From Xestospongia bergquistia (lineage: Eukaryota; Porifera; Demospongiae; Haplosclerida; Petrosiidae), in the NCBI GenBank assembly GCA_963965975.1, contig OZ014416.1:2790001-2854000 (forward strand): a stretch of 64,000 nucleotides of DNA, written 5' to 3'. Shown one piece after another: positions 1 through 64,000 of the stretch (position 1 is the stretch's first letter; every line of letters begins with the position of its first letter). The notes beneath the pieces were generated by a model. It worked only from the letters and a program-made list of their open reading frames with translations. It had not been told where the DNA came from and ran no database searches. A program made the translations under genes and the position numbers.

Positions 1-182
1 TCGATGCTTTCCTCATTCACAACATTGGCTGTGAAAGGTTTCTTAATTCGTCCAGTGGCTGCGTTGGTCCGTTTCTGATGTTTAGTTCGGCAAACTGGGG
101 CAATATGGCCTTTCTTTCCACATGAATGACATTCAACGTCCTTGAATTTACAATCCATAGGTGAGTGATTTGACTTCCCACA

Positions 183-782
183 TCAGTAACACGGTTGTTG
201 CGTCTTAGGTTGAGGAGGAGGTTTGCCACAAAGTTTTCTAACGGCGAACTTGGTGCCTTTAAGCGATTTGGAGTTACGTTCAGCGGCTTCCATACCTTGC
301 GCAAGTTCCATCGCTTTGGTGAGAGTGAGGTCAGGCTCGGAAAGTAAACGTTGCCGTATCGTTTCGTTACTCAGCCCACATATGAATCGGTCACGAAGAG
401 CATCCTCTAGGTAGTCCCCGAATTTAGAGTTAGTCGCTAGCTTGCGTAGAGCAGCGTCAAAATCAGCAATAGATTCCCCCACGGCTTGATTACGTTTGTG
501 AAAGTGATACCGTTCAGCTATGATGGCTCTCTTTGGTTCAAAATGCTTCCGTAGAACATCTAAGATCTCGGCCAGGGACTTGGTGCTGGGCGGAGATGGA
601 GTACGAAGATCACTGAGAAGATTATACGTAGACGTACCAATACAGGTCAGAAGAATGGGAACTTGCTTGTCCCCTGGAACAGAGTTTGCAGTAAAGTAAA
701 GGTCAACACGTTCCAGGTATGAGGCGATTGATCCCTCATTTGAGTTAAATTCTTTAAGAGTTCCGAACTGTAATGTTGCCAT
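183..782 (-). CDS. gag capsid region of LTR retrotransposon
   Basis: A 199-residue frame opens with MATLQFGTLKEF and carries the helical retrotransposon gag domain. It contains the usual segment around LRKHFEPKRAIIAERYHFH and the SIADFDAALRKLA helix, followed by DRFICGLSNETIRQRLL, which is typical of Gypsy gag. CCHC-type zinc-knuckle sequence (CGKKGHIAPVC near 75-105) lies downstream on the same strand. Gag packages element RNA in cytoplasmic particles. The start codon is 30-40 bp from the primer-binding-like site. This belongs to a fossil element. Confidence 0.8.
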   Translation of the reverse strand: MATLQFGTLKEFNSNEGSIASYLERVDLYFTANSVPGDKQVPILLTCIGTSTYNLLSDLRTPSPPSTKSLAEILDVLRKHFEPKRAIIAERYHFHKRNQAVGESIADFDAALRKLATNSKFGDYLEDALRDRFICGLSNETIRQRLLSEPDLTLTKAMELAQGMEAAERNSKSLKGTKFAVRKLCGKPPPQPKTQQPCY

Positions 783-817
783 GATAATAGCAAAAATCCA
801 CCACCCTCGTCGCCAAT

Positions 818-1039
818 TGTAGTATTTAAGTTAAGTTGAAATAATTTTAATGGATAGAATGAAAACTCTAGTACAAGTAAAAACTAAATCCTATTTATAC
901 AAAATCAACAACAATAAACAAAAGAGCTAAGTGACAAAACTATTAACACAATTAGCACCAATTTACAGTAGAGATACTAACTAACATAATTACAAACAAA
1001 ACGTAAGTGTTAAAGAGTTGAGAGGATATCACAATTACA
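818..1039 (-). repeat. 5' LTR of the left-edge retrotransposon
   Basis: On the minus strand this begins TGTAATTGTG and ends AAATACTACA, the TG...CA form of LTRs. It is directly followed by ATTGGCGACGAGGGTGG, placed where a tRNA primer-binding site should be, and then by the gag start. The length of about 222 bp is typical of small Gypsy LTRs. The outer boundary is inferred, because the partner LTR is outside the window. Confidence 0.6.
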
Positions 1040-1042
1040 TAG

Positions 1043-1596
1043 AACAGATACCAACTTTTCCAAGGACTCTGAAACATTTCAAACTCTGGTTGATACAGAG
1101 AATGGACAAAGGTAATCAAAATGTAACATTAGATTATATAATTTAATGTGGTTTTAAATACAGCAATGAACTTGAGATAAATGATAGTGAAACCATTGTA
1201 TTGCCATGCTCTGAAGAAATTTCCTCAAGAGCTACAAATGAAGAGTCTACTTTGCCTTCCCCATCAATTAGTATTACCAACCATCCAATAACTCCATCAA
1301 CTAGTATCTCTCTCCAACCAGCTAAAAAAAGGAAGGTAAGTAAAAGTGATGAGGTGGATGAAGCCTCCTAAGAAGTCTCAAAGACATTCAACAAAGAAAT
1401 GCACAACAGTGGCAACAAGCTGAAACAGGAACTTTTTGGAAAACAAGTTGCAGCTGTTCTATGTCGGCTTACTCCCAGACAAAAAGCAATTGCTAAGCTA
1501 CATATCCAGCAAATTTTGACAGATATAGAATTCCCAGATCAAGCTACAAGTACATCTATGAATCTTTCAACTTTTTCTGATTACAGTATTAATTAA
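1043..1596 (+). pseudogene. Harbinger accessory protein, C-terminal part with BESS motif
   Basis: Two exons can be read: one from the LTR junction to 1111 (ending GGACAAAG before GTAATC), then a 52-bp intron ending TACAG, then 1164-1596. The second exon has a Ser/Thr/Pro-rich stretch, a PAKKRKVSKS segment resembling a nuclear localisation signal, and LTPRQKAIAKLHIQQIL, which fits the BESS motif that ends MADF-BESS proteins. Harbinger elements typically pair their transposase with a Myb/SANT- or MADF-type DNA-binding partner that brings it into the nucleus. The N-terminal DNA-binding part is absent here, removed by or lying beyond the LTR insertion. An in-frame TAA lies near 1370, so this copy is not functional. 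MADF-BESS assignment is inferred from the C-terminus alone. Confidence 0.6.
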
Positions 1597-2150
1597 ATGA
1601 CACAAGGTAACTTCGATTATTACTTTTTAATCATTGTCTTGGAACAAATTCATTCTATGTGTGTCCTATCAATGTACTTTCTGTGTTAATTATTTTACTT
1701 ATTATCAGATTCTTTGTTGAATACTTGTTAATTGGCAGTTCTCTGTTCTACACATTATTTTAAGGTTTGTTGTTTTGTTAAAATATATTTTTTGTATCAC
1801 ATCCTATATTATTGTAAGGGCTCAAGCCCAACAGTTCATTGATTTAATATAGTACATGCATTGAATTTTTTTTGTGGTTTAGTGAATCATTTCGTTTGAA
1901 TAGTTTCTTTGCTGTTGTACTCTAAAATGTATGCTGTTTTAAATGTTGATTAATGTGTTGAGTGGTGTTTATTAATGATCTAAACATGATCTTTTCAGTG
2001 TATTGTTACCTTTTTCCTTTGGTTTTATAATGTCATTTTCACCTTTGAGTGCATATGTATATGTTAATAATTAAGTTTAGAAAGTAATTTCTAAGTTATC
2101 GAAGATAGAGAAGCAGTCTCTCTTAACTTGCTCAAGCTGCATACAGTATA
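1597..2150. other. Non-coding stretch of Harbinger between convergent genes
   Basis: This is AT-rich DNA after the BESS gene stop and before the ISL2EU terminus. I see no extended frame, RNA gene or repeat array in it. It probably contains the 3' untranslated region of the BESS gene. Confidence 0.5.
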
Positions 2151-2162
2151 GAGCGCTTGCAT
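2151..2162 (+). repeat. ISL2EU left terminal inverted repeat
   Basis: GAGCGCTTGCAT here matches the reverse complement of 6020-6031. Two GACGTCA-like palindromes follow within 35 bp. They may be transposase-binding or promoter (CRE-like) sites, since GACGTCA occurs near both ends; that role is inference. Confidence 0.75.
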
Positions 2163-2273
2163 CGACGTCACAAATATGACGTCACGTTACTTCTGTATGG
2201 CAAAAGATTCAGCTGCCCACGTTATTCTATTCAGCTAGACAGTTACACCTTGGCCTGAGTTGGTAAAAAAGGA

Positions 2274-4138
2274 ATGACACAAGCTTCCCCGTACTCAGAC
2301 TACTTCTATAGATTAGATGGCAAAATGAAAGCAAGATATTGCGAAAAAATAGCTTGCATAAGAAATGAGGATCCTTATCTAATGAAGAAGAATGAGTTCA
2401 CCAAAGACATGGCTCAGTTGCCAACACTAGGGTAAGTGGCTCTTCCTTGTGAGATCATCATTACCATCAATTTTATGTTTTAATTGTCATTATAGCTACC
2501 CAGATATTGTGTTCTACCTTCTTCATACAACTAGTTTTGTATCGTTTGAGGAGGTGAAGAATTATAAAAGTTTACAGAGCTACAAGTACTTCACCAGTGG
2601 TTGGGTGCTGGAAGTTGAATGGAAGACATACTCTGAGGAAGAAATCATCTTGATTTTGGGTAAAGTGAGGCACAGCTATGCCTCAAACAAGCCTCCACTG
2701 CATCCATGGGTATTAATTAAGAGAAATGGGGCAGTCATAGTGGCTCATTGTACGTGCATGGCTGAGACATGTTCTCACATAGGGGCTGTTCTTTATTGGG
2801 TAGAAGCTGCTGTCCATGTTAACATGAGTGCCACATGTACTTCAAAAGAAAATACTTGGCTTATGCCAACACCAACGGAGAACATCCCATTTTTAAAACT
2901 GAGCCAAATTAATTTCAGTACCCCTAAAAACTGCCAAAAAGAGAAGATCAGCAGTCACAACAAAGTAGTGCAGCCGCCAACTACATTCAAACACCAACCA
3001 ACCTAGAGAAGGAAAATTTCTTCAAAGAAATAGCAAAAGAAATCAACAAAATGCCATTGGTTTTATCTCTGATAAAGCCATATAATGAGCAATTTGTTAC
3101 AATGAGTGACCATCTACCACAACTTTTGCCAAGCATTTATGATCCGAGTAATTTAACCAAAAGTTATACAGAGTTAATGGAAATGGGTGCTGATTTCACC
3201 ATGGAGGAGGTAACTAAAGATAAAGTTGAAAGACTAGCTCAGATGACCATTAATCAATCAAGATCAAAACATTGGTTTCGTTATAGAGCTGGAAGAATCA
3301 CTGCTTCTCGATTTAGGCAGGTAATTCACACAGACCCCCATCAACCATCTCTGTCATTGCTGAGTAGTATTTGCTACCCAGACGTGCACGCTTTTTCAAT
3401 TGAAGCAACTAAATGGGGTTGTGAGCATGAAATGGAAGCTCTTCAGTCATATAAAGTGAAAAATGCCCAAACCCATCATGGTCTAATCCTATCTCAATGT
3501 GGCTTCTATGTTAGTGTTGAACATCCCTTTTTGGGTGCTTCTCCTGATGCTTTTGTTGATTGCGAATGCTGTGGCCAAGGACTTGTAGAAATAAAGTGTC
3601 CTCTGTGCTGTCAGGAAGCACCATTTGAAAGCACAGCTGATCGTTTGCGCAGTTTCTGCTTAAAGAAGCACCCTGATGGTACTTTCAGTCTTGACACTAA
3701 CCATGCTTATTATTATCAATGCCAGTTACAACTTTATGTCACCAAGAGGTACTATTGTGACTTCATTGTTTGGTCAAACTGTTTGTAGAACGAATTAATC
3801 AAAATGATTCCCTTATCGAGTCAGCAATCCCTGTTACCACTAAATTTTTGAGAATGTGTGTTCTACCAGAATTGCCGGGAAAGTGGTATACATGAAAGCA
3901 AACTACTATTCCTTCTCAAGGACAGGAACAGCAACAAGAGGAAGATCATGGGAGATGGTGCTACTGCAAAGAAAAAAAAGGGGGGGAAATGGTTGGCTAT
4001 GACAGTAAATCATGCTATATCAAATGGTTTCACTTGCAGTGTGTAGGGATGACGGTCTCTACTATTCCACATGGGAAATGGTTCTGTCCTACATGTCATG
4101 CCATGAAATATAATGGCAGGAAGTCCACTTCAAAATAA
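2274..4138 (+). pseudogene. SWIM zinc finger / YqaJ-like nuclease / PHD finger protein of ISL2EU
   Basis: Exon 1 (2274-2431) starts with MTQASPYSDYFYRLDGK and ends at a GTAAGT donor; a 64-bp intron ends TATAG and exon 2 opens at 2496 in phase. Domains in order: a SWIM finger with CTCMAETCSHIGAV (2752-2796), then a YqaJ-like exonuclease fold (3200-3790) with RYRAGRITASRF, GCEHEMEAL, HPFLGASPDAF and LVEIKCP, the last two holding the Asp and Glu-x-Lys of the PD-(D/E)xK core. A PHD-type finger follows near 3945-4110 (CYCK..., WFHLQCVG, GKWFCPTC). Known ISL2EU elements encode a YqaJ protein beside the transposase; its role in transposition is unproven. The frame changes near 2990 and again near 3780, so the copy is disabled by at least two frameshifts and a stop near 3892. 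Confidence 0.8.
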
Positions 4139-4379
4139 TTTACCCTTTATGTTATTACTTTACAATGGACTTACCCTGTTATTATATGTTTGCTCCTCTT
4201 TTCTTTATATTCCTTTCAGTTTCATTTCTCTATGTTACATCACAATATATGTTAGAATTATATCTTGTTGAACAAGATATCATTTTTATAATTTATTTGC
4301 TTAGAGCTATATAAATTGATCAAGAAAGAATGATATGAAATGTTGAGATGATCCAAAATATACATGCATTGTATATAAA

Positions 4380-5937
4380 TTAAACAAAAGGGACGACACC
4401 TTCAACAACATTGTTAAGGGAACAGCATACTCTAACGACAGAGTCCAAAATAATACAACCACTGTGTGTTTTATGAGACACTAATTCTTTTGTTAGCATT
4501 CCTGTAGCTGAAAGAATTTGATAACGTTGACGAACAGAACCAATTATTCTCTCAACGTGTATTCTAACATTGGCTACCTTTCTTGTTGCTTCCACATCAG
4601 CTGGTGATAATTGATCGTGTCCTCTAGTGAATGCTGGTATATCTAGTGTAGCTCAAAACAATGCAAGTGAGTCAGCAACATCAAATCCTCTGTCTGCTAG
4701 AACAACATCTCCAGGAAGTAGGAAATTTAGATAACCAGAATTTTCAACAATGTACTTATCAGAAGCCCTACCACCTCATCCATTTGAAATAAAGCTGATG
4801 ACTCCTTGTGGTGTAATGCTTATCAAGTACTTTGCAGTGTTGTAGTGTTTATACTGTGACCATGTGCACGACTTAGCAAATAGATCAGATGGTTTCTCAA
4901 TAAACAGTTCAAAGCACTCTATAATGGAGGTGACCTTTAACCCATAATTCGGATGGAAACAGAATGGCATTGTTCTTTGCAATGCTTCTCTGTCTGGCCA
5001 GGTAATCAAAAACGATAACCTAATATCCATTGCCTCTATCCATTTAACAAATATTCTTAATACAGTTGATTCACTGATACCAAATCGGAAAGTTAGGTCA
5101 CATGTTGGCATGCAATCTCAGTTTCATCAGCACCAAAGTAAAATACTCAAACTTAGACAGTTTACAAATCCCTTTGTCAGGAATGCCAGCACTCACTAGA
5201 TTAAATATTGCCATTAATACAGTAAAACTACTGATTCCAGTGTAGAAACAAAGGATTTTCTCACTTCCACTAAAGTCATCTACTGATGGATATCCTTTCA
5301 CCACTTTCTTCTGATTAGCTGGTTCATCTATTCTACACTGATAATCCTCCTCTAAAGCTGCTATATCATTCATAGTCAAATCAGTCTGTATACCAATACT
5401 CACAGTATTACTAAGTTGTATGCATTCGGCATGACTTTCAGTTAAATCTTTCTTTTCATCGTGTTCTAATTCAGCCTTGTGTTGCTCCCTTCGTTTCTTT
5501 GCCTCGTACCTCAATAAATCATGAATAGCCTTCCTCTTGAGTGGAGATGATGTAAATAAAAAAACACTTGGAATGTATGCAGGTGACTGTGGGTCATCAC
5601 TCTTTACGCCTGTGGAATTAAAAATTATCAAAATAATGCCATGTTTATACACGTGGTGGACCAGCTCCACCCAAAACTAAGCCTAGTCAACAACATAGGC
5701 AAGTGTTTTTCTTGTTCATTTCAGTACCCTAAAAAAGAATTCTTTGTTTGTAATTTTATTTCATGACTATTGTGGGTATGTTAACTAAAAAATTAGCTAA
5801 CCTCCAATAAAATGTTGACTGCATATGACGTTTGGGCTCCTTAAGTGGAATTCTGTAGAACTTAATGCCTTTATCTCTGTTTTCTTTTATTGTCCCTGGC
5901 TGTGCAATTGAAGGCACAGCAGGAATTGACCGTTCTT
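4380..5937 (-). pseudogene. ISL2EU THAP-domain transposase (DDE fold)
   Basis: At 5815-5937 there is a THAP-like N-terminus (SCCAFNCTARDN in one frame, DKGIKFYRIPLKEPKRH in another), a zinc DNA-binding finger usual for ISL2EU. A charged linker at 5400-5550 includes LKRKAIHDLLRYEAKKRREQ. The catalytic part (4380-5330) has the hallmark blocks [50 protein letters not shown] and ANVRIHVERIIGSVRQRY, matching DDE_Tnp_4-type transposases. The block normally reading IIDCFE is IIECFE here, so the first catalytic Asp appears replaced by Glu. TGA codons interrupt the catalytic region near 4776 and 4651, and the THAP part is frameshifted. It cuts and joins the element ends in the nucleus in active relatives; this copy is dead. 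Confidence 0.85.
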
Positions 5938-6019
5938 TTTCTTAGTAGCACCTACTCCTGCAATCAAACTAACAACTTCTTGCCATACGCAAGTGGTTAC
6001 GTAATGCGCATGACGTCAC

Positions 6020-6031
6020 ATGCAAGCGCTC
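6020..6031 (-). repeat. ISL2EU right terminal inverted repeat
   Basis: On the minus strand this reads GAGCGCTTGCAT, then GTGACGTCATGCGCATTAC. It is the inverted partner of the left end, and is flanked outside by TA. Confidence 0.75.
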
Positions 6032-6099
6032 TATTAAAAATCACTTACTTTACTATCTTATTTACTATCAATATATCATTGTCATTAATAACTTCATAA

Positions 6100-7592
6100 T
6101 TAATTTGTTCGCCTAATATGATTATATTGCCAATTGAGTTCACCAGCTGAAGAACTAAAGTAGTCCCGAAATGCATCTCTCACATCAACTGCAGATCTTG
6201 AGTACCTGTAAATAAGTACTTTGTTAAACCAACTAATAGGAACATGTTAGTTTTGTGCATACCTGTTTCCACCAACTTGTCCAAGTGGTTCAAGTCCACC
6301 CGTTGTATCATCACATTCAGCTCTCCATGTACCAACAATGACATTTCCAGATCCATCTTCCCCATCAACAAATCCAGGAGGGCAATACACAGAGGACTCT
6401 GTTGTTCTTAAGTAGTTATGGAGTACAATAGCTGCTTTGGTATACAAGACAACTTTATTTGGATCAGCTATTATTGGTCTTCGAAATATTCGCCATCTAG
6501 CAGCCAGAATGCCAAAATTGTTCTCGATTATTCTGCGTGCCCTACTCAGTCTATAGTTGTAAATACATTCAGGCTCATCAAGATTTTTTCCAGGATATGG
6601 TCACATCATACTTTCTTTTAAGGGGAAAACTTCATCTCCAACAATAACATAAGGTAACATGGGGCTTGAAGTTCCAGGTAGTGGACAACCTCTAGGTATA
6701 TGAAGGGTCTTATCATCAAGAGCTTGTCCAAATGAAGAATTACTTAAAACACCTCCATCACTATGACAACCAGCACCTCCAACATCCACTATAATAAAAT
6801 GATAATGTGCATCACACACGGCTAATGATATAATTGAATGGGTGCCTTTTTAGTTGAAAAAAGATGAGCCAGCATTGACAGGAGCTTGCCATCTATTGCT
6901 CCAATACTGTTTGGGAAGTTCCATATATGCTGGAATTGGTCACTGATACCCATCCATTCTTCTTCACTTGATGGAGCTTTAACATATTGTGGCTGAAGTA
7001 CATCCCAAATTATTTCAGAAATCTCTTTAAGAATATTACATACAGTGGACCTCCCAATTCGGAAATTGAAAGACAAAGACACCTATAGCAGAATGAAAAT
7101 ATTTTATGAATTATTCAAATTGTGAATAGTCACACATGCATACACAAATACATACAAATAATTATAATTCTCAGAAATATAATTGCCCAGCACAAAATAA
7201 AGGAGCTCACTTGTGAGTTTCCTGTAGCTAAAAAAATGCAAGGTAACTGCCAATCTCTCAGCAGGAGTAATTTCAACTCTTACTGAATTGCAAGTGTTGT
7301 ATTGGCGACAGCGTGCTAGCAAGGGGCCAACCTTTAAAAATAAATGATCCATTTAATTTACTTGTAACAAAATTATTTATTTTTATTACTTACTTGTGTC
7401 TTTAGACATTCTTAAATATCTGAAATGTGATTCAGTATCTGACAGACACATTTCTTGAATCAAATTGTGAAACTCTCCTTGTTGGAGCGGTTGGGTAAAT
7501 ATAGGACGCACCCACGTTGTTCTTCTTCGTTTCTGTCGCCTTCTTCGTCCTCTGTAAAGCAAAGCAAGCAGCAACACTTCAGTCTCCATCAT
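6100..7592 (-). pseudogene. PIF/Harbinger transposase (HARBI1-like)
   Basis: The N-terminus starts at 7592 with METEVLLLALLYRGRRRRQK. It is followed by the conserved VEITPAERLAVTLHFF (about 7270), FRIGRSTVCNILKEI (about 7060), and the catalytic blocks FPNSIGAIDGK (about 6900), FIIVDVGGAGCHSDGGVLS (about 6780) and PYVIVGDEVFPLK (about 6640). Then come ARRIIENNFGILAARWRIF (about 6520) and a C-terminal exon (6100-6205) with RDAFRDYFSS. The three acidic residues of the DDE triad are present in GAIDGK, VGDE and IIEN. A 57-bp intron lies at 6206-6262. A TGA replaces the Arg codon in the usual MRPYPG at about 6602, and the exon joins near 6820 and 7090 are unclear, so the gene is inactive. It sits convergent to the BESS gene, the usual two-gene Harbinger plan. 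Confidence 0.85.
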
Positions 7593-7687
7593 GAGGGCAG
7601 AGTTTAGTTTATATGCAATTTACCAGTTTATATGAGTAGCATTGATGCGACGCGACAAAAGGCGTTGCGTTGTTATGTGAACCAGCC

Positions 7688-7690
7688 TTA
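7688..7690. repeat. Harbinger target-site TTA, right side
   Basis: TTA directly follows the Harbinger terminus and precedes satA sequence. The matching copy at the left end is outside the window, so duplication itself is not shown. Confidence 0.5.
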
Positions 7691-8090
7691 ATGTACAGTA
7701 AAGTATGTCCTATGGACTCCTTTAACACTGCCTTTATCTGCTTGTCCATCCCTTCCCTTTCTCTCTAAGGGACTAATGGACAGTAAAGTTTGTCCTATGG
7801 ACTCCTTTAACACTGCCTTTCGTCCTGATTGTCCATTTCTTCCCTTTGTCCCTAAGGAACTAATGGAAAGTAAAGTATGTCCTATGGACTCTGGACTCTT
7901 TTAACACTGCCTTTAGTCCTGCTTGTCCATCCTTTCTCTTTGTCCCTAAGGGACTAATGAAAATTAAAGTATGTCCTATGGACTCCTTTAACAGTGCCTT
8001 TAGTGCTGCTTGTCCATCCCTTCCCTTTGTCCCCAAGAGACAAGAGTTTGTCCAGTGAAATACCTAAATGTTGTTTTTAGTCCTGCTTGT
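7691..8090 (+). repeat. 87-bp satellite (satA), short left block
   Basis: About four to five copies of the 87-bp unit, recognisable by AGTATGTCCTATGGACTCC and GTCCCTAAGGGACTAATGGA. The array is cut on the left by the Harbinger and decays into the KDZ flank on the right. The same satA-to-KDZ junction occurs at 53230-53300. Confidence 0.9.
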
Positions 8091-8272
8091 AACTAATGAA
8101 CAACAAGGACATCCTATGGACTGTCATAAAATTAGCCTTAGCTATACTAGTCTATATTTTAGAATATGTTATGTATATGTTATTATATTTTCATGACTAC
8201 ATTTGTTACTATAGAGTGTATACATTGGAAAAAATCATTTGTCCAATTTTATATTACATAAATCTAGCCTGA
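8091..8272. other. Spacer between satA and KDZ gene, left copy
   Basis: AT-rich sequence with no gene that I can recognise. It is nearly identical to 53280-53480 apart from a small indel, so it belongs to the duplicated block. Confidence 0.6.
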
Positions 8273-8700
8273 AGCAATTTCTTTTCCTCACGTATGTTAT
8301 GAAGGTCACACAAATTCAACAAAAAGAACATAAGCGTGTGCTCACTCATCTTTTGTGATATATACCTGTATCTTGAGAGCCACAAGAACACCTGCTGTTC
8401 ACAAATTTCTGTATCAACCTGATGTCATAGAGATCAAAGAAAAAGTTAAAGGGTATTTATTACTTTGGTATATGGTGTTCCAATTAGGCAAAGTCTTACC
8501 TTCTGTAATTGTGGAAAATTATGGGGGTCACAATTGTGTTTACACCATTTATTAGTGTGACCCCTCATATGCATCTTATCAACTACAATTTTTAATGATG
8601 GTAGTTGCTTTTGTTTGTTCAGTAAGACCTACTCTTTTTTTGCTCTGATCAAACCTCTTTAGATGGCAAGCACCATCATAACAAATGAATTCTATTGAAT

Positions 8701-8911
8701 TGTAACAAAATGACTTGATCAACAACAACAACAACCCAAAAACTAATATAAGTATGAAATATATACACATATGAAAAATATTCTAGAATACTTTGCAGAC
8801 TAATTATAACAAGTGTTTAAGTATCTGTTGTCCATATGAATAGGTGCCTGATATCTAATTATGTTCTAGAATATTCTGTAGACTAATTACAATAAATGTT
8901 AATACATTACA
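8701..8911 (-). repeat. 3' LTR of Gypsy element (minus-strand sense)
   Basis: 211 bp, paired with 13002-13211. It is preceded, on the minus strand, by the purine tract AAAGGAGGGAGCAA, the expected plus-strand primer. Confidence 0.92.
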
Positions 8912-8944
8912 TTGCTCCCTCCTTTGAAAAGAATACGTCCCGTA

Positions 8945-9598
8945 TTATGAACTTATATATGAGTCTAACCGATCAGGTGGCCGACGATTTCGAACTGGAT
9001 ATTGATGACAGTTGTATGCTGATGTATTAGTATGCTGATCTTGCTCATTGTCTGAGAACTCATCATCTGAAAAATTACATAATTCAGCTTTATCTCCAGC
9101 GTGATATGTAGAAGTGAGAGATGATGTAGGTTTATTTGGGAAAGAAGTAATTGGTGGAAACCAAGTACCAGGAGTGCAAAGTTTCAAACGGTTGAAGTGA
9201 ACAATTAGGGGTTTGGGTGAGTCATAAAGAAGTGGTATAATCTTATAATTTAAGTCAGATAGTTTGGATTCAACTTTATATGGCCCTGTCCAAGGGTGGT
9301 GTAGTTTTCGATGACCTCCTTGAGGAATGACTGGTGAGTACAACCATACAGTGTCACCTTTAGCGAATGGTTCTCCGTGAACACTGCTATCATATAAAGT
9401 CTTTTGTCATTGCTGAACATAACCTAAAGTATTTCCCACTATCTGGTATGCATAAGAGAGTGATGAGAGTGATGATTGCAGTTGCTGTACATACAAATAA
9501 GATGAGAGAGTATCTGAAAATGAAGTCCCAAACTGTAGATCAATAGGTAATTGAGCTTCACGCCAGGTTTTAGCCTTGCCCAAGTCTCCACCAACCAC
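8945..9598 (-). CDS. integrase-side C-terminal tail of Gypsy element
   Basis: Contains QLPIDLQFGT and WLYSPVIPQGG, HHPWTGPYKVESKLSDLNY and FNRLKLCTPGTWF, blocks that lie after the integrase core in Gypsy pol. The same tail type appears in the remnant at 35141-35634, so both come from one lineage. Fossil part. Confidence 0.75.
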
Positions 9599-9658
9599 TC
9601 CTAAATGTAACTGCTGTAAAATGTCTGCTTGAAGGCATTTAGGAACAACTAGCTGTTT

Positions 9659-10405
9659 TTATGTCTGTTGTGTATCAGTATTCAGAAATAGTCGAAGTAA
9701 AATACCATTATCAACACGTAACTGGTCCCACAGCTGAAAAAGTTTCCTTGTTTTAATGGTGTATTTGCTGAGAGTGTCATAGCTTGGTCTTTGTTTGGTT
9801 TCTTTAACAATGAGGACTGGGTTTATTATTTCATCTTTAAGCTGAAGACTTCTAATTTTAGATGCAGTCATGCCCCAAGACACAGTGTCTGAGGAAGTGG
9901 TAGCATTTATATGTAGTGGAGCATTTAAGCGTGAAAGAGAATCGGCATTGTTGTGTTTTCGTCCAGGACGATGTTGTACAGTAAATGAAAATTCTTCTAG
10001 TTTCTCTAGCCATCTAGCTAGCTGCCCTTCCCGTTGTTTAAAATTTCTCAACCATCTTAATGAGCTATGATCAGTACGTAAGGTGAAAGTACGACCAAGG
10101 AGGTATTGTCGAAAATGGAAAATGAAAGTTACCATTGCTAAAAGTTCTATGCGGGTCACACTATAGTTACGTTCAGCTTTAGATAAGGTTCTCCTAGCGT
10201 AGGCAACAACTCGTTCCTGGCCATCATCATCAACTTGTGACAGGACTGCTCCAATACCGAAGTCACTGGCGTCAGTATCCAATATAAATGGTTTTGAAGA
10301 ATCAGGGAAAACAAGTATAGGAGGGGAAACTAACAGATGCCGTAGTTTATCAAAAGCCTGCTGGCAATCTTCAGTCCACTTGAAGGATGCTGATTTTTTG
10401 GTCAA
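9659..10405 (-). CDS. RNase H region of Gypsy element
   Basis: The tether and RNase H blocks are FILDTDASDFGIGAVLSQ, RNYSVTRIELLAMVTFIFHF, LRTDHSSLRWLRNFK and HRPGRKHNNADSLSR, the standard Ty3/Gypsy RNase H order with its catalytic Asp/Glu residues. Fossil part. Confidence 0.88.
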   Translation of the reverse strand: MTKKSASFKWTEDCQQAFDKLRHLLVSPPILVFPDSSKPFILDTDASDFGIGAVLSQVDDDGQERVVAYARRTLSKAERNYSVTRIELLAMVTFIFHFRQYLLGRTFTLRTDHSSLRWLRNFKQREGQLARWLEKLEEFSFTVQHRPGRKHNNADSLSRLNAPLHINATTSSDTVSWGMTASKIRSLQLKDEIINPVLIVKETKQRPSYDTLSKYTIKTRKLFQLWDQLRVDNGILLRLFLNTDTQQT

Positions 10406-10604
10406 TTTGTGAAGTGGTCAGCAAATTGTAGCAAAATCTTTGACAAATCGCCGATAGTAGCTTGCTAAGCCTAAAAACTGTTGGAGTTGATGGCATGATG
10501 TTGGTACCGGCCAATTGGCTACTTTGTCAGTCTTGGCTGGATCAGTAGAAACTCCTTCTTCAGACACAATCTGTCCTTAAAACAGGTACCTTTTTTTGAA
10601 AAAA

Positions 10605-11140
10605 TCACACTTGGTTGGTTTTTAACTTTAATCCAGCACTTCTAAGACGTTGGAAAACATACTGTAGGTTGTCTAAATGGGACTTGAAATCATGACTGAA
10701 AATAATAACATCATCCAGATAAACGAGGCAATTTGTCCATTGGAGGCCAGTCAGAACCATATCCATGAGCCTTTGGAAAGTTGCAGGTCCATTACAGAGC
10801 CCAAATGGCATAACATAAAATTCAAAAAGGCCATCCCGGGTAACAAAAGCAGTCTTTTCCCGATCCTCTGCTGTGACTTCCACTTGCCAGTATCCACTCA
10901 GTAAGTCTAGTGTACTAAACCATTTTGCTCCAGATAATGTATCTAAGGTATCATCGATTCTTGGAATTGGATAAGCATCCTTTCTAGTGATATTATTGAC
11001 TTTACAGTAATCAATACAAAACCGAACGGAGCCATCCTTTTTTTTAACTAATACAACTGGAGAAGATCATGGACTAGTAGACTTTTGGATGATGTTGTTT
11101 TGTAACATTTGGTTAATCAATTTACTTGTCTCTGATTGAA
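10605..11140 (-). CDS. reverse transcriptase region of Gypsy element
   Basis: Reverse transcriptase blocks are clear: VTAEDREKTAFVTRDGLFEF, VMPFGLCNGPATFQRLMD and LVYLDDVIIFS, the last containing the YxDD active site. The sequence before them includes the usual substrate-binding block with SVRFCIDY. Fossil part. Confidence 0.85.
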
Positions 11141-11509
11141 GATGTTTTGGAATTCTTCGAGGTGATTGTCTGATGGGGTGTGCATTTCCTGTGTTAATGG
11201 TATGCTTTATAACTCCAGTGCGACCTAAATCGCAATCATTTTTAGGAAAAACATCAGCATACATTAAAAGAACCTGATAAAGTTGTTCTCTTTGAATATC
11301 TGTCAAACTCTGATTTTCGAGCTGTTTCCCAAAAAGTCTTTTTTTATTATTTGAAATAGGTGGAGTCTGTGCTGTCCCAACAATAGATACAAGGAGTTGA
11401 TCACCATCAGTTAACTGACTTAATGAAGCTAATTTGGTGTCTTTGTAAATTGTAGCTGGTGTATTAGTTGGGTTGATGAGTCTAACTATGATATGATTGC
11501 CAGGAATAA

Positions 11510-12220
11510 CTATTGCTCTTGCAATGATGACATTTGAGTTCTTTTTCTGACGAAATAACTGATTTCTAGTAGCCATGTTCCAGTGTGATTGACAAAATTG
11601 GGGACAACTGCTAGGGTTTCCAGTTCTGAATAAGCTGGGACAATAACAGTCTCCTTTAAAACTGCAGTTACTGGTGTAGACCTTGTAATGGTTTGTGTAG
11701 CAAAACCCAATGGTATTTCTAAGTTTCTTTCTGAGAATTGTAATTTGTGTTGTCCACAATTGACAATACATTGGTGTTTTTGGAGGAAGTCTAATCCTAC
11801 TATAGCCTCTTCTGTAAGGCCTTTTACAACTACAACTGAAGCAATAAAGTTGTGCCCCCCAAAATTTAGCTGAACTGAAACAGATCCTTTGACTTGAAGT
11901 GGAGATCCGTCAACACCCAAAAGGCGTTGGTGATTCCATGGTATTAAATCTGCCAAGGATTGTCCTGACAGTTTACAACGTACCCATGTAGATGTGTTCA
12001 TGAGAGTTACTGCAGCTCCTATATCAACTAGGAAAGAGCATGTGTAACCATGAATTTGTACAGGAATATGATATGTAACAGCAGGATTTACAGGTGATAT
12101 GTGTAAAGTACCTTGAGTTTGGATCATGACATCACCCTCAGACCGTGGACCCTTCACTGGACTGAGGGTTTCTTGTTTCCCTGGAATGGTTTTCGTTGTG
12201 GACGCCACGTTGGGCACCAA
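11510..12220 (-). CDS. aspartic protease region of Gypsy element
   Basis: The retropepsin core is visible as CSFLVDIGAAVTLMNTSTW, where the active-site loop would usually read DTG or DSG. The flap-side strands VKGSVSVQLNFGGHNF and the second core block EEAIVGLDFLQKHQC follow. In active relatives this enzyme cuts Gag-Pol in particles. Fossil part. Confidence 0.8.
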   Translation of the reverse strand: MVPNVASTTKTIPGKQETLSPVKGPRSEGDVMIQTQGTLHISPVNPAVTYHIPVQIHGYTCSFLVDIGAAVTLMNTSTWVRCKLSGQSLADLIPWNHQRLLGVDGSPLQVKGSVSVQLNFGGHNFIASVVVVKGLTEEAIVGLDFLQKHQCIVNCGQHKLQFSERNLEIPLGFATQTITRSTPVTAVLKETVIVPAYSELETLAVVPNFVNHTGTWLLEISYFVRKRTQMSSLQEQ

Positions 12221-12280
12221 GATGCAGGACAGCCCCTTGCCAAATGTCCGTGTTGCTGACAGTTAAAACAAATAATTGAT

Positions 12281-12970
12281 CTAGATGGTGGGTGGGCTTG
12301 GCTGTTGTCGTCGAGGATGAGGAGTGTTCATTTTTTCTTCCAGCTTTGTAATCTTATCAGATAACTGCTCCATTAACAACATTAATTTCTCATCACTGGA
12401 GTTGTGAGTGACAGAACTAGCCGGGAGGTCTTCGGCGTCATTTTTACCACGAGAGGTAACCATGTAAGACTCTAACTGCATTATCGTAGCTACTGCTTCA
12501 TCAAGTGTCTTCGGTGCTTTCTGTTTAACAGCAAACGAAATTTGAATATCTGTAATACTAGATTTGAACTGAGTAAGAGCAATTTGCTCCGTGGCTTTAG
12601 AATCCAAATCAGGGTAAGCCTTTGTAGAAAGTCAGCGGAGATCTTCAGCATAATCAGCCCAACTTTTAGAGATAGTACGCCTCCTTGTTGTAAACTCAGC
12701 TAGATGTAGCTCACGATTACTATCAGGCTCAAATCGGGCTTTCAGCGCTAAGACAGCATTATCAAAACTGGACTTGTCTTCCTCAGATAGTCTTTGAAAC
12801 ACTGTTTGAGCCTGACCTGTTAATCGAACTTTCAAGAAAGAAAGCTTCATAGCAACCTCCCAACCATTGACCTCTGCGCAGTTGTTAAAATGAATAATCC
12901 ATTGATCCCAGCTTTTGTTTGAGTCACCAGAGAAAGTATCAGGTAAAATAATAGGCTTTGGTGTTGCCAT
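12281..12970 (-). CDS. gag region of Gypsy element
   Basis: Opens at 12970 with MATPKPIILPDTFSGDSNKS. It carries retrotransposon gag hallmarks: WDQWIIHFNNCAEVNGW, FLKVRLTGQAQTVFQRL and ALKARFEPDSNRELH. A later acidic coiled-coil-like stretch reads MEQLSDKITKLEEKM. A CxxC zinc-knuckle sequence lies just downstream (about 12225-12275). Fossil part. Confidence 0.85.
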
Positions 12971-13001
12971 CTATAATATGAAATCCTACCCACTGCGCCA
13001 A

Positions 13002-13211
13002 TGTAACAAAATGACTTGATCAACAACAACAACAACCCAAAAACTAATATAAGTATGAAATATATACACATATGAAAATATTCTAGAATATTCTGCAGAC
13101 TAATTATAACAAGTGTTTAAGTATCTATTGTCCATATGAATAGGTGCTTGATATCTAATTATGTTCTAGAATGTTCTGTAGACTAATTACAATAAATGTT
13201 AATATATTACA
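13002..13211 (-). repeat. 5' LTR of Gypsy element (minus-strand sense)
   Basis: 210 bp, paired with 8701-8911. On the minus strand it is followed by TTGGCGCAGTGGGTAGG, placed as a primer-binding site, before the gag start. Confidence 0.92.
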
Positions 13212-14044
13212 GAATGATACAAGCAAAAATTGATTGAATAAAGATAACTCAATTGGCAATTAGTCACATACCAATAGATTTTGCAACATCCTGATGCATA
13301 GCAATAAATTGTAAAGGCATCCATAAACCTGCATTTTTGGTTCAGAAATAAAAGTTCTCCTATGAGCACAATTACTCCGCAGGGCCTCATGCCAGCCAAA
13401 ACACCTACACAATGTTTTGGTTAAACATGTAAATTAATGATGTGTTAATATTAAATTTGTGCAAAATGTGCATAACTAACCAGCAGTCCTCAAGTTCAAA
13501 AGATGTTTGTCCTTCTCAGTGTTACAAGATAATGCTTCATTATTGTCTTCTGCATCAAATGCTCTACAATAAGTATGCATGTAGATTGTTGAATTTATAT
13601 TCAGTTTGGTAATGGAGGGAGTCTGTTAATTTAGTATAAACTCTCACTAATTATATGTACTCTTTTGCATTGAGTATAGTGATGAAAGTAATGATGAGAA
13701 CCTATCCAATACTGTTGTGTATGATTGGATGGGCTTCTTTGGCGGGACATCTTGATTGTTATTGCTGCTATTGACAGAGAGAATACTTTTCTGGTGACCA
13801 TATTCCAGATATGTATGTGTCACCATTTCAGGTCAAATACCCTCCTCAAACTCTTTGATGATCTCTGGAGATAATGACTCAGGTAAATCCCAGGTGACTT
13901 GAATATCTGGTTTACCTAACCACAATACCTGTGTATTAATATATACATTTCTATAACTGCTTTGGCAAGCATCATGAAATGCCTAAAAACACAAGTCTAT
14001 TTACTATAAGTATGCATGCTATATAAAAAGAATAACATTGACAG

Positions 14045-14353
14045 TCATTTTATAAACCTTGTAAAATGTGCTGCTCCTAATGGTCTTTTTTCCAGAATCA
14101 TTTCCACAACAGAATCACCCTCATCTGCACAATAAGTTAGACATGCATGCTCAACTATCATGTTTATGGCAGTATTGAGATTTATATTGTGGGGATGATG
14201 TGCAGCCTGATTTGATATGTCCTGGTCAGTTGGAATACAAATGTATCCAGAATCCTTTGCCATGCACACATCACGACGATTTTTCATATTATTACCATCA
14301 AGCACCAGAACATTTTTGCAACCTGGATACTTGCATGTGTGTTCTATAGACAT
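14045..14353 (-). CDS. KDZ-associated cysteine-cluster exon, left copy
   Basis: A 102-codon open exon contains CKYPGCKNVLVLDGNNMKN and RRDVCMAKDSG, followed by HACLTYCADEGD. Conserved Cys-x4-Cys, DGN and RRDVC residues fit the CxC5/CxC6-type zinc clusters that accompany KDZ transposases. It differs from its partner at 54766-55074 at six residues. It is an exon of the larger broken gene rather than a stand-alone gene; the ATG may be coincidental because an acceptor (TCTATAG) lies just after it. Confidence 0.7.
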   Translation of the reverse strand: MSIEHTCKYPGCKNVLVLDGNNMKNRRDVCMAKDSGYICIPTDQDISNQAAHHPHNINLNTAINMIVEHACLTYCADEGDSVVEMILEKRPLGAAHFTRFIK

Positions 14354-14640
14354 GATTTTGATTTATTAACAGTAAGTTTTATAAAGAGTTACCTGAGTAC
14401 TTTCTTTCAAAAGCTTCATAGAATATTGGAGTGAACCATTGTAGAGTTAAACCCAAGTCTCAATACATAGGGACAGGTCCATTAATTTCTGGATAACGAG
14501 ACATGTTCAAAATAGAAAATCTGAGGTGTGCTAACTCAAATCGTCTGAAATCGAGCTTAACACATTTATGAAGTTGTTCAAATTTAAATATTTTTTTAAA
14601 AATAAAACATTCACAAAGAAGCATTGATGGCTTAAATATA

Positions 14641-14833
14641 AGATGTTACTGCTAAGAATGATGTTGACGTAAGTTTTGAGTAGATCAGACATCAACATGA
14701 GTAATGGATCTCAGCGTTAAATCAGATATACTCAGAGTCAAATGAGATATCAGTGTTAAGACTCATGTTGATGTCAGTGTGTAGTAGATCAGGTGTTAGA
14801 TCAGGCTTTGTTGTTAAGAATAGTGTTAATGTC
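14641..14833 (+). repeat. satB array, left block 1
   Basis: Start of the second satellite, with units around AGATCAGATATCAACATGAG and GTTAAGAATCATGTTGATG. It is collinear with 56021-56220 in the right copy. In the left copy it joins the KDZ gene directly, whereas the right copy has about 670 bp more KDZ sequence. Confidence 0.85.
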
Positions 14834-14838
14834 TTCAA

Positions 14839-15945
14839 TTGGTAACACAGCACAAAAACAAAGAGAGCAGAAAGTCTAAGAACAGTCTCATTAAAAAATT
14901 TGAATACCTCTTGCTCTTTAACACATCAAAGGATAAGAAGACTTTTGTTCTGGATGAGAAGAAACTGGTCATCAATCTCAGCAACCACAACCTAACTGAT
15001 GCCCAAAATTATGTCCTTGCTCTGGGACTAAACTTTGCCACTAACCTAAAGGAAGTTCCTTATTCTGATATCATTACAAACACTGAGCTAGTATCTAAAT
15101 CACTTCCACAACCTGAAGGACAACAACTTCGTGAAGTGGTTAAAGAATGTCTTAATAGACGTGGCCAAAACCCCCCCCCCCCCATACCCACTCTTAGCCG
15201 AGAAGAACGTGAAGCTGTCAGAAGCCTCAAGGAGAGCAAGGAAATAGTCGTACTTCCTGCTGACAAAGGCAATGCCACTGTTATCATGAATAAAGATGAC
15301 TACACATCACAAATAAGAAATCTACTGTATCAAAATGACTACAAAATCACCAAAGGCAATCCTACCAACAGATTCACCAATTCCATAAAGAAAGCTCTGG
15401 AAGATATCCTCCAAACTAATAATATTTCCCCAGAACTAGCCCAACATCTTATTCCAAAGAATCCCACCACACCGCAGATCTATGGCTTACCTAAAATACA
15501 CAAAATGGAAGTTCCTCTTAGACCCATTGTGTGTACTATTGGATCTGCTACATATAACTTAGCAAAAGAGCTTAATAGGATTCTTTCCCCTCTTGTTGGA
15601 AAAACGGACAGTTATGTCAAAAATTCTTCCCGTTTTGTTAGCTCCATCTCTCATCTTAATCTGGATGAAAATGACTTACTCGTCAGTTTTGATGTTAAGA
15701 GTTTGTTCACCAGGGTACCAATCAATGATGCCCTCACCATCATCAAAGATAGATTAATATCAGATGAGGATCTAGGAAATAGAACCACCATGACCCCACT
15801 TCAGATCTGTCATCTAGTAGAACTATGCCTCAGATCAATCTTCTTCAGGTTTGGAGACAAACTCTATGAACAGACGGACGGTACAGCTATTGGTTCACCA
15901 CTTTTACCCACAGTAGCCAATATTTTTATGGAAGATTTGAAATGA
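14839..15945 (+). CDS. Penelope-like reverse transcriptase, N-terminal and core part
   Basis: A 368-residue frame. Conserved blocks: KEIVVLPADKGNATVIMNK (about residues 134-152), which is typical of Penelope enzymes, PQIYGLPKIHKMEVPLRPIV (about 212-231), motif A with LVSFDVKSLFTRVPI (about 282-296), and motif B with TDGTAIGSPLLPTVANIF (about 346-363). The YVDD motif C is encoded just downstream at about 15993 in another frame, so this copy is interrupted after motif B. A run of 13 C at 15171-15183 lies inside the frame and encodes a proline stretch; it is a likely slippage or miscall spot. The enzyme copies element RNA, related to telomerase-like reverse transcriptases. Confidence 0.9.
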   Translation: MVTQHKNKESRKSKNSLIKKFEYLLLFNTSKDKKTFVLDEKKLVINLSNHNLTDAQNYVLALGLNFATNLKEVPYSDIITNTELVSKSLPQPEGQQLREVVKECLNRRGQNPPPPIPTLSREEREAVRSLKESKEIVVLPADKGNATVIMNKDDYTSQIRNLLYQNDYKITKGNPTNRFTNSIKKALEDILQTNNISPELAQHLIPKNPTTPQIYGLPKIHKMEVPLRPIVCTIGSATYNLAKELNRILSPLVGKTDSYVKNSSRFVSSISHLNLDENDLLVSFDVKSLFTRVPINDALTIIKDRLISDEDLGNRTTMTPLQICHLVELCLRSIFFRFGDKLYEQTDGTAIGSPLLPTVANIFMEDLK

Positions 15946-16598
15946 CTGCTATCTCAACCTTCCATCTACAACCAAAACTGTGGAGAAGATACGTCGATGA
16001 CACCTTCGTCATCTGGCCTCACAACAACTCTTCCTTACAGGATTTTCTGTCCCACATCAGTAGCCTACACGATAGGATTGAGTTCACAATGGAGATGTAA
16101 GTTAACAACTCCATTGCCTTCTTAGATGTACTCATCTCAAAGAATAACAACAGGCTGACTACAACAGTTTACAGGAAACCCACCCATACTGATAGATACC
16201 TGAATTACAGATCTAATCACCATCCACTTGTCAAATCAGGTATCATCAATTGTCTCAAGGAGAGAGCTATCAACGTATGCTCAGAGGATACACTCCCCCA
16301 TGAGATAGATAGACTACATGGCGTCTTCAGAGCTAACAGTTTCCCATCTAGAAGGATTTACTATGGCCTTAATCAATCTAAACCTAAGAAGATTACAACA
16401 GTTGCTCCAATATCATCTGAAGAATCCCTGACAAAAGAAAAGAAGAAGAGAACCCTTGTCCTTCCTTATGTCAAAGGCCTAAGCAAAGGCATCAGTCAAG
16501 CTTGTCGTTCCCTCAACATCAAAACTGCATTTACCTCTAGAAATACACTTAGGAGATCTCTATCACATGTCAAGATCCCTACTCCACCAGAGGATAAA

Positions 16599-16931
16599 GT
16601 GGGAGTCATCTATGAGATCCCTTGCGAATGTGGTGCTGTATACATTGGAGAAACTGGCAGAACAATGAAAATAAGAAAAGCTGAACACAAGAGGGCTGTT
16701 AAAAATGCCGATACCACCAATGCTTTGGCTCTCCACTTCATCAAAACAGGACACAAGATTTTATGGGATGAGTGCAGAATACTTGAACAAGAGATCAGCT
16801 GGAGGAAGAGGAAGACCAAAGAGGTCATCTTCATAAAAACCACTAGCAACACTATCAACCTAGATCCAGGCTTTATCATCAATCCTACATGGACATCTCT
16901 GCTCTACAACATACCAGTTCGAAATCAATAA
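16599..16931 (+). CDS. Penelope-like GIY-YIG endonuclease domain and C-terminus
   Basis: The frame carries GVIYEIPCECGAVYIGETGR with the GIY-like (VIY) and YIG signatures, a CxC pair typical of the Penelope subgroup (PCEC), the conserved Arg in TGRTMKIRKAEHKRAV, and a His-rich ALHFIKTGHKILWDE block. It ends about 330 bp before the element's 3' end. This nuclease nicks the target for reverse transcription. The frame continues from the reverse transcriptase region upstream, so it is the C-terminal domain rather than a separate protein. Confidence 0.9.
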   Translation: MGVIYEIPCECGAVYIGETGRTMKIRKAEHKRAVKNADTTNALALHFIKTGHKILWDECRILEQEISWRKRKTKEVIFIKTTSNTINLDPGFIINPTWTSLLYNIPVRNQ

Positions 16932-17132
16932 TCATTAGCCATGCCCACAACAATTAACTTGTTCACGTCTGTTTTGAGCTCTATGGTCCAAGATGTTTTT
17001 ACTCACCTTCTACACGGAACAAATTAGCATCTCTTTTTAGCCTTCTGGGACAACCTTCACCTCTTAGCCCAATTACTAACTGTAAACAATCATGCATTGC
17101 TATAAATAGCATGACTTTTTTGCCTAGTTTCA

Positions 17133-17169
17133 TACAGCTGATGAAGGCCTTTGGCCGAAACATTCTGTA
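17133..17169 (+). ncRNA. Hammerhead-ribozyme-like motif of Penelope element
   Basis: The core reads CTGATGA, then AGGCC-TTT-GGCC as a perfect short stem II, then GAAAC. Flanking TACAG and CTGTA can pair as stem I. Penelope-like elements are known to carry short type I hammerheads with a minimal stem III. Stem III and the cleavage triplet (ATT) look weak here, so activity is doubtful. Confidence 0.6.
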
Positions 17170-17260
17170 CTTTTTTTCAGAATATATTTTATCACGTTCA
17201 TAAAGCTCAAATAATCTTTTCTTAAAAACATGAACAACATGGTAAAGAAACTCCCAACTT

Positions 17261-18172
17261 CATAATCATGGTCAATGTTGGTGTGGAATAGATCATTTAC
17301 AACATGAGTAAATCATATCTCAGTGTTAGATCAGATATCGGTTTGTGTTAAATCAGATGTTATTGTTAAGAATCATGTTGATGTATGCGTGCAGTAGATC
17401 AGATATGAATGAACATGACAAAATCAGATCTCAGTGTTAGATCAGATATAGTGTCATATGAGATATTAGTGTCAAGAATCATGTTAATGTCATTGTGTAG
17501 TAGACCATGTATCAACGTGAGTAAATCAGATTTCTGTGTTAGATCAGACATCAGTTTGTCTTAAATCAGATGCTTGTGTTAAGAATCATGTTGACGTAAG
17601 TTTGCAGTAGATCAGATATCAACATGAGTAAAACAGATCTCAGCGTTAGATCAGACATAGTCAGTGTCAGATGAGATATCAGTGTTAAGAATCATGTTAA
17701 TGTCAGTGTGTAGAGATCATATATATGAGCACGAGTAAATCAGATCTCAGTGTTAGATCAGATATCAGTTTCTGTTAAATCAGATGTTAGTGATAAAAAT
17801 CATGATATCTGTTTGCAGTAGATCAGATATCAACATGAGTAAATCTGATCTCATTGCTAGATCAGATATCATAGTGTGAACTGATGCATCGGTCTTAAGA
17901 ATGATATTGATGTCAGTGTGTATTAGATTAGACGTCAACATATGTTAGATCATGGTATCAGTATTAAGAATCGTGTTGATATCAGTGTGTAGTAGATCAG
18001 ATATCAACAAAAGTAAATCAGATCTCAGTGTTAGATCAAGTATCATTGTTAAGAAACGTGTTAATATCAGTGCGTGGATCAAGTATCAACGTGAGTAAAT
18101 CAGATCTCAGTTTATGTTAAATCAGATGTTAGTCTAAAGAATCATGTTGACGTCTCTTTGCAGTAGATCAGA
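17261..18172 (+). repeat. satB array, left block 2
   Basis: Forward satB units between the Penelope-like element and the CACTA element, collinear with about 56288-57240 of the right copy (shared phrase TTTGTCTTAAATCAGATGCT). The last three bases, AGA, are the CACTA target duplication. Confidence 0.88.
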
Positions 18173-18400
18173 CACTACTGAACTGATGTATCTGAATTTC
18201 ATTGAAGAATAATTGAAAGCTTTAGTTGAAAAGTATTGGAAAAATATTGAAAAAACATCCCAAACTATCTGAAAAGTATTTGATTTTGTGCAGCACAAAA
18301 TATCTAAAATAAATATAAATTTGTCTGAAAATCATTGCAATTTCAGCTGACACAATGGACTAGGTATATTTAATTGTATATAATAATTATATTAAAATGA
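18173..18400 (+). repeat. CACTA left terminal and subterminal repeat region
   Basis: After the CACTACTG terminus, short TCTGAA/TCTGAAAA motifs recur (about 18187, 18270, 18333), mirrored in the right subterminal region. CACTA elements commonly carry such repeats as binding sites for their accessory DNA-binding protein. No frame is seen here. Confidence 0.65.
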
Positions 18401-19492
18401 AATGATAAATTTTTCTGGGTACATATAAATTAACACAATCAAATAAATAAAACAGGTACTTTTAGTCAGTGATTAAATGTCCATTGTTTTTTTTGGTTTT
18501 GGTATCCTTTTACCAGTCTCCACAGAGGGCACAAAGATGTCTTTTGAAGGTGGTACACCAATAATATATCCTCCACTAGGTACATTTTTCTTTAGTCTTT
18601 CTGTTTTCCACAGAAATACATCACCCTTCTGTAAAGTTAATTTATACCTGATATGTAATCATGTTATAATAGATTAACAAACCTCTAGATGATGGAAATG
18701 CGTTTTGTTTCCGACTTCCTTCGGTAATTCAGGATCAACAATTGTTGCATCATATTCATCCAATAAATTGTCTTCGAATACTACTTCTGCATACATATGT
18801 GCATCTAAATAATGTTAACAACATGATACTGAACTTTTGGTTCAAAAAAACAAATCATCACAAAAATTTTAAAAAGTTGCAGTGGCTAAATTTTGTCCAT
18901 GGTAAGTAATTAAAATCGGATTCCTGTACAATTAAAAGCAATTAATTAATATCTCATTGCAGGCTAAATACCCTGTCTTCAACTTGGACCCAGAATCCAC
19001 ACTAGCACTCTGTAGCTTGACAATATTAAGTTAATCGAGTTTAATAACAAATACCTTTGACCTTCTCTTTGTTTTTGATTTTTCCTAGATTGTTATATAT
19101 ATAGTTATTATGTTTTCTATTCAATACAACCTCATTATCAGGCCTTAAACTCTCAGGATCTCCTTTAGACTGCTTCTTCTCCTATACATGTTATGAAAGA
19201 AAAATGAGTACCACATAGAAACAACATACTTTTCTTATTCCAGAACAACTTTGAGTTTCTACGCACTCCTGTATTTATATTAATAATGAAACCACATATC
19301 TATATGTTATACCTCCAACTCGTCTGAGTCACTAGAAGAACACTGTATATATGAGCATAGGTTGGATCAGGGGTGGAGACAGGTACTGAAAAGTGGGGGG
19401 GCCAAATGCTTAGTGAAGAATCAGATAGATGTAAATGAAAATCTTATTTTAAAAAAAATTCACTAAAAATCAGATAGATGTAAAAGAAAATC

Positions 19493-20218
19493 TTATTTAA
19501 AAAAAAAATCACTAAAAATTTCGAAAGTATTTAACCCTTCTCTTCGAACTTTTTGAGACTGTTGCAGTTGAGAATTCAACTGTGCTGCTATAGTTTGTCT
19601 TCCACAAGCCATCCATTTAGACAATGCTTCCCTGTGAGCATGTGAACCTTCGTGCAATTTGAATTTTTCAATAGCCTTTTTCCAGTTCTGAAACCCAGTT
19701 TCAGTGAATGCCTTTTCACCCATTTTACTGAAAGTAAGCAGTTTGTGTTTTACAGTGAAATGGCAATAAAGGGAGAATGCTTTCCCAACTGTCATACAGA
19801 TAGTAAGCCAACGAAACTGTTTATACCATTGCGATTGAAACTTTCTCTTATCAGTTGCCAGTGTATCTAATGTGTGTTTATCAGTAGGTTGAAATGGTTT
19901 TTCAAAACTGAACCAACACTCAGCTGTACATGTACTACTATCTTCTTTACCTCCATCATGGATTATGGAATCACTGAATCCATGGGTCTCAGTATTTGGA
20001 GTCTCTTCATTGTCATTGGGAAGATTGTAGGCAGTGCTCACATTAATGTCATCCACCTGATCATGAAGTTCATCATCATGAAGATCGAGTTGCTGTTCAC
20101 CACTCAGGTTTTGGATTTCTGATGCAGGAGAGTCATAGTTGTCTTCATTGCCCTCAGATCTTATCCTCTTGCCAGACCAGACAGAAAGCAAACTTTGTTG
20201 TCTTTGCCTTTTTGCCAT
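19493..20218 (-). CDS. hAT transposase N-terminal part with TTF/BED-like zinc finger
   Basis: A 241-residue frame from 20218. It has a basic start (MAKRQRQQSLLSVWSGKRIR), resembling a nuclear signal plus a PIP-box-like QQSLLSVW, then an acidic linker, then the TTF-type finger region: FQSQWYKQFRWLTICMT, AFSLYCHFTVKHK, FTETGFQNWKKAIEKFKLHE and SHAHREALSKW. This block is found in ZMYM/TTF-type hAT transposases ahead of the DUF4371 and dimerisation domains, which are absent here. Some of the finger cysteines seem replaced. The frame stays open, so it may be young or simply short. In hAT elements this domain binds the element ends. Confidence 0.75.
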   Translation of the reverse strand: MAKRQRQQSLLSVWSGKRIRSEGNEDNYDSPASEIQNLSGEQQLDLHDDELHDQVDDINVSTAYNLPNDNEETPNTETHGFSDSIIHDGGKEDSSTCTAECWFSFEKPFQPTDKHTLDTLATDKRKFQSQWYKQFRWLTICMTVGKAFSLYCHFTVKHKLLTFSKMGEKAFTETGFQNWKKAIEKFKLHEGSHAHREALSKWMACGRQTIAAQLNSQLQQSQKVRREGLNTFEIFSDFFFK

Positions 20219-20278
20219 TATATCTCTCAGTCATTCTTTAACTTAGCCAGCTGCCTTTTAATAGCCACATGTGATAGC

Positions 20279-20580
20279 ATAATGTATAGTGTAAATGGTT
20301 CATCCCATGAGATCACTTTGACCAATTATTAAATAATGTCATACTCTCTTAACAATTGTCACACTTTGCTTCTTTGAGCAATTAACTTTAGCATACCAAA
20401 TTGTGAATGTCATTGATTCATATACAGCTATAATGCATAGTGTAAATGGTTCATCCCATGAAATCACTTTGACCAATTATTAAATAATGTCATACCCTCT
20501 TAACAATTGTCACACTTTGCTTCTTTGAGCAATTAACTTTAGCATACCAAATTGTGAATGTCATTGATTCTTATACAGCT
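20279..20580 (+). repeat. 151-bp tandem duplication in hAT 5' region
   Basis: Two direct copies (20279-20429 and 20430-20580) share GTGTAAATGGTTCATCCCAT and TTAACAATTGTCACACTTTG, and differ by only a few bases. They lie just upstream of the hAT start codon, in its promoter region. Confidence 0.85.
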
Positions 20581-20949
20581 GGTTGATTGTTTGATTAATC
20601 AAATTATTTTTTACCCAGTTTGTTAGTGAGGAGTGGAATTCATCATGCATACTTCTATATCACACAGTCAAAAATCAAACAGTAAGGGGGCAGAGCCCCC
20701 CCACTTTCAAAAGTGGGGGGGCTCCAGCCCCCCCTGCCCCCCCTAGTTCTTCACCATTGTGGATGATAACATTGCAAAAGTATTGGTTACCTTTGATATC
20801 CTTTTTTCAATATCTTTGTCCTTTTGATGCATTTATGTAAATATTGTTATAAGGAATACAAAGCATTTAACATTAGTTAACCTTGGTTACACCTTTTCTC
20901 TTTAGATGGCCCTATTATAAATCTAAAATATTAGAGAGATGAAACTATA

Positions 20950-21371
20950 TACTGTAAGGGTACAAATTTTCGAGGGTTTAAATTTTCGTGTTTTTTAAAT
21001 TTTGCTTTATTATTTAAATTTCGTGGGTATTAATTTTCGTGTTTAGTGGGTGTGAAGTATTAATTAATGGGTGTGGTGTCAGACATGTGTTGTGAACACA
21101 AGGGTGATTTTTGCGAAGTATGGCTAGCAATTCCTATGAATCCATAGTGAGAGGGTACCATATATACAAGAAAATCTGGGAGGCAATTGACGGAAAAGTA
21201 CTTCAGTGTAAAATAGAAAGAAGTAACCCTTTACAGTAGCCGTTATTTACACGCTTTATTAAGATCACGTGATTATGCGTGGGTGGAATAAAAGTTAAAT
21301 TTCGTGTTAAAACAACAACCCACAAATATAGCGAAATTAAATCCCCCACGAAAATTTATACCCTTACGGTA
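20950..21371. mobile_element. MITE with TA-type ends
   Basis: The left end TACTGTAAGGGTACAAATTT and the right end, on the minus strand, TACCGTAAGGGTATAAATTT form inverted repeats that continue through TTCG. TA borders each side. It is 422 bp with no coding frame, so it is non-autonomous, probably of a Tc1/mariner-like or other TA-targeting family. Confidence 0.75.
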
Positions 21372-22596
21372 GTAGTAACCTTTGCTTTGAGCTTTTTAGC
21401 AGGTCTTTTACCCTATCAACAGATTCATTGCAATGAAAGGTGTTAATGCTAATGCATTAATACTTGGAAGTTACCTTTGATTTATGATTAGCTGCTGATT
21501 TTTACATTGAGTCTTTACCCTATTAAGATATATAGCATATTTTGTATGCAAAAGTATTCTAACCCTTCTTTTTATTTCCTGTAAAACAGTGAGAACTAAA
21601 CAGGGAATATATATCCTGACCTTTCCTTTAATATCACTACTTGAGTTACTTGAGGAGTTTGAAGGGGAAGGAGATGGTATCTTTGTTTTTTTTGTCATTT
21701 TTGGTTTCTAAATTATTTTGCGTATTTATTACATCTGACAATAACTGACCTTGTAGCTCTTTCCTTTCTATATATGGTCAATTAAACCATATTATTGTTT
21801 GATTAATAAACTTTGCATACCTTCATTTCTTTGCTTGCACTTTTTCCTTTCTAAAGAAAACTAATCAAAATCTACAAAAATTTTAATGTACTCTTTGGTG
21901 ATAATACTTGGCTTCAATTAAAGATTTAGCAATATTTTGTCTATTTGTTGTTCATGTCCTTTCAGACATGGACATTGGCTGCATGTCTATCATTAGATTA
22001 ACTAATTTGAGAAAGACTAGTAACACTGACTCTATCATGTATATGTTTGAGGTGTGAAGGCTGTAAATCTTTAATCGTCCCTCGTCCCCAAATTTGTACT
22101 TCTACAGAAGCCTTTTTTAATATGTGCTGAAAGAAAAGGTTTTATTTACTGAAATAGAACAACTTTGTAATAAACAACAATGTTGATGTGTATTACATGC
22201 ATGTAAGTATATAGTTCATGCTTACCCTAAATTTTTTCTGGGCAAAAGATTTTTTCCTGCTACATTCAAGATAATCTTCAGGAGTTATTTCATTACTTGC
22301 TAAAGGTATGTTGATAAATTAAGTGTTATCAAGACAATACCTGATGAACTGGCTGTATTTGTTGGCTGTGTGACCATGGATGCAGAAGAGTGTGCTTCAT
22401 GACCATGACTGGTCATTGAAGCACTGCCAGCAACTAATATTGGCTCACTTCCAATATTTATTCCACTACCTCATTCTGCTGTACATGTTGACATCGATTC
22501 ACCAGTTGAACTCTCTGTTGTTACCAAAGACATTAGCTGACCCAAGTCTATGTCATTTTTTCCAAAGATTTCTAACAGCTTAACAAGTTCCGACAT

Positions 22597-22798
22597 GTCT
22601 TCTTTTTTATCGCTACTAAACGATCATTACCTTGTTTCGCAACAAACATGTGGACATTAGGTGATAATAGGTGGTAATCAGAATGAGATATAATTTTTTG
22701 AATCTTCCCTCTGCCTCGATTGCAAGTTCTTTATTGCGCATGTGCTGTGCATCATAAGACTAACCCAGACTTATTGTTATTAATTCATTATTAATAAG
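22597..22798. promoter_or_regulatory. Divergent promoter region between CACTA genes
   Basis: About 200 bp separates the ATG of the accessory gene (minus) from the ATG of TNP2 (plus). The shared spacer should hold both promoters. I see no certain TATA box, so this rests on position only. Confidence 0.4.
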
Positions 22799-25700
22799 AT
22801 GGCAGAACAATTTGAATTCTCAGATAGCATCGTAAAAGAAGATGAGTTTATGTTTGAAGAAAGTCTAACTAGTTGTAGTAAACGAGCAAGAACAAGGAAA
22901 GGAAAATCTCACAGAAAAAGCAATGATGTGAGGATTAACTAGCTAGGTTTTCTGTTCTAACTGTGATGTAACTATAATTATAGTTACATGCACTATATTG
23001 ATCACAGTTAATATTATATTTTTATTTTTGCAGCATTCATCTCCTATCCACTTTACTAATCCGTTTCTTCCTTCTCCTGAAGTCTCTCCTAAATCAATTA
23101 ATAATGAGATAAACATTAAATCTTTCCATTTCTTAAATCCCGTTTCTCTGGAAGAGGTCAATTCATCTGATTCCTTAGGAACATCACTATCTCAGACTTC
23201 TGATGACTCCAACAACTCCTCATCCTCTGACAAGTCAACATCACAGTCTACGTCATCTACAACAAGCTTCACTGGTTTTTCAATTCCTGATACTTTTGAA
23301 TTTATGGATTTCAAGGATCAGCAGCTCTATCCCGGTTCCAAGATTTCCCGTTTGTCTGCTATAGCTATGTTAATGTCATGGTTTGCCACTTATCCAGGAC
23401 TAAGCAAAGAAGCATTCTGTCATCTACTGTATCTTCTTCATGAATTCATTCTTCCTCAAAATAATGATCTTCCTTCTTCTTATTCTTCTGCTTATTCTTT
23501 AATCAATCATCTACTCATTCAGCCACAGGAGTTTCATGCTTGTGTGAATGACTGTGTATTGTTCCGAAATGAGTATAGTGATCTCCAATCGTGTCCCAAA
23601 TGTGGTAGTAACCGATACTGTGATAACCCACAGATGCCTAAAAAATAATTCCGATATTTACCTGTTTTTCCTAGAATAAAGAATATGTTTGCTTTACCGA
23701 AAGTCTCAGAGTTGTTACAGTCTCATCTTGTATTCTCTGATCATCCTAATGTTGTTGGTGACATACAAACTCCTGATGGATTCTTTGCAGGTCATGCAAG
23801 GGGCATATCATTTTCATTCTGCACTGATTGACTTAACCCTTTTTCAAGAGAAAGGTCTCAGTACAGTATGTGGCCAGTAATGCTTAATGTTTTGAACTTT
23901 CCTCAATATGTACGGTCAAAAGCTGAATCAATACTTCTAGTTGGTATTATTCCTGGACGAAAGGAGCCTAAAAACCTAGATCCATACCTCAATGTTTTAG
24001 TTGAAGAACTCCAGAAAATGTGTGGCCAAACCATTTTTGATTCTTTAAAGAATGAACACTTTTCCCTGAAGACCAACATATTATTAAACATTCTGGATTA
24101 TCCAGGACAAAATAAAGTCTTTCATTGCAATGGTCAGTAGTATTACCCTTTCTGATACTGACTTGACGTTAATTTTTTGTTTGTTAGGTGCAGGAGCATA
24201 TGCAGGCTGTGTTTACTGTAAATTAAAAGGAGAGTATAGTAAAACTCTGAGAAAAATGGTGTACTTAGGACATAGAAGGTTTCTGACACCATTCCATTCT
24301 CTACATGATGACACCACATCCTTTCCCCACGAAAGGGATAAACGTTATCCTCCCACTGAAAAGGGCATGGAATACATTGACCACTACAATGAAAGGTATG
24401 AAAAGGCTTCCGACGTGAAACGAAAACAATTATCCCGAAAGTCTGGATGCAAGGGTAACTGTGTTTTGAGAGTACTACCTTATCACAACAGAATTACAAA
24501 CACACCAGCTGAACCAATGCACTTAATAAAGAACATAGCAGAACATCTAGTGCGCTTGCTTTGTGGTGTCGAAGATTCTAAATGTGTTCGTGAAGAGGAG
24601 AGTCATCCTGGGTAACAACATGTGAACAATTACCACCTGCTCCCTTTTCTCTTTCACGGGATCAAATTATACTTGCCAATGACAGAGCAAGGTCTATATG
24701 TGTCCCCTCCACGTTTGATTGGCGACCTCGAGATGTATTTACAAGTTCTGGAATGAAAAGCCATGAATGGAAAGAAATCATATGCAGTGGAATATTGAAA
24801 TTTTGCACTCGAGACCTATTAGGACCACGACAACAATCGACGCTCTACTTATTTTGTGATGTGATAACTCGTCTTTGCTCACATGATGTGGAAACTAAGT
24901 CAATAGAGAAGCTAGAAGCTGACACACATCATGCCCTTGCTCTTCTTGAAAGAGACTTTCCTGTATCTCTCAATGTAATTGTTTTTCACCTTTTACATCA
25001 CTTGCCTTTCTATATACAGAAATTTGGACCAGTTGCAGGTTATTGGATGTACCCTTTTGAACGCTTTAATTCATGGATAGCAAGGACGGTCAAGATTCGT
25101 CGTTACCCAGAAGCAACAGTAATAGAAACCTACCGTATCTATGAGTGGTTTATTTGTCTCAATATGGCAGGAAAGCTACCTAATAGTTTCTCATCCATCT
25201 TTGATTGGTCTGAGAAAGAGGATGATGATAAGTTAGGGAGGAGTTGTACAGCAAGTTTGAATGATGAACAAGTAGTTCATATTCAGCATTTTTATAGACA
25301 AACAAATGCTGATTATGATAGCTTGTGCCATCGATACAGTGAGGAAAGATCCAAGGCAATGAAAAGACATAAACTCAGATGTTTTCCACCTATGGATAAA
25401 TGGACTCCTTCAAGTGATACCCTCTCTCTGAAAAGGAGATATTGATGTGTTTAGAACCATCAAGACAAATACGTATAATGAATGCTGTTAATTATGAATT
25501 TTCAAAAGAGAGAGTGGTCAAATTTACATCTGAAAGATGTTCAATGTCATTCAAATGTTCATCTGTAGTTTCAATTGATTCATCTAGAGGGCCACATTTT
25601 GGCAGTGTTATTTATTTTTTCTCCCATTCCTTTTGTGGTATCTCCAAAATGTTTGCTTACATCAAATGTTATGGTAATCTATGCTTTAATACAATATCCT

Positions 25701-25849
25701 CCTTCTATTCCGTTTACACCAATATGTCGTTAAACATTAATCCAATTGTTCCTGTTTCAACACTTGTTGGTCCATTTGTGGTAGCTATTGACTTAATTGA
25801 TGCTAATCAACTGTAGATTCTTAATTACAATCAATTTTTGAATAAGTGA
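22799..25849 (+). pseudogene. TNP2-type transposase of CACTA element
   Basis: Exon 1 (22799-22927) starts MAEQFEFSDSIVKEDEF; a 106-bp intron ends TTTTTGCAG, and exon 2 opens at 23034. Blocks in order: a Ser-rich linker; LPSSYSSAYSLINHLL, HACVNDCVLFRNEYSDL and SCPKCGSNRYC (zinc-binding part, 23480-23630); FRYLPVFPRIKNMFALP; HARGISFSFCTD (23790); LNILDYPGQNKVFHCNG (24085); a 56-bp intron; GAGAYAGCVYCKLKG (24188); EPMHLIKNIAEHLV (24515); and a DUF4218-like part with HLLHHLPFYIQKFGPV and GYWMYPFERFNSWIARTV (25000-25090). The C-terminus with PIVPVSTLVGPFVVAIDL ends at 25849. This is the Transposase_21/TNP2 layout. Stops near 23645, 23830, 25443 and 25813 and frame changes near 23855 and 24600 disable it. 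Confidence 0.88.
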
Positions 25850-25911
25850 TTTAATGTAGTATGTATATGAGTGCATTCATTCATTGGTTAAATGATAAAA
25901 ATAAAAGTAGT

Positions 25912-26272
25912 TTAATCATTGTCTTGAAATAGCTGCTTCTTTGAAGCAGTGCTCGAGTAAGTAGCATCAAGTTTCCTTTTCAAGACCTTTTTCCAGCCTG
26001 GTAGGTTATAAGATATACCCCTCTTGTTAGCACATGGCTGTGATTGATAAAGAGGGCCACAATAGTCCTCATCAATAACATATTCTTCATATTCCTCTAC
26101 ATCTTTTTGAGGACTATTTGTATCTTCAGTCTGTACCTCCTTAGACTCTTTCTTGATATCAGTGGTCTGAGTTTCTTTATCAACCTACATATATATAAAA
26201 GGTAACAGTTACTTTTAAAGTTACACCCTTACCCTTTCAACCATAGCTTTCATCAACTGATAATCAAATGCT
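25912..26272 (-). CDS. Small CACTA gene of unknown function
   Basis: Two exons: about 26233-26272 (FDYQLMKAMVER, then GTAAGG) and 25912-26184, opening with VDKETQTTDIKKESKEVQTE and ending KKQLFQDND before TAA. The intron is 48 bp. The protein is short, acidic then basic, with tandem KETQTTDI/KEVQTEDT phrases and NLPGWKKVLKRKLDATY near the end. I recognise no domain. It converges on TNP2 with about 60 bp between stops. The 5' exon is uncertain because a TAA lies just before the readable part. It could be the C-terminus of a longer accessory protein. No stop interrupts the main exon. Confidence 0.5.
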
Positions 26273-26284
26273 CCTTAAATTACT

Positions 26285-26568
26285 GCAGACACAGAAACTC
26301 AGAAAAGTTAAGGTGACAAAAACTTCAAGCACATGCATATATAGAATAAAGATAAAGATTTTATTGAGTCAGATCGATTTTCAATGAACTTCAGATATCT
26401 GAAATATATTCAGATATGTTTCATTTATTTCAGAGTTTTTTTAGACATTTGCAAACATTGTATTTGTCATGGAGATTAGAAAGTGCAATTTATTCCAATG
26501 TATTTCAGATATATGATAAGAATTATGATAGTATTAAGATATTTTTCAGATATTACATTGCAGTAGTG
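26285..26568 (-). repeat. CACTA right terminal and subterminal repeat region
   Basis: Inverted counterpart of the left region. TTCAGATAT-type motifs recur (about 26390, 26410, 26505, 26546) before the CAGTAGTG terminus. I see no gene in this stretch. Confidence 0.65.
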
Positions 26569-29500
26569 AGATATCAACATGAGAAAATCAAATCTTAGTG
26601 TTAGATCAAATATCAGTGTCAGATGAGATACCAGTGTTAAAAATGATGCTGATGTCAATCATATATCAGTGTTAGATCAGATATCATTGTCAGTGTCAGA
26701 TAAAGTATCAGTGATAAGGATCATATGGATGTCAGTGTGTAGTCGATCAGACATCAACAGTGCTACATTAGGTATCAGTGTTAAGAATCATGTTGATGTT
26801 AGTGTGTAGAGCAGATATCAATATGTAATAGATCAGGTATCAGTGTTAAGAATCGTGGGGATGTCAGTGTGTAGTAAACTAAATATCAACAAGAGTAAAT
26901 CAGATCTCAGCGTTAGATCAGGTATCAGTATTAAGAATTGTGAAGATGTCAACGTGTAGTAGATCATATATCAACATGAGTAAATCACATCTCAGTATTA
27001 GATCAGATATGAGTTTGTGTTAAATCAGATGTTAGTCTTAAGAATCACGTTGATGTCTGTTTGAAGTAGATCAGATATCAACAAGAGTAAATCAGATCTC
27101 ATTGTTAGATCAGGTATCATAGTAAGCGTCAGATGAGATGTCAGTGTTAAGAATCCTCTTGATGTCAGTGTGTAGTAGATCAGATATGAACAGGTGTTAG
27201 ATCAGATATAATAGTCAGTGTCATATGAGATATTAGTGTCAAGAATTATGTTAATGTCAGTGTGTAGTAGACCATATATCAACGTGAGTAAATCAGATTT
27301 CTGTGTTAGATCAGACATCAGTTTGTCTTAAATCAGATGCTTGTGTTAAGACTCACGTTGACGTAAGTTTGCAGTAGATCAGATATCAACATGAGTAAAA
27401 CAGATCTCAGCTTTAGATCAAGCATAGTGATTGTCAGATGAGATATCAGTGTTAAGAATCATGTTGATATTAGTGCGTAGTAGATGAAATATCAATGAAA
27501 GTAACTCAGATCTTGGTGTTAGATCAGGTATCAGTGTTAAGAATCATGTTGATATTGTGTAGTTGATGAGATATAAACATGAGTAAATCAGATCTCAGTG
27601 TTAGATGAGATATAGTCAATGTCAGATAAAGTATCTGTGTTAAGAATAATGTTGATCTCAGTGTGTAGTAAATCAGATATCAACAGGTGTTAGATCAGGC
27701 ATCATTGTTAAAAATCATGTTGATATCAGTGTGTAGTCAATGAGATATCAATAAAAGTAAATCAGATTTCAGTGTTAGATCAGGTATCAGTGTTAAGAAT
27801 CATGTGAATGCCAGTGTGTAATAGATCAGATATAAACATGAGTAAATCAGATCTCAGTGTAAATGAGATATCGTAGTGTGAGATAAAATGTCAGTGTTAA
27901 GAATCACGTTGATCACAGGTTTCAGTACATCAGATATGAACATGAGAAAATCAGCTCTAAGTGTTAGATCAGATATCAGTTGGTGTTAAGTTTGCAGTAG
28001 ATCAGATATCAACATGAGTAAAACAGATCTCAGTGTTAGATCAAGTATCATAGTAAGTGTCAGATGAGATGTCAGTGTTAAGAATCATCTTGATGTCAGT
28101 GTGTAGTAGATCAGATATCAACAGGTGTTAGATCAGGTATCACTGTTAAGGATCATGTTGATGTCAATGTGTAGTAGAACAGATATCAACAAGAGTTATT
28201 CAGATCTCGGTGTTAGATCAGGTATCAGTGTTAAGAATCGTGTTAATATCAGTGTGTAGTAGATCAGATATCAACATGAGTAAATCAGATCTCAGTGTTA
28301 GATGAGATATCATAGTCAGTGTCATATGAGATATTAGTATCAAGAATCATGTTGATGTCAGTGTGAAGTAGATCATATATCAAAGTGAGTAAGTCAGATG
28401 TCAGTGTTAGATCAGATATCAGTTTGTCATAAATCAGATGTTTGTGTTCAGAATGATGTTGATTTTTTTTGCAGATCGGATATAAACATGAGTAAATCAG
28501 ATCTCAGTGTAAATGAGACATCATAGTGTGAGATAAGATGTCAGTGGTAAGTATCACGTTGATGTCAGGTTTCAGTACATCAGATATGAACATAAGAAAA
28601 TTTGCTCTAAGTGTTAGATCAGATATCAGTTGGTGTTAAGTCAGATGTTGGTGTTAAAAATCATGTTGATGTATGTTTGCAGTAGATCACATATCAACAT
28701 GAGTAAATCAGATCACAGTGTTACATCAGATATCATAGTCAGTGTCAGATATCAGTGTTTAGAAACATGATGATCACAATGTGTATTAGATCAGATATCA
28801 ACAAGAGTAAATCAGATCTCGGTGTTAGATCAGGTATCAGTGTTAAGAATTGTGTCAACATGTAGTAGATCATATATCAACATGAGTAAATCACATCTCA
28901 GTGTTAGATCAGACATCAGTTTGTGTTAAATCAGATGTTAGTGTTAAGAATAATGTTGATGTCTGTTTGCGGTAGATCAGATATCAACATGAGTAAATCA
29001 GATCTGAGTGTTAGATCAGATATAGTCAGTGTCATATGAGATATCAGTATCAACAATCATGTTAATGTCAGTGTCTAGTAGATCATATTTAAACAAAAGT
29101 AAAGCAGATCTCAGTGTTAGATTAGATATTCGTTTGTGTTGAATCAGATGTTAGTGTTAAGAATCATGTTGATGTCTGTTTGTAGAACATCATATTTAAA
29201 CATGAGTAAATCAGATCTCAGTGTTAGATCAGATATCAGTATCTGATGAGATATCAGTGTTAAGAATCATTATGATGTCAGCACATCGTGGATCAGATAT
29301 CAACAGGTGTTAGATCAGTTTTCACTGTTAAGAATCGTATTGATGTCAGTGCGTAGTATATCAGATATCAAGAAAAGTAAATGAGATCTCGGTGTTAGAT
29401 CAGGTATCAGTGTTAAAAATTGTGTTAGTGTTAGTGCGTGGATCATATATCAACATGAGTAAAGCAGATCTCAGTGTTAGATCAGATATCAGTTTGTGTT

Positions 29501-32500
29501 AAATCAGATGTTAGTGTAAAGAATCGTCTGTTTGCAGTAGATCAGATATCAACAAGAGTAAAGCATATATCAGCGTTAGATCAGATATCATAGTGTCAGA
29601 TGAGATGTCAGTGTTAATCATGTTGATGTCAGGTTTCAATACATCAGACATGAACATGAGAAAATCAGATCTTAGTGTTAGATCAGATGTCAGTTTGTGT
29701 TAAGTCAAATGTTGGTGCTAAAAATTATGTTGATGTATGTTTGCAGATCAGATATCAACATTAGTAAATCAGATCTCAGTCTGATATTAGATATCTTAGT
29801 CAGTGTCAGATAAGATATCTAATATCTAAGTGTTAAGAATGTTGGTGACGGTGTGTAGTAAGATCAAATATCAACAAGGATAAATCATATCTCGGTGTTA
29901 GATCAGGTATCAGTGTTAAGAATCATGTTAATGTCAATGTGTAGTAGATCATATATCACCATGAGTAAATCAGATCTCAGTGTTAGATCAGATTTCAGTT
30001 TGTGTTAAGTCAGATGTTATTGTTAAAGTTCATGTTGATGTCTGATTGCAGTAGATCAGATATCAACATGAATAAATCATATCAGCGTTAGATCAGATAT
30101 AAGTCAGTGCCAGATGAGATATCAGTGTTAAGAATCATGATGTCAGTGTTGATCAGATATGAACAAGAGTAAATGATATCTCGGTTTTACATAAGGTATC
30201 AGTGTTAAGAATCATGTTAATGTCAATGTTTTATAGATCATATATCAGCAAAAGTAAATCAGATCTCAGTGTTATTTCAGATATCTTTGTTAACGTCAGG
30301 TCAGATATCAGTATTAAGAATCGTGTTGATATCATTGTATAGTAGATCAGATATCAACAGGTGTTAGATCACATCACTGTTAAGAATCTTGTTGATGTCA
30401 ATGTGTAGTAGATCAGATATCAACAAGAGTGAATCAGATCTCGGTGTTAGATCAGGTATCAGTATTAAGAATCATGTTAATGTCAATGTGTAGTAGATCA
30501 TATATCACCATGAGTAAATCAGATCTCAGTGTTAGATCAGATTTCAGTTTGTGTTAAATCAGATGTTATTTTTAGGAATCATGTTGATATCTGGTTGCAG
30601 TAGATCAGATATCGACATGAGTAAATTATATATCAGCATTAGATCAGATATAAGTCAGTGCCAGATGAAATATCAGTGTTAAGAATCATGTTGATGTCAG
30701 TGTTGATCAGATATGAACAAGAGTGATTGATATCTCGGTTTTACATAAGGTATCAGTGTTAAGAATCCTGTTAATGTCAGTGTGTTATAGATCATATATC
30801 AACATGAGTAAATGAGATCTCAGTGTTAGATCAAATATCAGTGTTACCATCAGATCAGATATCAGTATTAAGAATCATGTTGATGTTGGTGTGTAGTAGA
30901 TCAGATATCAACAAGAGCAAATCAGATTTCAGTGTTAGATTAGGTATCAGTGTTAAGAATCATGTTAATGTCTCTGTGTAATAGATGATATATCAGCATG
31001 TGTAAATCAGATCTTAGTGTTAGATCATATATCAGTTTGTGTTAAATCAGATTTTAGTATTAAGAATCATGTTGACATAGTTTTGCAGTATCAACATAAG
31101 AGATCTCAGCGTTAGATCAGACATAGTTGGTGTCAAATGAGATATCAGTGTTAAGAATCATGTTGATATGAGTGTATAGTAGATCAGATATCAACAGGTG
31201 TTAGATCAGGCATCACTGTTAAGAATCGTGTTGATGTCAGTGTGTAATAGATCATATATCAACAAAAGTAAAACAGATCTGTTATTTCAGATATCATTGT
31301 TAGCGTCAGGTCAGATATCAGTATTAAAAATAATGTTGATATGAGTGTATAGTAGATCAGCTATTAACAGGTGTTAGATAAGGTTTCACTGTTAAAAATC
31401 ATGTTGATGTCAATGTGTAGATCAGATATCAACAAGAGTAAATCACATATCGGTGTTACATCAGGTATCAGTGTTAAGAATAGTGTTAATGTCAATGTGT
31501 AGTAGATCATATATCAGCATGAGTAAATCAGATGTCAGTGTTAGATCAGATATCAGTTTGTGCTAAATGAGATGTTAGTGTTAAGAATCATGTTGATCTC
31601 TGTTTGCAGTAGATCAGATATGAAATCAGTAAATCAGATCTCAGTATTAGATCAGATATCATAGTCAGTGTTACATGAGACATCAGTGTTAAGAATCATG
31701 TTGATGTCAGTGTGTAGATCAGATATCAACAGGTGTTAGATCAGGCATCATTGTTAAGAATCGTGTTGATATCAGTGTGTAGTCAATGAGATATCAATAA
31801 AAGTAAATCAGATTTCATTGTTAGATCAGGTATCAGTGTTAAGAATCATGTGAATGCCAGTGTGTAATAGATCAGATATAAACATGAGTAAATCAGATCT
31901 CACTGTAAATGAGATATCGTAGTGTGAGATAAAATGTCAGTGTTAAGAATCACGTTGATGTCTGTTTGCAGTAGATCAGATATCAACATAAGTAAATCAG
32001 ATCTGTGTTAGATGAGATATTATAGTGTCAGATAAGATATCTGTTAAGAATCATGTTGATGAGTATCTAGTAGATCAGATATCAACAGGTGTTAGATCAG
32101 ATATCAGTGTTAAGAATCATCTTAATGTCAGTGCATAGTAGATCATATATCAACATGAGTAAATCAGATCTCAGTGTTAGATCAAACATCAGTTTGTGTT
32201 AAATCATGTTAGTGTTAAGAATCATGATGTCTGTTTGCAGTAGATCAGATATCAGTCAGGATTAGATGAGTTGTCAGTGTTAAGAATCATCTTGATGTCA
32301 GTGTATAGTAGATCAGATATGAACAGGTGTTAGATCAGGTATCACTGTTAAGGATCATGTTGAAGTCAATGTGTAGTAGATCAGATATCAACTAGAGTAA
32401 ATCAGATCTAGGTATCATTGTTAAGAAACATGTTCATGTCAGCTTTCAGTACATCAGAAATGAAAATGAGAAAATCAGATCTTGGTGTTAAGTCAGATGT

Positions 32501-32985
32501 TATTGTTAACAATCGTGTTGATGTATGTTGCAGTAGATCAGATATCAACTTGAGTAAATCAGATCTCAGTGTTACATCAGATATCATAGTCAATGTCAGA
32601 TAAGATCAGTGTTAACAAACATGTTGATGACAGTGTGTAGTAGATTGTGTCAATGTGAGTAAATCAGATCTGTGTTAGATCAGATATAAGTTTGTCTTAA
32701 ATCAGATGTTTGTGTTAAGAATCATGGTAATGTCTGTTTGTGGTAGATCAGATGTTAACATGACAAATCAGATCTTAGTGTTAGATCAGATATCAATTTG
32801 TGTTAAGTCAGATGTTGGTGTTAAAAGTGATGCTGATGTATGTTGCAGTAGATCAGATATAAATATGAGTAAATCAGATCTCAGTGTTAGATCAGATATC
32901 AGTGTTAAGAATCGTGTTAATGTTAGCGTGTAGTAGATCATATATCAACATCAGTCAATCAGATGTCAGTGTTAGATAACACTAA
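26569..32985 (+). repeat. satB array, left block 3 (forward)
   Basis: Tandem units of mixed length (about 65-115 bp), built from short phrases such as GTTAGATCAGATATCA, AGTAAATCAGATCTCAG, GTTAAGAATCATGTTGATG and CAGTGTGTAGTAGATCAG. The dense TTAGATCAGATATCA phrase suggests growth by unequal exchange of sub-units. I see no gene in it. Confidence 0.95.
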
Positions 32986-35140
32986 CATCTGATCTAACAC
33001 TGAGATCAGATTTACTCATGTTGATATATGATCTACTGCACACTGACATTAACACAATTCTTAACACTGATACCTAATCTAACACCGAGATCTGATTTAC
33101 TCTTGTTGATATCTGATCTTACTACACACTGTCACCAACATTCTTAACACTGATATCTTATCTGACACTATGATATCTGATATCAGACTGAGATCTGATT
33201 TACTGATGTTGATATCTGATCTGCAAACATACATCAACATGATTTTTAACACCAACATCTGACTTAACACAAACTGATATCTAATCTAACACTAAGATCT
33301 GATTTTCTCATGTTCATGTCTGATGTACTGAAACCTGACATCAACATGGCTCTTAACGCTGACATCTCATCTGACACTATGATATCTGATCTAATGCTGA
33401 TATATGATTTACTCTTGTTGATATCAGATCTACTGCAAACAGATGTCAACATGATTCTTTACACTAACATCTGATTTAACACAAACTGAAATCTGAATTA
33501 CTCATGTTGATATATGATCCACCCACTAACATTAACACGATTTTTAACACTGATACCTGATCTAACACCAAGATCTCATTTACTTTTCTTGATATCTGAT
33601 ATACTATGCACTAACATCAACACGATTCTTAACAGTGAAAACTGATTTAACACCTGTTGATATCTGATCCACGATGCACTGACATCAAGATGATTCTTGA
33701 TACTGATATCTCATATGACACTGACTATATCTGATCTAACACTGAGATCTGATTTACTCATGTTGATATCTGATCTACGCAAACAGACATCACAATGATT
33801 CTTAACACTAACATCTGATTTAACACAAGCTGATATCTGATCTAACACTGAGATCTGCCTTACTCATGTTGATATATGATCTACTACACACTGAAGTTAA
33901 CATGATACTTGATACTGATATGTCATATGACACTGATATCTGATCTAACACTGAGATCTGATTTACTCATGTTGATATCTGATCTACTGCAACCGGAAAT
34001 CAACATGATTCTTAACATTAACATCTGATTTAACACAAACTGATATCTGATCTAACACTGAGATCTGATTTAATCATGTTAATATATGATGTACTACACA
34101 CTGACATTAACACGATTCTGATATCTGATCTAACACAGATCTCATTTACTCATTTATATCTGATCTACTGCAACATACATCAACATGATTTTTAACACCA
34201 ACATCTGACTTAGCACAAATTGATATCTGATCTACCACTAAGATCTGATTTTCTAATGTTGATATCTGATGTACTGCAACCTGACATCAATGTGATTCTT
34301 AACACTGACATCTCATCTGACACTGATATTTGATCTAACACTAAAATATCATTTTTTCATGTTGATATCTGATGTACTGCAAACTGACATCAACGTGATT
34401 TTTAACACTGACATCTCATCTGACACTGATATTTGATCTAACACTGAGATCTGATTTACTCATGTTGATATCTGATCTACCGCAAACAGACATCAACATG
34501 ATCCTTAAGACAAATATCTGATTTAAGACAAACTAATATCTGATCTAACACTAACATCTGATTTACTCACATTGACATATGATCTACTACACACTGTCAT
34601 CAACATGTTTTTTAACACTGATATCTTATCTGACACTGACTATGATATCTGATGTAACACTGAGATCTGATTTTCTCATGTTCATATCTGATGTACTGAA
34701 ACCTGACATCAACGTGATTCTTAACACTAATACCTTATCTAACACCAAGATCTGATTTACTCTAGTTGATATCTGATCTACTACGCATTGACTTCAACAT
34801 GATTAGAGATACCTGATGTAACTAACACCTGTTGATATCTGATCTACTACATACTGACATCAAGATGATTCTTAACACTGACATCTCATCTGACCCTATT
34901 TATGATATCTGATCTTCTGCAAACAGATATCATGATTCTTAACACTAACATATGATTTAACACAAACTGATGTTTGATCTAACACTGAGATCTGATTTAC
35001 TCATGTTGATATATGATCTACTATGCACTGACATTAACATTATTCTTAACGCTGATACCTGATCTAACACCTGTTGATATCTGATCTGACATCAACATGA
35101 TTCTTAACAGATATCTTATCTGACACTGACTATATCTGAT
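32986..35140 (-). repeat. satB array, inverted block
   Basis: The same satB phrases read on the minus strand (CTGATCTAACACTGAGATCT and so on). The switch occurs at about 32985 around GTTAGATAACACTAAC. The block ends at about 35140, where Gypsy-derived sequence begins. Confidence 0.95.
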
Positions 35141-35634
35141 CCAAAAGTATCTGGTGCAGAGTAATCATTACAATTCTCTGTAGTTCTATCAGAACTCCCT
35201 ACAGTTTCAGTAGCACCAGAAGAGAACCTAGTTCCTGGTGTACATAGTTTAAGTCTATCAAAGTGAAGTACTTGTAACTCTTTCTTTCTTTCAACATTTC
35301 TAATTTTGTAGTCACTTTCTGAAATTTGTTCCACAATTTTAAATGGACCAGTCCATGGGTGATGAAGTTTTTTAGACTACCCTCGAAGAACAGCGGGTGA
35401 ATGCAACCAGACAAGATCACCTTCCTTGAATGGCTTTGCATGAATATGCTTGACATAACATTCTTTTTGATGTCTGTGGGACGTACGTAATTTCTCTCTA
35501 GCTATACGATAGGCTTCGTCTAAACTCATCTTGAGATGTATAGCATAGTCACTTGTAGAAAGTTCATTGTTCTCTCCAGTTCCATACATCAAATCAATAG
35601 GGAGACTAGCTTGACGTCCAAACACGAGCATTTA
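35141..35634 (-). mobile_element. Gypsy remnant (integrase-side tail) at satB/satA junction
   Basis: Minus-strand blocks MLVFGRQASLPIDLMYGTGE, EGDLVWLHSPAV, LHHPWTGPFKIVEQISESD and FDRLKLCTPGTRF match the region after the integrase core of Gypsy pol. It is the same lineage as 8945-9598. No LTR is seen beside it, so this is a solitary piece, broken, with satB on its right-hand coding end and satA on the other. Confidence 0.8.
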
Positions 35635-38600
35635 GTCCTAGTTGTCCATCCCATCCCTTTGTCCTAAGAGACTAATGGAAAGTAAAAGATGTCCTATGGG
35701 CTGCTTTAACACTGCCTTTAGTCTGCTTGTCCATCCCTTCCCTTTGTCCCTAAGGGACTAATGGAAAGTAAAGTATGTCCCATGGACTCCATTAACACTG
35801 CCTTTAGTCCTGCTTGTCCATCCCATGACGTTTGTCCCTAAGAGACTAATGGAAAGTAAACTATGTCTTACGGACCACTTTAACACTGCCTTAGTCCTGC
35901 TTGTCCATCCCATCACTTTTGTCCCTAAGGGACTAATCGACAGTAAAGTATGTCCTATGGACTCCTTTAACACTGCCTTTAGTCGTGCTTGTCCATCCCT
36001 TCCCTTTGTCCCTAAGGGACTAACGAAAAGTAAAGGATGTCCTATAGACTCAATTAACACTGCCCTTAGTCCTGCTTGTCCATCACTTCTCTTTGTCCCT
36101 AAGGGACTAATGGAAAGTAAAGTATGTCCTATGGACTCTTTTAACACTACCTTTAGTCCTGATTCTCCATCCCATCACTTTTGTCCCTAAGGGACTAATG
36201 GACAGCAAAGGATGTCCAATGGACTCCTTTAATACTCCCTTTAGTCCTGCTTATACATCCTTCCCTTTCTCCCTAAAGGGCTAATAGAAAGTAAGGTATG
36301 TGCTATGACCCTTTAACACTGCCTTTTGTCCTGCTTATTCATCCCATCACTTTTGTCCATAAGGGACTAATGCACAATAAAGGATGTCCTATGGACTCCT
36401 TTAACGTTGCCTTTGGTCCTACTTGTCCATTCCTTGTCTTTGTCCATAAGGGAATAATGGAAAGTAAGGTATTTTTTATGACTCCTTTAACACTACCTTT
36501 AGTCCTGCTTGTCCATCCCATCACCTTTGTCCATTAGGGACTAATGGAAAGTACTATGGACTCCTTTAACACTGCCTTTAGTCCTACTTGTCCATTCCTT
36601 CTTTTTGTCCCTAAGGGACTAACTGAAAGTAAGGTATGTCCTATGAATCCTTTAACACTGCCTTTAGTCCTGCTTGTCCATCCCATCACATTTGTCCCTA
36701 AGGGACTAATTGACAGTAAAGTATGTCCTATGGACGCCTTTAACGTTACTTTAGTCGTGCTTGTCCATCCCTTCCCTTTATCAATAAGGGACTAATGAAA
36801 AGTAAAGGATTCCTTCCTGCTTCTCCATCCATTCCCTTTGTCCTAATGGACTAATAGAAAGTAATGTATGTCCTATGGACTCTTTTAACACTGCCTTTTG
36901 TCCTGCATCTTCATCCCATCACTTTTGTCCCTAAGGGACTAATAGAAAGTAAAGGATGTTCTATGGACTCCTTTAACACTGCCTTTAGTCCTAATTGTCC
37001 ATCCCTTCCCTTTGTCCCCAATGGACTAATAGAAGGTAAAGTATGTCCTATGGACTCCTTTAACACTGCCTTTGCTCTTGCTTCTCCATCCCATCACTTT
37101 TGTCCCTAAGGGACTAATTGACAGTAAAGTATGTCCTATGAACTCCTTTAACGCTACTTTAGTCATGCTTGTCCATCCCTTCCCTTTGTACATAAGGGAC
37201 TAATGGACAGTAAAGGATGTCCTATGGACTCCTTTAATACTGCCTTTAGTCCTGCATGTCCATCCCATCACTTTTGTCCCTAAGGGACTAATCGACAGTA
37301 AAGTATGTCCTGTGGACTCCTTTAACGCTACTTTAGTCGTGCTTGTCCATCCCTTCCCTGTGTCCATAAGGGACTAATGAAAAGTAAAAGAATGTCCTAT
37401 AGACTCTTTTAACACTGACTTTAGTACTACTTGTCCATCCTTTCCCTTTGTCCCTAATGGACTAATAGAAAGTAAAGTATGTCCTATGGACTCCTTTAAC
37501 ACTGCCTTTACTCTTGCCTCTCCATCCCATCACTTTTGTCCCTAAGGGACTAATGGACAGTAAAGGATGTCTTATGGACTCCTTCAACACTGCCTTTAGT
37601 CCTGCTTGTCAATCACATCACTTTTGCCTCTAAGGGACTAATGGAAAGAAATATGGACTCCTTTAACACTGCCTTTAGTCCTGCTTGTCCATCCAATCAC
37701 TTTTCTCTCTAAGGGACTAATGGAAAATAAAGTATGTCCTATGGACTCCCTTAATACTGCCTTTAGTCCTGCTTGTCCATCCCTTCCTATTATCCCTAAG
37801 GGACTAATGGAAAATAAAGTATGTCCTATTGGACTCCTTTAGTACTGCCTTTAGTCCTGCTTGTCCATCCCATCACTTTTGTCCCTACTGCATATAGTCC
37901 TACATAAGCTTTCCATCCTATCACTTTTGTCCCTATCAGACTAATGGAAAGTAAAGTATGTCCAATGGACTCCTTTAGTACTGCCTTTAGTCCTGCTTGT
38001 CCATCCCATCACTTTTGTCCCTAAAAGACTAATGGACAGTAAAGGATGTCATATGGACTCCATTAAAACTACCTTTAGTCCTGCTTGTCCATCCCTTCCC
38101 TTTGTTCCTATTGGGACTAATAGAAAGTAAAGTACGTCCTATGGACTTCTTTAACACTGCTTCAGTCCTGCTTCTCCATCCCGTCACTTTTGTCCCTAAG
38201 GGACTAATGGACAGTAATGGATGTCCTATAGACTCCTGTAACACTGCCTTTAGTCCTGCTTCTCCATCCCATCACTTTTGTCCCTAAGGGACTAGCGGAC
38301 AGTAAAGGATATCCTATGGACTCCTTTAACATTGCCTTTACTCTTGCTTGTGCATCCCTTCCCTTTATCCCTAAGGGACTAATAGAAAGTAAAGTACGTC
38401 CTATGGACTCCTTTAACAATGCCTTTACTCTTGATTCTCCATCCCATCTTTTTTATCCCTAGGGACTAATGGACAGTAAAAGATGTCCTATGGACTCCTT
38501 TAATACTGCCTTTAGTCCTGCCTGTCCATCCCATCATTTTTGTCCTTAAGGGACTAACGGACAGTAAACGATGTCCTATGGACTCCTGTAACACTGCCTT

Positions 38601-41600
38601 TAGTCCTGCTCTCCATCCCATCACTTTTGTCCCTAAGGGACTAATGGACAGTAAAAGATGTCCTATGGACTCCTTTAACATTGCCTTTACTCCTGTTTGT
38701 CTATCCCTTCCCTTTATCCCTAAGGGACTAATAGAAATAAAGTATGTCCTATGGACTCCTTTAACAATGCCTTTACTCTTGATTCTCCATCCCATCTTTT
38801 TTATCCCTAAAGGACTAATGGACAGTAAAGGATGTCCTATGGACTCCTTTAATACTGCCTTTAGTCCTGCTTGTCCATCCCATCATTTTTGTCCCTAAGG
38901 GACTAACGGACAGTAAAGGATGTCCTATGGACTCCTTTAACACTGCCTTTAGTCCTGCTTGTCTATCCCGTCACTTTTGCCCCTAAGGGACTAATGGAAA
39001 GTACTATGGACTCCTTTAACACTGCCTTTAGTCCTGCTTGTCCATCCAATCACTTTTCTCTCTAAGGGACTAATGGAAAGTAAAGTATGTCCCATGGACT
39101 CCTTTAATACTGCCTCTAGTTCTGCTTGTCCATCACTTCCCATTTTCCCTAAGGGACTAATGGAAAATAAAGTATGTCCTATTGGACTTCTTTAACACTG
39201 TCTTTAGTCCTACTTAAGCTTGACCATCCTATCACTTTTGACCCTAACAGACTAATGAAAAGTAAAGTATGTCCAATGGACTCCTTTAATACTGCCTTTA
39301 GTCCTGCTTGTACATTCCATCACTTTTCTCCCTAAAGGACTAATTGACAGTAAAGGAAGTCCTGTGGACTCCTTTAAAACTACCTTTAGTCCTACTTGTC
39401 CATCCCTTCCCTTTGTTTCTAAGGGACTAATAGAAAGTAAAGTATGTCCTATGGGCTCCTTTAATACTGCTTTAGTTCTGCTTGTCTATCCTTTCCCATT
39501 GTCCCTAATGGACTAATGGAAAATAAAGTATGTCCTATTGGACTCCATTAACACTGCCTTTAGTCCTACTCAAGCTTGTCCATCCTATCACTTTTGACTC
39601 TATTGGACTAATGGAAAGTAAAGTATGTCCAATGGACTCCTTTAATACTGCCTTTAGTCCTGCTTGTCCATCCCATCACTTTTGTCCCTAAAGGACTAGT
39701 GGACAGTAAAGGAAGTCATATGGACTCCTTTAAAACTACCTTTAGTCCTGCCTGTCCATCCCTTCCCTTTGTTCCTAAGGGACTAATAGAAAGTAAAGTA
39801 TGTCCTATGGACTCTTTTAACACTGCCTTTAGTCCTGTTTTTCCATCCCTTCACTTTTGTCCTTAAGGGACTAATGGACAGTAAAGGATGTCCTATAGAC
39901 TCCTGTAAAACTGCCTTTAGTCCTGCTTCTCCATCCCATCACTTTCGTCCCTAAGAGACTAATGGACAGTAAAGGATGTCCTATGGACTCCTTTAATACT
40001 CCCTTTAATCTTGCTTGTCCATCCCATCACTTTTGTCCCTAAGGGACTAATGGACAGTAAAGGATGTCCTATGGACTCCTTTAAAACTACCTTTAGTCCT
40101 GTTTCTCCATCCCTTCCCTTTGTTCCTAAGGGACTAATAGAAAGTAAAGTATGTCCTATGGACTCCTTTAACACTGCCTTTAGTCCTGCTTCTCCATCCC
40201 ATCACTTTTGTCCCTAAGAGACTAATGACAGTAAAGGATGTCCTATGGACTCTTTTAATACTCGCTTTAGTCCTGCTTGTCCATCCCATCACTTTTGTCC
40301 CTAACGGACTAATGGACAGTAAAGGATGTCCTATGGACTCCTTTGAAAGTACCTTTGGTCATGTTTGTCCATTTCTTCCCTTTGTTCCAAAGGGACTAAT
40401 AGAAAGTAAAGTATGTCCTATGGACTCTTTTAAAACTGCCTTTAGTCCTGCTTCTCTCTAAGGGACTAATGTGAAGTAAAGTATGTCTAATGGACTTTTT
40501 TAACACTGCCTTTAGTCTTGCTGAAACTTGTCCATCCAATCACCATTGTCCCTAAGGGACTGTTGGAAAGTAAAGTATGTCCTATGGACTCCTTTAACAT
40601 TAACTTAAGCTTTAGTCCTTCTTGTCCATGCCTTCTTTGTCTTTAAGGGACTAATGGACAGTAAAGAATGTCCTATGGACTCCTTTAACACTTCCTTTTG
40701 TCCTGCTTGTCCATCCCATCAAATTTGTCCATAAGGTACTAATGGATGGTAAAGTATGTACTATCGACTCCTTTAACTCTGCCTTTAGTCCTGCTTAAGC
40801 TTATCAATCCCATCACTTTTGTCCCTAAAGTGGACAGCAAAGGATGTCCTATGGACTCCTTTAACATTGCCTTTAGTTCTGTTGTCCATCTAATCACTTT
40901 TATCCCTAAGGGACTAATAGAAAGTAAAGTATGTCCTATTGGACTCCTTTAACACTGCCTTTAGTCCTGGTTGTTCATCCCTTCCCTTTGTCCCTAAGGG
41001 AGTAATGGAGAGTAAAGTATGTCCTATCGACTCCTTTAACACTGCCTTTAGTCCTGCTTGTCCATCCCATCACATTTGTTCTTAAGAGAATAATGGACAG
41101 TAAAGAATGTCCTATGGACATCTTTAACACTGCCTTCAGTCCCACTTGTCCATCCTTTCCCTTTGTCCCTAAGGGACAAACGGAAAGTAAGGCATGTCCT
41201 ATGGACTCCTTTAACATTGCCTTTAGTCCTGCTTGTCCATCCCATCACTTTTGTCCCTAAGGGACTAATGGATAGTAAAGTATCTCCTATGGACTCCTTT
41301 AACACTGCCTTCAGACCTCCTTGTCCATCCATTCACTTTGTCCCTAAGAGAGTAATGGAAAGAATAGTATGTCCTATGGACTCCTTTAACACAGCCTTTA
41401 CTCCTGCTTAACCTTGTCCATTCAATCACTTTTGTCCCTAAGGGACTAATGGAAATTAAAGTATGTCCTATGGACTCCTTTAAAACTTCTTTTAGTTCTG
41501 CTTATCCATCCATTCCCTTTGTCCCTAAGGGACTAATGGAAAGTAAGGTATGTCCTATGACTTTTTAACACTGCCTTTAGTCCTGCTTCTTTATCCCATC

Positions 41601-44600
41601 ACTTTTATCCCTAAGGGAATAATGCACAATAAAGGATGTCCTATGGACTCCTTTAACACTGCCTTAAGTCCTACTTGTCCATCCCTTTCACTTTTTCTCT
41701 AAGGGACTAATGGAAAATACTCTGGACTCCTTTAACATTGCCTTTAGACCTGCTTGTCCGGCCAATCACTTTTGTCTCTAAGGGACTAATGGAAAGTAAA
41801 GTATCTCCTATGGACTCCTTTTAACACTGCCTTCAGACCTCCTTGTCCATCCATTCCCTTTGTCCCTAAGGGAGTAATGGAAAGTATAGTATGTCCTACG
41901 GACTCCTTTAACACTGCCTTTAGTCTAGTTTATCCAACCCTTCCCTTTGTTCCTAAGGGACTAATGGAAAGAAATGTATGTCTTATGACTCTTTAACACT
42001 GCCTTTAGTCCTGCTTCCCCATCACATGACTTTTGTGTCTAAGAGACTAACGGAAAGTAAAGTATATCCTATGGACATCTTTAACACTGCCTTTACTCCT
42101 GCTTGTCCATCCAATCACATTTGTCCCTAGACGACTAATGGAAAGTAAAGTATGTCCTATGGACTCCTTTAACACTGCCTTTAGTCCTGCTTGTACATCT
42201 CTTTCTCCTTAAGTGACTAATGGAAAGTAAAGGATGTCCTATGGACTCCTTTAACACTGCCTTTAGTCTAGCTTGACCATCCCTTCTTTTTCTTCCTAAG
42301 GCACACAATGAAAAGTAAAGAATGTCCTATGGACTCCTTTAACACTCCCTTTAGTCCCACTTCTCCATCCCGTCACTTTTGTCCCTAAGTGACTAATGGA
42401 AAGTGAAGTATGTCCTATGGACTCCTTAAATACTTCTTTTAGTTCTGCTTATCCATCTCTTCCCTTTGTCCCTAAGGAACTAATGGAAAGTAAGGTATGT
42501 CCTATGACTCTTTAACACTGTCTTTACTCCTGCTTCTTCATCCATCACTTTTATCCCTAAGGAACTAATGGACAGTAAAGGATGTCCTATGGACTTATTT
42601 AACACTGCCTTTAGTGCTGCTTGTCCTTCTCTTCTATTTCTCCTTAAGTGACTAATTGAAAGTAAAAAATATCATAGGGACTCCTTTAACACTGCCTTTA
42701 GTCTAGCTTGTCCATCCCTTCCCTTTGTTCCTAAGGGAATAATGGAAAGAAACATATGTCCTATGGACTCCTTCAACACTCCCTTTAGTCCTGCTTGTCC
42801 ATCCCATCACTTTTGTCCCTAAGGGACTAATGGACAGTAAAGTATGTCCTATGGACTCCTTTAATACTTCTTTTAGTCCTGTTTCTTCATCCCTTCCCTT
42901 TGTTCCTAAGGGACTAATAGAAAGTAAAGTATGTCCTATTGGACTCCTTTAACACTGCCTTTAGTCCTGGTTAAGCTTGTCCAACCCATCACTTTTGTCC
43001 TATCACTTTTGTCTTTGAGGGACAAATGGACAGTAAAGGATGTCCTATGGACTTTTTTAACACTGCCTTAAGTCCTGCTTGTATATCCCTTCCTTTTGTC
43101 CCTAAGGGAGTAATGGAAAGTAAAGTATGTCCTATTGACTCCTTTAACACTGCCTTTAGACTTGCTTGTCCATCTCATCACATTCGTTCTTAAGAGAATA
43201 ATGGACAGTAAAGAATGTCCTATGGACTTCTTTAACATTGCCTTCAGTCCCACTTGTCCATCCTTTCCCTTTGTCCCTAAGGGACAAACGGAAAGTAAGG
43301 TATGTCCTATGGACTCCTTTAACATTGCCTTTAGTCCTGCTTGTCCATCCCATCACATTCGTTCTTAAGAGAATAATGGACAGTAAAGAATGTCCTATGG
43401 ACTTCTTTAATATTGCCTTCAGTCCCACTTGTCCATCCTTTCCCTTTGTCCCTAAGGGACAAACGGAAAGTAAGGTATGTCCTATGGACTCCTTTAACAC
43501 TGCCTTTAGTCCTGCTTGTCCATCCCATCACTTTTGTCCCTAAGAGACTAATGACAGTAAAGTATGTCCTATTGACTCCTTTAACACTGCCTTTAGTCCT
43601 GCTTGTCCATCCCATCACATTCGTTCTTAAGAGAATAATGGACAGTAAAGAATGTCCTATGGACTTCTTTAACATTGCCTTTAGTCCCACTTGTCCATCC
43701 TTTCCCTTTGTCCCTAAGGGACAAACGGAAAGTAAGGTATGTCGTATGGACTCCTTTAACACTGCCTTTAGTCCTGCTTGTCCATCCCATCACTTTTGTC
43801 CCTAAGGGACTAATGGATAGTAAAGTATCTCCTATGGACTCCTTTAACACTGCCTTCAGACCTCCTTGTCCATCTATTCACTTTGTCCCTAAGAGAGTAA
43901 TGGAAAGAATAGTATGTCCTATGGACTCCTTTAACACAGCCTTTACTCCTGCTTAACCTTGTCCATTCAATCACTTTTGTCCCTAAGGGACTAATGGAAA
44001 TTAAAGTATGTCCTATGGACTCCTTTAATACTTCTTTTCGTTCTGCTTATCCATCCATTCCCTTTGTCCCTAAGAGACTAATGGAAAGTAAGGTATGTCC
44101 TATGACTTTTTAACACTGCCTTTAGTCCTGCTTCTTTATCCCATCACTTTTATCCCTAAGGGAATAATGCACAGTAAAGGATGTCCTATGGACTTATTTA
44201 ACACTGCTTTTAGTGCAGCTTGTCCATCTCTTCTCTTTCTCCTTAAGTGACTAATGGAAAGTAAATAACGTCCTATGGACTCCTTTAACACTGCCTTTAG
44301 TCTAGCTTGTCCATCCCTTCCCTTTGTTCCTAAGGGACTAATGGAAAGAAACGTATGTCCTATGACTCTTTAACACTGCCTTTAGTCCTGCTTCTTCATC
44401 CCATCACTTTTGTCCCTAATGGACTAATGCACAGTAAAGGATGTCCTATGGACTCCTTTAACACTGCCTTAAGTCCTACTTGTCCATCCCTTCACTTTTA
44501 TCCCTATCAGTCTAATGGAAAGTACTCTGGACTCCTTTAACACTGCCTTTAGTCCTGCTTGTCCATCCAATCACTTTTGTTCCTAAGGGACTAATAAAAA

Positions 44601-47600
44601 GTAAAGTATGTCCTATGGACTCATTTAACACTGCTTTAGTCCTACTTCTCCATCCCATCACTTTTGTCCCTAAGGGACTAATGGACAGTAAAGAATGTCC
44701 TATAGACTCTTGTAACACTGCCATTAGTCCTGCTTGTCCATCCCATCACTTTTGTCCCTAAGAGACTAATGGACAGTAAAGGATGTCCTATGGACTCCTT
44801 TAATACTCCCTTTAGTCCTGCTTGTCCATCCCATCACTTTTGTCCCTAAGGGACTAAAGGATGTCCTTTGGACTCCTTTAACACTACCTTTAGTCCTGCT
44901 TGTCCATCCTATCACTTTTGCCCCTAAGGGACTAATGGAAAGTAAAGGATGTCCTATGGACTCCTTTAATACTCCCTTTAGTCCTGCATGTCCATCCCAT
45001 CACTTTTGTCCCTAAGGGACTAATGGACATAAAGGATGTCCTTTGGACTCCTTTAACACTACCTTTAGTCCTGCTTGTCCATCCTATCACTTTTGCCCCT
45101 AAGGGACTAATGGAAAGTAAAGGATGTCCTATGGACTCTTTTAACATTGCCTTTAGTCCTGCTTGTCCATCCTATCACTTTTGCCCCCTAAGGGACTAAT
45201 AGAAAGTAATGTATGTCCTATGGACTCCATTAACACTAACTTTACTCTTGCTTCTCCTTCCCATCACTTTTGTCCCTAAACGACTAATGGAAAGTAAAGG
45301 ATGTCCTATAGACTCCTGTAACACTGCCTTTAGTCCTGCTTCTCCATCCCATCGCTTTTGTCCCTAAGGGAGTAATGGACAGTAAAGGATGTTCTATGCA
45401 CTCCTGTAACACTGCCTTTACTCCTGCTTCTCCATCCCATCACTTTTGTCCCTAAGGGACTATTGGAACTGTAAAGTGTATCCTATGGACTCCTTTAACA
45501 CTGTCTTTATTCCTGCTTCTCCATCACTTTTCTTTGTACCTAAGGGACTAGTGGACATTAAGTATGTCTTATGGACTCCTTTAATACTGCCTTTAGTCCT
45601 GCTTGTCCATCCCATCACTTTTGTCCCTAAAGGACTAATGGACAGTAAAGGAAGTCACATGGACTCCTTTAAAACTACCTTTAGTCCTGCTTGTCCATCC
45701 CTTCCCTTTGTTCCTAAGGGACTAATAGAAAGTAAAGTATGTCCTATGGACTCCTTTAACACTGCCTTTAGTCCTGCTTCTCCATCCCATCACTTTTGTC
45801 CCTAATGGACTAAGGGACAGCAAAGGATGTCCTATAGACTCCTGTAACACTGCCTTTAGTCCTGCTTCTCCATCCCATCACTTTTGTCCCTAAGAGACTA
45901 ATGACAGTAAAGGATGTCCTATGGACTCCTTTAATACTCGCTTTAGTCCTGCTTGTCCATCCCATCACTTTTGTCCCTAAGGGACTAATAGACAGTAAAG
46001 GATGTCCTATGGACTTCTTTGAAAGTACTCTGCCCTTAGTCCTGCTTAAGCTTGTCAATCCCATCACTTTTGTCCCTAAAGTGGACTGCAAAGGATGTCC
46101 TATGGACTCCTTTAACATTGCCTTTAGTTCTGTTGTCCATCTAATCACTTTTGTCCCTAAGGGACTGATGGACATTAAAGTATGTTCTATGGTCTTTTTT
46201 AAGACTGCCTTTAGTACTGCTTTTCCATCCCTCCCCTTTGTCCCTACGGAACTAATGGAAATTAAAGTATGTCCTATGGACTCCTTTAACACTGCCTTTA
46301 GTCTTGATGAATCTTCTCCATCCAATCACCTTTGTTCCTAAGGCACTAATGTAAAGTAAAGTATGTGCTATGGACTCCTTTAACACTGCCTTTAGTCCTG
46401 TTTGTCCATCCCATCAAATTTGTCCCTAAGGGACTAATGTAAAGTAAAGTATGTCCTATGGACTCCTTTAACACTGCCTTTAGTCCTGCTTGTTTATCCC
46501 TTCCCTTTGTCCTTAAGGGACAAATGGACAGTAATGGATGTCCTCTGGACTCCTTTAACACTGCCTTTAGTCCTGCTTGTCCATCCCTTCTCTTTGTCCT
46601 TAGGGGACAAATGGACAGTAAAAGATGTCCTCTGGACTCCTTTAACACTGGCTTTAGTCTTGCTTGTCCATCCCTTCCCTTTGTCCCTAAGGGACTAATG
46701 GAAAGTAAAGTATGTCCTATGGACTCCTTTAACACTGCCTTTAGTCCTGCTTGTTTATCCCTTCCCTTTGTCCTTAAGGGACAAATGGACAGTAATGGAT
46801 GTCCTCTGGACTCCTTTAACACTGCCTTTAGTCCTGCTTGTCCATCCCTTCTCTTTGTCCTTAGGGGACAAATGGACAGTAAAAGATGTCCTCTGGACTC
46901 CTTTAACACTGGCTTTAGTCTTGCTTGTCCATCCCTTCCCTTTGTCCCTAAGGGACTAATGGAAAGTAAAGTATGTCCTATGGACTCCTTTAACACTGCC
47001 TTTAGTCCTGCTTGTCCATCCTTTCCCTTTGTCCCTAAGCGACTAATGGAGAGTAAAGTATGTCCTATGGACTCCTTTAACACTGCGTTTAGTCCTGCTT
47101 ATCCATCCCATCACTTTTGTCCCTAAGGAACTAATGGAAAGTGAAGTATGTCCTATGGACTCCTTAAAGACTGCCTTTAGTCCTCCTTGTTCATCCCTTA
47201 CCTTTGTCCCTAAGCGACTAATGGACAGTAAATTATGTCCTTTGGACTCCTTTAACACTGCGTTTAGTCCTGCTTATCCATCCCATTACTTTTGTCCCTA
47301 AGGAACTAATGGAAAGTGAAGTATGTCCTATGGACTTCTTAAAGACTGCCTTTAGTCCTGCTTATCTATCCCATCACTTTTGTCCCTAAGGAACTAATGG
47401 AAAGTGAAGTATGTCCTATGGACTCCTTAAAGACTGTCTTTAGTCCTCCTTGTTCATCCCTTACCTTTGTCCCTAAGGGACTAATGACAGTAAAAAATAT
47501 CCTATGGACTCCTTTAACAATGCCTTTAGTCCTGCTTGTCCATCCTATCACTTTAGTCCCTAAGGGACTATTGTAACTGTAAAGTGTGTCGTATGGACTC

Positions 47601-47764
47601 CTTTAACACTGTCTTTATTCCTGCTTGTCCATCACTTTTCTTTGTATCTAAGGGACTAATGGACAGTAAAGTATGTCTTATGGACTCCTTTAACACTGCC
47701 TTTAGTCCTGCTTCTCCATCCCATCACTTTTGTCACTAAGGGACTAATGGAAACTAAAGTATGT
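35635..47764 (+). repeat. satA 87-bp satellite array, main block
   Basis: About 140 copies of an 87-bp unit containing AAGTATGTCCTATGGACTCC, TTTAACACTGCCTTTAGTCC and TTTGTCCCTAAGGGACTAAT. The inner TCCCTAAGGGA is a perfect palindrome. Because 87 is divisible by three, frames run open on both strands for up to 245 codons. These are not genes. Higher-order copies exist: 46440-46700 repeats as 46701-46961 (261 bp, three units), and 41160-41600 resembles 43675-44140. The last five bases, TATGT, are the target duplication of the LTR element that follows. Confidence 0.97.
46440..46961 (+). repeat. 261-bp higher-order repeat of satA, two copies
   Basis: Three-unit blocks 46440-46700 and 46701-46961 are almost or wholly identical, including rare variants (GTCCTTAGGGGACAAATGG and CACTGGCTTTAGTCTTGC). 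This shows very recent exchange within the array. Confidence 0.9.
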
Positions 47765-48087
47765 TGTTACGCGTAACCGCTACGCGTAAATTTTACCTGG
47801 TCTTGGGTTAAAATACTCTTTTAATATAATAACAATAGTAATGATAGGGAGGAATAACCAACCCTTCTAATGAATAATATGAATATATTTGAGTTATTAA
47901 ATAGTTTCTTCTCTGGCTCACTTCTGGGGGAATCTCTTCTGGTTGACCAATCAAATTCGTTGGATCACACTGAAGCTGACCAATCAAATCTTTGCAGAAT
48001 TTATTCTGTTTTGATCTGCTAGCTCCAGCTTTCTGTGATTGCTCCTGGTTTACTGAGATATTAGCTGTAGACAGTTAGTCTGTCACA
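47765..48087 (-). repeat. 3' LTR of Gmr1-like element
   Basis: 323 bp, paired with 52405-52726. It is preceded on the minus strand by the purine tract GAAGAAGGAGGAAGGAAA. Confidence 0.93.
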
Positions 48088-49328
48088 TTTCCTTCCTCCT
48101 TCTTCAGTACAAAGCAGGGGTTACTCATGGATAGTCGTGACAAAGCATCAGCATTGGCATTCTGACTGCCTTTGCGGTGTTGTACTGTGAAATTGTATGG
48201 TTGTAGCATCAAGCTCCATCGCATGAGTCTTGTATTTTTATCTTGACACCGCTGTATCAATTGTAAAGCTCTGTGATCTGTCTGTAAAACAAAAGGATTT
48301 CCTATAAGGTAGACTTCGAATGCTTTGATGCCGAGCACTATAGCTAAACATTCTTGTTCAATTGTGGAGTATCGTTTCTCTCTGTCTAATAATTTTCGAC
48401 TGTAGTATGCTATTGGGTAATCATCATCTCCTTGACTCAACACTGCTCCTACACCATTTTGAGAGGCGTCAGTTTGTAGGACAAAGGTCTTTGAATAGTC
48501 TGGACTTTTCATTACAGTTGCGGTAGTAAGTTTATTCTTCAAAGCCTGAAAAGCCTGTTCAGTGCTCTCTGTCCAATTCACTGTGTCGGGCTCTCCTTTT
48601 CTTGTTACATTTGTAAGAGGCTCTGCAATGGTAGCATACTCTCGGATAAAACGCCGGTAGTATCCAGTCATTCCAAGGAATGTCCGTATGTTTTTTTTAG
48701 TTTTTGGTTGTTCCATTCGTTGAATAGCCATTATTTTGCTTTCTTCAGGCTTGATTCCATTTCTTCCCACTCGATGTCCCAAATATGTACACTCTGTGGC
48801 TCCAAACTCACATTTCTTAAGTTTCAATGTAAGTCCTGCCTCTTGTAGTCGTTCAAATACTTTTCGTAAATGTTGTAGGTGCTCTGTCAAGGTAGAGCTG
48901 TAGATGACTACATCATCTAAATAGACTCCTACAAATTCACTAAGTCCACGGAGATTTTGATCCATCATTTGCTTAAATGTTGCAGGTGCCCTGCTAAGGC
49001 CAAATGGCATCACTGTAAATTGATATAAACCCATCGGGCTACTGAATGCGGTTTTCTCACGATATTCATCTGCCATTGGTACCTGCCAATATCCTTTAGC
49101 AAGGTCTAGAGTTGTTATGTACTTGGCATTTCCGACCTGATCCAACATCTCATCTATTCTCAGCATAGGATATGCGTCGAATGTTGTTACAGCATTGAGC
49201 TTCCTGTAGTCAACACAGATTCGGTTGCTTCCATCCTTCTTTCGGACCACAACAATAGGTGATGACCACTCACTGCTAGATTCTTCAATTAGTCCATCAT
49301 GGAGCATTTGTTCTAATTCGTCACACAC
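48075..49328 (-). CDS. reverse transcriptase and RNase H region of Gmr1-like element
   Basis: A long 417-residue frame. Reverse transcriptase: VVRKKDGSNRICVDYRKLNA, ITTLDLAKGYWQVPMADEYR, VMPFGLSRAPATFKQMMD and GVYLDDVVIYS with the YxDD site. Tether: FLGMTGYYRRFIREYATIAE. RNase H: VLQTDASQNGVGAVLSQGDD, YSTIEQECLAIVLGIKAF, LQTDHRALQLIQRCQDKN and HRKGSQNANADALSRL. The frame ends 13 bp into the 3' LTR, so no domain follows RNase H. Fossil part. Confidence 0.93.
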   Translation of the reverse strand: MCDELEQMLHDGLIEESSSEWSSPIVVVRKKDGSNRICVDYRKLNAVTTFDAYPMLRIDEMLDQVGNAKYITTLDLAKGYWQVPMADEYREKTAFSSPMGLYQFTVMPFGLSRAPATFKQMMDQNLRGLSEFVGVYLDDVVIYSSTLTEHLQHLRKVFERLQEAGLTLKLKKCEFGATECTYLGHRVGRNGIKPEESKIMAIQRMEQPKTKKNIRTFLGMTGYYRRFIREYATIAEPLTNVTRKGEPDTVNWTESTEQAFQALKNKLTTATVMKSPDYSKTFVLQTDASQNGVGAVLSQGDDDYPIAYYSRKLLDREKRYSTIEQECLAIVLGIKAFEVYLIGNPFVLQTDHRALQLIQRCQDKNTRLMRWSLMLQPYNFTVQHRKGSQNANADALSRLSMSNPCFVLKKEEGNVTD

Positions 49329-49477
49329 TTTCTTCTTGACTGCAGGAGGTATCCTGTATGGTCGTTGACGTACAGGTCTGCTATCTCCAGTTATAATTCG
49401 GTGTTGGGTCTGGTTAGTTATGTAGCAAACTTCTTCCTGTTCACGTGTATGCCATCGTTTTAATAGATTGGTACGAA

Positions 49478-50908
49478 TTACTTTAGTAGTTCCTCTTTCT
49501 GGTATGTCATTTCGTAACTGACTTTTCCCAGTCGTTTAAGTATTCGGTATGGTCCCCGCCATTGTCGTTGAAATTTATGGGTATTGTCTGGCAGTAGTAG
49601 CAATACTTGTTCTCCTTCTTGATATTCTATGTTTCGTGCCTTCTGATCATACCATTCTTTTTGTTTTTGTTGTGCTTTTTCTAAGTTCTCTTTAACTAGG
49701 TCACTCATCTCTTTCATTTTGGTTCGAATATCCATCACATAGGCAGCAATATCATTCTGCTCTCCACCTTCGGGCAACCATACTTCTTTCAATATGTCAA
49801 GTGGTCCTCTTACATCATAAGAACAGGTCAGTTCAAAGGGACTAAATCCAGTTGACTGCTGTGGAATCTCTCGGTATGCAAATAATACTAGTGGTATTAG
49901 CTTATCCCAGTTTCGTTTAGCTTCTTTGAGGGTCTACGAAGCATGAGCTTCAAGGTTTGATTGAATCGTTCAACCAATCCATCAGTTTGGGGGTGGTATG
50001 GACTGGTCCATTCCAATTATACCTAATGATTGGTACAATTCTCATAACAGTGCTGAAGTGAAGTTGGTACCCTGGTCTGTCAAAATTTCTTGTGGTGTCC
50101 CATGTAGTGAAAAGAAATCCATCAACTTTTCTGCCACCTTTGGTGCTGCAAAGGTTCGTAAGGGATAGGCTGCAGGGTAACGAGTAGCATAGTCGCAAAT
50201 GACTAGTATATACTGATTTCCACTAGCTGTCGTTGGTAATGGACCTACTACATCCATAGCTATATGTTGAAATGGTCGGCCAATTACTGACATTGGTATT
50301 AAGGGTGCTTTGGCATTTCTCTTAGCCACCTTATGGCATTCTGGATAGGATTGCACGTATTTCCGAACGTCTTCAGCAACTCCTGGCCACCAGAATCGCT
50401 TTCTGATTCACTGTAAGGTTCTCTCACGACCCATATGTCCTGCCATCGGTTCATCGTGGGCAAGTTTTAGTATTTTGGTCCGTAGTGACCGGGGTAGCAC
50501 CACCTGATCACACATTTTAGCTGGTTGATTGCGAGGAATCCACCTCCAACACAATACTCCAGCAATTTTTCCTTGGAAACTTGGCTTCTCTTTAGTTTTA
50601 CACTGTTGTATCTCTGGATCGTTGTTCTGAGCTTCAATAAGTTGATTTCTTGTCATTAACTTCTTTTGGTTGAGTCGTTTTCGATTTTGTTGTCTTCTGG
50701 CTTCACGGGTTAATCGTTGTTGCGATCGTCCTGGCTCTTTGATTACTCCCTCCTCAAAAGGAAATAGCTGAGCTAACTCTGCATTCTCGGTTGGAATGCT
50801 GTGTTCATCTCTATGGAAATCAAGTTCTGAGATTGGTTGATCATTGGGTGGAGATTCTTGTTCATCTGGCTTGGATGAATTGTCCTCTGTTGGGGTAACT
50901 TCATTCAT
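49478..50908 (-). CDS. integrase region of Gmr1-like element
   Basis: A zinc-binding HHCC-type region includes LKLAHDEPMAGHMGRERTLQ and, further on, the CxxC-type SYPECHKVAKR. The catalytic core has AMDVVGPLPTTASGNQYILV (first Asp) and TPQEILTDQGTNFTSALL (second Asp). The C-terminal part has GEQVLLLLPDNTHKFQRQW and GPYRILKRLGKVSYEM. It lies upstream of reverse transcriptase, the unusual order for the Gypsy class. Fossil part with a few breaks. Confidence 0.88.
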
Positions 50909-50938
50909 CTTTGTTGATTGGTTGTTTCTTGTCTCATC

Positions 50939-51283
50939 TTACTTTCTGGCTTGAGATCGGGTCACTACTGCTAATGACTTTATTTCTTGTTGTTGTTGTG
51001 ATTGCAATACTTCTAGTAACTCCTTTTGTTCATTTTTCCCCAAGCGTCTTGCTATGTGTTTCATCAGAGGCACATCTACTCCAAGTAATACCTCTTCAGG
51101 TAGGTCAACGGCCACTGCCACTTCTTGTTCGTAAAATTCTCCATCCAATTTGATGGTGACTTTAGCAAATGGATAAGATGTTCTCTGTCCATTGGCACTC
51201 CACAATATTGCACTTTTGCCCGTTTTCATGCCTTCAGCTACAAATCTAGGGTGAACTAAAGTTTTGGAACTTCCAGTATCCAA
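50939..51283 (-). CDS. aspartic protease region of Gmr1-like element
   Basis: Starts at the active-site loop MDTGSSKTLVHPRFV (DTG present), with KVTIKLDGEFYEQEVAVAV and the core block EEVLLGVDVPLMKHI. It lies directly between gag and integrase. Fossil part. Confidence 0.85.
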   Translation of the reverse strand: MDTGSSKTLVHPRFVAEGMKTGKSAILWSANGQRTSYPFAKVTIKLDGEFYEQEVAVAVDLPEEVLLGVDVPLMKHIARRLGKNEQKELLEVLQSQQQQEIKSLAVVTRSQARK

Positions 51284-51344
51284 TAATATTTTTTTTACTA
51301 ATTATTCCATTAATTTTACCCTGGCACATGAACTGATAGATGCC

Positions 51345-52235
51345 TCAGTCCACTTCCTGACCTTTGGCAAAGTTCTTCTCTGGACACTCTTTAGCATAAT
51401 GGCCTTGTTTCCCACACTTGAAACAGGTGACCAGCTCCTTCTTTACTGCTGTCCCTGGTGAGTTCTGGTTAGGTCGTCTTGCTTGTGTTCGGTCTTGAGA
51501 AATGTTGGAGGTCTGTTCACGTCTTGCCTTAGATGTTTCTCGTCGTCCATGGTAGCTAACCTGTTGATACAATCTTCGTTGGCCTTCTTCCTTGACTGAG
51601 TGTTGTAGCTAATAATCACGAATACACTGTCGCATTTGGTCCACAGTAGTAGGGCCACGTGCATCCAAGTGTCGTAGCAGATCCTGAGGTAATCCTGCTC
51701 TCATCTGTTCCATTACAAGCTCCTGAATCACATGTCATTCCACTTCTTCCAATCGTTCTCGATCACTCATGTCGGGTTTTTGTAGAGGGATCAGCCATCG
51801 TTTGGCTAAAGTCTCTAGTTGAGCCATGTGTTCCCCAACATCGTCTTTTGGGTGAAACTTCATCTGTCTAAATCTCACTTTGCTAGCTTGAGGAGTAACT
51901 TCAAATTTCTCCAATAGGGCTTCTTTTAGTGGATAATAATCAGCTTGAGCATTCACTTCGTTGCAAGCAGCTCTAGCTTTACCAGTCAACAAGGGTATAA
52001 GCCAATTAACCCACTCTTGTTCATCTATGTCATGTCGTGCAATAGTCCATTCAAAAGTGGTCAGAAAGTCTTGGATATCCTCACCCTCTTGATAATTGGC
52101 TACTGTTATCCTAGGACCTTGTTGTTGTTGAAGAATTGTGGCCATCTGTTGTTGTAATTGGACCATCATTTCCATTGTTCGTTCCATTTTCAAATCACAC
52201 TTTGTCTTTTTCTTACTTTCAGAATTATAGTTCAA
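51345..52235 (-). CDS. gag and zinc-knuckle region of Gmr1-like element
   Basis: Gag blocks: MMVQLQQQMATILQQQQGPR (coiled-coil-like), DIQDFLTTFEWTIARHD, WLIPLLTGKARAACNEV, KEALLEKFEVTPQA and VGEHMAQLETLAKRWL. A CCHC knuckle CFKCGKQGHYAKECP lies at about 51380-51425. The LTGKA...LL.KF pattern is that of Gypsy gag proteins. Fossil part. Confidence 0.85.
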
Positions 52236-52404
52236 AGGAGGTAACTGTCGTATCTTTTTACTTTGTCTTCGCTCTGATTTCGATGTGAAATCTGTGTTTG
52301 GTTGAATCCAACAAGGCGCAGCCAGTTCTTTGATGTGTTTTAGTCGTTAAGGTGGGTTCTTCGTACAACTGCTTTCCGAAGAATCCCACCGCTGCCACCA
52401 AACT

Positions 52405-52726
52405 TGTTACGCGTAATCGCTATTCATAAGTTTTACCTGGTCTTGGGTTAAAATACTCTTTTAATATAATAACAATAGTAATGATAGGGAGGAATAACCA
52501 AACCTTCTTATGAATAATATGAATATATTTGAGTTATTAAATAGTTTCTTCTCTGGATCACTTCTGGGGGATCTCTTCTGGTTGACCAATCAAATTCGTT
52601 GGATCACACTGAAGCTGACCAATCAAATCTTTGCAGAATTTATTCTGTTTTGATCTGCTAGCTCCAGCTTTCTGTGATTGCTCCCGGTTTACTGAGATAT
52701 TAGCTGTAGACGGTTTGTCTGTCACA
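52405..52726 (-). repeat. 5' LTR of Gmr1-like element
   Basis: 322 bp, paired with 47765-48087. On the minus strand it is followed by TTTGGTGGCAGCGGTGGG, placed as a primer-binding site. Confidence 0.93.
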
Positions 52727-53240
52727 TATGTCCTATGGACTCCTTTAACACTGCCTTAAGTCCTGCTTGTCCATCTTATCACTTTTGCCCCTAACGGACT
52801 AATGGACAGTAAAGTATGTCCTATGGACTCCTTTAACACTGTCTTTATTTCTGATTGTCCATCACTTCCGTTTGTACCTAAGGGACTAATGGAAAGTAAA
52901 GTATGTCCTATAGACTCTTTTAACACTGCCTTTAGTCCTGATTGTCCATCCCTTCCCTTTTCTCCCTAAGGGACTAATGGAAATTAAAGTATGTCCTATT
53001 GTTTCCTTTAATATTTCCTTTAGTCCTGCTTGTCCATCCCTTCCCTTTGTCTCTAAGGGACTAATGGAAACTAAAGTATGTCCTATGGACTTCTTTAACA
53101 TTGCCTTTAGTCCTGTTTGCCCATCCTTTCCCTTTGTCCCTAAGGGACTAATGGAAAGTAAAGGATGTCCTATGGACTCTTTTAACACTGCCTTTAGTCC
53201 TGCTTGTCCATCTCTTCCCTTTGTCCCCAAGAGAGAAAAG
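52727..53240 (+). repeat. satA array, right block
   Basis: About six 87-bp units resuming directly after the Gmr1-like element. The array ends at about 53240 in the same degraded unit (GTTTGTCCAGTGAAATACCT) that ends the left block near 8060. Confidence 0.95.
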
Positions 53241-53479
53241 TTTGTCCAGTGAAATACCTAAATGTTGTTCTTAGTCCTGTTTGCCTTTGTCCTAAGGAAC
53301 TAATGAACAACAAGGACATCCTATGAACTGTCATAAAATTAGCCTTAGCTATACTAATCTATATTTTGTATCATCTATTAAGTGCTCTTTTACAGTGAGT
53401 CTGTTATGTATATGTTATCATTTGTTACTATAGAGTGTATAGGTTGGAAAAAATCATTTTGTCCAATTTTATATTACAT
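53241..53479. other. Spacer between satA and KDZ gene, right copy
   Basis: No gene seen. Collinear with 8070-8272. It holds a 40-50 bp stretch (TATCATCTATTAAGTGCTC) absent from the left copy. Confidence 0.6.
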
Positions 53480-55937
53480 AAATGCAGCCTGAAGGAATTT
53501 CTTTTCGTCACGTATGTTATGAAGGTTACACAAATTCAACAAAAACAACATAAACGTGTGCTCAATCATCTTATGTGATATGTGCCTATATCTTGAGAGC
53601 CATGAGAACACCTGTTCACAAATTTCTGTATCATCTTGATGTCATAGAGATCAAAGAAAAAGTTAAAGGGTATTATTACTTTGGTATATGGTGTTCCAAT
53701 TAGGCAGAGTCTTATCTTCTGTAATTGTTGAAAATTATGGGGGTCACAATTGTGTTTACACCATTTATCAGTGTGACCCCTCATATGCATCTTATCAACT
53801 ACAATTTTTAGTGATGGTAGTTGTTTTGTTTGTTCCGTATTACCTACTCTTTTTTTTTGCTCTGATCAAACCTCTTTAGATGGCAAGCACCGTCATAACA
53901 AATGATTTCTATTGAATGATACAAGCAAAAATTGATTGAATAAAGATAACTCAAGTGGTAATTAGTCACATACCAATAGATTTTGCAACATCCTGATGCA
54001 TTGCAAAAAATTGTGAAGGCATCCATAAACCTGCATTTTTGGTTCAGAAATAAAAGTTCTCCTATTAGCACAATTACTCCACAGGACCTCATGCCAGCCA
54101 AAACACCTACACAATGTTTTGGTTAAACATGTAAATTAATAATGTGTTAATATTAAATTTGTGCAAAATGTGCATAACTAACCAGCAGTCCTCAAGTTCA
54201 AAAGATGTTTGTCCTTCTCAGTGTTACAAGATAATGCTTCATTATTGTCTTCTGCATCAAATGCTCTACAATAAGTATGCATGTAGATTGTTGAATTTAT
54301 ATTCAGTTTGGTAATGGAGGGAGTCTGTTAACTTAGTATAAACTCTCACTAATTATATGTACTCTTTTGCATTGAGTACTGACAGTATAGTGATGAAAGT
54401 AATGATGAGAACCTATCCAATACTGTTGTGTATGATTGGATGCTCTATTCTGGGCTTCTTTGGTGTGACATCTTGATCGTTGTTGCTGCTATTGACAGAG
54501 AGAATACTTTTCTGGTGACCATATTCCAGATATGTATGTGTCACCACTTCAGGTCGAATACCCTCCCCAAACTCTTTGATGATCTCTGGAGATAATGAGT
54601 AAGGTAAATCCCAGGTGACTTGAATATCTGGTTTACCTAACCACAATACCTGTGTATTGATATATACACTCTTATAACTGCTTTGGCAAGCATCATGAAA
54701 TGCCTAAAAACACAAGTCTATTTACTATAAGTATGCATGCTATATAAAAAGAATAACATTGACAGTCATTTTATAAACCTTGTAAAACGTGCTGCTCCTA
54801 ATGGTCTTTTTTCCAGAATCATTTCCACAACAGGATCACCCTCATCTGCACAATAAGTAAGACATGCATGCTCAACTATCGTGTTTATGGCAGTATTGAG
54901 ATTTATATTGTGGGGATGATGTGCAGCCTGATTTGATATGTCCTGGTCAGTTGGGATACGAATGCATCCAGCATCCTTTGCCATGCACACATCACGACGA
55001 TTTTTCATATTATTACCATCAAGCACCAGAACATTTTTGCAACCTGGATACTTGCATGTGTGTTCTATAGACATGATTTTGATTTATTAACAGTAAGTTT
55101 TATAAAGAGTTACCTGAGTACTTTCTTTCAAAAGCTTCATAGAATATTGGAGTGAACCGTTGTAGAGTTAAATCCAAGTTTCAATACATAGGGACAGGTC
55201 CATTAATTTCTGGATAACGAGACGTGTTCAAAATAGAAAATCTGATGTGTGCTAACTCAAATCTTCTACAATCAAGCTTAACACATTTATGAAGTTGTTC
55301 AAATTTAAATATTGTTTTAAAATAAAACATTCACAAAGAAGCATTGATGGCTTAAATATGCCTTTCATTAGATTGTTGATGCTTCTGTACTTCAAGAAAG
55401 GAGCATTTCTTTGGTTCTACTTTATAGTTGTTACTGTAATCGTAGATGTCACCTTTTTGTTTGTAGCTAATGTGACTTAAAAGAAGTTATGCATCAAACT
55501 TTGAAAGCATTTTCATCCCAAATGCTGTTTCACTACTAGATATGAAATAGTCCAATAGGTCCCAGTTAGTGTCATAGAATGTCACAAATTTATCTCTATC
55601 AGAATGGTATCCATAATATTGCCTGAAGGAGGACATTTTTTGCTGACTGGCAATATTTGTGGTAGTGGGTACCTATTAAAGTTCCAAACAATTCAGTATG
55701 TACACTGTTATGTGTCTTGGTCTGTCACTGCGAATGAGCAATCTACTTTGACATAATCCACATTTTTCATTTGATGATTCATTAATACTATTAAGGTCAT
55801 GGATTTCTTCTATCAATTTCTTATCAGTGGCAAAAGCTGTGGGATTAAAGAGCTGGAGATTTTCTATCATAGCTTTCATAGTAATAGGATCTATACCCTT
55901 GGTCAAATGACTATTCATCATAGCAAACTGTGCAACA
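53480..55937 (-). pseudogene. KDZ transposase gene, right copy
   Basis: Exon blocks on the minus strand, N to C: MNSHLTKGIDPITMKAMIEN and CGLCQSRLLIRSDRPRHITV (55690-55925, a Cys cluster), QYYGYHSDRDKFVTFYDTNW (about 55560-55620), RRFELAHIRFSILNTSRYP (about 55200-55270), LTLQRFTPIFYEAFERKYS (about 55120-55180), the VLVLDGNNMKNRRDVC exon (54766-55074), VTWDLPYSLSPEIIKEFGEG (about 54560-54620), AFDAEDNNEALSCNTEKDKH (about 54210-54270), MAGMRSCGVIVLIGELLFL (54045-54101), ICYDGACHLKRFDQS (about 53860-53910), MHMRGHTDKWCKHNCDP (53740-53790) and EHTFMLFLLNLCNLHN (about 53500-53570). This is the KDZ transposase order. satB replaces the N-terminus at 55938. Stops and frame changes (for example a TGA near 55190 and a shift near 55670) show decay. 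Confidence 0.8.
54766..55074 (-). CDS. KDZ-associated cysteine-cluster exon, right copy
   Basis: Open 102-codon exon, partner of 14045-14353. It has CKYPGCKNVLVLDGNNMKN, RRDVCMAKDAG and HACLTYCADEGD. Six residues differ from the left copy, and the Cys, DGN and RRDVC residues are kept in both. It is part of the larger KDZ gene. Confidence 0.72.
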   Translation of the reverse strand: MSIEHTCKYPGCKNVLVLDGNNMKNRRDVCMAKDAGCIRIPTDQDISNQAAHHPHNINLNTAINTIVEHACLTYCADEGDPVVEMILEKRPLGAARFTRFIK

Positions 55938-58900
55938 AGTGTCAGTGTGTAATAGATCATATATCAGCATGTGTAAATCAGATCTGTGTTAGATCAGATA
56001 TCAGTTTGTGTTAAATGAGATGTTACTGCTAAGAATGATGTTGACGTAAGTTTTGAGTAGATCAGATATCAACATGAGTAAAGGATCTCAGCGTTAAATC
56101 AGATATAGTCAGAGTCAAATGAGATATCAGTGTTATGACTCATGTTGATGTCAGTGTGTAGTAGATCAGATATCAACAGGTGCTAGATCAGGCTTCATTG
56201 TTAAGAATAGTGTTACTGTCAGTATGTAGTAGATCAGATATCAACAAAAATAAATCAGATCTCAGTGTTAGATAAGGTGTCAGTGTTAAGAATCATGTCA
56301 ATGTCTGTGTGTAATAGATCATTTATCAACACGAGTAAATCATATCTCAGTGTTAGATCAGATATCAGTTTGTGTTAAGGAGATGTTATTGTTAAGAATC
56401 ATGTTGATGTATGCTTGCAGTAGATCAGATATGAACATGACAAAATCAGATCTGTGTTAGATCAGATGTAATAGTCAGTGTCATATGAGATATTAGTGTC
56501 AAAAATCATGTTTATGTCAGATCAATGTGAGTAAATCAGATTTCTGTGTTAGATCAGACATCAGTTTGTCTTAAATCAGATGCTTGTGTTAAGAATCATG
56601 TTGACGTAAGTTTGCAGTAGACCAGATATCAACATGAGTAAAAAAGATCTCAGCGTTAGATCAGGTATCATAGTGTCAGATGAGATGTCAGTGTTAAGAA
56701 TCATCTTGATGTCAGTGTGTAGTAGATCAGATATAAACAGGTGTTAGATCAGGTATCACTGTTAAGGATTATGTTGATGTCAATGTGTAGTAGATCAGAT
56801 ATCAACAACAGTAATTCAGATCTCGGTGTTAGATCAGCTATCAGTGTTAAGAATCATGTTGATGTCTGGTTGCAGTAGATCAGATATCAACATGAGTAAA
56901 TCAGATCTCAGTGTAAATGAGATATCATAGTGTGAGATAACATGTCAGTGTGAAGAATCACGTTGATATCAGGTTTCATTACATCAGATATGAACATGAG
57001 AAAATCAGATCTAAGTGTTAGATCAGATATCAGTTTGTGTTAAGTCAGAAGTTGGTGTAAAAAATCATGTTGATGTTTGCAGAAGATCAGATATCAACAT
57101 GAGTAAATCAGATCACAGTGTTACATCATAGTCAGAGTCAGATATCAGTGTTAAGAAACATATTGATGACAGTGTGTAGTAGATCAGATATTAACAAGAG
57201 TAAATCAGATCTTGGTGTTAGATCAGATATCAGTGTTAAGGATTGTAAAGATGTCAATGTGTAGTAGATCATATATAAACATGAGAAAATCACATCTCAG
57301 TGTTAGATCAGATATCAGTTTGTGTTAAATCAGATCTTAGTGTTAAGAATCATGTTTATGTCTGTTTGTGGTAGATCAGATATCAACAGAGTAAATCAGA
57401 TCTCAGTGTTAGATCAGTCTCATAGTCTCTGATGATATATCAGTGTTAAGAATCATTTTATTGTCAGTGCATTGTGGATCAGATATCAACAGGTGTTAGA
57501 TCAGTTTTCACTGTTAAGAATCGTGTTGATGTCAGTGTGTAGTATATCAGATATCAAGAAAAGTAAATGAGATCTTGGTGGTAGATCAGGTATCAGTGTT
57601 AAAAATTGTGTTAATGTTAGTGGGTGCATCATATATCAACATGACTAAAGCAGATCTGTGTTAAAACAGATATCAGTTTGTGTTAAATCAGATGTTAGTG
57701 TAAAGAATCATGTTGACGTCTGTTTGCTGTAGATCAGATATCAACAAGAGTAAATCATATATCAGCATTAGATCAGATATCATAGTGTCAGATGAGTGGT
57801 CAGTGTTAATCACGTTGATGTCAGGTTTCAGTACATCAGACATGAACATGAGAAAATCAGATCTTAGTGTTAGATCAGATATCAGTTTGTGTTAAATCAG
57901 ATGTTGGTGTTAAAAATCATGTTGATGTATGTTTGCAGATCAGATATCAACATTAGTAAATCAGATCTCAGTCTGGTATCAGATATAGTCAGTGTCAGAT
58001 AAGATATCAGTGTTAAAAATCATGTTGGTGACAGTTTGTAGTAAATTCAGATATCAACAAGAGTAAATCAGATCTCGGTGTTAGATCAGGTATCAGTGTT
58101 AAGAAGCATGTTAATGTCAGTGTGTAGTAGATCATATATCAACATGACTAAATCAGATCTCAGTGTTATATCAGATATAAGTTTGTGTTAAATCAGATGT
58201 TAGTGTTAAGAATCATATTGATGTCTGTTTGCAGTAGTTCAGATATCAACATGAGTAAATCAGATCTCAGTGTTAGATCAGATATCATAGTGTCATATGA
58301 GATATCAGTGTCAAGAATCACGTTAATGTCAGTGTGTAGTATCAACATGAGTAAAGCAGATCTGTGTTAGATTAGATATCAGTTTGGGGATGTTAGTGTT
58401 AAGAATTATGTTGATGTTCTTTCGCAGCAGATCATATGTAAACATGAGTAAATCAGATCTCACTGTTAGATCAGGTATCATAGTCAGTGTCAGATGAGAT
58501 CAGTGTTAAGAATCATCTTGATGTCAGTGTGTCATGAATCAGATATCAACAGGTGTTAGATCAGTTATCACTGTTACGAATCGTGTTAATGTTAGTGCGT
58601 GGATCACATATCAACAAATGTAAATCAGATCTCAGTGTTAAATCAGATATCATAGTCAGTGTAAGATATCAGTTTTAAGTATCATGTTGATGTCACAGTG
58701 TAGATCAGATATCAGCAAGAGTAAATCAAATCTCGGTGTTACTTAAGGTGTCAGTGTTAAGAAATGTGTTAATGTCAGTGTGTAGTAGAACATATATTAA
58801 CATGAGTAAATGAGATTTCAGTGTTAGATAAGATATCAGTGTTAAGAATAATGTTAAATTCAGTGTGTATTAGATAATATAAATACATGAGTAAATCAGA

Positions 58901-61900
58901 TCTGTGCTAGATCAGATATCAGTGTTAGCGTCAGATGAGATATCAGTGTTAAGAATCATGTTGATGTCAATTTGTAGTAGATCAGATATCAAAGAGTAAG
59001 TCAGATCTGGGTGTTAGATCAGGTATTAGTGTTGTGGATCATATATCATTATGAGCAAATTAGATCTCAGTGTTAAATCAGATATCAGTTTGTGTTATAT
59101 CAGATGTTAGTGTTGAGTCATGTTGATGTCTGTTTGCAGTAGATCATATATCAACATGAATAAATCACATCTCAGTGTTAGATCAGATATCAGTTTGTGT
59201 TATATCAGATGTTAGTATTAAGAATCATGTTGATGTCTGTTTGCAGTATATCAGATATAAACATGAGTAAGTCAGCTCTCAGTGTTAGGTGAGATATCAT
59301 AGTGTCAGATGTCAGTGTTAAATATCACGTTGATGTCAGGTTGCAGTACATCAGATATCAACATGAGAAAATCAGATCTTAGTGTTAGATCAGATATCAA
59401 TTTGTGTTAAGTCAGATATTGGTGTTAAAAATCATGATGTATGTTTGTAGTATATCAGATATAAACATGAGTAAATCAAATCTCAGTGTTAGATCAGATA
59501 TCATAGTGTCAGATAAGATGTCAGTGTTAAGAATCATGTTGATGACAGTGTGTAGTAGATCAGATATCAATAAGTGTAAATAAGATCTCAGTGTTAGATC
59601 TGATATCAGTTTGTGTTAAATCAGATGTTAGTGTTAAGAATCATGTTGATATCAACATGAGTAAATCAGATAAAGTATCATAGTCAGTGTCACATGAGAT
59701 ATTAGTGTCAAGAATCATATTAATGTCAGTGTGTAGTAGATCATATATCAACATGAGTTAACCAAATCTCAGTATTAGATCAGATATCAGTTTGTGTTAA
59801 ATCAGATGTTAGTCTTAAGAATCATGTTGATGTCTCTTTGCAGTAGATCAGATATAAACATTAGTAAATCAGATCTCAGTGTTAGATCAGATATAGTCAG
59901 TGTCAGATGAGATATCAGTGTTATGAATCATGTTGATGTCAGTTTGTCATAGATCAGATATCAACAGGTGTTAGATAAGGTGTCAGTGTTAAGAATCGTG
60001 TTGATATCATTGTGTACTAAATCAGAGGTCAACAAGAGTAATGATATCTCTGTGTTAGATCAGGTATCAGTGTTAAAAATCATGTTAATGTCAGTGTGTA
60101 AATTAGATCTCAGTGTTAGATAAAGTATCAATGTTAAGAATCAGATTGATGTCATTATGTACTAAATCATATACAAACATGTATAAATCAGATTTCAGTG
60201 TTAGATCAAATATCAGTTTGTGTTAAATCAGATGTTAGTGTAAAGAATCATATTGACTTCTGTTTGGAGTAGATCAGATATCAACATGAGCAAATCATAT
60301 ATCAGCGTTAGATCAGATATCAGTCAGTGCCAGATGAGATATCAGTGTTAAGAATCATGTTGATGAGCATATCAGATCTCAGTATTAGATCATATATCAG
60401 TTTGTGTTATATCAGATGTTAGTGTTAAGAATCATGTGGACATAAGTTTGCAGTAGATCTGATATCAACATAAGTAAGAGATCTCAGCTTTAGATCAGAC
60501 AGTTCATGTCAGATGAGATATCAGCGTTAAGAATCATGTTGATATGAGTGTATAGTAGATCAGATATCAACAGGTGTTAGATCAGGCATCACTGTTAAGA
60601 ATCGTGTTGATGTCAGTGTGTAATAGATCATATATCAACAAAAGTAAATCAGATCTGTGTTATTTCAGATATCACTGTTAGCGTCAGGTCAGATACCAGT
60701 ATTAAGAATCATGTTGATATCAGTGCATAGTAGATCAGATATCAACAGGTGTTAGATCGCATCACTGTTAAGAATCATGTTGATGTCAATGTGTAGTAGA
60801 TCAGATATCAACAAGAGTGAATCAGATCTTAGTGTTAGATCAAGTATCAGTGTTAAGAATCATGTTAATGTCAGTGTGAAGTAGATCATATATCAGCATG
60901 AGTATATCAGATCTCAGTGTTAGATGAGATTTCAGTTTGTCTTAAATCAGATGTTATTGTTAAGAATCATGTTGATGTCTGGTTGCAGTAGATCAGATAT
61001 CAACATGAGTAAATCATATATCAGCGTTAGATCAGATATAAGTCAGTGCCAGATGAGATATCAGTGTTAAGAATCATGTTGATGTCAGAGTGTAGATAAG
61101 ATATAAACGAGTAAATCATATCTCAGTTTTACATGAGGTATCAGTGTTAAGAATCCTGTTAATGTCAGTGTGTTATAGATCATATATCAACATGAGTAAA
61201 TGAGATCTCAGTGTTAGATCAAATATCAGTGTTAGCATCAGATCAGATATCAGTATTAAGAATCATGTTGATGTCAGTGTGTAGTAGATCAGATATCAAC
61301 AGTATCAGATCAGGTTCAATGTTAACATTTGTGTTGATGTCAGTGTGTAGTAGATCAGATATCAACAAGAGCAAATCAGATCTCAGTGTTAGATTAGGTA
61401 TCAGTATTAAGAATCATGTTAATGTCTCTGTGTAATAGATCATATATCAGCATTTCTAAATCAGATCTTAGTGTTAGATCATATATCAGTTTGTGTTAAA
61501 TCAGATTTTAGTGTTAAGAATCATGTTGATATCAGTGTATAGTAGATCAGATATCAACAGGTGTTAGATCTGGCATTACTGTTAAGAATCGTGTTGATGT
61601 CAGTGTGTAATAGATCATATATCAACAAAAATAAATATATCTGTGTTATTTTAAAAATCATTGTTAGCGTCAGGTCAGATATCAGTATTAAAAATCATGT
61701 TGATATCAGTGTATAGATCAGATATCAACAGGTGTTAGATCAGGTTTCACTGTTAAGAATCATGTTGATGTCAATGTGTAGATCAGATATCAATAAGAGT
61801 AAATCAGATGTTGATCAGGTATCGGTGTTAAGAATCGTGTTAATGTCAGTGTGTAGATCATATATCAGCGTGAGTAAACCAGATCTCAGTGTTAGATCAG

Positions 61901-63672
61901 ATTTCAGTTTGTGTTAAATCAGATGTTATTGTTAAGAATCATGTTATCTGGTTGCAGTAGATCAGATATCAACATAAGTAAATCAGATGTCAGTGTTAGA
62001 TCAGATATAGTCAGTGTCATATGAGATATCAGTGTTAACATTTATGCTAATATGAGTGTGTAGACATATATCAACATGAGTAAATCAGATCTCAGTGTTA
62101 GATCAGATATCAGTTTTTACTAAATGAGATGTTAGTGTTAAGAATCATGTTGATGACTGTTTGCAGTAGAACAGATATCAACATCAGTAAATCAGATCTC
62201 AGTGTTAGATCAGATATCATAGTCAGTGTTAGATGAGATATCAGTGTTAAGAATGGTATTGATGTCAGTGTGTAGATCAGATATCAACAGATGCTGGATC
62301 AGATATCGGTGTTAGATCATGTATCAATGTTAAGAATCTTGTTAATGTCAGTGTGTAGTAGATCATAAATCAACATGAGTAAATGAGATCTGTGTTAGAT
62401 CAAATATCAGTTTGTGTTAAATCATGGTAGTGTTAAGAATTATGTTGATGTCTGTTTGCAGTAGATCAGATAGCATAGTCAGGGTCAGATGACATATCAG
62501 TGTTAAGGATCATGTTGATGTCAGTGTGTAGATCATATGTCAACAGATGTTAGATCAGGTATCAGTGTTAAGAATCATGTTAAATTCAATGTGTAGTAGG
62601 TCTTATATTAACATGAGTAAATCAGATCTCAGTGTTAGATTAGATATTAATTTACATTAAATCAGATGTTAGTGTTAAGGACCATGTTGATGTCTGTTTG
62701 CAGTAGATCAGATATCAACATGAGTAAATTAGATTTCAGTGTTAGATCAGATATCATAGTCAGTGTCAGATAAGATATCTGTTAAGAATCATGTTGATGT
62801 CAGTGTGTAGTAGATGAGATATCAACAGGTGTTAGATCAGGTATCAGTGTTAAGAATCCTGTTAATGTCAGTGCGTAGTAGATCATATATGAACATGAGT
62901 AAATCAGATCTCAGTGTTAGATCAAATATCAGTTTGTGTTAAATCATGTTAGTGTTAAGAATCATGATGTCTGTTTGCAGTAGATCAGATATCAACAGGT
63001 GTTAGATCAGGTATCACTGTTAAGGATGAGTTGAAGTCAATGTGTTGTAGATCAGATATCAACTAGAGTGAATCAGATCTTGGTGTTAGAAGAGGTATCA
63101 GTGTTAAGAATCATGTTGATGTCAGGTTTCAGTACATCAGATATAAACATGAGAAAATCAAATCTTAGTGTTAAATCAGATTTCAGTTTGTGTTAAATCA
63201 GATGTTATTATTAAGAATCATGTTGATGTATGTTGCAATAGATCAGATATCAACATGAGTAAATCGGATCTCAGTGTTACATCAGATATCATAGTCAGTG
63301 TCAGATAAGATCAGTGTTAAGAAACATGTTGATGACAGTGTGTAGTAGATCATATGTCAATCTGAGTAAATCAGATCTCAGTGTTAGATCAGATATTAGT
63401 CTGTCTTAAATCAGATGTTTGTGTTAAGAATAATATTGATGTTTGTTTGCGGTAGATCAGATATCACATGAGAAAATCAGATCTTAGTGTTAGATCAGAT
63501 ATCAATTTGTGTTAAGTCAGATTTTGGTGTTAAAAATGTTGATTTTTGTTGCAGTGGATCAGATATAAATGAGTAAATCAGATCTCAGTGTTAGATCAGA
63601 TACCAGTGTTAAGAATTGTGTTAATGTCAGTGCGTAGATCATATATCAACATGAGTAAATTAGATCTGTGTT
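55938..63672 (+). repeat. satB array, right copy (forward)
   Basis: Uninterrupted forward satB units, collinear with the left blocks once the Penelope-like and CACTA insertions are removed there. Short open frames inside are by-products of the repeat. Confidence 0.95.
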
Positions 63673-64000
63673 AGATAACACTAACATTTGATTTAACACA
63701 AACTGATATCTGATCTAACATTGAGATCTGATTTACTCATGTTGATATATGTTCTACTACACATTGATATTAACACGATTCTTAATACTGATACCCTAAT
63801 CTAACACCGAGATCTGATTTACTCTTGTTGATATCTGATCTTACTACACAATCATCATGATTTTTAACACTTATATCTTATCTGACACTGTCTATGATAT
63901 CTGATATCAGACTGAGATCTGATTTACTAATGTTGATATCTGATCTGCAAACATACATCAAAATGATTTTTAACACCAACATCTGACTTAACACAAACTG
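63673..64000 (-). repeat. satB array, right copy (inverted), runs off window
   Basis: After GTGTTAGATAACACTAAC at about 63665-63685 the satB phrases continue on the minus strand to the window end. The order of variants matches 32986-33300. Confidence 0.93.

Follow-up and report, generated by a model that had tools for sequence, protein, structure and literature searches.

A probable macrosatellite-like tandem array built from two satellites and a transposase-like gene remnant in the sponge Xestospongia bergquistia

Introduction

Macrosatellites of the D4Z4 and DXZ4 type are composed of head-to-tail units, each many kilobases long, that lie at one locus and contain internal repeats of their own. 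At a smaller scale, satellites can arise when short arrays inside transposable elements expand, a route named in the review PMC12628747. For sponges, the titles listed in our literature searches of open-licence full texts included none on satellites or centromeres. Here we analyze a 64,000-bp stretch of contig OZ014416.1 of Xestospongia bergquistia (positions 2,790,001 to 2,854,000; hereafter the window, on the contig that we call C6). An earlier note on this DNA had described two copies of a series consisting of a satellite (satA), a 'KDZ' gene part, a second satellite (satB) and inverted satB. We find that the locus is probably (at about 0.82) a local macro-tandem repeat in which four or more units follow one another on a single chromosome in the manner of a macrosatellite, as judged from its sequence.

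Results

The array extends well beyond the window. Between 2,778.8 and 2,916.8 kb of C6 we found four head-to-tail units followed by a partial fifth satA; units 0 and 1 are those inside the window, and units 2 and 3, together with the partial satA, lie downstream on the same contig. Successive units border on each other at 2,825.6, 2,862.9 and 2,890.8 kb. In units 1-3 the order is satA, transposase-like gene remnant, forward satB, inverted satB and linker. The order, orientation and repetition of the series were as the earlier note had them and the duplication is real, but the copy number is at least four plus the partial fifth satA, not two. The period of 31-45 kb given in that note also needs correcting. 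The two exons in the window are offset by 40.7 kb, but the insert-free unit is only about 26-28 kb: linker start to linker start measures 27.9 kb for unit 2 and 25.6 kb for unit 3, and unit 1 comes to about 27.4 kb once its two inserts are subtracted. Gene-to-gene offsets between successive units are 40.7, 37.4 and 27.2 kb, of which the first reflects insertions; LTR, CACTA and TIR elements in single units would account for the unequal spacing. The array, known from the sequence of a single assembly, shows two of the features expected of a macrosatellite, namely several head-to-tail units of many kilobases and breakpoints that the units have in common.

Unit 0 is interrupted by insertions. The first part of the window (1..7688) is the right part of a TIR element that sits in the satA of this unit, with satA on both sides; the full element, 13,985 bp long (C6:2,783,704-2,797,688), continues upstream of the window and has identical 16-bp ends (AGGCTGGTTCACATAA), a 3-bp target duplication (TAA) and an ORF with a Pfam YqaJ domain at 2928-3788. 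The remnant of satA that it cuts off comprises the last monomers (7689..8041, plus strand), and is followed on the minus strand by the gene part in two pieces, 8042..8700, whose alignment with unit 1 ends at 53,917, and 13212..14637, which contains the exon at 14,045-14,353 and is 95.8% identical to unit 1. Between the pieces lies an LTR retrotransposon (8701..13211, minus strand) that is absent from unit 1; it has 211-bp LTRs that are 96.7% identical and RNase H, protease and integrase p58 domains, and we take it to be of the Ty3/gypsy type. A satB fragment (14638..14833, plus strand; 90.8% identical to C6:2,846,015-2,846,220) abuts the gene part directly, which is a deletion compared with unit 1. 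Next come an insert (14834..17263, plus strand) whose stop-to-stop ORFs of 371 and 276 aa have no Pfam match, a stretch of forward satB (17264..18172) and a CACTA-type DNA transposon (18173..26568, plus strand) with ends CACTACTG and CAGTAGTG, an AGA target duplication, a DUF4218 ORF and a below-cut-off match to Transposase_21. The main block of forward satB (26569..32968) leads to the inversion centre (32969..32993) and inverted satB (32994..35131, minus strand). Next to it is a 497-bp fragment (35132..35628), presumably retroelement-like and 95.4% like C6:2,856,876-2,857,371, a stretch within one of the inserts of unit 1. A linker of about 730 bp separates inverted satB from satA in units 1-3, whereas unit 0 has no linker.

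Unit 1 starts at 35,631 with a first block of satA (35631..47764, plus strand; 87-88 bp monomer), which an LTR retrotransposon (47765..52726, minus strand) separates from a second block (52727..53231, plus strand). This element has 325-bp LTRs that are 96.3% identical, a TATGT target duplication and RT, RNase H and integrase zinc-binding domains, and is again presumably of the Ty3/gypsy type. The start of the right copy at 52,727, as given in the earlier note, is thus too late; the left copy, with its satA cut by the TIR element, runs within the window from the satA remnant at 7,689 to the end of inverted satB at 35,131. The gene part of unit 1 (53232..55941, minus strand) lacks its outer end and meets forward satB (55942..63667) at a junction (55922..55955) shared with unit 2. 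The inversion centre (63668..63692), identical in sequence to that of unit 0, is followed by inverted satB (63693..64000, minus strand), which runs on, with an insert of about 4.9 kb, to about C6:2,862.18 kb. Forward satB measures about 7.5 kb on the left (summed pieces) and 7.7 kb on the right, close to the 7.5 and 7.65 kb given previously, and the exon pair (14,045-14,353 and 54,766-55,074) does differ at six residues, with eight base differences.

The exon frame is open on the minus strand and there are stops in all three plus-strand frames. The Cys/His-rich motifs of the exons resemble those of KDZ (Kyakuja-Dileera-Zisupton) DNA transposons. The Pfam KDZ profile (PF18758) matched none of five window exons and, at a looser cut-off, none of three C7 and two window exons; a profile search of the genome was empty, as were all 14 of its 14 controls. 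The name 'KDZ' is therefore unproven. On C7, homologous sequence runs on beyond the point at which satB starts on C6, and the C6 gene part is therefore a broken fragment rather than the end of an element.

We compared the breakpoints between units and searched the genome for three of them. The linker/satA junction is shared by units 1, 2 and 3, and among the linker matches listed (40 of 58 candidates scored) it was reached by 3 of 54, all of them here. For the inversion centre of units 0 and 1, both genome matches (2/2, at most 2 mismatches) are at this locus; units 2 and 3 have a common inversion centre of their own, different from the first. The gene/satB junction is common to units 1 and 2, with an indel in unit 2, and is absent from units 0 and 3. 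The only genome match to its pattern (1/1, at most 3 mismatches) is here, and since pattern searches miss indel-bearing copies, this one missed unit 2 itself. Having neither linker nor gene/satB junction, unit 0 is assigned to the array by its gene part, its satB order and its inversion centre. No copy of the composite unit was found elsewhere in the genome by the junction pattern searches.

Divergence varies between pairs of units. Identity of the gene parts is 96.3% between units 0 and 1 (2003 sites; a comparison over 1,447 bp gave 95.8%), 95.2% between units 1 and 2 (1662 sites) and 99.4% between units 2 and 3 (1124 sites), while array units are 90.8-91.6% identical to the two C7 copies. 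Most unit pairs diverge by 4-5% and have unit-specific insertions. Linkers are 98.7% (units 1 and 2), 97.4% (2 and 3) and 97.3% (1 and 3) identical, values that would fit a last duplication spanning linker 1 to unit 2 satB. The order of satellite pieces is retained between units 0 and 1, for 11 of 21 forward satB pieces (a count attained in 8 of 5000 shuffles) and 6 of 7 inverted ones (43/5000), and units 2 and 3 are collinear in inverted satB (18/18) and satA (25/58; 0 of 5000 shuffles each). From unit 1 to unit 2 collinearity is gone in satA (9/40 in order; 4298/5000 shuffles) and forward satB (8/25; 2429/5000) and weak in inverted satB (6/10; 474/5000), and much of the satellite has therefore been remade since duplication. 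The outer flanks of the array, 38.8 kb on the left and 21.2 kb on the right, show no common match of at least 100 bp.

Both satellites have relatives elsewhere in the genome. On C7, satA lies beside the same gene at two places in arrays of about 1 kb (12 and 10 monomers), compared with 12-18 kb in units 1-3; mean monomer identity is 78-80% between C6 and C7 and 83-84% within C6 (80-96 bp monomers only, at most 400 pairs each). Satellite units like satA also adjoin both C2 copies of the gene. Short arrays of this monomer thus accompany the gene at scattered copies of a presumed transposon, as expected of a transposon-derived satellite. The satB edge gave 18 matches on 7 contigs and was read in sequence at three places on C6 and one each on C7, C9 and C14. 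The C14 copy has a satB stub of no more than about 150 bp at this edge and could be either an ancestral or a decayed form. Comparison of the sequence upstream of the stub with stretches of C1, C6 and C7 gave a single match, 63 bp long, on C6. A coding parent of satB was sought on C14 and C9 and rejected, as there were only short ORFs, of which the 3 of 9 scanned against Pfam had no match. From these sequence comparisons, satA and satB may each have grown out of a short array carried by a dispersed repeat.

Among the matches listed, satB words or linkers occur on at least 12 of 21 contigs, often in one region: in two zones on C6, spread over more than 1 Mb on C7 and C9, and with an extra linker match at 76 kb on C11. 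A satB pattern search yielded just 4 matches, all on contigs already represented. The satB zones may be pericentromeric heterochromatin.

Discussion

We propose that a fragment of one dispersed repeat, carrying the gene and a short satA array, became linked to an expanded satB array from a second such repeat, and that part of satB was then inverted. The composite segment would have been tandemly duplicated in steps, probably via unequal exchange between satellite arrays, of which the youngest would be the one behind units 2 and 3. The satellites presumably kept turning over within units while LTR, CACTA and TIR elements entered single units.

The earlier note had raised three explanations, of which a real macro-tandem repeat is supported by the four units, their common breakpoints, the unduplicated flanks, the 4-5% divergence of most unit pairs and the unit-specific insertions. 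Had two haplotypes, or alternative paths of the assembly, been laid out one after the other, the array would be an assembly artefact; satellite arrays are hard to assemble, and the 99.4% identity of the gene parts of units 2 and 3 is a level that alleles of a diverse species can reach. However, there are four units and a partial fifth rather than two, the satA of units 2 and 3 is only partly collinear, and the gene parts of units 0 and 1 are 3.7% divergent. These two units also bear distinct LTR elements, each with 3.3-3.7% difference between its own two LTRs. Given the gene-part identities and the unshared outer flanks, haplotypes in series are unlikely for units 0 and 1, less clearly so for units 2 and 3, and we consider an artefact improbable for the array as a whole. 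It appears to have arisen by true tandem duplication at this locus rather than by two parental copies having been wrongly strung together.

Repeated insertion of one giant mobile element carrying both satellites and the transposase-like gene, also suggested before, would account for satA accompanying the gene remnant on C7, for satA-like units beside the gene on C2 and for a satB edge that belongs to a dispersed repeat. Yet the pattern searches found the composite junctions only here (inversion centre, linker/satA and gene/satB alike) and C7 homology passes the C6 satB start, as in a broken fragment, so that we regard such an element as very improbable. We hold equally little for several independent transposon insertions into a long satB/satA landscape, with no duplication of units: the lost collinearity of satA and forward satB between units 1 and 2 would suit them, but they would not reproduce identical breakpoints at the gene/satB junction (units 1 and 2), the linker/satA junction (units 1, 2 and 3) and the inversion centres (units 0 and 1; units 2 and 3).

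For a local tandem array, the interest lies in breakpoints still legible enough to follow how satellites, which probably began as short arrays in dispersed repeats, fuse and are amplified together; the array also provides candidate pericentromeric markers for a sponge, an early-branching animal. A wider and quite speculative reading, which we think doubtful, is that satB marks the pericentromeric zones of this genome, in mirrored arrays on some chromosomes (C7, C9), and that the C6 array is an outlying block in which a transposon fragment, bringing its own satellite, was taken up and multiplied along with satB, a young and readable birth of a composite pericentromeric repeat from two transposon-linked satellites.

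The array looks like a member of a known general kind of local tandem duplication. It resembles D4Z4 and DXZ4 in its head-to-tail units of many kilobases at one locus, its internal repeats and its gene remnant, but has only about four units (in one assembly), made unequal by satellite turnover and transposon insertion. With the transposon-grown satellites described in PMC12628747 it has in common a satA that forms an array of about 1 kb beside the gene elsewhere and long arrays here; it differs in combining two satellites, each from a different dispersed repeat, and a gene fragment within a larger tandem unit.

A four-unit array on contig C6

Examination of the sequence neighbouring the window showed that the composite repeat forms an array of four head-to-tail units on C6. 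Unit 0 comprises remnants of the satellite satA from 2,778.8 kb, a gene part and the second satellite, satB, up to 2,825.1 kb; unit 1 has satA from 2,825.6 kb, a gene part and satB up to 2,862.2 kb; unit 2 has satA from 2,862.9 kb, an internally deleted gene part and satB up to 2,890.0 kb; and unit 3 has satA from 2,890.8 kb, a broken gene part and satB up to 2,915.6 kb. After unit 3 we found ~0.4 kb of satA, interrupted by other sequence, and no further satellite beyond it up to 2,938 kb. Measured between starts of the linker (the sequence between inverted satB and the next satA), the length is 27.9 kb for unit 2 and 25.6 kb for unit 3; by subtraction, unit 1 minus its two inserts is ~27.4 kb.

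Self-comparison, repeat finding and k-mer painting of the window, which holds units 0 and 1, confirmed the two satellites in the order proposed by an earlier note (satA, gene, satB, inverted satB), as well as an exon pair with six residue differences, which lies on the minus strand. The right unit, which that note had begun at 52,727, starts at 35,631, because satA at 35,631-47,764 and 52,727-53,231 is a single array interrupted by an LTR retrotransposon, itself flanked by the target duplication TATGT. Repeat finding gave a satA monomer of 87-88 bp and mixed satB unit lengths (frequent values near 68, 85 and 104-107 bp). The gene parts of units 0 and 1 are 95.8% identical over 1,447 bp by self-comparison. 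The label "KDZ" previously attached to this gene lacked Pfam support: neither the window nor the C7 exons matched KDZ, and one window exon gave a DUF4798 match below cut-off. A KDZ profile search of the genome returned no match and its controls were likewise empty, making it uninformative either way. We take the gene motif to resemble KDZ, which would make the label plausible by motif.

Other elements were observed in and near the window. A CACTA-type element at 18173-26568 (ends CACTACTG/CAGTAGTG, target duplication AGA) carries a DUF4218 ORF and a Transposase_21 match below cut-off. A 13,985-bp element within satA (C6:2,783,704-2,797,688; window 1-7688) has 16-bp identical inverted ends and a TAA target duplication, and its window part holds an ORF with a YqaJ exonuclease-like domain (2928-3788). 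The insert at 14834-17263 contains a 371-aa and a 276-aa ORF, neither of which matched any Pfam entry.

Shared breakpoints and order of events

The units are duplicates, not independent of each other. Units 0 and 1 have the same sequence at the satB inversion centre, and a genome search for it (≤2 mismatches) gave exactly two matches; units 2 and 3 share a different centre. Pieces of the inverted satB of unit 2 match unit 1's forward satB, but run in the reverse order, so a second satB inversion in the array is likely from the sequence. Units 1, 2 and 3 all end in the ~730-bp linker (95-97% identity) with an identical satA joint; the linker has at least 54 genome matches (40 of 58 candidates scored), and three of those listed, units 1, 2 and 3 only, reach this joint. 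Another listed linker match lies on C11 at 76 kb. Furthermore, the joint between gene and satB is common to units 1 and 2 and absent from units 0 and 3; a pattern search for it matched unit 1 alone, missing unit 2 because the joint there has a one-base gap. The gene part of unit 3 breaks at a point identical to that of unit 2, but its gap extends into satB.

Haplotypes assembled in series, which the earlier note had considered, are a poor explanation for the window pair, since four units are present, most unit pairs diverge by 4-5%, and some insertions are specific to single units. For units 2 and 3, haplotypes in series would be a less unlikely reading. The array flanks (38.8 kb left, 21.2 kb right) had zero common matches of ≥100 bp.

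Gene-part identity is 99.4% for units 2/3, 96.3% for units 0/1 (2,003 sites) and 95.2% for units 1/2. Duplication of units 2/3 thus appears to be the last, with the pairs 0/1 and 1/2 older. Linker identities (units 1/2, 98.7%; 2/3, 97.4%; 1/3, 97.3%) would fit a single duplication from linker 1 through satB of unit 2. The unit 0 gene part bears an LTR insertion that is missing from unit 1, and the LTR pairs of both window LTR elements are 96-97% identical. Collinearity was scored as the longest ordered run of satellite pieces, and as the number of 5000 shuffles reaching that run. Between units 2 and 3, order held for inverted satB (18/18 pieces; 0 shuffles) and satA (25/58; 0). From unit 0 to 1, 11/21 forward (8 shuffles) and 6/7 inverted satB pieces (43) were ordered; from unit 1 to 2, the values were 6/10 for inverted satB (474), 8/25 for forward satB (2429) and 9/40 for satA (4298). 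The order of satA is therefore gone in the older pair tested (units 1/2), as expected for satellites with turnover.

Genome setting

The eukaryotic genome surveyed comprises 146.5 Mb in 21 contigs; the window occupies C6:2,790,001-2,854,000. On its mitochondrial contig (18,997 bp), cox1 has 9 in-frame TGA codons and no other stops, and tRNA genes are many (4 in one stretch, 10 in another, 3 common to both), traits that we take to match a demosponge. UGA encodes tryptophan in sponge mitochondria, and mitochondrial tRNAs are reduced to two in keratose sponges and most cnidarians, as stated in PMC2800124. Nuclear contig C6 also holds mitochondrial cox1-like stretches at 3,154.9-3,155.9 kb and 3,199.1-3,200.4 kb.

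Distribution and origin of the satellites

A 42-base satB word had 76 exact matches on C1, C4, C6, C7, C8, C9, C12 and C13, 18 of them in the C6 array. Among the matches listed, there was usually one region per contig, with a second C6 zone at 4.31-4.49 Mb; orientation was plus at 4.26-4.48 Mb and minus at 5.44-5.64 Mb on C7, plus at 4.2-4.7 Mb and minus at 5.27-5.41 Mb on C9, in the reverse order on C8 and C13, minus throughout on C4 and alternating on C1. This clustering and orientation would suit pericentromeric DNA, which we infer satB may be, despite the second C6 zone and the C11 linker match.

The satB edge sequence had 18 matches (C4, C6, C7, C8, C9, C14 and C15), six of which we inspected. 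Past this edge, beyond the point where C6 switches to satA, C7 and C9 are alike over ~1.5 kb (89%), and C7 and C14 over ~1.1 kb in pieces (81-91%). One C14 copy of the satB-edge repeat has only ~150 bp of satB; at C14:2.56-3.04 Mb the repeat occurs in four copies spaced 136-172 kb apart.

The satA pattern had 210 genome matches; among those listed, just three fell outside the C6 array (C1, one; C2, two). With a longer, C7-type pattern there were 22 matches, of which the C6 array accounted for 11, C7 for 9, and C1 and C2 for one each. At two places on C7 the same gene adjoins, on the same side, ~1 kb of satA (12 and 10 monomers), and both sit within a larger inverted duplication. There the homologous sequence runs on past the position at which satB sets in on C6, so C6 carries a broken fragment. 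That duplication (C7:3.678-3.705 Mb and 3.871-3.910 Mb) has long pieces mostly 92-98% identical and two gene copies with satA. Three of the nine C7 matches come from a further locus at 3.624 Mb, in which the exon search had found no match.

Given the short satA arrays beside the C7 gene and the dispersed satB edge, both satellites may be expansions of short arrays within dispersed repeats, although for satB the direction from short array to expansion is less certain. Expansion of short internal arrays of dispersed repeats is a satellite route described in PMC12628747.
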